From Siphlonurus alternatus (lineage: Eukaryota > Arthropoda > Insecta > Ephemeroptera > Siphlonuridae), in contig OX463778.1 in the NCBI GenBank assembly GCA_949825025.1, positions 49,314,829 to 49,378,828 on the forward strand: a DNA stretch of 64,000 nt, given 5' to 3'. The position numbers and the translations under genes are program-made. The notes beneath the pieces were generated by a model. It had not been told where the DNA came from and made no database searches. It was given only the letters and a program-made list of their open reading frames with translations. How positions within the stretch are numbered: the stretch's first letter is position 1; every line of letters begins with the position of its first letter. This document shows positions 1-64,000 of this stretch, piece by piece.

Positions 1-2
1 AA

Positions 3-2069
3 ATCACAAGAGATGAATTTAATGAACTAACATCTATTTACGTCTTGGTACCATCGCTGAGTGCTCGACACGATTATATGTCGCGAATGCAACAGGGTAG
101 GCGCCCTAATCATTCAAAGCGGATCATCAAACTATGTTCCTATTATGACATCCTGTCGCTCCTTATTAAACATGAGGATCCTATACTAGTGCATGGGGCT
201 ATGGGTTCAGCCTGGACGAGCAAGAAAAACAGCGTTGGTGATATTAGTGTAATGTCGCCCGGAAACCTCCCTACCTCTGTACAAGTGCTTCTCTGTGGTG
301 GTAAGAAAGGCTACCTTAAACGCGTTGGCATTGGAACTAAAGCCTTTAAATCACATCGAGCTGTGATCATTGCCAATACTGACATACTACCTAATCAGGT
401 AGCAGTTCCACTGGACGTATTTGAATATTTTAAGGATGATGTAGTTTATGCCAATCGACAGCCTACGATTAACACCAAAGGATGTATGCGAGTCACGCTC
501 GTTGTCCGTTATCCCGTAGGATGTAATGTTCTCGGAATACATCCGTGTGTTGTAGGTGCATCGTTTGATGGAGATTACGATGGGGATGAGATGCAGATAT
601 TTTCTAGTGGGGAAAACCCAATGTTCGAGGACGGGCTCTATAGTGCGGAACAGGCAAAACTGCAGAGCCTAGAGCATATGATGTATACTGAGATGAATGG
701 ACTTCCACTCCGTGGCACGTACAACACTATCGCTGCATTCCATATTATGACCCGCTGGCCTGAGCAGCAACTTGATGGGCAGTGGCTTGAGATTTTACAC
801 CGTGAGGCGCTGCGACGCCTTCCCAGTAAGGAAGGATTGTTTTCTTTCAAAGGCTTAATGCAACATCATGGGTCAGCAATTTCACCGTGTTTACGTCATC
901 TCTTTTTGTCGTGCATAGAATTGATGATCGGGCCAAATGTCAGACAGCAAATTAATCTCGATGGTGTTTGGAACATTGACACCTGGAGAGAATTGGAAAT
1001 AATGTGGTACCGTGTAAATAAGGGTCGGGAAGTTATGATGATACAAGATATGGCTTTTCTTTGTTTTGTAACCGATGCTGTGGTTCGTCATTTTGGAATG
1101 AGTATCAGAATCTGTGATCTCTCCGTTCTAAATGAATGTATAAATTCAGGCGCGTGTGAAAATGTCCCCAAAACCTTCAATTCCCTACCTGACATGCAGC
1201 AATACTGGATGCAACAAAACAATGGTATACTAGGTTTCCTACCCCCAAAGTCTGGGCTCTCGATCATCGTCAGCTCGAGATGCAAAGGATCGTCAATTCA
1301 TCTTTGCCAAGCCATTCGAGCATACGGTCCAGTTGTTGTGCATCATTTCGTAAAGGATTTCGTTGATATGTGTCAAAATTTTGGGATCTGTGTCTTTCGT
1401 AACAAAAACAGTGCATGTGCATGGATTCCGGATTCGCTATGGGAGGGTCTCACTGCGCGACAATGCTTCATCGTGGCAGTCAGAGCGAGAGAAAATATGG
1501 TAGCATCCGTTTTACATACCTCCGAGGGAGGTTATGACAGGAGGAGGACACAGCACGTGTACGACGATTTAAGCATCAACAATATGTATTGTGTCGGGAA
1601 TGGAATGCAATCCAAGTTTCCTCCCGTCGTTCAAACTGTTGGGATGAGTCACTTGGTCAGGGCCCTTTGCATGCGTTTTTCGAAACAAGCGTTAACCAAT
1701 GATGCTTCAACGTTTCGGCCAGTCTCCAGACTCCTCCTTCCGACGGACAACATACCAGCTATTGATCGACCCATTGATATGCAGTACAGCTCCACGTCAC
1801 TCGATAGCAAAAACATTGGTATTAAAAATAACAACAGCAGCAGTTGTTTCTCATGTGATAGTGCGAGTATCTCTCGAAATCCGGAAAATTCAAATTTTCC
1901 GTTTTTAACTTCATTTCGTTTTGATTTTGGTGACGATCGTTTTGTGTATAGTGACATACATGGAGGACTTATTTATGGGACACATATTTATGAGTCTGTC
2001 GAACACCAGGACATAGATTCAGCTCGTATAGTATATGAATCTAGAATTGCGGAAAGTGTGAGATCCTAA
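3..2069 (+). CDS. Virus-type RNA polymerase largest subunit (RPB1/beta-prime-like), 5' end outside the window
   Basis: Catalytic largest subunit of a multisubunit DNA-directed RNA polymerase. The frame is open through the left edge, so the N-terminus is missing; about 689 codons remain. Numbering from the TTG at 45, an NRQPT motif (residues 137-141), which in RPB1 lies just before the active site, is followed by DYDGDE with the three magnesium-binding aspartates D177, D179 and D181. The next stretch (about 195-235: SAEQAKLQSLEH, then NGLPLRGTYNT) matches the RPB1 region after the catalytic loop. The rest is too divergent to assign. It has no introns and ends 19 bp before the next ORF on the same strand, which is virus-like spacing. 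Family membership is firm from the catalytic block. A viral origin is inferred from divergence and context. It could be compared with baculovirus/nudivirus LEF-9, which carries a similar aspartate triad, but I see no special resemblance to LEF-9. Confidence 0.84.
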   Translation: MTRDEFNELTSIYVLVPSLSARHDYMSRMQQGRRPNHSKRIIKLCSYYDILSLLIKHEDPILVHGAMGSAWTSKKNSVGDISVMSPGNLPTSVQVLLCGGKKGYLKRVGIGTKAFKSHRAVIIANTDILPNQVAVPLDVFEYFKDDVVYANRQPTINTKGCMRVTLVVRYPVGCNVLGIHPCVVGASFDGDYDGDEMQIFSSGENPMFEDGLYSAEQAKLQSLEHMMYTEMNGLPLRGTYNTIAAFHIMTRWPEQQLDGQWLEILHREALRRLPSKEGLFSFKGLMQHHGSAISPCLRHLFLSCIELMIGPNVRQQINLDGVWNIDTWRELEIMWYRVNKGREVMMIQDMAFLCFVTDAVVRHFGMSIRICDLSVLNECINSGACENVPKTFNSLPDMQQYWMQQNNGILGFLPPKSGLSIIVSSRCKGSSIHLCQAIRAYGPVVVHHFVKDFVDMCQNFGICVFRNKNSACAWIPDSLWEGLTARQCFIVAVRARENMVASVLHTSEGGYDRRRTQHVYDDLSINNMYCVGNGMQSKFPPVVQTVGMSHLVRALCMRFSKQALTNDASTFRPVSRLLLPTDNIPAIDRPIDMQYSSTSLDSKNIGIKNNNSSSCFSCDSASISRNPENSNFPFLTSFRFDFGDDRFVYSDIHGGLIYGTHIYESVEHQDIDSARIVYESRIAESVRS

Positions 2070-2088
2070 TATAAATGCAGTCGGAGTC

Positions 2089-5000
2089 ATGGATGATATT
2101 GAATCGGACGCAACAGAATGTTCGGGGTGTGAGGAAGTGTCGGTGTTCTCTGGAAAAAAACAGAAGACGGGAAAAGAAAAACTAATGCAAGATTTCGTTG
2201 AGGAAAGTAAATTTTACAAATTCGACCGTACGATTGCTACTCATTTTAATGCAAATTCAAGCGAATCAGTATTGTTTGAAAGTGTGAAAAAAGCTTTTTT
2301 AAATTATGAAGAAATTTCCCTCGACTTTCCAGCCCTGTTGGTGTTTTATCTTTTCTCAGTGGTGTCAACCAAGATGCTGACCCTTCTTTTTGACCAAGTT
2401 CGCACAGAAGTTCGCAAGAACTCAGAGGTACTTAAAGAAGTGTCCACAAAGATACCAAATAAGTTACACACAGGGTTACCCACAGAGGTACCTATCAAGT
2501 TACATACAGGGGAACCCAAATGTGAACCCAAAGGAATGTCCATGGGGGTACCCACAGGGGTAGGCAGTTCTTTGGGACCTGCAGAAAAAAATGAAAACAG
2601 CAATGTTTTTTGCATTTTAATACTAAAAAGGGCATTTCAACGAGCCATCGAGAATTGGGAAGGTGAGCACAGACCAACCTTACTAGAATATAACTTATCA
2701 TGTAATACCAATCACAACACACATCATACCTTCCTCTGTTTCTTATGTGAAACAGCACCGAACCTGAGTTTAAAAGATTTAGAGAGAGGCGGAGAATATT
2801 GCTTAGATGTTCTACTAACCAAGGAATACAGAGTCACTAGCATGATACATTTATCAAGAGTAGGAAGGCTTACCCCAAAAGAGGAGACTTATGCAAAACG
2901 CTGTGTTTTTGGTTCGACTCTTCTTAGTAATGTAATCTTTAGGACCAAGAACAAAAGAAAAACAGTTACAGTGAAGACAGAAAAGGCTAGAAAGGTTGAA
3001 AAAAATGTGACTGGTGAAACTCAATTTTCTGTTCTGGACCTAGAAGATGACTTGGAAATGTCGGAGAGTGAGGTATCGGAGGTAGAAGAGGAGGATGATG
3101 ATCAAGAGGATGATTATAACGAAGATTATGAAAAGAAAAATGAAGAGTCGGATAATAACAGTGATGACGAAGAAAATAGTATCGGGGTCAATAGTCAACA
3201 AAAAAACTTTTATATTGATGTGGATGAGGATTTAGGCACGGAGGACTGCGGAAAATTTAGTCAACAGGGTCAAAAAAGTAACGATGTATCAAACAATGAA
3301 GCCACGTACGAAACTAAAAAGAAATTGACAGTCAATAACACAACGTTGACTGAAGAATTCCGTGAAGTACTTAAGGAACTTACATCTTGCCTGGTGGCTC
3401 TTAGGCTCTACTGCAGAAACAACATGTATGATTTCTTGTCATATTTCCGCACACTACCCTACTTTAATCCACAAACAAAAAGATTTGAGTCTGCTTGGAA
3501 TGCTTTCAAAATTAGTGACAACAGATTCATGAAATATAAGTTTCATCACAAATGGTACTTCAATATTACGGCTGAGATTGAGTTTGGAAAACTTAGAGAG
3601 TTTTGGAAAAATCAACAACCATTGGAAACAAATATTCGAGTGTTTGACATGAATGGACTTCCATTAACGCGAGATCCATGTGTGACTCCGTGCCACGTCA
3701 TCAGTGCTGTGTTAGGAAAAGAGACCAATTGGAAGCAGAGGCGTGCTGAGTTTGTCAAGCTGAAGTCCACAAGAAACAAGGGAAGTACGTTTTACAAAAG
3801 GTGTAACTTGAAATATCAGGTAGTTCAACCTGCAAAAAATATCGCAGGTTGCGTGAACGAGGAGGAGTGGGAGAAAATGACATCTGAAACTGTCTTGGAA
3901 TGGTGTTTGGCATCAGCTAGAGTAGAGAACTGGTCATCAATTTTGGATCCAGAGAAGATCCATGAAAACCAGTATATGAGGTGTTTTATATTCGTTCCAC
4001 GGAACACTTGGCAAGAACATATGCTCGGGGTGTACATAAAGAAACCCCCTGAGGAGCCTGAAACACCTAGGAACGAGAACGAAGATTCTGGTATCCGGTT
4101 CGTTAGTCATCTCGACCAGAAATCAGTCGAAGTCACCTCACCCTTGCCCATTACTTCACACTTTCAAGAATATAAAAATAACTCTCGAATAGAGTTTCGA
4201 GAACCCACGGAACAAAGTCAAATGATGATGGAAGTTTGTAGGAGCTCACGCGAACTTAAAGCAACCATCGACCATTTGTATCGGAAAAAACAACAAACAT
4301 TACAAGACCTAGTAAAGAAGACAAGTGAAAGAATACGGACAATCTTTGATAGAGAGTTGTGGAATCTTCAGTTTGATCCAACTGATGGTTCCTGCACCTA
4401 TATATATCGTGATGGTACTGTAGACACTTTTATGAGCAAAGGCTGGCTCTGCTTCATTTACGGAACGTCGCCGGAGTATAAGAGATGTAGTTATGTAATT
4501 GGTGACCATTTAACACTACAGAACTCACTGATCTCAGCTGGAGAAAAAAAAACTCTTTCAGTTCAACCTGATGCAGTGAAAAGTATTGCTTCGTGTGGTG
4601 CGCTACGTTTTTCAAGAGGAGAAATGAACATTATTAGAATGGAAGCAGCAAAAAGTATAAATGATAGGTTTCGAGATAAAAAGAAAAAGAAGACTGGAAA
4701 GCAAAAGCTTATAAATTTAAAGGATGATGAAAGTGAAGATGGGGTGAAAAAATACAGGATTGATGACGTAAAAGATCCAATCGAGACATGGTACGTCCAC
4801 TATTCTACTTCCAATTACAAAGAGAGAAATTGTTTTCTGATTGATTATTCCGTGGGCTCACTGCACTCTGCAAATTGCACCGCATGTGTATGGTCGGTGT
4901 TCAATGAAAATTCACGTGATCACTTTTCTTTAGTTAAAGTCAATGAAGATTTGTATGGGCCATGCACGGTGATATGGGGAGAACTCATTTTTACCGCCTT

Positions 5001-6159
5001 GAAAAATTGTTCGAGAATACAGAACAATGCACAAACGTTCAATCACGTTCTTAAACTAGCAAAATTAGTGACAAATCAACAAGAATGGAATCTGGTCCTG
5101 CATTTTGATGATGGCTGTAAGGCACACGTTTGTCAGGGCACTTTCCAGAGAAAATTTGATCTGAATTATATTAATTATTTACCAGAAACAGTTGAGAGCC
5201 TAGAAGACAGTATCATGGACACTGACAGGGCAGAAGAATTGGAATGCGAATTTGAAGCTTCTTATGAGAGTGGTTCGGCATTACACATCCTGTCTACCAC
5301 CAAGCAAGCCTTGACAACTCCCTTGCGAATCTATAGCTCTATGGTGAATATGAATTATCTCTCCTCTGACTTGGAGAACCTTCCTGATTTCTTTAAGGAG
5401 AGACTCGTTAGCTATGTTCTGATGGCTAGAAGAGCGATGTTAATATCAATCCATAAACTTGCCAGTAAAATGTGCCCCCGACTGGCAGTGGAACCCCTCT
5501 ACCGTGGAGTCGATGATGATAAGCTATTATCTCAGATCATACAGTGGATTCTCGTACCTAGAAAAACGGAGAAATTTCCACCATATCTTTTCCTGCAAGT
5601 GGCATGCCTATGGACCCTCATGTCGAACTCATTCGTTCAACGCGTATGTCCTCTTACGTGTCTTCGAGAATACTTTGCAGTGTTGACCATGCCAGAAGTG
5701 TTACTGAAATTACGATTGTGTATCACAAACCGAGTAAGCCTTTCATCCAGTATCGATGGGCGCGAACGGTGCAAATATTATATCGATAATTATTTTGAGA
5801 GCGACTGGTTAACCTGCCGACTCTCTGAGAACGAAATAGAACGAGTCAAAGGTTCTTTGCAATGTATGTACCTCAAGACTTATGAAAAACTACGGAAAAA
5901 GTTCAGAACGGGGGCTTATTTGACGCAAAACCTTTTTAATGAAACATGTGCATTTAATCTCAAGATTTCCACTGACTTGTATAACATCCAGCAGAAGAAA
6001 AATGAAATTATCGAATCCATTGTTCATAAGGACAGGAAACACATAGTGCAAAAAGACTTTATTACCATGCTAATTAAGGTTTCAGAGGAGAAAGTAGAGC
6101 CAAAACATTTAGTTGGAAGGACTCATAATATAGCCCGGATTAAGGAATTTGAAATGTGA
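2089..6159 (+). CDS. Large orphan protein (1,356 aa) downstream of the RNA polymerase subunit
   Basis: I do not recognise this protein. It starts 19 bp after the polymerase stop and has no introns. Residues about 115-160 hold short degenerate repeats around KLHTG and EVP. Residues 319-365 are an extremely acidic, serine-rich linker (EEEDDDQEDD), followed by a longer region rich in aromatic residues and cysteine. Lysine-rich patches occur near 300 and 865. No transmembrane segment or signal peptide is obvious. No HGQKG motif of a second-largest polymerase subunit is visible, nor any helicase or polymerase motif. The stop TGA overlaps an AATAAA poly(A) signal at 6160-6165, so a single mature 3' end is likely here. 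Tight spacing suggests the same viral source as the polymerase gene and possibly a role in transcription; that is inference from position only. Confidence 0.8.
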   Translation: MDDIESDATECSGCEEVSVFSGKKQKTGKEKLMQDFVEESKFYKFDRTIATHFNANSSESVLFESVKKAFLNYEEISLDFPALLVFYLFSVVSTKMLTLLFDQVRTEVRKNSEVLKEVSTKIPNKLHTGLPTEVPIKLHTGEPKCEPKGMSMGVPTGVGSSLGPAEKNENSNVFCILILKRAFQRAIENWEGEHRPTLLEYNLSCNTNHNTHHTFLCFLCETAPNLSLKDLERGGEYCLDVLLTKEYRVTSMIHLSRVGRLTPKEETYAKRCVFGSTLLSNVIFRTKNKRKTVTVKTEKARKVEKNVTGETQFSVLDLEDDLEMSESEVSEVEEEDDDQEDDYNEDYEKKNEESDNNSDDEENSIGVNSQQKNFYIDVDEDLGTEDCGKFSQQGQKSNDVSNNEATYETKKKLTVNNTTLTEEFREVLKELTSCLVALRLYCRNNMYDFLSYFRTLPYFNPQTKRFESAWNAFKISDNRFMKYKFHHKWYFNITAEIEFGKLREFWKNQQPLETNIRVFDMNGLPLTRDPCVTPCHVISAVLGKETNWKQRRAEFVKLKSTRNKGSTFYKRCNLKYQVVQPAKNIAGCVNEEEWEKMTSETVLEWCLASARVENWSSILDPEKIHENQYMRCFIFVPRNTWQEHMLGVYIKKPPEEPETPRNENEDSGIRFVSHLDQKSVEVTSPLPITSHFQEYKNNSRIEFREPTEQSQMMMEVCRSSRELKATIDHLYRKKQQTLQDLVKKTSERIRTIFDRELWNLQFDPTDGSCTYIYRDGTVDTFMSKGWLCFIYGTSPEYKRCSYVIGDHLTLQNSLISAGEKKTLSVQPDAVKSIASCGALRFSRGEMNIIRMEAAKSINDRFRDKKKKKTGKQKLINLKDDESEDGVKKYRIDDVKDPIETWYVHYSTSNYKERNCFLIDYSVGSLHSANCTACVWSVFNENSRDHFSLVKVNEDLYGPCTVIWGELIFTALKNCSRIQNNAQTFNHVLKLAKLVTNQQEWNLVLHFDDGCKAHVCQGTFQRKFDLNYINYLPETVESLEDSIMDTDRAEELECEFEASYESGSALHILSTTKQALTTPLRIYSSMVNMNYLSSDLENLPDFFKERLVSYVLMARRAMLISIHKLASKMCPRLAVEPLYRGVDDDKLLSQIIQWILVPRKTEKFPPYLFLQVACLWTLMSNSFVQRVCPLTCLREYFAVLTMPEVLLKLRLCITNRVSLSSSIDGRERCKYYIDNYFESDWLTCRLSENEIERVKGSLQCMYLKTYEKLRKKFRTGAYLTQNLFNETCAFNLKISTDLYNIQQKKNEIIESIVHKDRKHIVQKDFITMLIKVSEEKVEPKHLVGRTHNIARIKEFEM

Positions 6160-6165
6160 AATAAA

Positions 6166-7602
<1,437 letters not shown>

Positions 7603-8020
7603 GGGGTCAGCTCGTTACTTATAATTCATACTACACCAAATTTCCACTATATATAAAAACCGCAATGCGGTACTGTGAGGCAAGTGTGGCGGTGCGGAGG
7701 GCAAAAAGAGAAGGTGAAGATGAGACAGGGTACTAGGAGCTCTGGCAACAATGTTAGGTGCAGTGGGATTTATATGTAACGAAACACGATATTTATAAAT
7801 ATTATATTCATATTTTTTTTTATAAATATATTTTATAAATAACTTGCTCTAGACTGTCCCGCTAAGTATAAATCTCGTTCCACCCTAAAATTTCGATGCA
7901 ACGCGCTTTATATGTAGGGGGGATATGTATTTATAAATATAAATTCTAAATATTTATATATTTTATAAATACTGGTTAAAGTGTCCCGCTACGGATAAAT
8001 CTCATTGTACTCAAAAATTT

Positions 8021-8465
8021 CATGGAATGAAAAGAAAAATAATATTTGTGATGCTTGTTTGGTATTAATATTTAGAAATAAACTTTTTGTATTTTCTACA
8101 CAACACATATGCTTTAAAAATATACTTGTATAATTAAATTTTATAATAGAGGATGGACTGTAGCATTTAATATTCATTTTATAGGTAAAAACAAGTACCA
8201 AATGAAATTTTGATTGACCTGAACTTAATTGCTTCTCATTTTTTCGGTATTTTTAATAACAACTTTTGTTTGTGCTTTGCTGTTTTAAATATATTTTAAT
8301 AAAAGGAAATTTTTTTCATTTCGGTTCCTCAGTCTATAATGTTAGATTCATATACATACAATTCATTGACCTAAAAAAAAAATAAGTTAATGAAGTGTTT
8401 CATGTTGAAGTATTTCATAAAATTATTTCATTACTTGGCGTCATACAAGACGTTGAATTGAAAAG

Positions 8466-8470
<5 letters not shown>
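8021..8470 (+). repeat. Copy 1 of a 450-bp interspersed repeat that ends in TA repeats
   Basis: Nearly identical to 43880-44330, from ATGGAA through GACGTTGAATTGAAAAGC, and both copies run straight into a (TA)n tract. This copy interrupts the left arm of the surrounding foldback element just after AAAAATTTC. It has no coding capacity. Confidence 0.9.
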
Positions 8471-8502
<32 letters not shown>

Positions 8503-8509
8503 TTATTTA

Positions 8510-9056
8510 TTTTTATTTTGAATTTTAGGATCTGATGAATTTGAAGGGGAGGGCATTCCCAAGGAACGTTATAGCTGTTGGAAAATCTTGAATTCTGATC
8601 AATTGTACTAACTTGCAACTGAAAATTTAATATCTCTTCAGTAGCCTGAAATTCATTTCTGCAATATAACTTGCTTATAATTCCATTTTCAATTGCAAGT
8701 TGGTACAATTGATCAGAATAGAGTATCAACCTCAATTTTTTTATTGCAGAAATGGATTTAGCGTGCAAAATTATGCTACCCTGATTTTTTTCAGATTTTT
8801 TAGAGTCCGGAAACTATTTTTAAAAATTGATTGAAAATTCTTTTTGTTACGTAAAGCGGCGGCAAGTCCTATCTTTTTCCTAAGGAGCGGCGTCTCGTGA
8901 CGTCACAAAGAGAACTTTCAAACTTGTTTTAAAAATATTTCCCGGTCTCTAAAAAATCTGAAAAAAATCAGAATAGCATAACTTTGCACCCTCTATCCAT
9001 TTCTGTAATCCCTCCCCCTCAAATTAATCAGATCCTAAAATTAAAAATAAAAAATA
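8510..9056. repeat. Nested inverted-repeat element
   Basis: The outer ends pair: TTTTAGGATCTGATGAATTTGA near 8524 and its inverted copy near 9019-9045. An inner pair at 8745-8826 and 8929-9010 contains GAAATGGAT and CTGATTTTTTTCAGATTTTT. A further hairpin (8597-8722; TGATCAATTGTAC and its complement) is inserted in the left half. A diverged relative of the inner arm lies near 46585-46680. Confidence 0.75.
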
Positions 9057-9256
9057 AATTGTCTTTGATAAATGAGCAAAACTAGATTTGCTCAAATTTC
9101 ACTCAAGAGCCGAAATAAAAACTTATTTCAGGTTTTGTTCATAACTTGATACAAAAAACTAGTTTTTTACAAATGGGAATGAACAAAAGCTGATGTAAAA
9201 GTCTTCATCGGGTTTTGCTCATTTCGACTTGAGCAAAACTAGTTTTGAGCATCAAG

Positions 9257-9304
9257 TTAACCTCAAAAGCCGAAGTAATATATTATTTCGGCTTTTGAGG
9301 TTAA
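9257..9304. repeat. Near-perfect 48-bp palindrome
   Basis: TTAACCTCAAAAGCCGAA is mirrored by its complement around a TAATATATTA centre. It could form a strong hairpin or cruciform and lies inside the composite foldback element. Confidence 0.85.
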
Positions 9305-9812
9305 TGCTCTAAATAAGTTTTACTCAATTTTTTCGGCTTTTACCCGAATTCGGTTTTTGGTGGTAAATATTTATAAATATTTACAATTTATATTTATAAA
9401 TACATATCTTCTCTACTTATAAAGGACGTTGCATCGAAATTTTTGGATAAAACGAGATTTATATGTAGCGGGACACTTTCTAGTCCGTATTTATAAAATA
9501 TTTAAATATTTTACATATAATTTATGTTTATAAATACAAATTCCCACTACATATAAAGCGCGTTGCATCGAAATTTTTGGGTGGAACGAGATTTATACGT
9601 AGCGGGGCAGTCTAGAGCATGATATTAATAAAAAGTAAAACTGTACCAACAAGTTACAACAACTCCATGCTCAGAGATTTAACACCATTCTGCACTTATA
9701 TAGACCTTCTCCAAAAAAAAAATTCCAACCATTTAATGTCAAACTCTTAAAACTGTATTTAAAACTTTTTCACTTTTGTAGGTTTCAATTTTTTTGATAG
9801 AAGTTAGAAAGT

Positions 9813-10802
9813 TCAGGAAACTGGAGTAGCATGTACACACAATTTTCGAAAAATCAAAATTATACATGCCATGATAACTAGAGCTACAAAACAGGCGGCT
9901 CCTATTCCAATGTAAAACCAAATCGATTTACATGGTGTCTGGTGTAAAATTTCGTTATTACACGATGATTCAATGTCCCTTTCTAATTGCTTCATCTTAA
10001 CATTACAATTTACTAGCCTAAATTTAGACAAACTACAATATTGTTGATCATTGGTGATACTTTTACTCTTCATTAAGAAATTACTCCTGAAGTTTTCACA
10101 ATTACTACAGTCCCAAGGGTTTCCTGTAAGAATTATGAATTGGACTCGACAGATACCTACTAGACTTGGAACTGGTAGAAATAGAAGTCGGTTTTTAGAG
10201 ATGTCAAGGAATTCTAGACCTGGCAAGCCAATCATCATCCATACGGGCAATCGTGTCAATTTGCAATTTGCCAGACTGATGTATCGAAGGCTTGGGATTT
10301 TCAACCATGCTAATATTTTATGATCATGTTCTGCCTTTGTTTCTTGGAGTTGTTCACCGATGTCTTTGTTGTTGGCGAGCGAGAGCCACTTGAGTCCCTT
10401 ATGGACGATGAGTTGGGAACTATTTATCGAGCAGTACAGGCATAATGATGGACTTAAACCGACCTCGTTGGTTGACAAGTCAAGCTTCTCCAGCCATTGC
10501 AGCCCGATAAATGATCCAGGACAAAGCGAACTGATGACGTTATCGCTGAGGTCAAGCACCTGCACCAGAGGGAATGCTGAAAGAGCATTTTCTGGCAATT
10601 CATACAGTCTGTTTTTTGCGAGCACCACCTGCTGGTATTTAAAAGAGCCTCCAGTTGGTACCACTCGTCGTCCTTGTTTTGAACAATCCACCTCAGTTTT
10701 ATCACGCACAAAATGACAGCTACATTCACGAAGAATTATCTCAGGACAAAACTGTGTGTATATCGGAGTTAGTGCAGTTAGTACCACCAATAGGTAGTAC
10801 AT
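9813..10802 (-). CDS. Leucine-rich-repeat type I membrane protein (329 aa)
   Basis: Probable cell-surface recognition or adhesion protein. I chose the ATG at 10802 because it opens a clear signal peptide (MYYLLVVLTALTPIYTQ). A consensus-like splice acceptor (TTTTTTTAG) lies about 20 bases upstream, so earlier in-frame codons are probably intron. After the signal come a cysteine-rich LRR N-cap (FCPEIILRECSCHF), about five or six leucine-rich repeats (for example LVQVLDLSDNVISSLCPGSF), and an LRR C-cap beginning NPWDCSNC. One transmembrane helix (about 295-318; IWFYIGIGAACFVALVIMAC) precedes a tail of some ten residues, too short for a signalling domain. The entire coding region is one exon. 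Such LRR-plus-TM proteins are common in arthropods; I cannot name an orthologue. Confidence 0.88.
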   Translation of the reverse strand: MYYLLVVLTALTPIYTQFCPEIILRECSCHFVRDKTEVDCSKQGRRVVPTGGSFKYQQVVLAKNRLYELPENALSAFPLVQVLDLSDNVISSLCPGSFIGLQWLEKLDLSTNEVGLSPSLCLYCSINSSQLIVHKGLKWLSLANNKDIGEQLQETKAEHDHKILAWLKIPSLRYISLANCKLTRLPVWMMIGLPGLEFLDISKNRLLFLPVPSLVGICRVQFIILTGNPWDCSNCENFRSNFLMKSKSITNDQQYCSLSKFRLVNCNVKMKQLERDIESSCNNEILHQTPCKSIWFYIGIGAACFVALVIMACIILIFRKLCVHATPVS

Positions 10803-11106
10803 TACCTCGATAATTACTTCTTGTAACACTAAAAAAATATTATAACAGTATATTAATGCTTCCACCAATAAACGTGATGAGAGGAATGCACACTTTTATT
10901 ATTTACACTTTAAGATAAATAGTAATGAGGCCATATGGAAGTTATATTGTTTATACTTGAAAAAAAAATGTATTTTTATGGCATTCAGTATATAAATATA
11001 TTAAAAAAGGTAACTAAAAAAAAATCTGAGTTGAACAAGTTAACTTTATTATTTAACTGGTTTTAATATCGCAAAAGCACCCACTATTACATACTAAAAG
11101 AAAACC

Positions 11107-11424
11107 ATGAGTTTAGTTCTTGCTTCTTATATTCCCACAAACCGTGTTACCCTAGTTAATTTCAAAGAATGGGTCAAAAAAAATTGCGCTGATCTACAAG
11201 GAATGGAGAAGGTAACCATTAGACTTATTTTTGATGTAAAACCTTTTCCATTTGAACAAAAACTAAGTATACCAGTGGGGCTTCATAACACGGCTCATTG
11301 GATTGTGAGAAAGAGTGCATATGTTATTCAGAATATTGCACATCTCTATCCTTGTGCTGTGGTCACGAAAATGAATCTTGTTGAAGAAGATAAACAGTAT
11401 TTAAACATTTTTTTAAGTTTGTAA
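11107..11424 (+). CDS. Small hypothetical protein (105 aa)
   Basis: Not recognised. It is a well-formed single-exon ORF with non-repetitive composition and a reasonable start context (AAAACCATG). The product is a mixed alpha/beta-looking protein (MSLVLASYIPTNRVTLVNF at the start) with no signal peptide or membrane segment. It stands alone in AT-rich DNA between the LRR gene and the satellite-like array. Its intronless, compact nature resembles the viral-type genes in this window, but position gives no direct support. It could also be a terminal exon. Confidence 0.5.
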   Translation: MSLVLASYIPTNRVTLVNFKEWVKKNCADLQGMEKVTIRLIFDVKPFPFEQKLSIPVGLHNTAHWIVRKSAYVIQNIAHLYPCAVVTKMNLVEEDKQYLNIFLSL

Positions 11425-11850
11425 CTTTCTAAAACATCGATCTTTGTGTGCAAAAATATGAAACAAAGAAGCACGTAGTTGTATAAATTGTACAATTTAT
11501 TATCAGTAGTATAACGTTTTTACTGACTTATCGTCCATTATTCATAATTTCAATAAATCAGCTAACATGCGTATGTTAATGTAATAGAAAATACGTTGAA
11601 CAAAGAAGACTTCCAGCGAACGTCGCACGTTGATGGGTCTATACCTGAAGAACCTCTGCTACAATGCCTACAATATTTGACTCCGGAAGAAATCAGATGT
11701 AGACTTGCCCTTCTACCTGTTATCACTTGCTTAGTTTATATGTAAAAATTTTGATAAATGTATTAAAAATGTAATTACTGTATCATTCATTCAGACGAAA
11801 AGAAGATAATGTCTATTATACTTTTAACCTCCAGTGGTTGGAAAATAATT
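11425..11850. other. Intergenic DNA before the repeat array
   Basis: No gene seen. A block at about 11610-11720 has a more coding-like composition (GACTTCCAGCGAACGTCG, then CTCCGGAAGAAATC), but no frame stays open long enough to call. Confidence 0.5.
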
Positions 11851-14020
11851 CAGAGTATTTTTCTGAACATGACCCGTACCTTGAGTAAGTAGACGTACTT
11901 AGGTTTCGAATACGCAAGAGTCCCGTCTTCGATCAATGAAATATTCGATTCGAATTTTCGATCAAAATTACATCTATATTAGCCCGGGATAGTCATTCAC
12001 GTCTCCATAATTATACGCAAACGGTAAACTCGGCCCATATGTTTCCATGACCTATAATACCGCATTAGAAAGTACCTTAAAGTCCTCCCTGGCTTTCATA
12101 TTCAGAACCGGGTCGTCCTGGCGTCCCGGATTTCAAAATAATTTTTTTTTTTTTTTTTTTTTTTTAGTATATAATTACTAAACACGTATTATAGCACTTT
12201 ACGTTAGCTCGACTTGTATTTTAGCTCTTTTAAGTTTTTAAAACTTATTTTTTTTTAAATAAATTATCTTCTTTTCAAAAAACGTCTTTTAGAAGGATTA
12301 ATCGGAACCGCGGGTCCGATTCAGAGTATTTTTCTGAACATGACCCGTACCTTGAGTAAGTAGACGTACTTAGGTTTCGAATACGCAAGAGTCCCGTCTT
12401 CGATCAATGAAATATTCGATTCGAATTTTCGATCAAAATTACATCTATATTAGCCCGGGATAGTCATTCACGTCTCCATAATTATACGCAAACGGTAAAC
12501 TCGGCCCATATGTTTCCATGACCTATAATACCGCATTAGAAAGTACCTTAAAGTCCTCCCTGGCTTTCATATTCAGAACCGGGTCGTCCTGGCGTCCCGG
12601 ATTTCAAAATAATTTTTTTTTTTTTTTTTTTTTTTTTTAGTATATAATTACTAAACACGTATTATAGCACTTTACGTTAGCTCGACTTGTATTTTAGCTC
12701 TTTTAAGTTTTTAAAACTTATTTTTTTTAAATAAATTATCTTCTTTTCAAAAAACGTCTTTTAGAAGGATTAATCGGAACCGCGGGTCCGATTCAGAGTA
12801 TTTTTCTGAACATGACCCGTACCTTGAGTAAGTAGACGTACTTAGGTTTCGAATACGCAAGAGTCCCGTCTTCGATCAATGAAATATTCGATTCGAATTT
12901 TCGATCAAAATTACATCTATATTAGCCCGGGATAGTCATTCACGTCTCCATAATTATACGCAAACGGTAAACTCGGCCCATATGTTTCCATGACCTATAA
13001 TACCGCATTAGAAAGTACCTTAAAGTCCTCCCTGGCTTTCATATTCAGAACCGGGTCGTCCTGGCGTCCCGGATTTCAAAATAATTTTTTTTTTTTTTTT
13101 TTTTTTTAGTATATAATTACTAAACACGTATTATAGCACTTTACGTTAGCTCGACTTGTATTTTAGCTCTTTTAAGTTTTTAAAACTTATTTTTTTTAAA
13201 TAAATTATCTTCTTTTCAAAAAACGTCTTTTAGAAGGATTAATCGGAACCGCGGGTCCGATTCAGAGTATTTTTCTGAACATGACCCGTACCTTGAGTAA
13301 GTAGACGTACTTAGGTTTCGAATACGCAAGAGTCCCGTCTTCGATCAATGAAATATTCGATTCGAATTTTCGATCAAAATTACATCTATATTAGCCCGGG
13401 ATAGTCATTCACGTCTCCATAATTATACGCAAACGGTAAACTCGGCCCATATGTTTCCATGACCTATAATACCGCATTAGAAAGTACCTTAAAGTCCTCC
13501 CTGGCTTTCATATTCAGAACCGGGTCGTCCTGGCGTCCCGGATTTCAAAATAATTTTTTTTTTTTTTTTTTTTTTTTAGTATATAATTACTAAACACGTA
13601 TTATAGCACTTTACGTTAGCTCGACTTGTATTTTAGCTCTTTTAAGTTTTTAAAACTTATTTTTTTTTAAATAAATTATCTTCTTTTCAAAAAACGTCTT
13701 TTAGAAGGATTAATCGGAACCGCGGGTCCGATTCAGAGTATTTTTCTGAACATGACCCGTACCTTGAGTAAGTAGACGTACTTAGGTTTCGAATACGCAA
13801 GAGTCCCGTCTTCGATCAATGAAATATTCGATTCGAATTTTCGATCAAAATTACATCTATATTAGCCCGGGATAGTCATTCACGTCTCCATAATTATACG
13901 CAAACGGTAAACTCGGCCCATATGTTTCCATGACCTATAATACCGCATTAGAAAGTACCTTAAAGTCCTCCCTGGCTTTCATATTCAGAACCGGGTCGTC
14001 CTGGCGTCCCGGATTTCAAA

Positions 14021-14060
<40 letters not shown>

Positions 14061-15534
14061 TATATAATTACTAAACACGTATTATAGCACTTTACGTTAG
14101 CTCGACTGGTATTTTAGCTCTTTTAAGTTTTTAAAACTTATTTTTTTTTAAATAAATTATCTTCTTTTCAAAAAACGTCTTTTAGAAGGATTAATCGGAA
14201 CCGCGGGTCCGATTCAGAGTATTTTTCTGAACATGACCCGTACCTTGAGTAAGTAGACGTACTTAGGTTTCGAATACGCAAGAGTCCCGTCTTCGATCAA
14301 TGAAATATTCGATTCGAATTTTCGATCAAAATTACATCTATATTAGCCCGGGATAGTCATTCGCTTCTCCATAATTATACGCAAACGGTAAACTCGGCCC
14401 ATATGTTTCCATGACCTATAATACCGCATTAGAAAGTACCTTAAAGTCCTCCCTGGCTTTCATATTCAGAACCGGGTCGTCCTGGCGTCCCGGATTTCAA
14501 AATAATTTTTTTTTTTTTTTTTTTTTAGTATATAATTACTAAACACGTATTATAGCACTTTACGTTAGCTCGACTTGTATTTTAGCTCTTTTAAGTTTTT
14601 AAAACTTATTTTTTTTTAAATAAATTATCTTCTTTTCAAAAAACGTCTTTTAGAAGGATTAATCGGAACCGCGGGTCCGATTCAGAGTATTTTTCTGAAC
14701 ATGACCCGTACCTTGAGTAAGTAGACGTACTTAGGTTTCGAATACGCAAGAGTCCCGTCTTCGATCAATGAAATATTCGATTCGAATTTTCGATCAAAAT
14801 TACATCTATATTAGCCCGGGATAGTCATTCACGTCTCCATAATTATACGCAAACGGTAAACTCGGCCCATATGTTTCCATGACCTATAATACCACATTAG
14901 AAAGTACCTTAAAGTCCTCCCTGGCTTTCATATTCAGAACCGGGTCGTCCTGGCGTCCCGGATTTCAAAATAATTTTTTTTTTTTTTTTTTTAGTATATA
15001 ATTACTAAACACGTATTATAGCACTTTACGTTAGCTCGACTTGTATTTTAGCTCTTTTAAGTTTTTAAAACTTATTTTTTTTTTTAAATAAATTATCTTC
15101 TTTTCAAAAAACGTCTTTTAGAAGGATTAATCGGAACCGCGGGTCCGATTCAGAGTATTTTTCTGAACATGACCCGTACCTTGAGTAAGTAGACGTACTT
15201 AGGTTTCGAATACGCAAGAGTCCCGTCTTCGATCAATGAAATATTCGATTCGAATTTTCGATCAAAATTACATCTATATTAGCCCGGGATAGTCATTCAC
15301 GTCTCCATAATTATACGCAAACGGTAAACTCGGCCCATATGTTTCCATGACCTATAATACCGCATTAGAAAGTACCTTAAAGTCCTCCCTGGCTTTCATA
15401 TTCAGAACCGGGTTCGTTTACGGCTTCCCGGATTTCAAAATAATTTTTTTTTTTAGTTTATAATTACAAAACTCGTATTATAGCATTTTACGTTAGCTCG
15501 ACTTGTATTTTAGCTCTTTTAAGTTTTTTTTAAT
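11851..15534. repeat. Tandem array of about 471-bp units, eight copies
   Basis: Units begin at CAGAGTATTTTTCTGAACATG at 11851, 12322, 12794, 13263, 13734, 14215, 14683 and 15151, spacing 468-481 bp. They differ mainly in the length of a poly-T tract before AGTATATAATTACT and in single substitutions (for example GGT for TGT near 14109, CGCTT for CACGT near 14363). The last unit diverges from about 15411 on. Such homogeneity indicates recent amplification or continuing homogenisation. No frame is open across a unit, and I do not recognise the family. Confidence 0.97.
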
Positions 15535-16240
15535 TAAAATTCAGTAATTTGAAAAAACCTTAATTTTTTCACGCATCTTAGCGTGAAGAAACATTTTATG
15601 GATTGGTAGTAAAACTTTGTTAGTATTTTTTACGTCTATTAGGTAATGAAAAATCATATGCTTGTCTTATTTTATTTATAGCATTATTAATGTTAAATAA
15701 AATAATTTTACGCAACATACTATTATAATATATATTTAATTATTGTATTAAAAATTTACTTGGCTTTTATGATATTTTAATACTTATTTTTTCAAACAAA
15801 ATCATATTTTAATTATATTAAAAGCTACAACTATTCGCTTTATGTATATTTATTTACATGACTGAAATAAGCGCTAAGAAAATAAGTAATTAAATATAAT
15901 TATCATTGTAATTTAAAATAAATTTTTAGAATATAAACCAGTTATTATTTCAATTTTTTTATATTTTTCTTTTGTCTATATTTTCAACAATTTTGTGACG
16001 GTCAGTGCTTCTATAGGGGTAAGAAATCTCTCGCCGTAGAAATAAATAAACAAGTTATTTACTCTACAAGATTTTAAAGAATTGAAAGTCATTCTTGCTA
16101 TGTCTATCCTCTTTTAAACTTTTTTAAGGAACAGATAGTTTTTTTTTTAACAAAAAATATATAACACAGACATATATTAAACACCGCATTCAACTACAGC
16201 AGAAATTTTTAACCTTGTTCTCACGCAGTATTCTTTTTGT
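15535..16240. other. AT-rich segment interrupting the last array unit
   Basis: The unit's normal tail (AAATAAATTATCTTCTTTT, AAACGTCTTTTAGAA) is absent after 15534 but reappears at 16248-16287. About 700 bp therefore seem to be inserted in the eighth unit. The segment is AT-rich with no gene. Confidence 0.6.
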
Positions 16241-16287
16241 TAGAAAAAATAAATTATCTTCTTTTAAAAAAACGTCTTTTAGAAAAT

Positions 16288-16859
16288 AGGGGTCGGGGAG
16301 GTGGAGTAGCCCTTGAAGTATAGAACTAACATATAAAAATATATAAAGTATATAAAGATACGCATCCAAATATAGTACTTAAAAATAAATGTTTTATTTT
16401 TTTTAATATTTTAAGTAATTAATAAAAAAAATATTTTTCCATTCCTTGAAATATAGTTAAAATTTTATTTACCTGTGTTTTAAGATGAGCAAGACAAGAG
16501 GTGTTAGGAAGCTTCTATTGTTAGGTCTGACAACGAAAAGGTAGCTCGTGCAAACTTAATGGCTTGATAACGCCTGCCTCCAAGCAAGGGATCACGGTAT
16601 CTTGCCTGACGACCTAGCTAGGGATCGTGGTGGTGTTGTTACCACTAAAACAACACATGGCTTACCATGTAGGGTTAGGGTGACCGCTATGTATTTTAAA
16701 CTACGACTGTTGACAGAAATTGGACAGAAAGACTTTTTAAATCTGAGTTAGTTAAGGATTTAATTATTAGGGGTTGGTACTTTCACCCCTAATGGAGAGA
16801 TCCTTAAATATCTCCCATTTAAAGAAATTAAATATTTTTTCTGAACAACATTTTCATTT

Positions 16860-16860
<1 letters not shown>
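16288..16860. other. Unclassified block with a higher-complexity core
   Basis: A stretch at about 16480-16690 is less AT-rich than its surroundings and contains small inverted motifs (GTGGTGGTGTTGTTACCAC; CATGGCTTACCATG). It has no long ORF and is not a tRNA or rRNA that I recognise. It may be the untranslated end of a retroelement. Confidence 0.3.
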
Positions 16861-16864
<4 letters not shown>

Positions 16865-16939
<75 letters not shown>

Positions 16940-16960
16940 ATATATATATATATATATATA
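16865..16960. repeat. (TA)n microsatellite
   Basis: About 95 bp of TA repeats with one GATATA interruption near 16937. Confidence 0.98.
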
Positions 16961-17338
16961 GTTTCAATAAAGACTATAACAAACACAATTAGACTTAACA
17001 TGACTTCTAGCCTCCCCAGAACTTTTGCCCTCTGTATTTCACTAGTTTTTAACGTAATTACAAACTAACTAGAAATTCTAGCTTCAGACATATTTATTAA
17101 ATTTTCTCCAATATATTTATTATTATGACGGAGTTTTGTAATCATTTTCAATTGATTAATTTTATTCATGATAATTTGAGTTTTTATTAAGTTTGCGTAA
17201 GAAAACTACATTATCATGTATTTTTTTATATAATTTTATTTCAGAAAAGACAAGAAAAAAATAAAAATTGAAACTCAAAATTTGTACATTATTCCTCCTT
17301 AAGAATAACATAAGGTATATATATATACATATATATAC

Positions 17339-18828
17339 AGAGTGAACCACAATTCGTGTGCCAACTTTTTTCGTAAATTTGGTATTGTAAAAATTTTCAT
17401 ACAAACTTTAAATTTGGTATACTTGTAACTAAGGGTTGCAAAAATTAGATCAGGGTGTTAAAATTTTTATTGGAAACCAACAACACCCCTTTGAGGGGTG
17501 GTTTTTATGGAAATTCAATGTTAAATTCAACTTTTTTTTTTTGAAATCATTGGAATTTTGCGGAGAACATTACTAGGATAGGGTAATCTACCCTTTATAA
17601 TTCAGAAATATTTTTAGATTTTTTTCCTGATGCACCCCTGAGGGTGGAGAACTACCCCTAAGATCCATTTTTCTTAAAATTGTGCTAAAATTATTAAATT
17701 AATTTTCAAGGGGTAATCGACCCTCCTGAACTCGGAAATAATTTTAGGTTTTTTCCCTGACGCAGCTCTGAGGGTCAACGGCTACCCACCATATCCTTCT
17801 TTCTTAAATAATTGAGCAGAAATTGAGAATTAATTTTTTTTTTTTCGGGATTCACCAAAATATTCTAAAAAAAAAAAAATCACATACTCACCCCCCCCCC
17901 CCCCACTTGCAGCATAACTGTGGTTTCACTCAATGTGTCCACCGTTAGATAGCATGAAGGCACATGTTGATCTGCTCAACGAGGCTATGTGTGTATGTGC
18001 ATGGCCTCTAACATCTGAGGTGTGACCAAAACCATTCAACGTCTGATCTCCACTTTCAGTTCGTCAATGGTCTCGAATCTCTTTTAAACCTTATGCTTCA
18101 GAAAGAGATTTTGAAACCATTGACGAGCTGAAAGTAACAGACGTTATGTGGAATTGGTCACACCTCAGTTGTTGAAGGCACACATAGCTTTGTGTGGACC
18201 AACAAATGCCTTTATGTCATGCAGTTAACGACGGTGGACACGACACGATGACACATGATGATGGTGGCATGATGCAAGTGAAGAGTATAGTCTATGAATT
18301 TTTTTTTTAATTCAGAAAGATTTCGATAAATTTCGAAAAAAAAAATTTAATACACAATTTTTCCTTGATTATTAAGAAGTTAGGATATGGTGTGTATCGG
18401 GACTGCGTTGTGGAAAAAAATCTAAAATTATTTCCGAGTTCAGGAGGTTCGATTACCCCTTGAAAATAAATTTAATAATTTTAGTACGAATTTTAGGAAA
18501 ATGGGTTTTAGGGGTAGGCCTCCACCCTCAGTGGTGCGTCGGGGAAAAAATCTAAAATTAATTCCGAGTTCAAGAGGGCCAATTACACTATCCTAGAAAT
18601 TTTCTCAGCAAAATTCCAATGGTTTCATAAAAAGTTGAATTTAACATTGAATTTCCATAAGGCGAAAATAGTTTTTTATTTAAGAAAGGGGGGATATTGG
18701 TGTCCAATAAAAATTTTACACCCTGAACTAATATTTAGAACCCTCAGGTACAAGAGCACCAAATTTAAAATCTGTGCGAAGTCTGCTATATTAATGAAAA
18801 AATTGGCACGCAAATTGTTCTTCACTCT
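17339..18828. mobile_element. 1.49-kb foldback element with arms of about 700 bp
   Basis: The element is nearly one inverted repeat. AGAGTGAA at 17339 pairs with its complement ending at 18828, and matching blocks continue inward (AAATTTTTATTGGA; GGGGTAATCGACCCTCCTGAAC against the inverse near 18450) to a centre near 18090, where TTTCAG..CGTCAATGGT is mirrored. It lies between TA-rich flanks and has no transposase frame. A C-homopolymer (17888-17904) lies in the left arm. Confidence 0.9.
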
Positions 18829-18831
18829 ATA

Positions 18832-18911
<80 letters not shown>
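18829..18911. repeat. (TA)n microsatellite
   Basis: TA tract abutting the right end of the foldback element. Confidence 0.98.
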
Positions 18912-18914
<3 letters not shown>

Positions 18915-19851
18915 TGCTATATTACAAACAGAAATACTAAAATTAGGCTCCCATATACATTCAGAAAGTTAGAGAATTTATAAAATAATTAAAAAAAAAA
19001 ATGAATGCAACACAAATAACTAACTATATGAACAATAATATAACCTTATTTAATTAAATCAGGGTATTTTTTTCTCGTGTACTTAAATTCAATTTATTCG
19101 CTGTACTCAAAATGATGAAGGGGATATAATGTATGAGCCTAAAATTCAAGTAAATACAATCATATTTATAATTTAATTGGTGATTTAATTTAATTTTTTG
19201 TGATTCTGAAATAAGCAGGACAAAAAAAATACCCTTCGATACAAATTACTTCTAATGTTTACTAATTTAAATTACAATTCAATATTTTATGTTCCTTCTC
19301 GATTAGAAATGGTATAAAGTCTGATCTAAACTGAAAATTTACAATAGTTCAGTTCAGTTACATTGGTTTTATTTATTTCACTAGTTACATGTAAATATAT
19401 TACAAAATAAAGATATTTAAGGTATGAATTGTTGAAATGGTTTATTTTGTAATGCAAAGCATTTTAAAATAAAACACAAAATCAGAAGAAGTATCTATTA
19501 AAAAATAGTACATAAAATTGAAAAAAAAAGAATATGGAAACATAAATTGTCACATTAACACTCACTCACTCACTTCACAAACTCATCGAAAAAGTTTTAT
19601 ACTCAGTGGTTTAATATATTTGGGGATATGAGGACCTTGATGCGTGTATAAGCAGACACAGTACAATAATTAAAAATATGCTGAATTGCTGAAGTCCGTG
19701 GCATATGTCTTTTTTTTTTTTTTCAATTATATTATTAATAGTAATAAATGTTTATTTTGTCAAAAAAATTACATACTTGGGAGGAAACAAAAATAACCCA
19801 ATTGGTGGCATCAAAAAGGCAAATGTCCATACATTACAATATTTGGTATCC
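18912..19851. other. AT-rich intergenic DNA
   Basis: No gene seen. It probably contains the 3' untranslated region of the JmjC gene, which is transcribed leftward from 22.7 kb. Confidence 0.6.
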
Positions 19852-21491
19852 TCACTTATTCTTTCTGAACTCTTGCCATGCTGCCCTTGCTGCCTTCTTC
19901 TTCCTTTTCTTCTCTATCTCTTTGGCCCTTATCTCGGCTCTTCTGGTATGTTTTGTTACCCATAGTGGAAGCCAGGAATCAATGTATTGGTTAAATTCAT
20001 TCTCTGTCATTTTCAATCTCAACCTATCGGATCTATAAATGAGGTTATAGACAAGTATTTTTTTTTCTTTATAATTTGTCAAATTCTTGTATGAGTATTT
20101 TGCTTCATTCGGTCCAGGTGGTTCTTTAAGACCAATCACTTCAAGTATCAATTTAGCTTCCAAATCATAGATTGATTTTTTTTGCTGTATTTCTTCTTTT
20201 ATTTTTTTTGCATTTGTGTGTTCTTTCCTTTCTTTGCAGGCTTTTTCTTCTTTTTGAAGATCTCGTCCCATGAGGCTCTTTGGTAGCACCGTCTTCACTA
20301 CATGTAGGATCCAAAACTCCAATGGGAAGAAAGAAATTGTCAGGAATCTTTCTTGTATGGGTTCCTTACAGAACCTCAGGAAACATTTATTGGATGTTGT
20401 GCTTGATGGATTCACTGTAAACAACAGACAAAAATTATTAGGTAAATTATGATGTATTTAAACAACTCAATTACCTGCAAGATCCATCAAGATTTTTGAG
20501 TATTTTGTCGGAATGCGTAGGCGTATCTCTGTGATGGCGGTCCTGAAAAAAAATTCCGAATAAATGTTTGTTTTTTCTTAAAAAAAAATATATTTGACCG
20601 TTGAACGCACATATGTGTTTCACCAATTGATAAGTTGCGTCCCTTGAGTGTCTTAGATGCATTTGTGACTGGAACTTCATTGATCATTCCTTTTCTCACA
20701 AAATTTTTCCAATGATTGGGAAGGAATAAGTTGATATAGGGTCTTGCATCGATTATATAACCGGTTTCTGGTAAGCCTTCCTTTGTTCGACAGCTGTCTT
20801 TTTCAACCTCCAGAACAACTACTGTGTAGTGTGGAATTATAAAATTTCGTGCAGAGCAGACGGAGGGCGTTACGTTTACTCCTTAACAGTTTGGAAGAAA
20901 AATTAATGTCTTTATTCTCTATTATCCTCTATATAAGCTTTATCCTCTATAAAATTAAATTGATAATAAATTTGAAAATTAAGTAATTAGAAGTATTATG
21001 ATCAAGGACACTTACCTTGATGAAATGCACCTGGATATACAACTACAATTTCACCAACGTTTTGTACTACAAATTTAAACGGTATACCCTTTGCAATCAA
21101 AACTTCTGGGGGTATTAGGAATGGCTTATGGCACCAGATTGTCATACAATCTTTCATTCTTTCGGCAGCAACACATGCTTTCAGAATTTCCTTCATGAGC
21201 CTGAAAAGAAAACAAATGTGAAACCAAAGTAGAAAAAATGCTAAAGATAATTAAAGAATTCCTACATTTTTATTTCATGTTCGTATTCTGGAGGAACAAT
21301 GATCCAAAGTTTGATGCCGTCGAGTAATAGGTTCGACCCATACAATTTTGAGTCTTCGATATGGATTTGGAAGCTCGAGCCACTGACTCCAACGTACTGG
21401 ACCGGAAAGGACAAACCCTGTTTTTTATCCACCTCTAAATGTCTGTGGTGCTCGATCCCACATACCAAGGTTTGAGGATGGGCATCCTGTG

Positions 21492-21548
<57 letters not shown>

Positions 21549-22667
21549 TAATTTAGAGCCTTATTCTTACGTTTCACGTTTAATAATTAATAATTTGGAA
21601 CTTAATGAAAGGAGACAACCATTGGTAATAACTATATACACAAAAAGTTTTGAAGAAAACATATTTTGGGGCTTGTCCAAGTACTTGACATTTGTTTCAT
21701 TTGTAGAATGTATTTTTATATTACCATTAGTACCTTATGCGTGAAAAGTGACAACAATTTGTATTTGAGATAATTTATGGCAAATAAGTGGAGTACAGTA
21801 GTGGTTTCAAAAAAAGTAAACCTTTTCGTTACAAAGATTGCACATTTTATTAACCACAGATTTTAATTCGTACTAACATTATAAACAACAGAGGGATTTA
21901 AGACTCTATCAAGCACTTGGATTCCCAAAATTGATTACTTACATTAATGTATTCAATATTGATGTAATCTTTCAGCCAAGCTTTATTATCTATATCAAAT
22001 GCATACAGCCTCTCAGTGTCATTGTAAACATTTGTTTCTATATGATGCTTAAACGCTTCCATGGGCTTGCCTTCTTGAACCAACCTGGAACAGAAAATTA
22101 AAAAAAAAATTGTACAACATATAAAGATCAATTCAAAACAGATCAATACATAAAATTCATATCAAAAGCAAATGTATTTGCTATGGAGAAAATACATACC
22201 TTTCCATTGTGGAGTCTCTCGTTTCATACATTATCTCTCCCTTAATGGGTATTGTGGTTTCACTTGAAATGTACTCAAAGACAGCTTTGCCATCAAATTT
22301 ATGCTCAATTTCTCTGAATTTTTGAATTGTAGCATTGTACATTTGGTTTTTGTAATGTTTTGAAATTTCTGTTGGTGTTTTGGTGAAGAGTTGTTTAATG
22401 TCCGTTTTTATCTAAATGTAAGAGAAGATAGAAGTTAGGTATTGAAAGAAACATAATTTAGAAGGGATTCACGATGCTCACCTTAAACCCTCCATCTGTT
22501 GTGCAAGGATATTTATCAACTTGCTTGGCAACGAAATTTCCAAATGTTTCTCCTGCTGGCCATTCCACTTCTGGAACCTTCTCAATTGGTGCAGATGGTT
22601 CAGTTGGTGTTGGTGCTGCTGGTTCAATTGGTTCCATTGGTTCATTTTCTACAATCATGTCACTGAC
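19852..22667 (-). CDS. JmjC-domain protein, KDM4-like, eight exons (5' end not found)
   Basis: Predicted Fe(II)/2-oxoglutarate dioxygenase of the JmjC histone-demethylase superfamily. I assembled eight minus-strand exons with GT/AG borders: 22667-22482, 22411-22200, 22084-21943, 21486-21266, 21200-21016, 20881-20611, 20542-20475, 20414-19852. They sum to 1,848 nt with no internal stop (615 codons plus stop). In that model the iron ligands are H222 and E224 (FQIHIEDSKLYGSN) and H314 (VVVYPGAFHQGVN), all present; GIKLWIIVPPE is typical JmjC core. The C-terminus is lysine/arginine-rich (EIEKKRKKKAARAAW), consistent with nuclear location. The first exon enters in phase 0; the start is either upstream or the Met at its fourth codon. 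No JmjN, PHD or Tudor domain is visible. The 20611 donor (CATATGTGCGT) was chosen because the alternative at 20624 leads to a stop in the next exon. Confidence 0.82.
21497..21550. repeat. (TA)n microsatellite in a JmjC intron
   Basis: TA tract of about 50 bp in the intron between the third and fourth exons of the JmjC model. Confidence 0.97.
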
Positions 22668-24015
22668 CTGGAAAAAAAAAACGATTAAAACCATTACAAA
22701 TATTTGATTGGTTTCTCTATTAGGGATACGTGAAATTGATTTACCCGTTACAAGAAGCTATTAAAATTTTTTGAGTGTACCTGCTACCTTCATAGGTATT
22801 AAATACAAATTATTATTTCTACAAAAAACAATCAATTAAATTCCCACTATTTTAATGTTCTTTTTAATTCTACTGTTTTTAATAAAAAATCATATAACGT
22901 AAGATGTTTTTGGTTAAAACATAATCCAATCTTCACACTATATACTTGCGCTGCAGAAATTGTGGAATGAGAAAAAAAATAAAGTGTTTGGCGTTAAACA
23001 CACTGATGGATTATGCCTTCTTACAGCAATTAAAGTGGTAGCTGAAGTAAAGTAATTATCGTAAGATTTATATAACTTTGTTAAGATTTCAGTAGATGAT
23101 GAAATGTATTAACTAATGTAATAAGGCGCACGCATATAAGTCAGAAACCACTACCGCTCTCGCATAGTCATCACATAGAAGTCTTTATTATATGGTCATC
23201 ACAAAGTTTAAAATGTGACTGCTCTGTATAGTCTCGTGAGAATTGAAAAGGTTAAGACAATACCTATATGGTGAATAATTCGATATGGAATAAAGTTAAA
23301 GATGTCTGTTTTCACTCGTGGTTTATTTATACACAAGAAATAAACGATTCATAAATAGTCTTTGTTACATGTTAATATAAAAATTATAAAATATATATAG
23401 GTCTTTTAAGTATATATTTTTTCTTTATTTTTTTAGAGTTAATTATATGAAAGTTAAAGTAAAGTAGAAAATTAATTATTTTCATAACCCGCTATTCATA
23501 TATAAATATAATATATTTCAGAAGGTTTGCTATGTTTTGTTTTTTTCGTACATAGTAGTGACTTATTTAAATAAAAACCGTTGGGTCATGTTCTCGAAAG
23601 TTATAGAGAGGAGTGACTAAAAGTAACGAGCTTTACTGCGTCCAATAAAGGTATAGGAAAATATACGTGTTTTTTGGACATGAGCTAGGCGCGGGACCTA
23701 ATATCTCCTCGATGTTAGTAAAGTAAGAAAAAAAAAATTATTTTTCCAACTTCAAAAAATTTAAGAAAAAATAGATACGTAAATATTTTGTTTACTCTTT
23801 TTAATATATTTCCTTTATTATACAGGACGACAACGCGCAAGGTATTAATGTGAAAACATTTTGAAAAAAAATACTGTACATTATTTTTTCCGTTATAAAA
23901 ATAAATTGAAATGAAAGTAACATGGAAAGAAAAAAATTAAGTTTAAAATAAACAAGCGAACATTCTTTTCGTCTACTAATGGAAGCTACTTTGATGTCTA
24001 ATTTAAATAGAAAGT
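22668..24015. other. Intergenic region between two divergent genes
   Basis: AT-rich. It should hold the promoter and first exon of the JmjC gene (leftward) and the promoter of the ATPase gene (rightward). I could not identify a first exon or a convincing core promoter. Confidence 0.5.
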
Positions 24016-27000
24016 ATGGTTTATATGGTAAAAACAACTAGAACGACGATTGGACCAGAGAGAATGGATTCAGAAGAGCAGAGAGATGTGCCTCCCAAGA
24101 AGCCCAAAGTTTGTTACATCAACCTTGGTAAAGATGACCAGATGGAGGCATGGGGTTATGAGAGAAGCTGGCTACGTACGATTCTTTGCTATGTCAGTGT
24201 CATGCTGACGTGCGGTGCGTTACGCCTCTTTCTGCACTGGATGCCCCGTTGTTTACTCTTATTCACCCATAGACCATGTAGTCTGGCTAATTCCACAAGG
24301 GTGTTGCTAGTGGAGAAAAACGGTGAAAAGTATCGTAGATACCATGTAAAGAACGTGATGACCATCAAGGGTTTAGACAAACAAGGTAGCGAGTTGCAGA
24401 AAAAATCCCCAAACAATGGTCAGGGGCTCGCAGACTCGACGTGTTCTCTCCCAGAGGGGTTGAGTCTGCACCTTGGCGGAGGCTCGTTCCAGGAGGCGGA
24501 TGAATTGCGTGTTTTGTGGGTGAAGAAACGGATGTACGTCTGGCAGACATCCATGGGCAGTTTCGAGGTTTTGTGCGGATTAGATCATGATGTGACCGCA
24601 GCTGTACTTCACCAGCAAACGGGCCTCAGCATTCAGCAGCAGGACGACAGAAGGCGCGTTTATGGTCAAAATGATATTACGGTGCCAGTTCAGAGCATCC
24701 TGAATCTGTTCCTCTTGGAGATTCTCCACCCTTTCTACGCTTTCCAGTTCTTCTCGATCTGCATTTGGATAATCGACGACTACATATTCTACGCCATCGC
24801 CATCCTCATCATGTCTGCAGGAGGCATGGTGGTCTCCGTCGTGCAAGCGAGGCGAACTCAAAAGGATTTGCATGCCAAGGTCAAATCTCGAGGCATAGCA
24901 TTGGTACGTCGTATCGACGGGATTGTCGAGAGCGGCACCGAGAAACTCGTACCTGGGGATATAATAATACTTCCCCTCCGTGATTACAACCTGCACTGCG
25001 ACGCAGTTCTGCTAAATGGCACGTGCGTTGTCAATGAGAGCATGTTGACGGGCGAGAGTGAACCGATTACCAAGACCCCACTTCCCAACGAACCAGGAAT
25101 TGTGTATGATGTTCGTGAACATGAACTGCATACCTTGTTCAGCGGAACTCGACTGCTGCAGAGCCACTGCTATTCGGAAGAATCGGTGTCAGCATTAGTT
25201 GTTCGCACGGGCTACCTCACGAGCAAAGGTGAGATGGTATGCTCCATGTTATACCCACCAAAGGTCGACTATCTTTTTGAGAGAGACTCTTACCGCTTCA
25301 TCAAGGTTCTCGCAGGTATCGCGAGCATAGGTATTTTGTATACAATCGTAACCAAACACCTGCGTGGAATTAAACCCATCGAAATCCTTCTGGATGCCCT
25401 TGACCTCATCACAATCGTATTTCCACCATCATTGCCAATAGCAATGACCGTCGGCCGCATGTATGCCGAGAGCCAGCTACGGAAAACCAACATTGTCTGT
25501 ATGAATTCCAGAACAATTAACGTGGCGGGATCGCTGGACTGCATATGCTTTGACAAGACAGGCACTCTCACAGAAGGTGAACTGGATATGTGGGGTGTGT
25601 TGCCAATCGTGCACGGGTCGTTTCAAGCACCAATATGCGATTTTCCACTCAAATCAAGAAGCAATCCGCCGTACGAAGAGTGGAACCTCGCCATGGCATG
25701 TGCACACTCTCTTACTCTCATCGATGGCAAATTGACAGGTGACCTTCTCGACCAAAAGATGTTTGAGAGCACCGGCTGGATCCTCGAGATATCCTACCTA
25801 AAGAGATTCCTTCACATCTTGAAGCCTTCTCAAACCCTGTCGGGTATACGGGAGGAAGTATCGTGTCAAGTTGGGCTAGTCTGTCAGTTCCCCTTCTCAT
25901 CGTCTCTGCGAAGGATGTCCGTGCTGGTCAAGCCTCGCTGGGAGAAAGATTTCAGAGTATTCTGTAAGGGTGCTCCCGAGGCCGTGACTCTGCTCTGTCG
26001 TCCCGAAACGGTGCCAGATAATTTTACGAGGCACTTACGACACTACACCCGACAGGGCCTGCGTGTCCTTGCTCTGGCTGGACGAACATATGAATTGGAT
26101 GAACACCTACATGTTTATAGTCAGGAGGAACTGGAAAGGGATCTCACTCTATTGGGTCTTCTGGTCCTGGGGAACAAACTGAAGAAAGACAGTGCCAGTG
26201 TCGTGGCGGATCTCAGGAGAGCCTGCGTGAGATGCATAATGGTTACCGGAGACGAACTCTTGACTGCTGTGAGCATCGCCCGGGATTGTGGTCTAGTTGC
26301 AGCTGATGAAAAAGTTGCTACCGTCCAAGTCACCAAAGAGGGTGATGGAATCTTCTACACAGACTGCGAGAACGAAGTCCATGATTTCGACTGTAGTTCT
26401 GACTTTTCATCGATCTCCATCAACCCTTCCGTTCGAAACTCGTCTACTCGTTCTGTGCTTGCAGTTTCCGGATACACGTGGCAAGCCTTATGCACTTCTT
26501 TTCCCGATGCGGTTGCCACCGTAGCTACCAGGAGCGCTATTTTTGCGCGAATGAAACCCGAGCACAAGCAGCAACTCGTCGAGGAGCTGCAAAGACTCGG
26601 ATACTGTGTTGGAATGGTGGGCGACGGTGCCAACGACTGTGGAGCTCTGAAGGCCGCCCATATTGGCATCTCTTTTTCAGAAGCCGACTCTGCCATGGCC
26701 TCTTCATTTACCTCACATGAACAGAGTGTGGAATGTGTACAAAAAGTAATACGAGAGAGTCGGGCAGCCCTGGTCACCAGCTTCGGACTCTTCAAGTACA
26801 TGGCTGCCTACAGTCTCACGCAATTCATCACTGTGCTGTTGCTTTACGCGAGGGATTCAAACCTTTCCGACACTGAGTTTCTCTTTATTGACTTGTTCTT
26901 GATAACAACGATAGCCTTCTTCTTTGGTCACACGAAATCGTACCCAGGTCCGCTGGCTAAAAAAACACCCTTGGCGAGCCTAATGTCTCCAATTCCAATA

Positions 27001-27468
27001 ACCTCCCTTATTGGTCAGCTGATTTTAGTGGCGGCGGCACAAGTATTTGCTTTGTTTCACTTTCACTCCTACTGGTGGTTCCAACCATTTGTACATAATC
27101 CAGGGGTTAGTAACAATTATTCATTTGAGAATTATGCCTTGTTTACTGTATCCGCTCTCCAGTATTTGGTGTTGGCTGTTGTGTTTTCACAAGGAGCACC
27201 TTATAGGAAGCATATCGGATCTAATACCGGCCTAACAATAACATTGTTGGTGGGTTTGACCACCGTTTTATACTTGATTCTGTACCCTTGCACGTGGCTG
27301 GAAGCTTTTTTCGAATTTAAACTTCCACCAGAGTGGACGCCCAGGTTCGTAATTGTAGCTATAAGCGTGGTACACTTCTTGCTCAGTTGGGGTTTTGAGG
27401 TGTCAGTGAATAAAGCACTGTCTGGTTCCAAGGAGGGTAAAGAGAAATATGGCTTGAGAAGGAGATAA
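24016..27468 (+). CDS. P5-type cation-transporting ATPase, ATP13A family, single exon (1,150 aa)
   Basis: P5B-type P-type ATPase of the ATP13A2/ATP13A3 group, whose characterised members export polyamines from late endosomes and lysosomes. Every catalytic signature is present: actuator TGES at 345-348, a PPSLP motif in the substrate helix (P5B enzymes usually have PPALP), phosphorylation motif DKTGTLTEG with D513, nucleotide-binding KGAPEAV, and hinge GDGANDCGALKAAH from 869. Hydrophobic segments before TGES, around PPSLP and across the last 300 residues fit the usual ten-helix topology plus an N-terminal hydrophobic hairpin. Length matches full-length family members. Homology seems to begin near KDDQMEAWGY, so the start could be the Met at 24016 or 24064. 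The absence of introns in a gene this long is unusual for an animal and may mean a retrocopy or a captured gene. Confidence 0.95.
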   Translation: MVYMVKTTRTTIGPERMDSEEQRDVPPKKPKVCYINLGKDDQMEAWGYERSWLRTILCYVSVMLTCGALRLFLHWMPRCLLLFTHRPCSLANSTRVLLVEKNGEKYRRYHVKNVMTIKGLDKQGSELQKKSPNNGQGLADSTCSLPEGLSLHLGGGSFQEADELRVLWVKKRMYVWQTSMGSFEVLCGLDHDVTAAVLHQQTGLSIQQQDDRRRVYGQNDITVPVQSILNLFLLEILHPFYAFQFFSICIWIIDDYIFYAIAILIMSAGGMVVSVVQARRTQKDLHAKVKSRGIALVRRIDGIVESGTEKLVPGDIIILPLRDYNLHCDAVLLNGTCVVNESMLTGESEPITKTPLPNEPGIVYDVREHELHTLFSGTRLLQSHCYSEESVSALVVRTGYLTSKGEMVCSMLYPPKVDYLFERDSYRFIKVLAGIASIGILYTIVTKHLRGIKPIEILLDALDLITIVFPPSLPIAMTVGRMYAESQLRKTNIVCMNSRTINVAGSLDCICFDKTGTLTEGELDMWGVLPIVHGSFQAPICDFPLKSRSNPPYEEWNLAMACAHSLTLIDGKLTGDLLDQKMFESTGWILEISYLKRFLHILKPSQTLSGIREEVSCQVGLVCQFPFSSSLRRMSVLVKPRWEKDFRVFCKGAPEAVTLLCRPETVPDNFTRHLRHYTRQGLRVLALAGRTYELDEHLHVYSQEELERDLTLLGLLVLGNKLKKDSASVVADLRRACVRCIMVTGDELLTAVSIARDCGLVAADEKVATVQVTKEGDGIFYTDCENEVHDFDCSSDFSSISINPSVRNSSTRSVLAVSGYTWQALCTSFPDAVATVATRSAIFARMKPEHKQQLVEELQRLGYCVGMVGDGANDCGALKAAHIGISFSEADSAMASSFTSHEQSVECVQKVIRESRAALVTSFGLFKYMAAYSLTQFITVLLLYARDSNLSDTEFLFIDLFLITTIAFFFGHTKSYPGPLAKKTPLASLMSPIPITSLIGQLILVAAAQVFALFHFHSYWWFQPFVHNPGVSNNYSFENYALFTVSALQYLVLAVVFSQGAPYRKHIGSNTGLTITLLVGLTTVLYLILYPCTWLEAFFEFKLPPEWTPRFVIVAISVVHFLLSWGFEVSVNKALSGSKEGKEKYGLRRR

Positions 27469-28045
27469 GTCCAGACCCCTTATGCCCCCTTTTGTATATA
27501 ATCAAACAATACAACCTCCTTTGTAATGGTCATTCATAATTTGGGACCGCTTTAAATCCATAAAGCTGGGATGGTCTTGAATGTGAATAAGTTTTCACAG
27601 TTCCGAACTGCTACAACAAATTTATTACTTGACCCAAGAACCTATTTTTTTTTTCTTAAAGGTGCCTACCACCTAAATGGAGGTACAGATGGCCGGTAAC
27701 CTCTTAGAAGGTGGTCATTTGACCGACATTTTTTTCCGTGAAATGACAAACTTTTTTTTTTTTTTTACCAGCGGAAAAAAAAAACATGTCTTAAGTTAAT
27801 CAAAGTTTAATATGTTTTTTTGTTTTTTCATCACATTAAAATAAAAACTCTTTAACGGTTTCAACTGTACAGGTTACGGGTCCATTTTCACCTCTGTAGT
27901 TATAAAATTAGACATGACTGCGAATGACTTACTTACAAAGCAACCAATTGATATATTTCAAATTTAAAATATATTGGTGAAAATAAATAGTAAAGCGTAT
28001 AACCAAGAAAAATAACAATAATTTTAACAACACCTTTATTAAATT
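27469..28045. other. 3' flank of the ATPase gene with a transposon-end remnant
   Basis: Untranslated or intergenic DNA. It includes the TIR remnant at 27659-27747 and otherwise AT-rich sequence. No gene seen. Confidence 0.6.
27659..27747 (-). mobile_element. Solo end of the TA-flanked element family
   Basis: Inverted match to the left end of the element at 52941: CTCCATTTAGGTGGTAGG and GTCGGTCAAATGACCACCTT are both present in complement. Only one end is visible here. Confidence 0.8.
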
Positions 28046-28488
28046 ATATATATATATATATATTTATTTATTTATTTTTTTTTTTTTATTTTTTTTTATC
28101 AAACCCTATTGGGTACTTCTATTTACTAATTACATACTACTTTGAAACCCTGAACCTTCCGAAACCCTAACTTGAGCGTTTCGCGGGCCCTTCCGGAACG
28201 GGGGTGGCCACGGCCTTGCAAATCCATCCCGGCATTTGCCTGCGGCTGAGGGAAACGTGGAAACCTCAGCCAGGATGGACGCTACAGCTTTTGTCAATGA
28301 ACCGGAAGTGCAATGGTCCAAAGCCAGGGGAACCACATAGTGGAAAAGCGCAACGATTTACCCCTGGGTGGGAAACGTGGTTTTTGTTGAAAATGGTCAC
28401 CCATCCAACTACTAACCACGCGCGGCGTTGCTTGACTTCGGTGATCTGACGAGACCCGGTCAAGCGCACTGCGCCACACCTCCCACTG
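28046..28488 (-). mobile_element. 5S-rRNA-derived SINE
   Basis: Read on the minus strand, the head is a 5S rRNA-like pol III promoter region: CCGGGTCTCGTCAGATCACC, GAAGTCAAGCAACGCC and GTTAGTAGTTGGATGGGTGA (28462 downward) match the conserved 5S internal promoter region, starting about 25 bases from the element's beginning as in 5S rRNA. An unrelated GC-richer body follows (to about 28140), then an A-rich tail with A8-A12 and AAAT repeats. Head, body and tail in this order define a SINE3-like, 5S-headed SINE rather than a 5S gene. Confidence 0.85.
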
Positions 28489-28532
28489 TATATACGTATA
28501 TATGTATATATATATACATATATTTTTTTTTC

Positions 28533-29159
28533 CTATAAAATTCGCTTGATTTCTCTAAACAATCCACCGAGAAATATTTCAGCTACATACTGTCCAGTTG
28601 CCACATAACAGTCTTTTAGTTCAGCATCATAACTGATGTTCATAAAGTCTTCGCAGTATTCTCGCGGGATCTCAATTGGATTTCGCGTATCTCCAGAATG
28701 ATAAAGGAATGGAGGAGCGTCAGTTACTCCACGAACTGGTTCTGTTCGACGTTTTTCAGGGTGCTCTGCCCACATTCGTAAATATGGAGTGGCCATGAAA
28801 CACCTCTTGTCAATTTTGTTCCATTCGCAGTAAAAATTGTTTTTTAACTTATCTGTAGTTTTGTTTTGGTCCCCATCCTTGTCTCCTTCTTTGCCTTCAT
28901 CTTTATCTTCCTCCAAAAATTCTCCATTTTTATCGTAAGGATAATGAGACACGGCATCGCAACCAGATGCGGTGAACTGAACACTACCGAACGGACACTG
29001 TAACCCTTCTGGACAATAGTATCTCAGAGGTTCCTCCTCCCATGTGATATCTGATGCTGGTCTAGAATATTCCCCCGAATCATATCGGTATTTATTTAGC
29101 TTATTTTTCGCGTAAATGTAAGCATTGTCAATATCTCTACTCGTTAGACCACTCGACAT
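28533..29159 (-). CDS. PIF-0/P74-like protein, N-terminal portion only (208 aa)
   Basis: Resembles the N-terminal part of PIF-0 (P74), a component of the per os infectivity factor complex that large arthropod DNA viruses use to enter gut cells. The fit rests on the spacing of LTSRDIDNAYIYAKN near the start, YYCPEGLQCPFGS (47-59) and SGCDAVSHYPY (65-75), and on a C-terminal block EYCEDFMN ... DCYVATGQYVAEIFLGG. An acidic insertion (about 80-100) lies between. PIF-0 proteins are usually over 600 residues with C-terminal membrane segments; here the frame stops at 208, about 45 bases before the SINE, within A- and TA-rich DNA. No continuation is visible downstream on this strand. It is probably a truncated endogenous copy or one part of a split gene. 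PIF-5 is the alternative family. Confidence 0.6.
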   Translation of the reverse strand: MSSGLTSRDIDNAYIYAKNKLNKYRYDSGEYSRPASDITWEEEPLRYYCPEGLQCPFGSVQFTASGCDAVSHYPYDKNGEFLEEDKDEGKEGDKDGDQNKTTDKLKNNFYCEWNKIDKRCFMATPYLRMWAEHPEKRRTEPVRGVTDAPPFLYHSGDTRNPIEIPREYCEDFMNISYDAELKDCYVATGQYVAEIFLGGLFREIKRIL

Positions 29160-29308
29160 TTCTCCTTCAAAAATTTGAAAATTTTTCTACGAGAATATTT
29201 GTGGTTATCTTTGAATATATGCGCGTTGTTGTACTTGTAATTCAATTAAATATATTTAGTATTTATCAGTGTATGTAGTTCATATATTTCATTACTTTAA
29301 ATGAAGGC

Positions 29309-29373
<65 letters not shown>

Positions 29374-29507
29374 AAATTACAAGATCATCAACTTACTACA
29401 ACAACAAAATTCCGTCAGATTAGGTTTTATCGTACAAGAAATAGGGAAAGGTCAAATTAAAAGATTGGGAATAAAAATAAATATTATGTAAAAGTATTTC
29501 AACTTAC
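29160..29507. repeat. AT-rich flank with a (TA)n tract at 29311-29366
   Basis: No further gene. On the minus strand, GTTGTAG followed by TAA near 29398 could be an acceptor for a last exon starting with a stop codon, after the exon at 29508-29570; this is only a possibility. Confidence 0.5.
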
Positions 29508-29570
29508 CATATCTGCATGTGATTTATGTAAATTTCTGGATCCTGTTGGTTTCATTTTACTTGTTGATGC
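29508..29570 (-). CDS. Phase-0 exon, 21 codons
   Basis: Bounded by a strong acceptor (TTCTTTCTAG) and a consensus donor (ATG followed by GTAAGT). It encodes ASTSKMKPTGSRNLHKSHAD plus M and is exactly 63 nt, so it can be included or skipped without shifting frame. It follows the 54-nt exon at 29866-29919 in compatible phase. Serine/lysine-rich, no domain recognised. Confidence 0.55.
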
Positions 29571-29583
29571 CTAGAAAGAAAAT

Positions 29584-29638
<55 letters not shown>

Positions 29639-29649
29639 CATATTTATAA

Positions 29650-29687
<38 letters not shown>

Positions 29688-29865
29688 TATATAATATATA
29701 ATATATATTTCTCGTTGTGTTTATAAATATAAACAAAGTGGAAGAATTTTTATATATTGTGGAATATTTTGTTTGAATAAATTGAAAGAATGTGGAAGTG
29801 GTATTTTGTATACATAAACAAAATCTAACACATTATTTACGGAATTAAATATGTTTCAAACCAAC
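29571..29865. repeat. Intron-like AT-rich DNA with TA tracts
   Basis: Two TA tracts (29589-29637, 29656-29682) and palindromic TA-rich spacers. Probably an intron between the flanking phase-0 exons. Confidence 0.6.
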
Positions 29866-29919
29866 CTGTGAATGCGTCGATGGATATGGTAGCTGCACTC
29901 TTCTTGCAGATTGTAATGC
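29866..29919 (-). CDS. Phase-0 exon, 18 codons
   Basis: Acceptor TTTATTTATAG and donor CAG/GTTGGT enclose 54 nt encoding ALQSARRVQLPYPSTHSQ. Both borders are in phase 0, as in the neighbouring candidate exons. No domain recognised. Confidence 0.5.
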
Positions 29920-30703
29920 CTATAAATAAAAGAAAGAAAAGAATTACTTTAAAACTTAGTCGTTACTTTTAAACCTCTAAATATTAATTCTTTTATGAAG
30001 TGGGTTAAATTAAATTAATCTTATCGATTAGGAAATATTAATGAATTATTTTTTTTATTAATAACTCTCTTTAATACTAATAATTCATTTTCTAAACTAG
30101 CTAAGCTCAATAATAATTAATACTACAATGCTATTAATGTAAACCGAGTATTGCCTACAGTGCGTTAGGTTTAGCTGGAATATAGATAATCCTTCTTATT
30201 TTTCATTACTTGTGACAATTCCGTTAACATTTATTTTATTTTTTTACTTTTATTCTTAATATTACTTTACTTGGATTATACAAAGTAGACTAAAAGTGAA
30301 GGGGGTGGAAAAATATTTAAAATTGATATTCATTTAAATTTTTGGACATATACCTGTGTCTAACAATAAGTTCGATCCTTCCTGAAGTTGACTCTCGATA
30401 GGTACAATAGTGTAGTACATACGAGTTTTAGTGACGTATAACGCTAAGCAACCATCGCAACATACTACATTCTATATCTTTCTCTTACACTTTATAAAAT
30501 TAAAAGCATGAACAACAAAATGCTGATACATACTCAGTAATCACTGAGTGCTTAAATAATAGTAAAGGTTAAACAAAAAACAAAACAAAACACATAATTC
30601 ATTATTGAACAAAATACAAAAATGTATTTTTCATTTCAGTCTTAGAACCTTTTGAAGCCCGATATGAAAAGCTAAAAAATTAAATATTTTCTATGACTCA
30701 ATC

Positions 30704-30765
<62 letters not shown>

Positions 30766-30774
30766 CTGCATTAC
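29920..30774. other. Intron-like AT-rich DNA with a (TA)n tract at 30707-30761
   Basis: No gene seen; it lies between two candidate minus-strand exons. Confidence 0.55.
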
Positions 30775-30909
30775 CTTTGTTAGCCGTGTCTGAGGACCAG
30801 GATTCATTTCAACATCATTAGAGAGTAGTATTTTACGAGTGATAAAACACTTGTTATCATTAATACCTAACAAACTCTCTCTTCCAGAAGGATCTGTGTA
30901 TTTGTTAAC
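30775..30909 (-). CDS. Phase-0 exon carrying a canonical 2A ribosome-skipping motif
   Basis: A 135-nt exon with acceptor TTTATTGTTTCAG and donor AAG/GTAATG encodes 45 residues that include ILLSNDVEMNPGP (core at 30793-30816). DVExNPGP is the invariant core of 2A peptides, where the ribosome fails to join Gly to the final Pro and makes two chains from one ORF. The hydrophobic ILLS stretch before it is also usual, but the residue before the core Asp is Asn, not the common Gly. Known cellular 2A motifs occur mainly near the start of non-LTR retrotransposon ORFs, so this could be an exonised retroelement fragment. If translated with its neighbours, the downstream product would begin at this Pro. 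Confidence 0.6.
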
Positions 30910-31864
30910 CTGAAACAATAAAAAAAAAACTTTTAAAAAAGTTAAAAAAAAAAACAGCTTTTGTGAATCTTAAGCATGTTAAATTTTTAACAAAAGTAAA
31001 AAAAAAAAAAAAAACATTTCAATTGAAATCTTAACTTAAATACACTCGGCGCTGCTGCGGTATATCAACGTGTTTTAACTTTTTTACCCTACAAAACGGA
31101 TGGTATAGTTTCAAATCGCTCTGCTGACTCTATTATTCCCCAATTTAGCATTGAAAATAAAATAAATGATAAGTATTTTAATAACAGCATTATTCTTTCA
31201 ATTCTTATGCACCAATTTTCAGCATCACTCAGCATTGGCAGTAGGAAAATATATTATGCATGTTCAGCGAAAACTGTGGAATGAGATTCTTCAAGGTAGA
31301 GTTTTATTTCATTCAAATTATGGTTAATGGCAACTCTCGATCCCCGACAATTATGTAAATTATTGATATTAATCATTCTTTGTGATTTTTTTAGTTTTTT
31401 TTTTAGATGCACCGGTAGATATATGAGATATTTTTGTTTTGTATCTTACATAAGTTTACTTATAATATAATATAGCATTGTTATTTAATTTTACATTTTG
31501 TTTAAAAAAAAATGTATTTCGAACATATATATTTTTGTTTTTATCTCCTTTCAATATTTCGAACGTACTTCTTGGTGTTATTTACTTTCTTCTTTCAGGT
31601 GAATTAATTACATGGGTTGTGTAAATTAAGGAAAAAACAAAAAAAAAATCGTAAACCATGTAATAATATTTTACAGTATTGACTGTTAAAATCAAATAAT
31701 AGTACATAAATATTTCAGGGTTGATAAAAAAAAAGAACATTCACTCTCTATCTCTCTCTCTCTGTAACTCTAACAATGTTCATTAGGTTTTGAGGTTTTT
31801 ACAATACTTTTCTTGGACATAAATTTGAATCTTGCTACGTGATTGAAGATATTAATAAAAATAA
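30910..31864. other. AT-rich intergenic or intronic DNA
   Basis: No gene seen. A short CT-repeat run (TCTCTATCTCTCTCTCTC) lies near 31745-31763. Confidence 0.6.
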
Positions 31865-32335
31865 TCATGCGTCAGATTTCTCCAAGATTTGCCGCTCAAT
31901 GAGTAGATTCACAATATGAAGAATGTTCGTTTCGTGAGTAGCATCTAAAAACACATGTGTCACAATAAGTGCATCAAGAATTGAGTCAAAATAACTTAAT
32001 ACGTGTTGCTCTGCAGTAACATTCATTGGTCCATACCAGCCGTCACGAGTATTGATCACGAGGGCAATCTCTTCAGTCTCGTGACTAGTAACATTCTCTA
32101 ATAAAAGCGAGCCATAAACGTAAATCAAGTCGTCGTGCCAAATCGCAACGTTGGTTTCATACGTGATAAGAGCATGCCGTGGACTGATGGCATAGACTTG
32201 AACACCCAATACGGTGTCGAAACGAGCAACGCCGCTTCGCTTCATCCATGAATGTGTGATATGTCGACTTATAAAATACGTAGCGGTGAAACTTATCAGT
32301 CCTGTCAAGAATCGCTGTGGAAGATTCAAACCCAT
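31865..32335 (-). CDS. Small membrane-anchored orphan in the viral cluster (156 aa)
   Basis: Not recognised. The start (MGLNLPQRFLTGLISFTATY) gives a moderately hydrophobic N-terminal segment followed by a basic stretch, suggesting a signal anchor. The remainder is a compact domain of alternating hydrophobic strands with no cysteine, ending in a charged tail. It begins 56 bp after the helicase stop on the same strand, in a cluster with a PIF-like gene, so a structural or envelope role is possible. It lacks the cysteines expected of PIF-3. Confidence 0.68.
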   Translation of the reverse strand: MGLNLPQRFLTGLISFTATYFISRHITHSWMKRSGVARFDTVLGVQVYAISPRHALITYETNVAIWHDDLIYVYGSLLLENVTSHETEEIALVINTRDGWYGPMNVTAEQHVLSYFDSILDALIVTHVFLDATHETNILHIVNLLIERQILEKSDA

Positions 32336-32391
32336 CAGAGAAATTTACTTCAAGTGTAAATACTTGCTTTAATATGAAATGGTTCTTTAAA

Positions 32392-33717
32392 TCAAAGATT
32401 GTGCATTTTTTCATAAAAGGTTCGTCCAGCTACCGAGAAATTATTGATAATTTTCATGTCCAGTCGATTAATGACAATAAAAAGTTTTGAGAAGTTCTTA
32501 ACACGACTTAACATGACATACAGTTGTCCTGGACAGAATACTTCGTTCAAGTAGACGACTGCCTTTTCAAATTCCGATCCTTGCGTCTTGTGTGCTGTCA
32601 GAGCATACGCTAATATGACGGGGAACTGTCGCCGAAATATATCTTTCTCTCCAATACTCTCAACAAAGGTGTGTCTCCCGATGCAACGCGTAGTTCCGTT
32701 TCCGACTCGAATAGAGATTCTTTCTTCTTTTTTATTGATATCTGTTATGACACCGGTGGTACCGTTACATACGCCAAGCTGGTGAATATTCACAGTAACC
32801 AGTACGAAGGCACCTACCTTGAGTTCGAGTTTTAAAGGTGCAAGCTCATTTAGCTTGGCTTTAGCGTAAGGTGTAAGGTTAGCATTGATACCATTCATGT
32901 TATCAATGGCTTCCAACTCCACGAGCTCTGTTTCAAGTTTTAGAAGCGTACGTGTATTGTGGTCCATGACACGAGATCTCGTGGTATAAATGTGTGACAA
33001 AAATCGTACTCTCATATCCCTTGCATGAAACCTAGTCCAAATTTGATCCTCGAGTTTTTGTATATAGTCAATGGAGCGAATACGCAAACCGAGTCGCTGT
33101 ACGTCCTCCTGCGTACATTCTCCTTTACGAATACGCAATAGGATGGCAAACCAGTCGCTACCATCAACACCGATGTACCGATGAGGCTGTGTGAGTTGGA
33201 CGTGCGAAAAATTGCATTCGTCCCAGGTTGTCGTGAGATAGCATGGCTTGTCTTGCACCGGAGGAAGCTGATAAGGATCGCCAGCTACCACGAAGCGGAT
33301 GCCGCCAAAAGGTTTTGTACTACGTCTGCGAACGATCCGGCCAATACGGTCCACGAGTTCAAAAATTTGCGTCCCGAGCATGCTGAACTCATCTAGTATT
33401 AATACAGAGGTTGTTCTCCAAGAGTTTTTCTTTTTATCGGACATCTTGTGACATATTTTCCGTGGCGTTGATTTACCGATACCACAGCCGCTCCATGAGT
33501 GAAGAGTGTAGGCACGAATACCAGTACAGCTGGCCAGGTGTTGGGCGGCCTTGCCAGTAGATGCTGTGAGCGCTACTTCTTTTCCTGCACCTTTAAACTT
33601 ATTGTACAGGTGAACAATCAAGTGTGTCTTACCCGTGCCTCCGGGACCTGTGATGCAGATATTACGATTCATGCGTTGCAGCAATGTGACGTAATTGTCA
33701 AATTGTGTATCCATCAT
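32392..33717 (-). CDS. PIF1-type superfamily 1B DNA helicase (441 aa)
   Basis: ATP-dependent 5'-to-3' DNA helicase of the PIF1/RecD-like family, acting in DNA replication or repair. Walker A is GPGGTGKT (24-31); TASTGKAAQHL (51-61) is motif Ia; ILDEFSML (107-114) is Walker B; VVAGDPYQLPPV (143-154) is motif III with its glutamine; the C-terminal AHKTQGSEF (375-383) and YVMLSRVKN (400-408) are motifs V and VI. All expected catalytic residues are present and the ORF is uninterrupted. At 441 residues it is a minimal core, like helicases encoded by several large arthropod DNA viruses, rather than a cellular PIF1 with an N-terminal extension. It is divergent from the next rightward gene; their starts lie 73 bp apart. 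A Helitron helicase is unlikely, as no Rep domain accompanies it. Confidence 0.93.
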   Translation of the reverse strand: MMDTQFDNYVTLLQRMNRNICITGPGGTGKTHLIVHLYNKFKGAGKEVALTASTGKAAQHLASCTGIRAYTLHSWSGCGIGKSTPRKICHKMSDKKKNSWRTTSVLILDEFSMLGTQIFELVDRIGRIVRRRSTKPFGGIRFVVAGDPYQLPPVQDKPCYLTTTWDECNFSHVQLTQPHRYIGVDGSDWFAILLRIRKGECTQEDVQRLGLRIRSIDYIQKLEDQIWTRFHARDMRVRFLSHIYTTRSRVMDHNTRTLLKLETELVELEAIDNMNGINANLTPYAKAKLNELAPLKLELKVGAFVLVTVNIHQLGVCNGTTGVITDINKKEERISIRVGNGTTRCIGRHTFVESIGEKDIFRRQFPVILAYALTAHKTQGSEFEKAVVYLNEVFCPGQLYVMLSRVKNFSKLFIVINRLDMKIINNFSVAGRTFYEKMHNL

Positions 33718-33790
33718 CTACTCTTGTACAACTAGGGGTTTGGAGCTTATAGTATGGATATTTGAAATATTGTTTAATTTTTTAAACAAA
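33718..33790. promoter_or_regulatory. Short divergent intergenic promoter region
   Basis: Only 73 bp separate the ATGs of the leftward helicase and the rightward tail-anchored protein. Both promoters must lie here or inside the neighbouring coding sequence. On the helicase strand it contains CTATAAGC, which includes an ATAAG late-promoter-like pentamer. Confidence 0.45.
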
Positions 33791-34237
33791 ATGGAACATG
33801 TACTACGCAATAGTATCATTGACGCACTCAACAGGGGCCCATCACCTTTAATAGTACGAGGTATCGATGGAAATTTGACGATCGCACCCGCTCGTGAGCC
33901 ATTTCTGAAGGTGCTCACGACAACCTTCAAGGGGGTACCTCTTTGCGATCCGAGTGGGAGGGCATATGACCTGACAGAAATATCAGACGATGACGTCCGA
34001 CTCTCACACACGTCGATCGGCCACTTGGCTTTCCCCGAAAGGTCAAAGCTTACACCGTGGTTCAACAGGATAGCAAAGCAAGCTGATTTATTGGACGAGG
34101 AAGATTTCGATGACCGATGCCGTTTAGAGCCTACAATTGATCAATCTTTCCCATGGCCTCGGGTGGTAACTTGTACGTCCGCCCTCCTTTGTGTGGCTAT
34201 GTTGAGTGCTGTAATGTTTAATCCCGAAAAAGTTTAA
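33791..34237 (+). CDS. Small tail-anchored orphan in the viral cluster (148 aa)
   Basis: Not recognised. I chose the ATG at 33791 because the earlier in-frame ATG at 33695 overlaps the divergent helicase gene. The soluble part starts MEHVLRNSIIDALNRGPSPL, is acidic around DEEDFDD, and ends in one C-terminal hydrophobic helix (VVTCTSALLCVAMLSAVMF), the arrangement of a tail-anchored membrane protein. It ends 88 bp before the PIF-2-like gene on the same strand. Small single-helix proteins next to PIF genes are common among viral envelope proteins, which is suggestive only. Confidence 0.7.
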   Translation: MEHVLRNSIIDALNRGPSPLIVRGIDGNLTIAPAREPFLKVLTTTFKGVPLCDPSGRAYDLTEISDDDVRLSHTSIGHLAFPERSKLTPWFNRIAKQADLLDEEDFDDRCRLEPTIDQSFPWPRVVTCTSALLCVAMLSAVMFNPEKV

Positions 34238-34325
34238 AGAAAACAATGAATTCTTGTTTTATATGGGACACGAACGAACACAATGGTTGCCTTCAATTTA
34301 AATTTATGTCGATTTAGATAAAAAG

Positions 34326-35327
34326 ATGGTTTTATCGAAAAGAAAATCTCGACGCGGCATTATTGCTATATTTGCTTGCCCTAGCATCCTAACAGTGTGT
34401 TTGCTCAGTTACAAATATGTCACGGGTGGTTTTAAAAGAAACAGTGTTGCTGGAGAGACAACACACATTAAACAAGATTTAACTCGAGATTATCAACCTC
34501 TCTATGGTTTTGGTAAGAGAGATATGGCATTGTGTGATTGTGATTTCGCACACTTATCACAAAACGATTGCGACCTGCGTGAGCCGTTCAAAACTTGTCA
34601 ACATTGTCGTGGGCTGTCAATGTGTCAGCGTTATGAAGATATCATACCAGTGCAAACAAGTAGGACAGAAAAGATTATTTTTCATGAAGATGTGAATCGA
34701 GGAAAGTGCTTACCACTACAAAATACGACCTTTGCATGTAATCCGCATGTTGGGAGTATGATTTTGGCTCAACGAGATGGTCAACCTTTCTGGTTTTGCC
34801 AACCGAAATATCCCAACATCGTTCAAAAGAAGCAATACTATGGTGACGTGAATCAAGTTGTGGCGTGCAACGGACGGGGTACGCTTGCGCATCCCGCATC
34901 ATTCATTCCCTGGGAGCAGGAACGTAACTATGATCCCAACTATGCGACCTGTCTCTGTGAAAAGGGGACCATTGCGGGTGATACAAACGAGCACGGCTAC
35001 AACATGAGTTGTGTTACTGATCCATGTTCTCCTGGAGTTAGGATTGGACAAACAGACTGCTCTTGTCCTCCCGGAATGGTTTCGTGTCCTTCGGAGGCTT
35101 TCACGATAGACGAGCAGCAATATATTTGTCCCGATGCTATACTAAGACACTATGTTACATGCAAACCGGACCCTTGTGGAATTGTTCCTAGTTTTCAATA
35201 CGATGTGGAAAAGAAGACTTGCACTTCAGCGCAGAGTAAAAACATTCGATTCTCTAATGAAGTTCCAAGCAGGGGATTGCCTTATTTACGTTTAGATATT
35301 TGTGGAAGTTCAACGATCATCGACTAA
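34326..35327 (+). CDS. PIF-2-like per os infectivity factor (333 aa)
   Basis: Cysteine-rich envelope protein resembling PIF-2, a conserved part of the entry complex of baculo-, nudi-, hytrosa- and nimaviruses. Seen directly: an N-terminal hydrophobic anchor (residues about 11-31) and 24 cysteines in clusters such as LCDCDF, TCQHCRG, WFCQPKYP, TCLCEKG and TDCSCPPGMVSC. The motifs GKCLPLQNTTFACNPHVGS and SCVTDPCSPG fit the PIF-1/PIF-2 ectodomain pattern. Length is close to PIF-2 (about 380) and shorter than PIF-1 (about 530). The frame is intact with no intron. Together with the helicase and the PIF-0-like fragment it is the best evidence for naldavirus-like ancestry. PIF-1 is the main alternative. 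Confidence 0.66.
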   Translation: MVLSKRKSRRGIIAIFACPSILTVCLLSYKYVTGGFKRNSVAGETTHIKQDLTRDYQPLYGFGKRDMALCDCDFAHLSQNDCDLREPFKTCQHCRGLSMCQRYEDIIPVQTSRTEKIIFHEDVNRGKCLPLQNTTFACNPHVGSMILAQRDGQPFWFCQPKYPNIVQKKQYYGDVNQVVACNGRGTLAHPASFIPWEQERNYDPNYATCLCEKGTIAGDTNEHGYNMSCVTDPCSPGVRIGQTDCSCPPGMVSCPSEAFTIDEQQYICPDAILRHYVTCKPDPCGIVPSFQYDVEKKTCTSAQSKNIRFSNEVPSRGLPYLRLDICGSSTIID

Positions 35328-36600
35328 ATGACTGTAATATTTTTAATTGCAAAAGAAAAAAATTAAAAAAGAATATTGTAACCAAACATTATTCTATAAA
35401 CCACTCAATTTATCTGCATAAGCATGACATGATTACATTTTTTTTTAATTCATGTTGAAGTATAATTTATCCTCAGTTTTAACGAAATGAATTGTTTCAT
35501 TAAAATGCATTAATTTTTTTTTCCTTTAATTAACTACATATAGTACAGTAATTTGATTATATTTTTTTTTTAGTTTCATTATTGTTAAAATCTGTAACTC
35601 GTTAACCTACTAATTTTACTGAACATATAAAACTAATACTTAAACTAGCCCTGAAGAGCTTAATGTAAGTACATTTTTCAAGAAGAAGAAAATAATATGA
35701 TGTTAAATACATAACTACTAAAAATTGTAATTGCAGAATATAAATATTTTACGAAAAGCAGAATCAGTTTTCATGGAGTTAAATTAATTTAAATATCAAT
35801 TAAAGTATTTCTCTACAGTTAAAAAAATGTAGGTTCATTAAGCAGTTTTAAAAAACTATAATTTAAATAATTATTTTTCATAATTGTTTATTGAACACGG
35901 AATGAATTAAAACAATAAATGCAATTAAATTTTTAAGCATATTTATGATATTTCATAAAATCCCTTTGTAAATAATATTAGTTTCATCATAATTTGTAGG
36001 ATAACTACTTGAAAACATGAAACTGATAAAACACATTGAAAACTCTATTCAAAGAATTGCAGATCTAAAAAAAAAACAATAAACCTTCCTCAGACTGAAT
36101 CGTCAGTTGAATATATTGCGGTTGCGTGAGCAACTCTAATAGTCTTTTTAACAGGAGTAAGAACAGGCACAGGCGCCATGTTGTGGTATTGATGGAGCTC
36201 TAAATTCAGACAAAAGAATTAAACAATACTTTAAAAATTAATTAAAATGAAAAATTTTGTGGTGGACAAAATGAGTAAAATAAAATATAGAAATCCTTTA
36301 ACCACAGAATTTAGAATATTTTCTTAATATTTTATTTTTAAATACTTTTATTTATTACTTTGTCCTATGCTCATACATTACGTAGCTCTACTTGTCCACC
36401 AATGATGTTGAAACTCTCGATCTGACGTCACACGCATGCGTCTAATACTACAAAGTTAGAGGAGTATATTTGCAATGTAGATAACGTAAATAAGTGTTCA
36501 CTAAACATCAATGTCATTACCCCATCTGGAGGTCTTGCCAACGGTAATTAAGAATACAAATAAGTGATTTATTATATTATGGTTAAGTGGGGGAGATATA
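35328..36600. other. AT-rich intergenic DNA
   Basis: No firm gene. A 29-codon minus-strand ORF at 36090-36179 follows a possible acceptor but its phase does not suit neighbouring exons. Confidence 0.55.
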
Positions 36601-37510
36601 ACCCATAAGATGGAATTTAATGCTCAACACAGTAGGCAGTGTGGACCCTCCACATTCTTTATAAAGAGTTGAAATTAACTGGTATTAATTTAAGGTTTCA
36701 TTGACAACACACAGAAAAAAAATACCCAAGTTATTAGGAGTGATTTTTTTTTTTTATTTTGTCACGGGAGATGTAATCGTTATGTTAGAGGTAATACTTT
36801 GTAACAATGATTTAAATCGGCGCCTTAAATATGTGAAACTTTTTTTTTTTAATAAGGTTGTTATTCCTACCCAAGTTAATAACAACAGAGTAGGGAGGGT
36901 GGGTTCTTTTTTTTTTCAATGCAGATGTAGTGCTTATGTTGGAAGACAAAACATAAACTATGTATACACCCTAGTCGGCAATATATACATTGCTCTTCCC
37001 TAACACGCGGTACTCGTGTTGTGAGAGACTCACAAGTTATTTGAAATAGACATAAATTTTATTGTATCCTTCCTTGACAGTATTGATGTTGTGCTCACCA
37101 AAGGTTAACACCCTGTTTATGGGGACCAGTCAGACAAAAGAAAGGTTATCAACCCGCCCTTTCCGTTTCCCCTAAATTTATTCTAAGAAACCTTTGTTTA
37201 TTTTTTTAAAATCAAGGTCAGAGCAAGGTTGTCTCTCTGGCGACACTAGGAGGCCAAATGGTTAACACAAAAGGCAGTGGTGCAGACCCTCCACATAACC
37301 ATGAATTTTATTTTATTGTTGCTTGACAGTTATGATGTTGTTCTCACCGCGCGGTTTGCCATTGGGTTGTTGAGACCGATCTGACGAAAGAAAGGTTATC
37401 AACCCTCCCCCTATGTTTCCCCTAAATTTTTTTCCAAGAAACCTTTTTTTTTAAAGTCAAGGTCAGAGTAAAGCCGTCCCTCTGGCAACACTAGAAGGCA
37501 AAATGAAAAA
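36601..37510. repeat. Repeat region with a 265-bp unit in two tandem copies
   Basis: Two imperfect direct copies (about 37040-37258 and 37300-37504) share TTGACAGT, GAAAGAAAGGTTATCAACC, TTTCCCCTAAATTT, GGTCAGAG and CTCTGGC.ACACTAG. A related stretch with GACCCTCCACAT lies at about 36640. The family is unknown and no ORF is convincing. Confidence 0.65.
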
Positions 37511-37896
37511 AAAAAAATCTCTTTGACGTCCGCGCAACCTGTTGCACACAAGTGACTGACTGGTTGCATACAAGCATGATATAAGAAAAAAAGATGGCTA
37601 TAAAATTTAATGTTATTTTTTGCCTATTGCTTTCATTTGTAAGATAAATGAAAAAAATTTTTATAATTGTTTAAATAGATGTGGTTTTTAGTAAACCTCT
37701 AACAATTTGTTCTTTTTTATATGGATTAATTAAAAGATAGTAAATATTTAAAATGAAAATTTTTAGAGAGTAATCGCTAATAAGATCATAAGCACTTTTA
37801 TACTAATATGTAAATATTGCATAAATATATAACATTTCTATTATAAAATACAAGATCATTGTATCAATTTTAACATACAAAAATACAATTAACTTT
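37511..37896. other. AT-rich intergenic DNA
   Basis: No gene or structured element seen. Confidence 0.6.
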
Positions 37897-37908
37897 AGTA
37901 TTATTTAT

Positions 37909-37968
<60 letters not shown>

Positions 37969-37980
37969 ATAAATAATACT
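37897..37980. repeat. TA tract inside a perfect palindrome
   Basis: AGTATTATTTATAACAATAT at 37897 is repeated exactly in complement at 37961-37980, 20 of 20 bases, on either side of about 45 bp of TA repeats. The whole 84 bp can fold into one uninterrupted stem. Confidence 0.95.
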
Positions 37981-37997
37981 TCTTGTGTTTTATTTAC

Positions 37998-38171
37998 CTT
38001 GATCTCTACAGTCCGAGCTCCGGATGTGGTTTTCTCATGCTCTCCATTGGTAGGAGGATCAAGGTTAGGAGAGAAGATTCCCGAGAGAGGAGTGGTCTTG
38101 TCGATCGTCAATATCATGTCCTGTGAACCTTCGCTTGGATCTGGGGCCGTCGGTGTATACATCATCTTATT
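37998..38171 (-). CDS. Phase-0 exon, 58 codons
   Basis: Acceptor CTGTTCTTAG and donor AAG/GTAAAT bound 174 nt encoding NKMMYTPTAPDPSEGSQDMI and a Pro/Ser/Thr-rich continuation ending TVEIK. Two adjacent Met codons make it a possible first coding exon. Composition suggests a disordered region. It has the same phase as the three exons at 29.5-30.9 kb. If they belong to one gene, the viral cluster at 31.9-35.3 kb lies in its intron. Confidence 0.5.
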
Positions 38172-38340
38172 CTAAGAACAGAGAAAAAATGAATTATAGC
38201 AGAATGATTTAGTAGTCAGGGTCAATTCATCAGTCCCTCTAGTTTTTACAACATATTTAAAACGAGCACTGTACTTAAAATATATATTGTTTACTTGCAC
38301 ACATTGCGTAACTTGTTACAGTGCCCATCTGCCTCGTACC

Positions 38341-38401
<61 letters not shown>

Positions 38402-39654
38402 TTTATTTATTTATATATATATATAATGAAATGAATGCTTTCTCAATTCCTTGATCATAAAAAAGTCTTATTTTTTCCCAAACTGTTAATCATGAAAGTG
38501 AAAAATAGACAAATATAATTGAAATGAAACTATACTTTATAATTAGTTATCGTTAATTAGATCATAAACGCTTGTACAATAATCATTACATAAAATTTCT
38601 AATATAACATACAAAAGAATATCGTTTTTCACATGCTTAAATATAAAAAAAGTGGAAAAATGATTATCTTGTATATAAAAAATATGTTTTTCAATTAGCT
38701 CAAATTGCCGACACCGAAATTAATGTATGGAATTTTTTGTTTATTTGTTTTACTACAACATTTCTTCTTTGTAAACACAATATTAATTATGAATTCTTCA
38801 ATAGAACCTATTGCAAAATTAAAAAAAAAAAAAGAACTTGAAAAATACAATACATTTTAACTAACAAACTTTTTGTTAATGGGTGCAGATAGCCAAGTTT
38901 CTAGCCACGTTTAGCTAAACCACGTTACTCTCTACCTGTTTTACGTGTTAAACTACTTAGTTAAAAGTGTTGTTAAGCTAAAACTGCTAAAGTCCTGGCT
39001 AACTGTTTCGTGAATCACGCCGAATAATAATAGGTACCTGATTTTGGTATGGTTTTGAAACCTGTTTGAGTTTCTATATGGAAGTTAGGAAATTTATCAT
39101 GGAATCCTGCTTATTAAAAATTTACGGAAACCACGACGAATTAGATGAAATTTCGTTTTCATGAATCTACGATTAGTGTACCTTGGTGAGCGAATCCCAC
39201 TAAACTATTATATGATGCAGGACCTAGCCAAGCAAGATGTTTCAAAGTCGGGAATGAATTTAAAAATAAAGAAACATAATAATATTAACGTGAATAATTA
39301 TAATAATATTAAGACAAAATATTGTGAAAAGTTTTAAATCAACATTTAAATTAACTTAATAACATGAAATTACATACAAGTTGTTGAATAGACGTACAAT
39401 ATATATTTAAAATCATACTCGATACGTATATAATGTGTTACAACGGTTTATTTCCACGAAATGTTTTTAACCATGTTTTTTACTATAGTCTTAAAAGCTG
39501 TGGTAGGAGGTGGGAGGAGCTTTTTGCTTTATTCCCACTCCTTTGTTAGGGTCCATAACAAAGAACGGGTTAGTCATTTCGCATAACATTTGCAATGAGT
39601 TTGGTAGTTGTTTGTGTGTTCCTCCCTATTTTTTAGTTTCTAATAAGATATATA
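38172..39654. other. AT-rich intergenic DNA with TA tract and MITE-like end
   Basis: A TA tract lies at 38343-38398. Around 38880-39025 is a block containing GTTAGCTAAAC-type motifs and ending TTTCGTGAATCACGCC, which resembles in complement the left end of the element near 52305. No gene seen until 39655. Confidence 0.5.
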
Positions 39655-42501
39655 ATGACGCAAATCGTAAATGACATAAGCTTTCTCATTAGTAAGAAGT
39701 ATTATCGCATTGAAAATGGCAAACGAATATACATGTTAAACGACTTGGTAAATAAAAGTGAAGAGGTCGTCGCCAGTGATTTCTACAGTTTGTACCCAGA
39801 ACTGACTAAAGAATGTATTGATGATCATTTTAATGTTTTATATGGTTGTAGACCGATTGCTCATTATTTCCGTGTGTTAAACCGGTATCTCTATGAAAAA
39901 GTAAGTGATTCGCTGAAGCAAATGATTGATATGGGACAAGGAGAGTGGAAAAGTGTGTCTGATTTGTGCAACGAATCTGTTACGGTCTTCAAGTATCAGG
40001 GAGACACAGTCCCGCTTTGGAGTTTGAAAGAAAATCACGCCTTCATCATTAATAATGGAGTTATGGAAATGTACATTCCGGAGGACATGACTCTACTCAT
40101 GATAAGATTCTTGCAGAGGTATAATCGTGATTATCATGCCAGTGGTCCCGTGAAGAGTGTTATCGTAGACAGGGACCGAACCTTTCACATCTGTCATTAT
40201 AACGGGACATGCCTCACCAACAGGTTGGAGTTCATACCTGATGGATTACCTTTTACATCAATTTTGCACTCTATTATCGTTCTGACAGTTCCTGTTCAAA
40301 CCTCAGTAGTATATTTCGAGTTTCTAGTGGAGAGAACCCTTATGGAGTATTTTACATTCACTCGACGACATCAAGTGTTGTATGCAGAAAACAAAACTAG
40401 TGGTAGTAAAATAATATACGAATACATAAAAGCGGGGCTCATTAGAATCACTCGTAGAGGACCATTGCATTCTGAACCAGAAATCGCCTCACATCTCGAA
40501 AAGGATCTCGATAGAGCCTACACGACGGCAAGAGACGCCTGTGCAAGTGTGAGCTCAGCTTTCAATTGCTTCGTGTTCAAACGCAGTGAACCTCTTCGCA
40601 CACTTAGAATGAGAGAACTTAAGATTTTACTCTATGCTATTAGACATAATATCATGGATCCCATTGCGCTGCAAAAATTACGATCCATGACTTTGGCAGA
40701 CGTGTACCCCCTTGCCGACAAGTCCTTCCTGGAAGCCATCACGAAGAACCCACACATTGAAAAATGCTTTAAGCAACGTATTGATGTAATGGAACTTACA
40801 GTTTGTACGTACTCGAGATTAAACTTTTTGCTACGTAAACTCCAAGATGACATCATATTCACAGTGTGTATTATCAGAGGAATAGACGGTACCCCCGGAA
40901 ACCATGAGTATTATTTCTTTAAGCAAACCATCAACACGATTGGCACGTGCTATTGTATAGAAAATTTAGATGATCTCCATATGATTGTCGGTTCGAAAAG
41001 CGTCGTTGAGAGTGGTTACACCCCCGAATCAATTCCTGAAGTCGTCATGCAACTCCGGCTGAAGAATCCAGAGACCTTTGTCATCATCTTTTTGTGGCAA
41101 AATGATGGAATCGATATTGATTTAGTCGCCACTGCTCATATCAATGCGAGATTGAGATTTTCAAACCATGAAAATCCTCAGCACGTGCAAAGCACGTTTC
41201 AAAGCATGTGGCCTTTGTTTGTTTATTATAAACCAAGCATTTATTCTTCGGTGAGATTCATCAATGAAAAGCCAACTAAAATCACTGCACAGGCCTTAGA
41301 GTTGGCCCACGCATGTCAGAAGATGATTTCATGCCCAAAGAAAGGTGACCCAAATGGACGTGTAGTTGAACATGATCTTTTTGTTTACACCGGAGATATA
41401 AGAAGCAAGTTTTATGGATTGTGTCTTCACCTCAAGCCTATGGAAAGGAGAGACGTTAATTTCGTACACGTTTTCCAAGAAGATGACGTGTTGAGTCATA
41501 TCTTTGTTACCAGGTATGATAATGGTGAGCAAAAATTAATTTGCGTGTTAGGCCAAGAGACGGATATTTTCAATGAAATGGTGACAACGCAATGCCTAAT
41601 TGACGTTCCGTTCATTCTCGTTGACGGAGATTTGGAGCTCGCGGTTCATGCCCACTGCATTAGAAACAAGAGCGTTCCGATCGAACGAGCTGCAAGAATT
41701 GTCAAGTCGATACAACACTTCAAAAACATAGATACAACCTCTTCTTTAGTTGCCGAGATGGTCAAGAACCATTACTGGGAATTTGACTGGTTCGGACACC
41801 ATAGCGAAATATATTACATCACCGAGACAACGACCAATATTCATTTCATGAAGGACCTCTCAGTTTTCTTGCAATTGGTACAAATTTATCGAATGCTCTC
41901 CCTGGATGAATTACAAATTCTTGTTCAAAAGGAGACACAGCAATTCAAAATTAAGAATAATATACATCTCATTCACAGTTTTAGTATTTCTGAATTACTT
42001 TATAAAGTTTTATTAGCACCTGCCGATGAAATTACATGGAGCAATTGCGTCCTCGCCAAGTGTGGGGGTACTATCGTCGATACATCAAGAATTCAGTGTG
42101 TTGCTAGCATTTATATTAGGTACTCTTTTAAGCATTCCATCGCTTTGGCCACATTCATCACGAAGAACCATATAAAGGAGGGTACAATTCTAATTTCGGG
42201 AACTCCCCCCAAAATAGCAAGGCATAAAATTGAAAAAGTAGATATCCTACACGCATTCGAGGTTAGCGATGGTCACTCGCATGAGAGAATGAGACGCGTC
42301 ACAGTTAAAGGAGCACAACTCAAGACGGACTCGATCGCCGGTCTCTTTTCAATTTTTAACAAGTTAAATTTATACAACGCACCGGTGCCAAATCTGTCTG
42401 AACATACAGGTCGTAAAGCCAGCATTATGATAAACGCAATCTATGAGATTGCAAAACAGAATAACTTGTACGTCGACTTTGAATCTTTGATGACCGAATA
42501 A
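39655..42501 (+). CDS. Large intronless orphan protein (948 aa), viral-type
   Basis: Not recognised. It is a long uninterrupted frame with normal amino-acid composition, no signal peptide and no clear transmembrane segment. It starts MTQIVNDISFLISKKYY. The middle contains a basic, helix-rich stretch (RHQVLYAENKTSG onward) and several DxD-like acidic pairs, none matching polymerase, helicase, nuclease or kinase motifs that I know. ATAAG lies eight bases before the ATG (39643-39647), the sequence of a baculovirus-type late initiator, though other viral-type genes here lack it. Intronless form, moderate AT bias and position after the PIF cluster suggest the same viral source; an origin in the host cannot be excluded. 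Confidence 0.78.
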   Translation: MTQIVNDISFLISKKYYRIENGKRIYMLNDLVNKSEEVVASDFYSLYPELTKECIDDHFNVLYGCRPIAHYFRVLNRYLYEKVSDSLKQMIDMGQGEWKSVSDLCNESVTVFKYQGDTVPLWSLKENHAFIINNGVMEMYIPEDMTLLMIRFLQRYNRDYHASGPVKSVIVDRDRTFHICHYNGTCLTNRLEFIPDGLPFTSILHSIIVLTVPVQTSVVYFEFLVERTLMEYFTFTRRHQVLYAENKTSGSKIIYEYIKAGLIRITRRGPLHSEPEIASHLEKDLDRAYTTARDACASVSSAFNCFVFKRSEPLRTLRMRELKILLYAIRHNIMDPIALQKLRSMTLADVYPLADKSFLEAITKNPHIEKCFKQRIDVMELTVCTYSRLNFLLRKLQDDIIFTVCIIRGIDGTPGNHEYYFFKQTINTIGTCYCIENLDDLHMIVGSKSVVESGYTPESIPEVVMQLRLKNPETFVIIFLWQNDGIDIDLVATAHINARLRFSNHENPQHVQSTFQSMWPLFVYYKPSIYSSVRFINEKPTKITAQALELAHACQKMISCPKKGDPNGRVVEHDLFVYTGDIRSKFYGLCLHLKPMERRDVNFVHVFQEDDVLSHIFVTRYDNGEQKLICVLGQETDIFNEMVTTQCLIDVPFILVDGDLELAVHAHCIRNKSVPIERAARIVKSIQHFKNIDTTSSLVAEMVKNHYWEFDWFGHHSEIYYITETTTNIHFMKDLSVFLQLVQIYRMLSLDELQILVQKETQQFKIKNNIHLIHSFSISELLYKVLLAPADEITWSNCVLAKCGGTIVDTSRIQCVASIYIRYSFKHSIALATFITKNHIKEGTILISGTPPKIARHKIEKVDILHAFEVSDGHSHERMRRVTVKGAQLKTDSIAGLFSIFNKLNLYNAPVPNLSEHTGRKASIMINAIYEIAKQNNLYVDFESLMTE

Positions 42502-43174
42502 ATTTAACAAGGTATAAACTTATATTCTTCGTCAAACTAAAAAATATTACGTTCGGATGAAACCATTGCAGGTACTCGTGTGTTTTTCTACATTGGAATC
42601 TGTTTTACTCATAACCACCTAGAGGTGGAGAACGTTCTATGGATTGAATAAGTGGGAGAGGCCAAGTACGGCGAGTAGAGGGAGAATAACATGGGACATT
42701 GGACCGAGTATAACCCTATGGTGGAAGGGCACTCTACATCAGCCGTCTTACATTTGTGTACGAATAAACTTTGGATTTGGTTGCGCTGCAGCAAGAGTTT
42801 CAAAAATTATACCAGGTTAACTTATGTATAGTCTAGTCTTGTAATACAACCTATTATGCTCACACAACTGATGGCGATCGCGAAGATAAAAGAAGATGAA
42901 GATTACTAATTCATTGAATGTTTCTACATATGGCTAGTGATTGAATTTACTTGAATGTTACTTCTATATACTTAATTCTCACTAAGAAAATAATCTATGA
43001 GAGTTGAGTTTATTTTTCATATTCCTTCGTAAATCAAAAGCTATGAAGACATATATAGTACCGTATTATTTCTAAGGTAGTAAAATATAACTAAAAGAAA
43101 TAAAAGCAACACACACCGTTACAGTTGTAACTTACCTCAAGATACATCAAGATCGGGTAAATATTTTTAAGAAA

Positions 43175-43249
<75 letters not shown>

Positions 43250-43396
43250 AAACTTTCTCCTTACTACTCTGTGTGTTATTTTTTTAAAAATCCAGACGGC
43301 AAAAAATACCTGGACAAAGAAAGGTAGGAAAGGATTTATATAGTTACCATATTTATTTCACAAAAAATAAAATATTATTTGTAATTAATCCTGTAT
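42502..43396. other. Intergenic DNA with a possible LTR-like block
   Basis: About 42600-42830 is less AT-rich and contains AATAAACTTTGG and TGTTTTACTCATAACC. It resembles LTR sequence, but I could not define both ends. A (TA)n tract is at 43178-43243. Confidence 0.35.
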
Positions 43397-43711
43397 ATGA
43401 AAGTCTTCAAAATGCATAATTATAAAAAAAAAAGGTGTCTAAGTGACTATTTACAAGACCTGGCGATACAACATTGTGACAACGAGGCATTTACGTCAAG
43501 ACTCATCAGGAGTGGCCATTCGGAGGAAACTATTGCTCTTGGCGCTTATCTTTTTGCATACCACATCAAGACGGATTTTACTGAAGATTCTTTGTTAGAG
43601 GCCCTGGAAAGATTCAATGACATACTATCTACTCAGTTTAGTCCAGCAAGTCTACCAAAAGCAGGTGTAGTCATGCATCACTACCGTTTCTTTTTTAAGA
43701 AATTAAACTAG
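43397..43711 (+). CDS. Small hypothetical protein (104 aa)
   Basis: Not recognised. The frame is non-repetitive and likely alpha-helical (KRCLSDYLQDLAIQHC; SLLEALERFNDILST). The start may be either the first Met or the Met at codon 6 (MHNYKKKRC). No membrane segment. It lies between the 948-residue orphan and the Merlin-type transposase, intronless. It could be another small viral-type gene or an exon of an unseen gene. Confidence 0.48.
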   Translation: MKVFKMHNYKKKRCLSDYLQDLAIQHCDNEAFTSRLIRSGHSEETIALGAYLFAYHIKTDFTEDSLLEALERFNDILSTQFSPASLPKAGVVMHHYRFFFKKLN

Positions 43712-43879
43712 TGATAATAATTTCTTAAGGAGAAGACAAGATTATGCTCCATACTTTTAAATTATTTTGATTAAAGTACGGCATGAAAAGTTGTATTTTA
43801 TGACTAGGTTTAAACATTGCAACATATATTATGAAATATTAAGCAAATTCACACTTGAACATTCCACTTTTCTATTCTC

Positions 43880-44326
43880 ATGGAAGGAAAAGAAAAATAA
43901 TATTTGTGATGCTTGTTTCGTATTAATATTTAGAAATAAACTTTATGAAATTTCTACACAACACATATGCTTTAAAAATATACTTGTATAATTTAATTTT
44001 ATAATAGAGGATGGACTGTAGCATTTAATATTAATTTTATAGGTAAAAACAAGTACCAAATGAAATTTTAATTGACCTGAACTTAATTGTTTCTCATTTT
44101 TTCGGTATTTTTAATAACACCTCTTATTTGTGTTTTGCTGTTTTAAATATATTTTAATAATAGGATTTTTTTTTTTCATTTGGGTTCCTCAGTCTGTAAT
44201 GTTAGATTCATATACATACAATTCATTGACCTAAAAAAAAAATTAGTTTAATGAAGTATTTTATGTTGAAGTATTTCAAAAAATTATTTCATTATTTGGC
44301 GTCATACAAGACGTTGAATTGAAAAG

Positions 44327-44330
<4 letters not shown>
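43880..44330 (+). repeat. Copy 2 of the 450-bp interspersed repeat
   Basis: Matches 8021-8470 with few substitutions and again runs into a TA tract. It lies directly downstream of the transposase gene (transcribed toward it), so it may be part of the same mobile unit. Confidence 0.9.

Positions 44331-44398
<68 letters not shown>
44329..44398. repeat. (TA)n microsatellite
   Basis: About 70 bp of TA repeats at the end of the 450-bp repeat. Confidence 0.97.
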
Positions 44399-44401
<3 letters not shown>

Positions 44402-44539
44402 ATTAGTCTTTTATTAAACACAGAAATATATATATAAATATATATTACCAATCATATATATAAAAAAATTTGAATTAAAGAGAGTTTTTTTTATATAACT
44501 GATATGTATAAATACAAATAATGTCGCATACTAGTTTAG

Positions 44540-45601
44540 TCAAAACGTGGCAGCAAGATCTCTCAAAAATGCATCAAACCTCGTACGTCGTGGATGTAAA
44601 CCTTTCCACCAGAGCTCCACGAGATGCCTAGCTAACTGTGAAGTCCCACGCATGTTACGTATCAGTTTCAACTTGAGATCAACCCACATCCGTTCGATTA
44701 GTTGTGTATGGGCATTGGATTTAGGATCTACAAAGTATTTCGAGTGATTAACTGTCTGATGTATGTACTCTCGTTGTGCATGAAACGGCCGTTGTGGTCC
44801 TTCGATGCCCTTGTATGCTGCCCATTGATCCGAATGTATTATGGTCCCACGTTCGACTTCCTGATGGATCAAACCATGTAGCGTGATTTTGTCTCGTCGC
44901 TCAACAATGAAAAAGCGACGTTCCACAGTTCCATTTTCGAGTTTTTGTGCCAGACCAAACACCCACGGCCCAGTCATCCTGTTATCGTGTTCCTCACCCG
45001 GTTCTTGTTGTACCTCCAACACTTGCTCTTCGTCTTCGTCAAGCTCGTCATTCGGATTGACATCTCCTCTCATCATTCTACCTCTATTTGCCTTTCGCTT
45101 ACCCCGTAGTAAAGTTTCGTCCATCTGCACTATGACATTATGTCCACCCATCTTAGACCTTCGCTCCCACATACGGTGTGGAACGTCCCGAATTAAATTG
45201 AACCAGTCAACCACAGTGTGGCTAGAATGTCCAGTAAATTCAATGGTTTGAATTACTGACAGATCTGAGCACCAGAGGTATACAATGGTCATGATTTCCT
45301 TGACCAAGAGTTTAGAGTTTGCCTTTCCGTTCACATCAAAATAAGTGAAGAAATTGTTTGTTTTTCGAACAGTTTGATACGTCCTACAGTTCCTCGCACG
45401 GCACTTGAAGGAGGGATAGGTTGAGAGACTGCCATCAGGCTGTCTCTTTCTACCTTTTCGCTGACAAATTCGCATTCCAGGTGTTCCACATCGTGTACAC
45501 TGCGGTGGATCATCTCTACCAGGTAAAATTCCCCTTTCTGCTAACCAAATAGCACTGCGTTCTTCTGTTCCAAATACATATGCAAATTCTAATAATAGCA
45601 T
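44540..45601 (-). CDS. Merlin/IS1595 (ISXO2-like) DDE transposase, intact (353 aa)
   Basis: Cut-and-paste DNA transposase of the Merlin superfamily. An N-terminal zinc ribbon (C35-x2-C38 ... C67-x4-C72) precedes the catalytic domain. The expected acidic triad is present: D161 in VQMDETLLRG, D258 in IHSDQWAAY and E303 in QLIERMW. An acidic Asp/Glu-rich insertion (about 180-206) separates strands of the RNase H-like fold. The ORF is uninterrupted and of normal length, so the protein could be active. I could not find matching terminal inverted repeats. Merlin elements usually carry short TIRs and 8-9 bp target duplications, and the TA tract on one side may have eroded the end. Confidence 0.92.
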   Translation of the reverse strand: MLLLEFAYVFGTEERSAIWLAERGILPGRDDPPQCTRCGTPGMRICQRKGRKRQPDGSLSTYPSFKCRARNCRTYQTVRKTNNFFTYFDVNGKANSKLLVKEIMTIVYLWCSDLSVIQTIEFTGHSSHTVVDWFNLIRDVPHRMWERRSKMGGHNVIVQMDETLLRGKRKANRGRMMRGDVNPNDELDEDEEQVLEVQQEPGEEHDNRMTGPWVFGLAQKLENGTVERRFFIVERRDKITLHGLIHQEVERGTIIHSDQWAAYKGIEGPQRPFHAQREYIHQTVNHSKYFVDPKSNAHTQLIERMWVDLKLKLIRNMRGTSQLARHLVELWWKGLHPRRTRFDAFLRDLAATF

Positions 45602-46976
45602 TTTATTTTGGTTTACCTCACTCTTTTAACACTGACAATGAGAGTGAAAAGGGAATTTACAAAATATTACTATGTCTATACTTTTTAAGTTATTATTTAT
45701 TAAGTTTTTTAAACATCTTTTATATGCGCTGATTAAAAAACACAGAAGATGAAAGACCCGGCGTGTTTTTGTTTACTCGCAAAGACATTTTTTTTTTTTA
45801 ATTTGAAGTTTAACAATATAAGGTATAGAAGTCAATTTCTTTTTAAAAAACAATTATAGAACCATTTTCTTAATTATACGTTAGATTGAAATTTGAGAAG
45901 ATAAATGGATTAAGGACGAATGTCAGTAGGTTGATATCTTGCAATCTTACTTCCTGAATGAAACAAGACTTGCAGGGGACTTCAACTCACCATCAACAGG
46001 TGGCATACAAATTTTGAAACGAATCTGTTTTATCAGTTTTGTGAGAAGTTTAACATTTTATGAACGGAAACCGGAAATGGAGCTGTTGTAAGAAAACTGT
46101 AAGTCTGAATTTGCTCATACCATAAGCGATTATTTTTTAGAACATTCATCATTTTTTAAAATTCATTTTATTCGATTCGTTTGCAGGGAAATATTCTTTG
46201 ATTCCCAAGTAACTGAGAATAATCATTAAGAACTATATGACACCCCAATAAATTGATGTTTGATTTTTTTTTTAAGTTTGAAGTTTAGCAATTTAATTTT
46301 ATTTATATTTCACTTATTATATATACCTATGAACATATTACAAAACAAAGTTACTAAAAGGTAAAGAGAATGGTGAAATGGGTTATTTTAGAAGGCACTA
46401 TACGAAAAAGTACCAGAACACAAGTAGTGGTAAAATAACCTTTTACTGAATAATGATACACAATATAAGATTGTGATATTGGAAATTTTATTTGATTGTT
46501 TAACCAGAATGCAATGAATGAAAACATGGCTCTTGTGTAGACATGTATGTAAACAATAATGGTTTATCGACCTTTATTTTATTTATTGCGGAAATGGATT
46601 GAGCAAAGTTGTTTTTTTTTTTTTTCCAGATACAAATCTGGGAATTATTTTGATTTTTTTTTTTGTCATTAGGAAGCAAGTACTATCTATTTCCTTAAGG
46701 ACTGGAGTGACAAAAAAAAAAATTATTAATATTTTTAATTAATGGCTCTAGAAAATTTTAGAAAATAAATACACCTTTTTTTTTCCGATAATTATTGATA
46801 TAGAATTATATTTCAAAAAATAAGAAAAAAAATAGTAGCCCCATTTATTGTATAATATATGTGTTGTATGATTTGATATCTTATACAACATTGTATGAAA
46901 TATTGGTAGATATATTGGTGATAAGGTAGCTACTTTTCAGTATTATTAATTTTCAAGTTAAAACTATAGTGACTTC
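45602..46976. other. AT-rich intergenic DNA with a repeat fragment
   Basis: No gene seen. About 46585-46680 (GGAAATGGATTGAGCAAAG ... CTGGGAATTATTTTGA) is a diverged relative of the inverted-repeat arm at 8745-8826. Confidence 0.55.
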
Positions 46977-48201
46977 TTAAAGCGACATTCCGGAGAAAAA
47001 ATCGATCATAAACTAATATAATATTACTACTCCTAGCGTCATTGTAGTAAGTTCTACAAGAACAAAAAAAAATTTAAAAAATTATTTACGTGCATTATTG
47101 CACTTTTAAATTTAAAGTCTTGGGTCTCATCGGGGCCAACTAAACGTCGGAACTTGTAAATTTACAAAGAATTACAAAGGAAAATTGAAAGAGACTCTGT
47201 TTGGTATGCTGTGGAAGTGCTCAATCTTAACGTAGGGAGTGGAAACTTCACAGAATTTTTAATTAATATGTGGACTAAAATACTGGCTAGTGTCAATATT
47301 TTCGGAGTGCCTCGAATGAAGTTATAAGGTTTGCAATAAAACGTAATAATTCAACAAGCCGCCAAGGTTCCCCCACTACAACCTCCCTCTTGCTCGCAAG
47401 AGAAGGCGGAGGAGGCGGAAGAGCGGGGTGCCACACGTGGCGAGGCGGCGAGGGTAGTTTTTGCCTGGACATTACAAAAAAAAAAATCGGGAGGTAACAA
47501 TGCTGTAAGGAGGACTAAAGAAAAAGACGGATAGCAGAATAACGTTTCTTTTAAATAAACAACTGCAACAATTTGAGCCTTTAAGACATTTCTATTATAA
47601 ATTTCTACTTGTAAAACTTAAAAGTTCTACATAGATAATATAAATTTAACTTCTAATCGAATGATGAATATATAGTATTATTATAGATATATATAGTTCT
47701 TCCATGTATATTGAGAACAATTGAACGTATTTTTTTATCGTTTAATATAAGTCATATTTGCAAGATATCGAATGTATAAAGTTTGACCCATATAATAGAT
47801 ATTTTTTACGTAAGTAAAACAATTCATAATTTAGCCTTATAGTTATAAAACAATAAATACTCTGTAATTCAATATATACTAGTAAAGAATATTACAATTT
47901 ACTTGAAGACCGAATTAAAAAAAAAATGATAAAATTATATTAATTGTTACGAAAAAAAATCAGTCAAATTAAAATACTGTTAAAATATATTTTTTAAGAA
48001 AATAAAATTCAAAACTTTATAAATTTTAATGTTTTTCTGTTTGCGCAGCAATATATACGTGGCACAAAATGCACGATGGCATTATGAAAAGCCGTGACAA
48101 CTGAACTTCAATGTTTACAAAATGCAAGCTCGATACAGACCATGTTTTTTGAAGTCCATCCCTAGAAAGTTGAGGACAAGTATTTTCTATATTTTATTAT
48201 A

Positions 48202-48202
<1 letters not shown>

Positions 48203-48241
<39 letters not shown>
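48203..48241. repeat. (TA)n microsatellite
   Basis: TA tract inside the TTAA-flanked element. Confidence 0.95.
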
Positions 48242-48244
<3 letters not shown>

Positions 48245-48441
48245 TAAAATTCTATCTTTGAGGGGGCGAGTCAGAGTCGTACAGTTTTTATTAAAGTGCA
48301 GGTTTGACAGATTTACATTAAAATTTTTCTCTTTTTGTATAATATAATTTGTTTGCATTTTGTAGCAATGTTCATGCTAATTATTATATTTATCACAAAG
48401 AGCAACGAAACATCGTGTATTTCATCTGTTATTATGAAAAT

Positions 48442-48462
48442 TTAATATTTTTAAACTTTAAT

Positions 48463-48546
<84 letters not shown>

Positions 48547-48567
48547 ATTAAAGTTTAAAAATATTAA
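48442..48567. repeat. TA tract inside a perfect palindrome
   Basis: A 27-base sequence starting TTAATATTTTTAAACTTTAA at 48442 recurs exactly in complement at 48541-48567, flanking about 75 bp of TA repeats. Confidence 0.95.
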
Positions 48568-48973
48568 TTTATTATTTGATTTTATTACGACTTGGGGGAA
48601 GAGTGCAAAAAAAAAATATATTATAAAAGAGTATCGTGTCTTGTAAGTTGTAACTTTTTTTTTTTTTATACCTATATTATACAAAAGAATGTTGGCTTGC
48701 TTGTTTATTTTAACCGTGACCACCACTCCTCACCCCCTAGTTCATCCTCAGCAGACGAGCTGGTAGAGAGGGTAGCAAAAAAGAGGTCGGAGGCGAGGGT
48801 AGAAGAGGCAACTCTAGCCAGTTGGCCCTCTTGACGTCATACGGTCAGAATAAAAAAAAATTACAAATATATTCTGTTTTTTGAGTTTGCGATTTTTTCA
48901 CCGATAATTTGTACTATCAATGGGTAATGAACTTATAAAAAAATTATAGATTTTTTCCGGAATGTCGCTTTAA

Positions 48974-49504
48974 TCATATTAAATAAGGGGCTTTTTTATG
49001 CTTTCTAGAAAAAACTAGCACAATCATTCAGTTAAAAAAATTGATGATTTGGAATAATTATGAAATTATAATAAGAATGGTATATTTATTGAGCATCAGC
49101 ATAAAATAATTTTTTATGCATATAAAAAATCGGAGCCTAAATTAAATAAAAAATATCCCATTCACATAGAATTAAGTATAGAAAAGTCCACAAGACTATT
49201 TGACACTATTTCTGCCCAACACAAAGTTATTCTTATAATAAAACACACCATTTACCAAAATTTTAACGTTTTAAGTTTATTTTCATTAATTACTGAAAAC
49301 TACCAAAGAAATTATAATTTCAAATTGCTATTTTACAAATTTTTTCAAAAGGAGCAATTTCATGATTAAATTAAGTTGTGTTACTATAATTTTGAGTTGA
49401 AGACAAATAGAATTCAATTTCAGACATTTTTTTTATTTAAATGCACATTTTGTTACTTTCACGCAATGTATAAAGATAAATAGAATAGATAATTAATGTT
49501 TGTC
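48974..49504. other. AT-rich intergenic DNA
   Basis: No gene seen. It probably includes the 3' untranslated region of the Ig/FN3 gene. Confidence 0.6.
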
Positions 49505-50938
49505 CTAGTTATTGAACAAATATGTTTCAAGTATAAATGATAATGGAATAAGAAGCACCAAAGATCTGCAGTACTTTCTTCCAGTCCCCATGCTAAAGTT
49601 ATCCCATGGATCCACATCATAAGTGATGAAGCAAAATTCAGAGGAAGGTGAACTCCATCCCTCGTGATTAAAGGCTTGGATTTTGGCTTCATAAATCAAG
49701 CCAGGTTGGAGACCTTCAAACATGAAAAATCCCCATTTAGACAGTCCCTCTTGTCGCATTACATCAAGAGTGACGTACTTCCACTGATTCTCCCCAAAAC
49801 CACAGCGCCTAAATATCTCATCACTACCCTTTGGCCCGTTCCACTCACGAACCATGTGATTGTCACCGTGCTTGACCATATACGTGTCATTGCCTAATGA
49901 TATGCGATAATGCAGTTTAAACTTCTCGACAATCGTACAACTTTCCACGGACCAGGATAAATTAAATTTATCATGGTATGGGCCGATTGGATTGCTGTGA
50001 AACACTGCTTGAGTAGAGAGCCCTGAGAGCTCATAGGTCATCTCCCGGCTGCCGAGAAAGTTCTTCGCAATACAGATGTAAATGCTAAAGTCTGAACTAT
50101 GAAAGTCCTTGATAATGAGCTTGTGTTTGCTGTATTTTGAGTACCCTTCCGTTGTGTTCAGTAATGTTTTTCCACTGTACCACATTACGTGTGCCGATGG
50201 TTTGGCATGCGCCGTGCAGACAAGATGGGCGTCACAACCCTCTCCAGATTGAACCCAAGTTCGATGCACCTCGATTACAGGTGCATACTTTACGCTTAAG
50301 GTGATGTTACGTGTAACAGCCATACCTACGCCGTTGCTAGCCGTACACTGGTACACACCGTCTTCGCGTCTGGTGACTCGCTCGATTGTGATAGAAAAAC
50401 GGTTCAAGGAGTATGAATCAGCATTCAATAGGCCACCTATACGGCTCCAGATGATGATGGGTACAGGATTACCGGATGCTTCACACTGTAAAGTTACTAT
50501 GTCACCCTCATTCACTTCCACGGCTGAACTTACACGATTGATTCGAGGAGACACTAGTATCACGACGGTGTGCCTAAGTTCTTGAGGGTGCAGAGTGGGG
50601 ATTTGACAGACATAATCACCTGCATCTTGTATCTGTATGTTACGGATCTCCAAGTTGTGGTCTCTTACCAAGTGCAAACGCTCTTGAGGAGAAATCTTCA
50701 TAGGCCCTGCGGTGAGGATCGTGGAACCTCGCCTCCAAACCTTTGGAAATGTACTGAAACCATTTATCTCACAGGGTAACACCACAGTGTCGTTAATCAC
50801 CACATTAAAGATCATACTTCTCGTAATAAACGAATCTGTTGGATTCTCGACACTTTTATCCGATTGCGAGGCGACAAGTGCGACGCTTAGTACAAACATC
50901 CTCATTAATAAAGGTAGCAAAATGTACGTCGGATTCAT
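49505..50938 (-). CDS. Ig/FN3 cell-adhesion protein, probably GPI-anchored, single exon (477 aa)
   Basis: Extracellular adhesion molecule of the immunoglobulin superfamily. After a signal peptide (about 1-24) come three Ig domains with typical paired Cys and Trp residues: VVLPCEING to GDYVCQIP, VTLQCEASGNPVPIIIW to GVYQCTASNG, and AHLVCTAHAKPSAHVMW to SIYICIAKN. A fibronectin type III domain follows (about 315-440; LSWSVESC ... GLQPGLIYEAKIQAFNHEG). The protein ends in a hydrophobic stretch (SLVLLIPLSFILETYLF) without a cytoplasmic tail, as expected for GPI attachment. Three Ig plus one FN3 with a GPI signal is the layout of arthropod klingon-like proteins; lachesin and neurotrimin-type proteins have three Ig only. 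Members act in neuron recognition. The whole coding region is one exon, unlike the multi-exon form usual for this family. Confidence 0.9.
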   Translation of the reverse strand: MNPTYILLPLLMRMFVLSVALVASQSDKSVENPTDSFITRSMIFNVVINDTVVLPCEINGFSTFPKVWRRGSTILTAGPMKISPQERLHLVRDHNLEIRNIQIQDAGDYVCQIPTLHPQELRHTVVILVSPRINRVSSAVEVNEGDIVTLQCEASGNPVPIIIWSRIGGLLNADSYSLNRFSITIERVTRREDGVYQCTASNGVGMAVTRNITLSVKYAPVIEVHRTWVQSGEGCDAHLVCTAHAKPSAHVMWYSGKTLLNTTEGYSKYSKHKLIIKDFHSSDFSIYICIAKNFLGSREMTYELSGLSTQAVFHSNPIGPYHDKFNLSWSVESCTIVEKFKLHYRISLGNDTYMVKHGDNHMVREWNGPKGSDEIFRRCGFGENQWKYVTLDVMRQEGLSKWGFFMFEGLQPGLIYEAKIQAFNHEGWSSPSSEFCFITYDVDPWDNFSMGTGRKYCRSLVLLIPLSFILETYLFNN

Positions 50939-51455
50939 TTATTTACTTTTAAATGAATCAAATTAAATATATAAAATAATGCAGACAGATGTGAACGATG
51001 AAAAGAGTAAAAACTACAAATTAACCAGCTAACCAGTAATAGCCCGTATACAGTAACTAGTAGTATATATATTATTGTAACTATAATTTATTATACATTG
51101 GAATAAAAATAATGTTTCGAACAGTAAGTAAAGGAATTCTGTATTTGATGCTTAAATCAGCTTTCGTGTTACCACATAGTATAAAGAAGTGATGTTGAGG
51201 TTAATAGCAGTATTCACTCTTTTATCCAGAGACTCGAGCTTAGACTTTTCCAAAGTAAGGATCTACGACTGTCGGTACGTCAATACTAGTGGTGAATACA
51301 ACTGTCGGCTTTTTATAGTAAGCACCATTTTTCCCCTCCTTTCCCCCTTAACTATCACCTCGTGCCGTGCCGTTACCTCTATACTATATAGCAATGGATT
51401 TGTAGATCCTTTACGATGTTTCTTGAGAGGCTATTCTTGAATAATTAACAAATAA

Positions 51456-51457
<2 letters not shown>
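50939..51457. other. Upstream region of the Ig/FN3 gene
   Basis: No gene seen. The promoter and any 5' untranslated exon should lie here; no core element could be fixed. Confidence 0.5.
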
Positions 51458-51527
<70 letters not shown>

Positions 51528-51534
51528 TTATTTA
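51450..51534. repeat. TA tract with palindromic flanks
   Basis: AAATAAGTATATA on the left is mirrored by TATATACTTATTT on the right around (TA)n with a central ATGCAT. This is a third example of a TA tract inside an inverted repeat, with a shorter arm of 13 bp. Confidence 0.85.
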
Positions 51535-51535
51535 C

Positions 51536-52283
51536 ACAAGGTGTTTACTCTGATTAGAACGTTTTAAAGTGATAATTAAGGAATCAAGTTCGATGGTAAT
51601 ATAGAAATATAATATTTCAAATAAAGCCTACATTTTAACATTTTCAAAACTTGCCTCATAAATTACATGTGCGGATTTGATTTGTCTTTTTTTGAGATGA
51701 AAAAGAAACCAAAGTGAGCCGTTTTTTTTTTTGTTCAAATAACGGTGGTAACATGAAATTAACTGTTGAATCCTTCACTGGATTGCAAGGTCGGTGTGGG
51801 AGTGAAATGTAATACGTTTGGTCAATTTTCCTAAGATCACAAAAGTAAAGCAACACAAGACTGTTTTGTGGTTGGATGGGTGATCATTTTAATAAAAATT
51901 GTACTTTCATTCGTCCAGGGGAAACGCTTTCTACTACATTGTGGTTACTCTACGAATTTTAACCATTCCATTAATGTTTCTGGTTCATTTACAAAATTTA
52001 AAGATGCATGTGGCGATCATCCTGACAAGTTTCCATGTTACGATCAGTCACATTAAAATGCCATTGAATTTCAAGTTACCACTGATATTTGAACAAAAAA
52101 ACAGCTCATTTATGTTTCTTTATAGTCTCAAAAACAGACAAAAATGCCCATGTAATTTATGATGCAAGTTTTGAAAATGTTAAAATATAGTCTTTAATTT
52201 GATGTATGACATGTCTATATTACAATTGAACTTCATTCCTTAATTATCACCTCAAAACGTTCAAATCAAAGTAAACACCTTGT
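51536..52283. mobile_element. 748-bp foldback element
   Basis: ACAAGGTGTTTACT at 51536 is inverted at 52283. The arms share long blocks (GATAATTAAGGAAT; ACATTTTCAAAACTTGC) toward a centre near 51910. No coding capacity; both sides are TA-rich. Confidence 0.88.
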
Positions 52284-52304
52284 ATATATATAATATATGA
52301 AGGC

Positions 52305-52532
52305 GCGATTCACAAAACAGTTAATTATCTAGGATTGTAACCACGTCACCAGTCTTAGAAAAGTCATACAATTATCTGAGAATTTCAATTTAATTACTTA
52401 ATAGTCCACGGATCACTAATTACGCTTGGAAAGGTGGCTGTAATGTGCGGCCAATAACCATGTTTAATTCTGACTTGGAAAAAAGTTAAACGTGATTAGA
52501 AGCCTGGATAAATTCGTGATGAATCACACGTT
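52305..52532. mobile_element. Possible small MITE
   Basis: GGCGCGATTCACAAAACAG at the left and GATGAATCACACG at the right are roughly inverted. The left motif recurs in complement near 39010-39025. Ends are imperfect. Confidence 0.4.
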
Positions 52533-52940
52533 GTATTTTTTAGTATTTTATATTCCAATATTTCTTTCTACTTAACTTAATTAACTACCTTTAGCGTATT
52601 TTCTGAAAGAAATTCCTAATAAATACTAAAAGTACTTATTCAACTTGCTTTTATTTTACCCCCATTGCTTGGTTGTAGTTTACTAGACCCCATTGCTCAA
52701 TAATGTTATTAAAGTTTATGTATATAATAACTGCAGGGCTGAAAACAGCTCAATAATTTTATAAAAAACTCATAACGGGACAAGCGTTATTATCTTTACA
52801 ATAAATTGTGTATTTGACAAGACTGATGTGTTCAATCAAGTGTTTTATATAACACGATCACCTAATCAACGTGAATTAATTCTTTTGACATGGAAACCAA
52901 AGTTACATTTTGAAATAAGTAAAATTTTCTTTATAGAATA

Positions 52941-55469
52941 CACAGAAAAAAAATGTCGGTCAAATGACCACCTTCTAGGAGTTTAGCTGCCATCTGTACC
53001 TCCATTTAGGTGGTAGGCAAGCGGTACCTTCTAGAGTGTGGTTTTTTGACCACCTATATCAATATTTTTTAAAACTGGCGCTGTATGACTCAATTTCTGT
53101 TGATCGATACGTGTTTCGAAGAACAGACGGATGCGTGAGAATCACATCAAAATATATTTAGTGAAATGAATCTGCCAAAAAAACTTGATATACTTGTCAT
53201 CGACCTACGATAACATCCGATTTTGGTAAGTAAAAATATGTAGTACGTGTGTATTAATAAAGTTGTGTGCGAGCACAAAATTTTAATACCTTTTGGATAA
53301 AAAACAAGACTTGCATGCCTTACTGTATAATGCATTGGGGTAGGTCAATTATAATTGTTTTAATTTTACCGAATAATTATATAAATTTCATACAATGAAG
53401 ACTAAAAATTAAAATAAGATAAATTATTAGCTGATTTTTAGTTATAAATATATTATACATAATTTATGTTATGTATTGCAAAGAATTGAAAAAATTCCTC
53501 AAGCAGGATGATAAAAGCTTACTTTGCCAACCATTGGTGAGATGCTGAGTGATTTCTCAAAATTTTCAAAGAGTATTTGCGCTTGCTTCATAAAGTATAG
53601 CATACATTTATCATCATACATTATTTTATAAATTATATATTAAAATAATGTACTGAAATATATTATATTACATGACTTATAATTATGCATTTTTTTTTTT
53701 ATAAATTGATTATTTAATTCGTTTGTCGAGATTAACTATATTTTATTGCATTAATTTTTATCATAAAATTATGGTTCATGGTTGTGTTAATATCAATTTA
53801 TTTTCTTCTTCTTCTTGTTCTTCGCCTAATATGAAATAACATAATAATTCGAATTTAGCATTGGGAAAATTTGAATATGCTAAAGCACTGATATTGAATC
53901 TTCGTTTTATAGGATAACGAATCATCTCAACTGCAACATAATTCCATCTACATTTGTGAGACGATGCGTGGATGAAGGCATCAGGGAGGAGTGCGTTCTT
54001 CTTGCAGAGTTATAGGATAATTCAATACTAGCCATGTGATGGGGATTATCTACAGGTGCAGCTGACTTGAAATATCATGTCTGTAGAAAACTTTGTTCTT
54101 AATTTAACAAGAATTGTGCAATATCAGTGGTGGTACATTCACAAGTGATAAACACGACCTGTGTGAAATCAAGTGAGAGCCGTTGCTGTGGAAGTTGTAG
54201 TTTACTTGATTAAAAGTGAAAAAAGTGAACTTGGAGTGACAATGATAATTTTGTGTCATTACTTGTAATGTAAAATTTATTGAAATAATAATTGTTTATT
54301 TTTATGGCATTTCGTGTTGTGTTATTTAATTTTGATAAAAAATCTATTTAATTTCCTAAAAATTATAAAATAAATTCTTGGATTCAATATTTTTAATGAC
54401 AATTTTTTAAAAGTAAGTTGTTCTAGCAATAATTATTTTAAAAATTGTAAGATATTTAACTCTCTTTAGAAGTTTTAAGTGAATTTTTAAGCAATGATGA
54501 TAATTTTTAATTTCTGTTTACCGTCATTAAGGAAATTAATATAATTAAAATAAAAATTATAGCATATTTTCAATCACTCTAGTTATATTACAAATTAAAT
54601 TTTAATTTCTTACTTTAATTTGTAGTGCTACTGAAAATTGAAACATTTTTTTTTTTTTTTAAGATCATTTTCCTTTTAAATTACATGTATTTTTTCTCCT
54701 TAAATTTCAGATAATTTTGAAACTTGGCAGTACTTTATTACTGGTTTCAAATATAACCTCTTACATTGCACTTATTAATAGTATATTATTATATTATCTA
54801 TTAACAATTTCACTTATAGGAAACTTAGATGTATCATAAATTTCTTATGAATATATGCTTTATTTCTCTGCTGTTAATATTACTATGTAATGATATTATG
54901 TATATTTTACAGGTTTAAATACTATTCATCATCTCTTAATACATGAATAAGCAACAATATTTCTCTGCTAAAATTTAATTATAACAAATTTTTGAAAATA
55001 GTACAAGTCATCATGTCATGTAAATAATGATCAACAATTAAAAATTATTATTTTATATACAATATTATATAAAAAAAATTTAAAACAATATATTGCTTAT
55101 TCAGATAGGAGAAGATACATGGTAATAAACTTGTAAAAGATACATAATGTCATTACATATTATAGTAACTTGCACGAGTGGAGTAAATGCACGACAAAAA
55201 AATAGGTTCTTATACTATTACCAGGCAGGCTACTTTCCTGCATTATAGAGGGTTAAAAGACCACCTTCGCGCAGGTTGCGACACTAGCGCCACGCAAGCA
55301 AAACACCCTCTTCAAAGAAGGTAAAATGACCACCTTTAGAGAAGTCATTTTAATACTTGAGTGCGGGTGATTTCACTTCGTATGAGGGAGGTCAAAAGAC
55401 TTTCTAAATTGAGGGACGTTTTTAGTACTTTCAAAAAGGTGGTCATTTGACCGACAATTTTTTTCTGTG
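52941..55469. mobile_element. 2.5-kb TA-flanked non-autonomous DNA transposon
   Basis: CACAGAAAAAAAATGTCGGT at 52941 is inverted at 55469. The TIR of about 36 bp contains the palindrome GGTCAAATGACC. Both ends are flanked by TA (52939-52940; 55470-55471), a Tc1/mariner-type target duplication. The interior is AT-rich and has no long ORF. A single end of the same family lies at 27659-27747. Confidence 0.85.
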
Positions 55470-55471
55470 TA

Positions 55472-56022
55472 CACTGTTTGACACCAAGAAGTTACGGAAA
55501 ATTTTAAAACAATGGTTCGAGCTAACGTTTCTGTTTAATTAAGCTTTGCTATGCTTAAAAGAGAAAAGTTGTATAAAGTAAATAGAACAAATATGTTTAG
55601 TAAGTATATATATATATATTTAATTAATTGCTTTATTCTCTATATCAAAGCTCTATACTTTAAAAAGAATTAAACACAAATATCAACTGTACTTGTACGA
55701 TTCTTTTAAATGTCCGGTAACTTCTTGTTGTCAATTAGTATAAAAAAATTAATAAATAAACTATTAACAGTTATTTTATTATTAAAAAACTGTGTTATTT
55801 TATGTTATTAATAAAAGTTATTTGGCTACTTATGTTTTCATATCATTAAAATAGCATAAAAAGTTTAATAACCCCTATCTGTTACAAAACTCTGACTCAT
55901 TTACCTGTATGAATGAGCTATTAACCACGCATAATATTAAGTATGCATTTTTGTTGTTAGAAATGGATTTTAAAAGAATAATTTTAATTTTTTTTTTGTT
56001 AGGCAACATATAAGGTATGTAT
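55472..56022. other. AT-rich intergenic DNA
   Basis: No gene seen; a short TA run is at 55605-55619. Confidence 0.6.
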
Positions 56023-56644
56023 TGTCACAATTAGTGGCATTTTATATTACAACACTAATTGTAATGCAAATGGCAATCAATTGTGTGAGCGCGACTATCG
56101 CGTGTACTTCGTGTACGCGTGGACACTCTGTACTACCTATCATGTGCGAGGGCACTATATGGGCGAGCTGTCCGGCCGGCAAGCAACTCGGCGCGAAACA
56201 ATGATAGCGCGGACCAAGCAACCACGCAACACCGAGCCCTGCCGCTAGATTACAGTGTAGAGACAGTGTGGACAGTGTGTCCACAATATCTGTAAAAACA
56301 TTGATTGTAATGAGAGCCGTCGAGTATATAAGTTGGGTGTTGAGTGATCAAAATTAACCAGCAGAACAACAAGCACCGCCGAGCTTCACTTGGTTATTGG
56401 ACACTGCAGCCGATCACAACACACCAACATCTATACTCAGCGCTTCTCAATGTAAGTACACTTAATGTATTTCATTATGCTGTGTTAGAAAAAAATATGG
56501 AAATTGCAAGTCAATATTTATAATTTTGTTTATTGAATTTTACCCTTTCTCAATCTCGGGTCTGTTACAGGACTGAGCTCAGAGTCATTGAATAATTGAA
56601 GTAAAATAGACCTCTCGCTGGATAGAGCCCAGCGTAACGTGACA
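56023..56644 (+). mobile_element. Solo LTR of a retrotransposon (622 bp)
   Basis: The block begins TGTCAC and ends GTGACA, the TG...CA inverted ends of an LTR; including two more bases, ATTGTCAC is mirrored by GTGACAAT. It is markedly less AT-rich than the flanks. GAGTATATAAG near 56322 serves as a TATA box, followed by a downstream stretch of the kind seen at LTR transcription starts. No second LTR, primer site or polymerase follows, so it is a solo LTR. Flanking target duplication is imperfect (GTAT against ATAT), indicating age. Confidence 0.75.
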
Positions 56645-57707
56645 ATATATTTAGTTTATATTTTTTAAATTACCTAATCGACTCTTTCAACATAAAATTT
56701 TCATCCATATCATATTAATTAGAGGTATGTATAATTATAAAGGAGAATGTTCTAAGATAAATTTCATGGCAGTTGAAATTTCATAACATTATAATGGGCG
56801 TGGTGAATTCCCATTCATTAATTAATTGTAAAAAAAAAAATTAAAAAGTATTACAATAGTATCCACTTTTAGTGATGTGTTGCCTTTAGTGCTTTTGCTG
56901 CTGTCACCACTCAGTGCTATATTTATTGTATATGTACTGTTGTGAAATAAATAAATAAATAAATATTTTTTATATATTTTATTGTTCCCCAATACCATTA
57001 TAAAGTGTATAATATCGCTCCATCCTTAAAAGAAAATCATATTATAGCATAAAAAATTGAAACACAATTATAAGTTAAAATCATATAAAGTAAAAACTTT
57101 AATCTTTACAACTCTAAAAGATATATTAATTCTTAAACACACCAACAATTTTGTGGATAGAAAATACAGTAGTAAAAATTAAACAATAAAGAATATACAT
57201 ACTATATAATACACTATATACTATTATTTTTTTTCTTGATAAACTAAAACTACAATATGTAAAGATATGCTTTACAACTTTTATTTTTCAAAATACGTAT
57301 TCCAAAATGAAAAAATTACCATAAAGATACTTAAACATAAAATTTAATACTTTTACACTTTTAAAAATATTACATTATTAATTGATCTGTTAACTTATAT
57401 GCAATCCACAAAATTAAAAAATAAAATTTGTTTATTCTCAACAAATTATCTTTAGAGATATTTTATAAAGTATTATATAAAAGAAATCATATTATCACTT
57501 CTAAAATAAAAAGATATTTTTTTTTTAGTATAGCAAAATGAAAAATTTTCGAGACAATTCTCAAAGCATTTACATATTTCAAAAACACATTAAGCAATAT
57601 CAAATACATTTACAAAATAGGGGTCTAGTTTAAATTAGTTAAATTTTTACAACTATTGCAAATTTATCATAACGCAATGGTTGTAATACTATTAATACAA
57701 ATTAAAA
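56645..57707. other. AT-rich intergenic DNA
   Basis: No gene seen. An (AAAT)n run lies at 56945-56967. Confidence 0.6.
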
Positions 57708-58265
57708 TCAATTTTTATTTACAGATATGTTCAACTTTTTTAACCGTATTATTGGAAAGAAAGTATCATTTACTATAATGCTCTTGTACTGACTAATACA
57801 CGTAACATTTTTACTATCTATGATCTCAGCCCCAAAGCCTTGCTCGGTCTTTAAAAATGGAGAATTTAGTGAGGCCGTGGAATTGACGATTGAAAGTGTT
57901 GATACTGAATGCGTATCTGGTTCATAGGCTTTATCATCCACTTTACTCAAACCACTAGTACCAGATACAGCATTTTCTGTAATTTTCTTTAAAATTTCTG
58001 GTAGAATGCATTTGTTTTTTGAAAATTTGGTTGACAGTTTAATGTCATTTCTATGTGCGAAAAATTCATTTTGTATATCTAAACGGTTATCTTTCCAAAA
58101 TTGTGATAAATAAGTTGGTGTATTTTTCTTGTTTAAAGCAATCCATGCACGGCGAAAGAAAGTACCAACGCTATGTAAGTCTTTTGAGTTTTTCACATTA
58201 TTAATCATAAATTTAATTAATTTCTCTTTCGTCACATAACGTTCTTTTATACGAGGATTTACCAT
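57708..58265 (-). CDS. Hypothetical protein (185 aa)
   Basis: Not recognised. The first 95 residues are basic and helix-rich (KEKLIKFMINNVKNSKDL; HSVGTFFRRAWIALNKKN), the middle is serine-rich and probably disordered (SVSTLSIVNSTASLNS), and the end is again hydrophobic/basic. No signal peptide or membrane helix. A consensus-like acceptor (TTGTTTCAG) on the same strand near 58488 suggests an upstream untranslated exon, which would favour a host gene. Codon use is very AT-rich, like the smaller orphans in this window. Confidence 0.5.
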   Translation of the reverse strand: MVNPRIKERYVTKEKLIKFMINNVKNSKDLHSVGTFFRRAWIALNKKNTPTYLSQFWKDNRLDIQNEFFAHRNDIKLSTKFSKNKCILPEILKKITENAVSGTSGLSKVDDKAYEPDTHSVSTLSIVNSTASLNSPFLKTEQGFGAEIIDSKNVTCISQYKSIIVNDTFFPIIRLKKLNISVNKN

Positions 58266-59586
58266 TTTGATAAAAAACTGTATTTTGTCACGTTAATTTT
58301 AATTATGAATAAATAAAAAACACAATGGATTCTAAATGTTCAAACACGTGGAGGTATACATAAGAAAAAGCAAATGCACTGGATTGTAGAAGCCAGCGCA
58401 AGTAATTGTCGTGAAGAAAGCGGGATTCGTGAGGGGTCCTCCGGATGAGACAATCACTGGGTAGAAAACACGAATATGAAAACGTCCTGAAACAAGAAGA
58501 AACACTTAAAGTGGTGTCATGGTGTCACTACTTAATTCTGTGTTTGAATCAAACATATGAAAAAATATTATAGATAAACCATATTAATCAGTTTTATAAT
58601 TCATATATTGTTTAGATAACTCCTCTAAAATAGACCATACATATAAGGATTTCATGCATATTTTAAGGGAGTTCAGTGCTCCATTGTGTGTTGCTAATTC
58701 ACTTAAGAAATGTTCATCCCATACATGCCTCCATCACATTCTTATTAATCAATGTTTTCATGTACAACACTCACCACTCGTATAGTTATTCTCTCAAGTA
58801 CCACCGAAGTATCACGTAATCCGAATTAACTTTGCTTAATTACCAAAGTACAAAATATATTACAGAGATTTGAACAAAAATGGTATTTTTTTGATTACAA
58901 TATATAAATTTAATATTTTTTTTTCCCCAATGTTGAAGAAGAAAGAAAAAACTGATAAGTTATGAACGTTTTTGTCAATGTTTTCATATAATGGTTTTGG
59001 CTGTCTGATCTCAAATACTTGTTGTTAAATTACATAAGATATGTATTAAAAACATCAATTTGTTTGTGACAATTTTTTTAATGTACCTTTTGAAAAAATA
59101 AATATTCAAATATTTTTTCTATTTTTAATCTCTTTTTTAAATAATTATGTTTTATGTTAAATAAAAATAAAAAATATCATACCTAGCATACATGCTCTTG
59201 TAATGAAGGGGTCATAAAATAAATCTGTCTACGTAATGATTTTTTACATTGCCTTTGTTAAGTGAAGTTGAAATGATGCTCCTTTGGAGTCTAACAGGGG
59301 TCATTTTTTTAATAGTATACAAATATTTATAACAAAATGTGTCAAAAACTGTGTGGACTATGGATTTAGCATTGGCTTTAATTGATTCAGTGAGAATAAT
59401 GACCCTTTAAGAGTCAACCCTCAAAATATGATACGATCTATTCCGCAAATAATACTTCAAAATGTTATTAACATGCAATTTCTGAGTGCTAATTCTATTA
59501 AAAAAAAACTAATGTTTAAAACTTAGTTTTTAAATGGTAAAACAGTGATTAAATAGGAACTGTTAATGTTACAGGGCTGGAGTTTA
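58266..59586. other. Intergenic DNA
   Basis: No further gene. The stretch 58340-58500 is less AT-rich and could be an untranslated exon of the 185-residue ORF. The rest is AT-rich. Confidence 0.5.
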
Positions 59587-60225
59587 TCAATACCGTTTTT
59601 GGCAGTATAATTTTTCCAGCACTACGTAAGGATTCATCCGTTTTTCTCCTGGTACCTGGAGAGGAGTGACTGAGGGTTCTAGGTCGGTCCGCGAGACTTC
59701 TGCTTCCGGACGCTGGGCATAGAAATTCGAGCTTTCTTGGTCGTTGCAAGGTCTAGAACGCTTCCTTGTCACCCGCACGTTCCCGGGGACTTCTGTTATC
59801 AATACCGTTTTTTTGCAGTATAATTTTTTCAACACTACGTAAGGATTCATCCGTTTTTCTCCTGGTACCTGGAGAGGAGTGACTGAGGGTTCTAGGTCGG
59901 TCCGCGAGACTTCTGCTTCCGGACGCTGGGCATGGAAATTCGAGCTTTCTTGGTCGTTGCAAGGTCTGGAACGCTTCCTTGTCACCCGCACGTTCCCGGG
60001 GACTTCTGTTATCAATACCGTTTTTTTGCAGTATAATTTTTTCAACACTACGTAAGGATTCATCCGTTTTTCTCCTGGTACCTGGAGAGGAGTGACTGAG
60101 GGTTCTAGGTCGGTCCGCGAGACTTCTGCTTCCGGACGCTGGGCATGGAAATTCGAGCTTTCTTGGTCGTTGCAAGGTCTGGAACGCTTCCTTGTCACCC
60201 GCACGTTCCCGGGGACTTCTTCTTC
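59587..60225 (-). repeat. Three tandem 213-bp coding repeats
   Basis: The marker TTCTGTTATCAATACCG recurs at 59791 and 60004, spacing 213. A third copy reaches the stop with an altered end (LYCQKRY in place of LYCKK...). Confidence 0.93.
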
Positions 60226-62934
60226 CGGACGCTGGAGAGGAGCGAACGAAGGTGCTTGTTCCGTCCCTGCATCGTTGCGTTTTTCTCCCGGTTGCTGTAC
60301 AGGAGAAGGCGATGTTGCCTGGTCGTTGTAGGGTCTGGAGTATTCATTTGTCACCCGTGCGTTCCCGGGGACTTCTTCTCCCGGTTGCTGGAGAGGAGCG
60401 AACGAGGGTGCTTGTTCGATACGTGAAACTTCTGCTTCCTGACGCTTAGCATGCAAATTTGAGCTTGCCTGGTCGTCGCAGTGTCTGGAACATTCATTTA
60501 TCAGCCGTGCGTTCCCGGGGACTTCTTCTTCCTGTTGCTGGAGAGGAGCGAACGAGGGTGCTTCTTCGGTCCCTGCATCGTTGCGTTCTTCTCCCGGTTG
60601 CTGGACAGGAGAAGGCGATGTTGCCTGGTCGTTGTAGGGTCTGGAGTATTCATTTGTCACCCGTGCGTTCCCGGGGACTTCTTCTTCCTGTTGCTGGAGA
60701 GGAGCTAACGAGGGTGCTTGTTCCGTCCCTGCATCGTTGCGTTCTTCTCCCGGTTGCTGGACAGGAGAAGGCGATGTTGCCTGGTCGTTGTAGGGTCTGG
60801 AGTATTCATTTGTCACCCGTGCGTTCCCGGGGACTTCTTCTCCCGGTTGCTGGAGAGGAGCGAACGAGGGTGCTTGTTCGATACGTGAAACTTCTGCTTC
60901 CTGACGCTGGGCATGCAAATTTGAGCTTGCCTGGTCGTCGCAGTGTCTGGAACATTCATTTATCAGCCGTGCGTTCCCGGGGACTTCTTCTTCCTGTTGC
61001 TGGAGAGGAGCGAACGAGGGTGCTTCTTCGGTCCCTGCATCGTTGCGTTCTTCTCCCGGTTGCTGGACAGGAGAAGGCGATGTTGCCTGGTCGTTGTAGG
61101 GTCTGGAGTATTCATTTGTCACCCGTGCGTTCCCGGGGACTTCTTCTCCCTGTTGCTGGAGAGGAGCTAACGAGGGTGCTTCTTCGGTCCCTGCATCGTT
61201 GCGTTCTTCTCCCGGTTGCTGGACAGGAGAAGGCGATGTTGCCTGGTCGTTGTAGGGTCTGGAGTATTCATTTGTCACCCGTGCGTTCCCGGGGACTTCT
61301 TCTATCGGTTGCTGGAGAGGAGCGAACGAGGGTGCTTGTTCGATACGTGAAACTTCTGCTTCCTGACGCTGGGCATGCAAATTTGAGCTTGCCTGGTCGT
61401 CGCAGTGTCTGGAACATTCATTTATCAGCCGTGCGTTCCCGGGGACTTCTTCTTCCTGTTGCTGGAGAGGAGCGAACGAGGGTGCTTCTTCGGTCCCTGC
61501 ATCGTTGCGTTCTTCTCCCGGTTGCTGGACAGGAGAAGGCGATGTTGCCTGGTCGTTGTAGGGTCTGGAGTATTCATTTGTCACCCGTGCGTTCCCGGGG
61601 ACTTCTTCTCCCTGTTGCTGGAGAGGAGCGAACGAGGGTGCTTCTTCGGTCCCTGCATCGTTTCGTTCTTCTCCCGGTTGCTGGACAGGAGAAGGCGATG
61701 TTGCCTGGTCGTTGTAGGGTCTGGAGTATTCATTTGTCACCCGTGCGTCCCCGGTGACTTCTTCTATCGGTTGCTGGAGAGGAGCGAACGAGGGTGCTTG
61801 TTCGATACGTGAAACTTCTGCTTCCTGACGCTGGGCATGCAAATTTGAGCTTGCCTGGTCGTCGCAGTGTCTGGAACATTCATTTATCAGCCGTGCGTTC
61901 CCGGGGACTTCTTCTTCCTGTTGCTGGAGAGGAGCGAACGAGGGTGCTTCTTCGGTCCCTGCATCGTTGCGTTCTTCTCCCGGTTGCTGGACAGGAGAAG
62001 GCGATGTTGCCTGGTCGTTGTAGGGTCTGGAGTATTCATTTGTCACCCGTGCGTTCCCGGGGACTTCTTCTCCCTGTTGCTGGAGAGGAGCTAACGAGGG
62101 TGCTTCTTCGGTCCCTGCATCGTTGCGTTCTTCTCCCGGTTGCTGGACAGGAGAAGGCGATGTTGCCTGGTCGTTGTAGGGTCTGGAGTATTCATTTGTC
62201 ACCCGTGCGTTCCCGGTGACTTCTTCTATCGGTTGCTGGAGAGGAGCGAACGAGGGTGCTTGTTCGATACGTGAAACTTCTGCTTCCTGACGCTGGGCAT
62301 GCAAATTTGAGCTTGCCTGGTCGTCGCAGTGTCTGGAACATTCATTTATCAGCCGTGCGTTCCCGGGGACTTCTTCTTCCTGTTGCTGGAGAGGAGCGAA
62401 CGAGGGTGCTTCTTCGGTCCCTGCATCGTTGCGTTCTTCTCCCGGTTGCTGGACAGGAGAAGGCGATGTTGCCTGGTCGTTGTAGGGTCTGGAGTATTCA
62501 TTTGTCACCCGTGCGTTCCCGGGGACTTCTTCTCCCTGTTGCTGGAGAGGAGCGAACGAAGGTGCTTCTTCGGTCCCTGCATCGTTTCGTTCTTCTCCCG
62601 GTTGCTGGACAGGAGAAGGCGATGTTGCCTGTTTTTTGGGTCGTCCGGAGCTTTTTCTCTCCATAATTCTCGTTCCCTTCTTAGGTGGTTCTTTCTCTTT
62701 TGGTTTCCTTAAATCTCTTACTTTATCTTGAATTTTTTTGTGTTTAGCTACTACTTCTTCAGGAATGTCTGGTACTGTTGAGCTTATAATTTTCAAGATT
62801 GGACCTTTAAGGTCGGAAACTTTTAACGTTTTAATTGATGAAATGTTTAGGGAAACTATGTCTTGGTCTATTTTTTCCGAAGCTGCATTAACATCACCGA
62901 GAAGGGACTCTTTATAGGCTGAGTTTGACACCAT
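59587..62934 (-). CDS. Repeat-built Pro/Glu/Gln-rich protein (1,115 aa)
   Basis: Function unknown. A unique N-terminal part of about 105 residues (MVSNSAYKESLLGDVNAASE first) is lysine-rich near its end and carries an AT-hook-like SGRPKK. It leads into repeats. The central region has about five copies of a 154-residue (462-bp) higher-order unit, built of related subrepeats around QPGEERNDAGTEEAPS, EEVPGNARVTNEYSRP and QEAEVSRIEQAPSFAP. The C-terminus has three copies of a 71-residue (213-bp) unit ending in a basic LYCKK motif. The product is predicted to be disordered, without a signal peptide or membrane helix. Both periods are multiples of three and copies are nearly identical, so the array is young and still in frame. 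GC content is well above the flanks. It could be a scaffold or adhesive-type repeat protein; I do not assign a role. Confidence 0.75.
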   Translation of the reverse strand: MVSNSAYKESLLGDVNAASEKIDQDIVSLNISSIKTLKVSDLKGPILKIISSTVPDIPEEVVAKHKKIQDKVRDLRKPKEKEPPKKGTRIMERKSSGRPKKQATSPSPVQQPGEERNDAGTEEAPSFAPLQQQGEEVPGNARVTNEYSRPYNDQATSPSPVQQPGEERNDAGTEEAPSFAPLQQQEEEVPGNARLINECSRHCDDQASSNLHAQRQEAEVSRIEQAPSFAPLQQPIEEVTGNARVTNEYSRPYNDQATSPSPVQQPGEERNDAGTEEAPSLAPLQQQGEEVPGNARVTNEYSRPYNDQATSPSPVQQPGEERNDAGTEEAPSFAPLQQQEEEVPGNARLINECSRHCDDQASSNLHAQRQEAEVSRIEQAPSFAPLQQPIEEVTGDARVTNEYSRPYNDQATSPSPVQQPGEERNDAGTEEAPSFAPLQQQGEEVPGNARVTNEYSRPYNDQATSPSPVQQPGEERNDAGTEEAPSFAPLQQQEEEVPGNARLINECSRHCDDQASSNLHAQRQEAEVSRIEQAPSFAPLQQPIEEVPGNARVTNEYSRPYNDQATSPSPVQQPGEERNDAGTEEAPSLAPLQQQGEEVPGNARVTNEYSRPYNDQATSPSPVQQPGEERNDAGTEEAPSFAPLQQQEEEVPGNARLINECSRHCDDQASSNLHAQRQEAEVSRIEQAPSFAPLQQPGEEVPGNARVTNEYSRPYNDQATSPSPVQQPGEERNDAGTEQAPSLAPLQQQEEEVPGNARVTNEYSRPYNDQATSPSPVQQPGEERNDAGTEEAPSFAPLQQQEEEVPGNARLINECSRHCDDQASSNLHAKRQEAEVSRIEQAPSFAPLQQPGEEVPGNARVTNEYSRPYNDQATSPSPVQQPGEKRNDAGTEQAPSFAPLQRPEEEVPGNVRVTRKRSRPCNDQESSNFHAQRPEAEVSRTDLEPSVTPLQVPGEKRMNPYVVLKKLYCKKTVLITEVPGNVRVTRKRSRPCNDQESSNFHAQRPEAEVSRTDLEPSVTPLQVPGEKRMNPYVVLKKLYCKKTVLITEVPGNVRVTRKRSRPCNDQESSNFYAQRPEAEVSRTDLEPSVTPLQVPGEKRMNPYVVLEKLYCQKRY
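60226..62630 (-). repeat. 462-bp higher-order coding repeats, about five copies
   Basis: The marker ATACGTGAAACTTCTGC recurs at 60419, 60881, 61343, 61805 and 62267, exactly 462 bp apart. Subrepeats inside are related to each other. Both strands remain open over long stretches because the period is divisible by three and stops are absent from the unit. Confidence 0.96.
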
Positions 62935-64000
62935 TATTATTTTTTTGTTTTAAATGTGTTTTGTTGGAAAAAAAATCACAATTAAAAAAAAAAACAAATT
63001 TTTTATCCACTCAATAATGTGCGTTTTACTACCATTTTTATTCTTTTTGAAAATCTCTGTAACTATTTTGAGCTAAAGTATAAAGTTTAGTTTAGTTTAG
63101 TTTAAAGTATTACGTCAAAAAATAAAAGGTCAAGATATCTGGAACAAAAGACAATATTTTAGATAGGTTACAAAACTTTTTACAAATTATGCGTGTTACA
63201 TAAATTTTTCATGTATCTTGTTATTTATTAATTGATGTTATCCTTACAAAAAAAAAATCATCATGGAAAGGATTTTATTCAAGTTATACAAGTCTTAAAT
63301 CGGATTGAAAGAGGAAGATTTTTTAAATGATATTCCCTGCTTACGTTGTGAAGCACATTACCATGTATACAAATCTAAACAGGTATTTTCTTTTATTTAA
63401 AAAAAAAATAATAATGATATACATGGTACGCCACTGCATCTCAAAACTCATATACACAAACATGTTATACATATGCTTTTATCTATATTTAAAGTCATTA
63501 TATTTATGTATTTACATACGTTTTTACTGTTATAATGCAACTTTGTGAAATCCTCTTTTTTTTTAACTCGATTGACTTATTATATAAAATATATTAAAGA
63601 CGGATATAAATTCAAAGCTACTGACATTGAAATCATTGTTTGAAATAATTATTCGTACGGCTTATACGTAAAAAAACTGTATAACCAGAGGCATTATTCG
63701 GCTACTGGTTCAGTATGAAGCTACGACTTTGAGACTTGGGCGATAAAATCTGATTTTAAAACAGAGCTGTATTAAACAAGAAATCATCTTTTAAGGTATA
63801 TTTCTCTTCAGTTGAAAATACTTCTGTTTTTAAACACATGTCGCCACCCCAAAGACAAATCTTTAAACACTAGTTTGAGACCGGAGGAAGTGCAGTCACA
63901 AAATCAGAGGTCATTGGTTTTAACATTTTTAGAATGAGCTCTGATATAAATCGTAATATTTACAATTGTGTTTCATATGCATGCTTAGTTTTAATAACGA
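62935..64000. other. AT-rich intergenic DNA
   Basis: No gene seen. A (GTTTA)n run lies near 63083-63102. The promoter of the repeat protein should be just right of 62934. Confidence 0.55.

Follow-up and report, generated by a model that had tools for sequence, protein, structure and literature searches.

A mayfly chromosome carries the probable remains of a large DNA virus combining PIF-type entry genes with a pox/giant-virus-type core

Chromosome 1 of the mayfly Siphlonurus alternatus carries a cluster of virus-type genes in which genes for PIF-type proteins lie among replication, transcription, and packaging genes of the kind seen in poxviruses and giant viruses. We document the gene content of this cluster, its linkage, the motifs in the enzymes examined, and its chromosomal setting. 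Together they probably represent a single large DNA virus from a lineage not yet described, its genome integrated in the chromosome and rearranged in part, with a pox/giant-virus-type core plus a PIF module, and we infer a single origin for all of the blocks. The informational and packaging core of such a virus would comprise PolB, RPB1, RPB2, a D5-like primase-helicase, an A32-type ATPase, a capping guanylyltransferase, XRN, and an SF2 helicase, and its oral-entry module, of naldavirus type, would comprise p74/PIF-0, PIF-1, and probably PIF-3. The ancestral virus would have used the PIF complex to enter the midgut cells of aquatic nymphs, relied on a PolB and a primase-helicase of its own for DNA copying, transcribed and capped its mRNA with its own enzymes, and loaded its DNA into the particle by means of the A32-type motor.

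The window, by which we mean the whole 64,000-nucleotide stretch of DNA that was analyzed (G000:C1:49314829-49378828), lies inside the 55.0-Mb chromosome 1 scaffold (C1, 55,015,428 bases), and neither the window nor the 28 loci examined contain a single N. The original prediction confined the cluster to positions 1 to 42501 of the window, but the greater part of it sits upstream. The DNA taken from beyond the window consisted of 190 kb of contiguous upstream sequence (C1:49124830-49314829), two further 10-kb upstream samples (L026 and L027), and 50 kb downstream, in which no viral gene was seen by eye. The cluster spans ~165 kb, from the primase-helicase to the 948-aa open reading frame (ORF) (C1:49192366-49357329), and the ORFs of the window are its 3' end (Table 1). 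The spacers between the viral blocks contain what had been predicted of them, TA repeats, mobile DNA, and host-type genes: we found (TA)n tracts, a 468-bp satellite, an open IS1595-type transposase ORF, a JmjC gene spread over several frames, and ATP13A3, as well as a tandem repeat of ~19 kb with a unit of ~1.55 kb. Within the window the spacers often have a GC content below 0.32. Among 120 matches listed for the ATP13A3-type ATPase ORF of the window, the closest are from the mayflies Neocloeon triangulifer (57%) and Cloeon dipterum (55%), and the remaining 118 proteins reach at most 48%. Contamination or an episome was rejected on the grounds that the stretch is free of gaps inside a 55-Mb scaffold and has host-type genes between its blocks; judged from the assembly and those genes, an episomal origin of the viral blocks is unlikely, and the chromosomal setting that had been proposed holds.

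Table 1. Positions of the features described. Plain numbers are positions in the window; positions that follow an L number are those within further loci.
Feature	Position	Strand	Match or remark
RNA polymerase largest subunit (RPB1-like), 3' part	1..2069	+	Pfam Rpb1_2, motifs
Orphan ORF, 1356 aa	2089..6159	+	begins 19 bp after RPB1 gene
Weak p74/PIF-0 N-terminus match, 208-aa ORF	28533..29159	-	PF08404, E 0.11
Orphan ORF, 156 aa, helicase/PIF-1 block	31865..32335	-	
PIF1/RecD/Dda-type helicase, 441 aa	32392..33717	-	Pfam PIF1 4.9e-27; phrog_325 Dda-like 4.2e-57
Orphan ORF, 148 aa	33791..34237	+	hydrophobic C-terminal stretch (by eye)
PIF-1-like per os infectivity factor, 333 aa	34326..35327	+	PF05092 7e-9
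Orphan ORF, 948 aa	39655..42501	+	
p74 C region	L008:3351-4331	+	PF04583 1.5e-6 and 1.2e-6, above cut-off
PIF-3-like	L001:5228-5845	-	PF05006, E 0.015, below cut-off
RPB2, 914 aa	L011:5728-8475	-	Pfam 2.2e-13; signature motifs found
A32-type packaging ATPase	L028:223-987	+	PF04665 2.2e-11, 44.1 bits, cut-off 22.8
PolB	L010:6498-9656	-	Pfam 4.6e-40
Primase-helicase, PriCT_2 + AAA	L014:7537-9999	-	4.6e-12; reaches locus edge
Capping guanylyltransferase	L008:1080-1865	-	3.5e-4, below cut-off; KFDG motif
XRN_N	L013:1972-3564	-	9.3e-14
SF2 helicase	L002:3888-5768	+	Helicase_C 2.3e-9 and ResIII 1e-8 in one ORF; motifs by eye
UDG-like	L002:8836-9504	-	E 0.012, below cut-off
PLA2 domain	L002:9552-9866	+	3.2e-17; signature motif by eye
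IAPs	L004 and L015		
Innexin ORF	L015		1.9e-98

Long intronless ORFs are present at or near the positions predicted for them, and their lengths are far beyond what chance produces. In 40 simulated 64-kb sequences with the dinucleotide makeup of the window, stop-free runs reached 194 aa at most, against observed lengths of 1356, 948, 688, and 441 aa, and chance ORFs were rejected on this basis. Profile searches, which might have come back without viral hits, gave viral matches in Pfam. Around the window, 66 of the 72 filtered ORFs of at least 120 aa in 26 upstream and downstream loci were scanned against Pfam, as were 83 of a further 469 ORFs of at least 50 aa; the upstream scans comprised five partly overlapping sets of 10 ORFs and the bundle of 83. 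Many further upstream ORFs have no Pfam match, and a Pfam scan of 119 short ORFs of the window gave nothing viral. Seven queries (PIF-1, RPB1, the RPB1 alignment, the helicase, PolB, and the 948- and 1356-aa ORFs) found no relative among viral contigs. A large protein collection whose sources include nr was queried with PIF-1, RPB1, and the ATP13A3-type ATPase, in a search that depends on shared 5-residue words and that distant relatives can escape.

The ORF originally called PIF-2-like is indeed of PIF type, but not PIF-2: it matches PF05092 "PIF" (35.4 bits against a cut-off of 25, over 99 residues) and not PF04631 "PIF2," which is absent from it even at an E value of 10. We take PF05092 to be PIF-1, not least because Pfam has separate PIF2 and PIF3 families. 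The protein has no match in the PDB, and its structure as predicted from the single sequence has a pLDDT of 30.5. The ORF called PIF-0-like does have a p74 N-terminal match, albeit a weak one below the cut-off (12 bits, with residues 46 to 79 aligned to profile positions 44 to 79). This 208-aa ORF is possibly truncated; a 5S rRNA-like sequence (28366-28487) lies 45 bp downstream of it, and a PDB search with it returned one antibody chain at an E value of 1.6. The stronger p74 match, to the C region, is on a separate ORF 94 kb upstream of the N-terminal piece and has no match in the PDB. The PIF-3-like ORF scores 15.8 bits against a cut-off of 22.2 and aligns to positions 2 to 119 of the 149 in the profile. 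A cysteine-rich ORF (L018:4598-6346) with a very weak PIF2 match (PF04631, E 0.34) was left uncounted as PIF-2 in view of that E value and of its GC content of 0.53, which is unlike that of most of the other ORFs. Searching the whole genome in six frames with PF04631 yielded nothing at an E value of ≤0.001, and the same was true of 14 control genomes. PIF-5/ODV-E56 and the P33 sulfhydryl oxidase, for both of which Pfam presumably includes models, gave no match among the ORFs scanned, which included few short ones, and a divergent copy, or one beyond the DNA examined, could be present.

The genes of the informational core were identified from Pfam matches and, in most cases, from signature motifs, which were found in RPB1, RPB2, PolB, the primase-helicase, the capping ORF, and the PIF1-type helicase and were seen by eye in the A32 ATPase and PLA2. 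The predicted polymerase subunit is confirmed in identity, with Rpb1_2 at 6.8e-7 (above the cut-off) and Rpb1_5 at 6.7e-4 (below it), but not in extent, as the window start cuts the ORF: the gene begins 412 bases upstream, and the full frame is 868 aa, or 826 aa from the first ATG. RPB1 has a zinc motif, the catalytic DYDGDEM, and a trigger-loop-like SEGGYDRRR, and a search of the genome (455,680,777 bases, 102 contigs) matched only the window's own copy. Its closest relative among 4464 candidates is a metagenome protein, P0001 (379 aa, on a 2.9-kb contig; E 2.8e-61), with 33% identity over 57% of the query and 37% in the alignment; the remaining two matches are fungal RNA polymerase proteins (6.5e-6 and 9.1e-6). 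P0001 itself found no relative in prokaryote genomes. The nearest NCBIfam model for RPB1 is subunit A', presumably archaeal, at 5.1e-9 and far below the cut-off, and a structure prediction from two sequences has a pLDDT of 30.1. In PDB searches, RPB2 is nearest to Pol III RPC2, and PolB is nearest to Pol delta, followed by other polymerases including UL30; both are weak pointers. PolB has motifs exo I, B, and C; a pattern search for motif A found none, and no second PolB occurs among the ORFs scanned. The primase-helicase has a D5-type Walker A motif and no match in the PDB, and we call it D5-like from its PriCT_2 and AAA matches rather than from a D5-specific model. The A32 ATPase is a full-length ORF that aligns to the pox model over residues 11 to 194, with the Walker A motif GSSGVGKT seen by eye.

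The argument that a single virus bore both gene sets comes from how closely the genes are packed. Among 42 hand-picked ORFs, gaps within blocks are mostly below 200 bp. In one run, the A32 gene, a 1007-aa ORF, a 390-aa ORF, the PIF-3-like gene, and a 190-aa ORF are separated by 188, 85, 67, and 88 bp, respectively, and 3.8 kb separates the PIF-3-like gene from RPB1. The gene with the p74 C region has a neighbor at 86 bp and the capping ORF ~1.8 kb away. In the window, the predicted PIF1-type helicase, borne out by Pfam and by all three of the motifs sought, lies 73 bp from the 148-aa ORF, which is followed after 88 bp by the PIF-1-like gene; a transposon-only origin of the helicase was rejected because of that 73-bp spacing. 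No upstream motif shared across the 42 ORFs was significant (best corrected value, 0.24), so it is the spacing that carries the linkage. Since PIF-type genes share compact blocks with the A32 gene, the capping gene, and the PIF1-type helicase, a single virus with both sets is the most likely source, judging from the arrangement of the genes, and a mixture of two separate insertions is unlikely. The host-type genes between blocks mean that there could have been more than one insertion, and these genes, the ~19-kb tandem repeat, and the 94 kb between the two p74 matches would also suit two or more viruses, one naldavirus-like and one giant-virus-like, that integrated in one region, perhaps an insertion hot spot, and were then shuffled. 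We regard this as improbable, given that the three PIF-type genes lie within compact blocks at different places, that two of the three have giant-virus-type genes a few kilobases off with no recognized spacer between, and that RPB1 and PolB each occur once, in the genome and among the scanned ORFs, respectively.

The naldavirus identity originally proposed stands for PIF-1, p74, and, weakly, PIF-3, and does not extend to the surrounding core, which is not the published naldavirus set: it includes an A32 ATPase, RPB1 and RPB2 fitting cellular models, a PriCT_2 primase-helicase, XRN, and a UDG-like gene. Like the Naldaviricetes (baculo-, nudi-, hytrosa-, nima-, and filamentoviruses, Apis mellifera filamentous virus [AmFV], and the ant LGDVs), the mayfly element has PIF-1 and p74 above the Pfam cut-off, a weak PIF-3, a B-family DNA polymerase, a second helicase (helicase2 of naldaviruses is of the PIF1 type), IAP, and an arthropod host, and endogenous viral elements (EVEs) of the class occur in insect genomes. 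Unlike them, it has the core genes just listed and PLA2, and its scanned ORFs match no P33, PIF-5, or lef model. Its capping, RPB2, and RPB1 genes, the functional counterparts of lef-4, lef-8, and lef-9, were detected through general Pfam models with no lef model listed, and Pfam presumably includes lef models. With the Nucleocytoviricota (pox-, asfar-, and iridoviruses and giant viruses, some of which carry XRN), the element shares much of the core list, namely, A32 (above the cut-off), PolB, a D5-like primase-helicase, RPB1, RPB2, an SF2 helicase, a capping guanylyltransferase, and XRN. It differs from them in that no double-jelly-roll capsid protein or VLTF3, and likewise no sulfhydryl oxidase, was recognized by Pfam among the ORFs scanned (66 of the 72 filtered ORFs of at least 120 aa), and a divergent capsid protein may be among the 948-, 1356-, and 1007-aa orphans. 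It differs further in having PIF genes, which the account of pif genes in PMC10271883 treats as signature genes that other viruses have not been found to carry. Baculoviruses, in turn, are described in PMC11654684 as being without the FtsK-HerA packaging ATPase that poxviruses and giant viruses have, and the missing A32-type motor is given there as one argument for a separate realm of baculo-like viruses.

The element might instead be a deep but ordinary member of the Naldaviricetes/Lefavirales, kin of AmFV or the ant LGDVs, in which less derived LEF-8, LEF-9, and LEF-4 resemble RPB2, RPB1, and a capping enzyme and whose relatives have an A32-like gene that was overlooked. We consider this doubtful. 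The 914-aa RPB2 is indeed close in length to LEF-8. LGDVs and AmFV, as far as their gene content is set out in PMC12548425, also carry two helicases, lef4, lef8, lef9, PIFs, and an AAA+ ATPase listed under packaging and morphogenesis, and LGDVs carry iap and have EVEs that are common in ants. The main text of that report, however, has no mention of A32, XRN, uracil, primase, phospholipase, or innexin in LGDVs. RPB1 had no naldavirus relative at an E value of ≤0.01 among 4464 candidates and PIF-1 had no relative at all among 145, in a word-based search in which distant ones can be missed; no lef model appeared among the ORFs scanned, and it is the pox model that A32 matches. Our best reading of the gene content is that the mayfly element would be a mosaic of two groups of viruses that are regarded as unrelated, for which a naldavirus label is insufficient.

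Chances are about even that this mosaic is the earliest sign found of a lineage linking the Naldaviricetes (proposed realm Telodnaviria) with the Nucleocytoviricota, either through a giant-virus-like ancestor of naldaviruses or through transfer of the PIF module. If the former is true, genes of an ancestor bearing A32 and RNA polymerase survive in a mayfly lineage; if the latter, an entire PIF entry module passed between the two groups. With PIF and A32 genes in one virus, the origin of baculoviruses would become directly testable through gene trees. Such a virus would also be placed in mayflies, which are among the oldest lineages of winged insects, and in a public genome with RNA-seq data. 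In the literature searched, which left bioRxiv and most subscription journals outside its scope, we found no description of such a mosaic virus and no publication joining Ephemeroptera with nudiviruses or mayflies with endogenous elements of double-stranded DNA viruses. The nearest published PIF-bearing endogenous relatives that we found are the ant LGDVs and EVEs described in PMC12548425, the EVEs also being treated in PMC6540820. As presented in the former, the ant EVEs related to CjLGDV are likewise genes of a PIF-bearing large DNA virus that lie on insect chromosomes; some contain transposable element insertions, and some are transcribed. They differ from the mayfly element in host order and gene set.

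The prediction that several intact genes of an endogenous large DNA virus are present agrees with the Pfam matches, the open frames, and the signature motifs, more than 12 ORFs of >300 aa being open in one cluster. The most likely reading of the element is a relic of an age low enough for most of its long frames to persist, and some genes may possibly be retained for a host function. That part of the set is under selection for such a function, as in wasp bracovirus, is the reading to which the long frames, open amid repeat-filled spacers, could point by analogy. It has precedents in parasitoid wasps (treated in part in PMC10259472), and purifying selection is among the findings reported for ant EVEs (PMC12548425). 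Here we think domestication unlikely. The frames of the replication and transcription genes are no less open than those of the entry genes, a pattern that suits a young insertion. Also open is the window's IS1595-type transposase ORF, so the local mobile DNA may be recent, and a recent insertion fits the open viral frames equally well. The host, moreover, is a mayfly and not a parasitoid wasp, which leaves the analogy with venom or calyx without a direct footing. Damage to at least one gene is possible, since the capping ORF has no ATG ahead of its KFDG active site, and it overlaps another frame. The p74 matches also speak against intactness throughout, the N-terminal piece being short and on a different ORF from the C region. 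Third-position GC of the ORFs, mostly 0.32 to 0.47, gives no insertion date.

Among the orphan ORFs of the window, the 1356-aa ORF has no match in Pfam, PHROG, or NCBIfam at an E value of ≤0.1, and the 948-aa ORF has none in Pfam, PHROG, or the PDB; its one NCBIfam match (E 0.089), like that of the 156-aa ORF (E 0.022), was taken as chance. The ATP13A3, Ig, LRR, and innexin ORFs were rejected as proof of gene capture by the virus, single-exon host copies being equally likely.

The closest relative found for the RPB1-like RNA polymerase largest subunit at the start of the window is a metagenome protein, P0001, and its 37% identity to the subunit in alignment indicates that a related virus probably exists elsewhere. 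Four related ORFs upstream of the window, with identities of 29 to 66% among them, could constitute a viral multigene family; the two of these that were scanned singly gave no Pfam match at E ≤ 0.05.

Some single-exon ORFs lie between or near the viral blocks, the compact groups of open intronless virus-type ORFs. The ATP13A3-type ATPase ORF shares 57% identity with a Neocloeon protein identified in a protein search; it may have been captured by the virus, may have arisen as a retrocopy, or may be a native gene with a single exon. The two LRR membrane-type ORFs, which are ~95 kb apart and each close to viral blocks, are 39% identical and may be captured genes or host duplicates. The innexin ORF brings to mind the vinnexins of ichnoviruses. 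Since its JmjC domain is matched in two separate ORFs, the JmjC-type gene between viral blocks looks like a spliced host gene.

Features of the window and of upstream loci (L-numbers; coordinates internal to each locus)
Feature	Location	Strand	Evidence
ATP13A3-type polyamine-transporter ATPase ORF, 1150 aa, open, single-exon	window 24016-27468	+	protein search
LRR membrane-type ORF, single-exon	window 9813-10802	-	
LRR membrane-type ORF, single-exon	L010:3442-4509	+	
Three-Ig-domain protein ORF, 477 aa, single-exon	window 49505-50938	-	
Innexin ORF, single-exon	L015:6543-7766	+	Pfam, 1.9e-98
JmjC-type gene	window 19852-22757	-	JmjC domain match
Family ORF	L004:8130-9377	-	
Family ORF	L018:2-721	+	
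Family ORF	L019:203-1195	+	
Family ORF	L019:7447-8460	+	
IS1595-type (ISXO2-like) transposase ORF, 353 aa, open	window 44540-45601	-	Pfam, 2.4e-10
ORF with 2A-like motif NDVEMNPGP	window 30709-30969	-	motif spotted by eye
5S rRNA-like sequence	window 28366-28487	-	Rfam, 43.5 bits (cut-off 38)
468 bp satellite	window 11848-15528		7.8 copies, 97% matches
Repetitive ORF, 1115 aa	window 59587-62934	-	on 462 bp tandem repeat, 98% matches

Upstream, the p74 and SF2 helicase blocks are separated by a tandem array in L006 to L008 with a period of ~1.55 kb and a length of ~19 kb, as judged from the spacing of 13 like ORFs. Within the window, the ORF carrying the 2A-like motif is possibly a retrotransposon remnant, and the 5S rRNA-like sequence lies directly behind the p74-like ORF.
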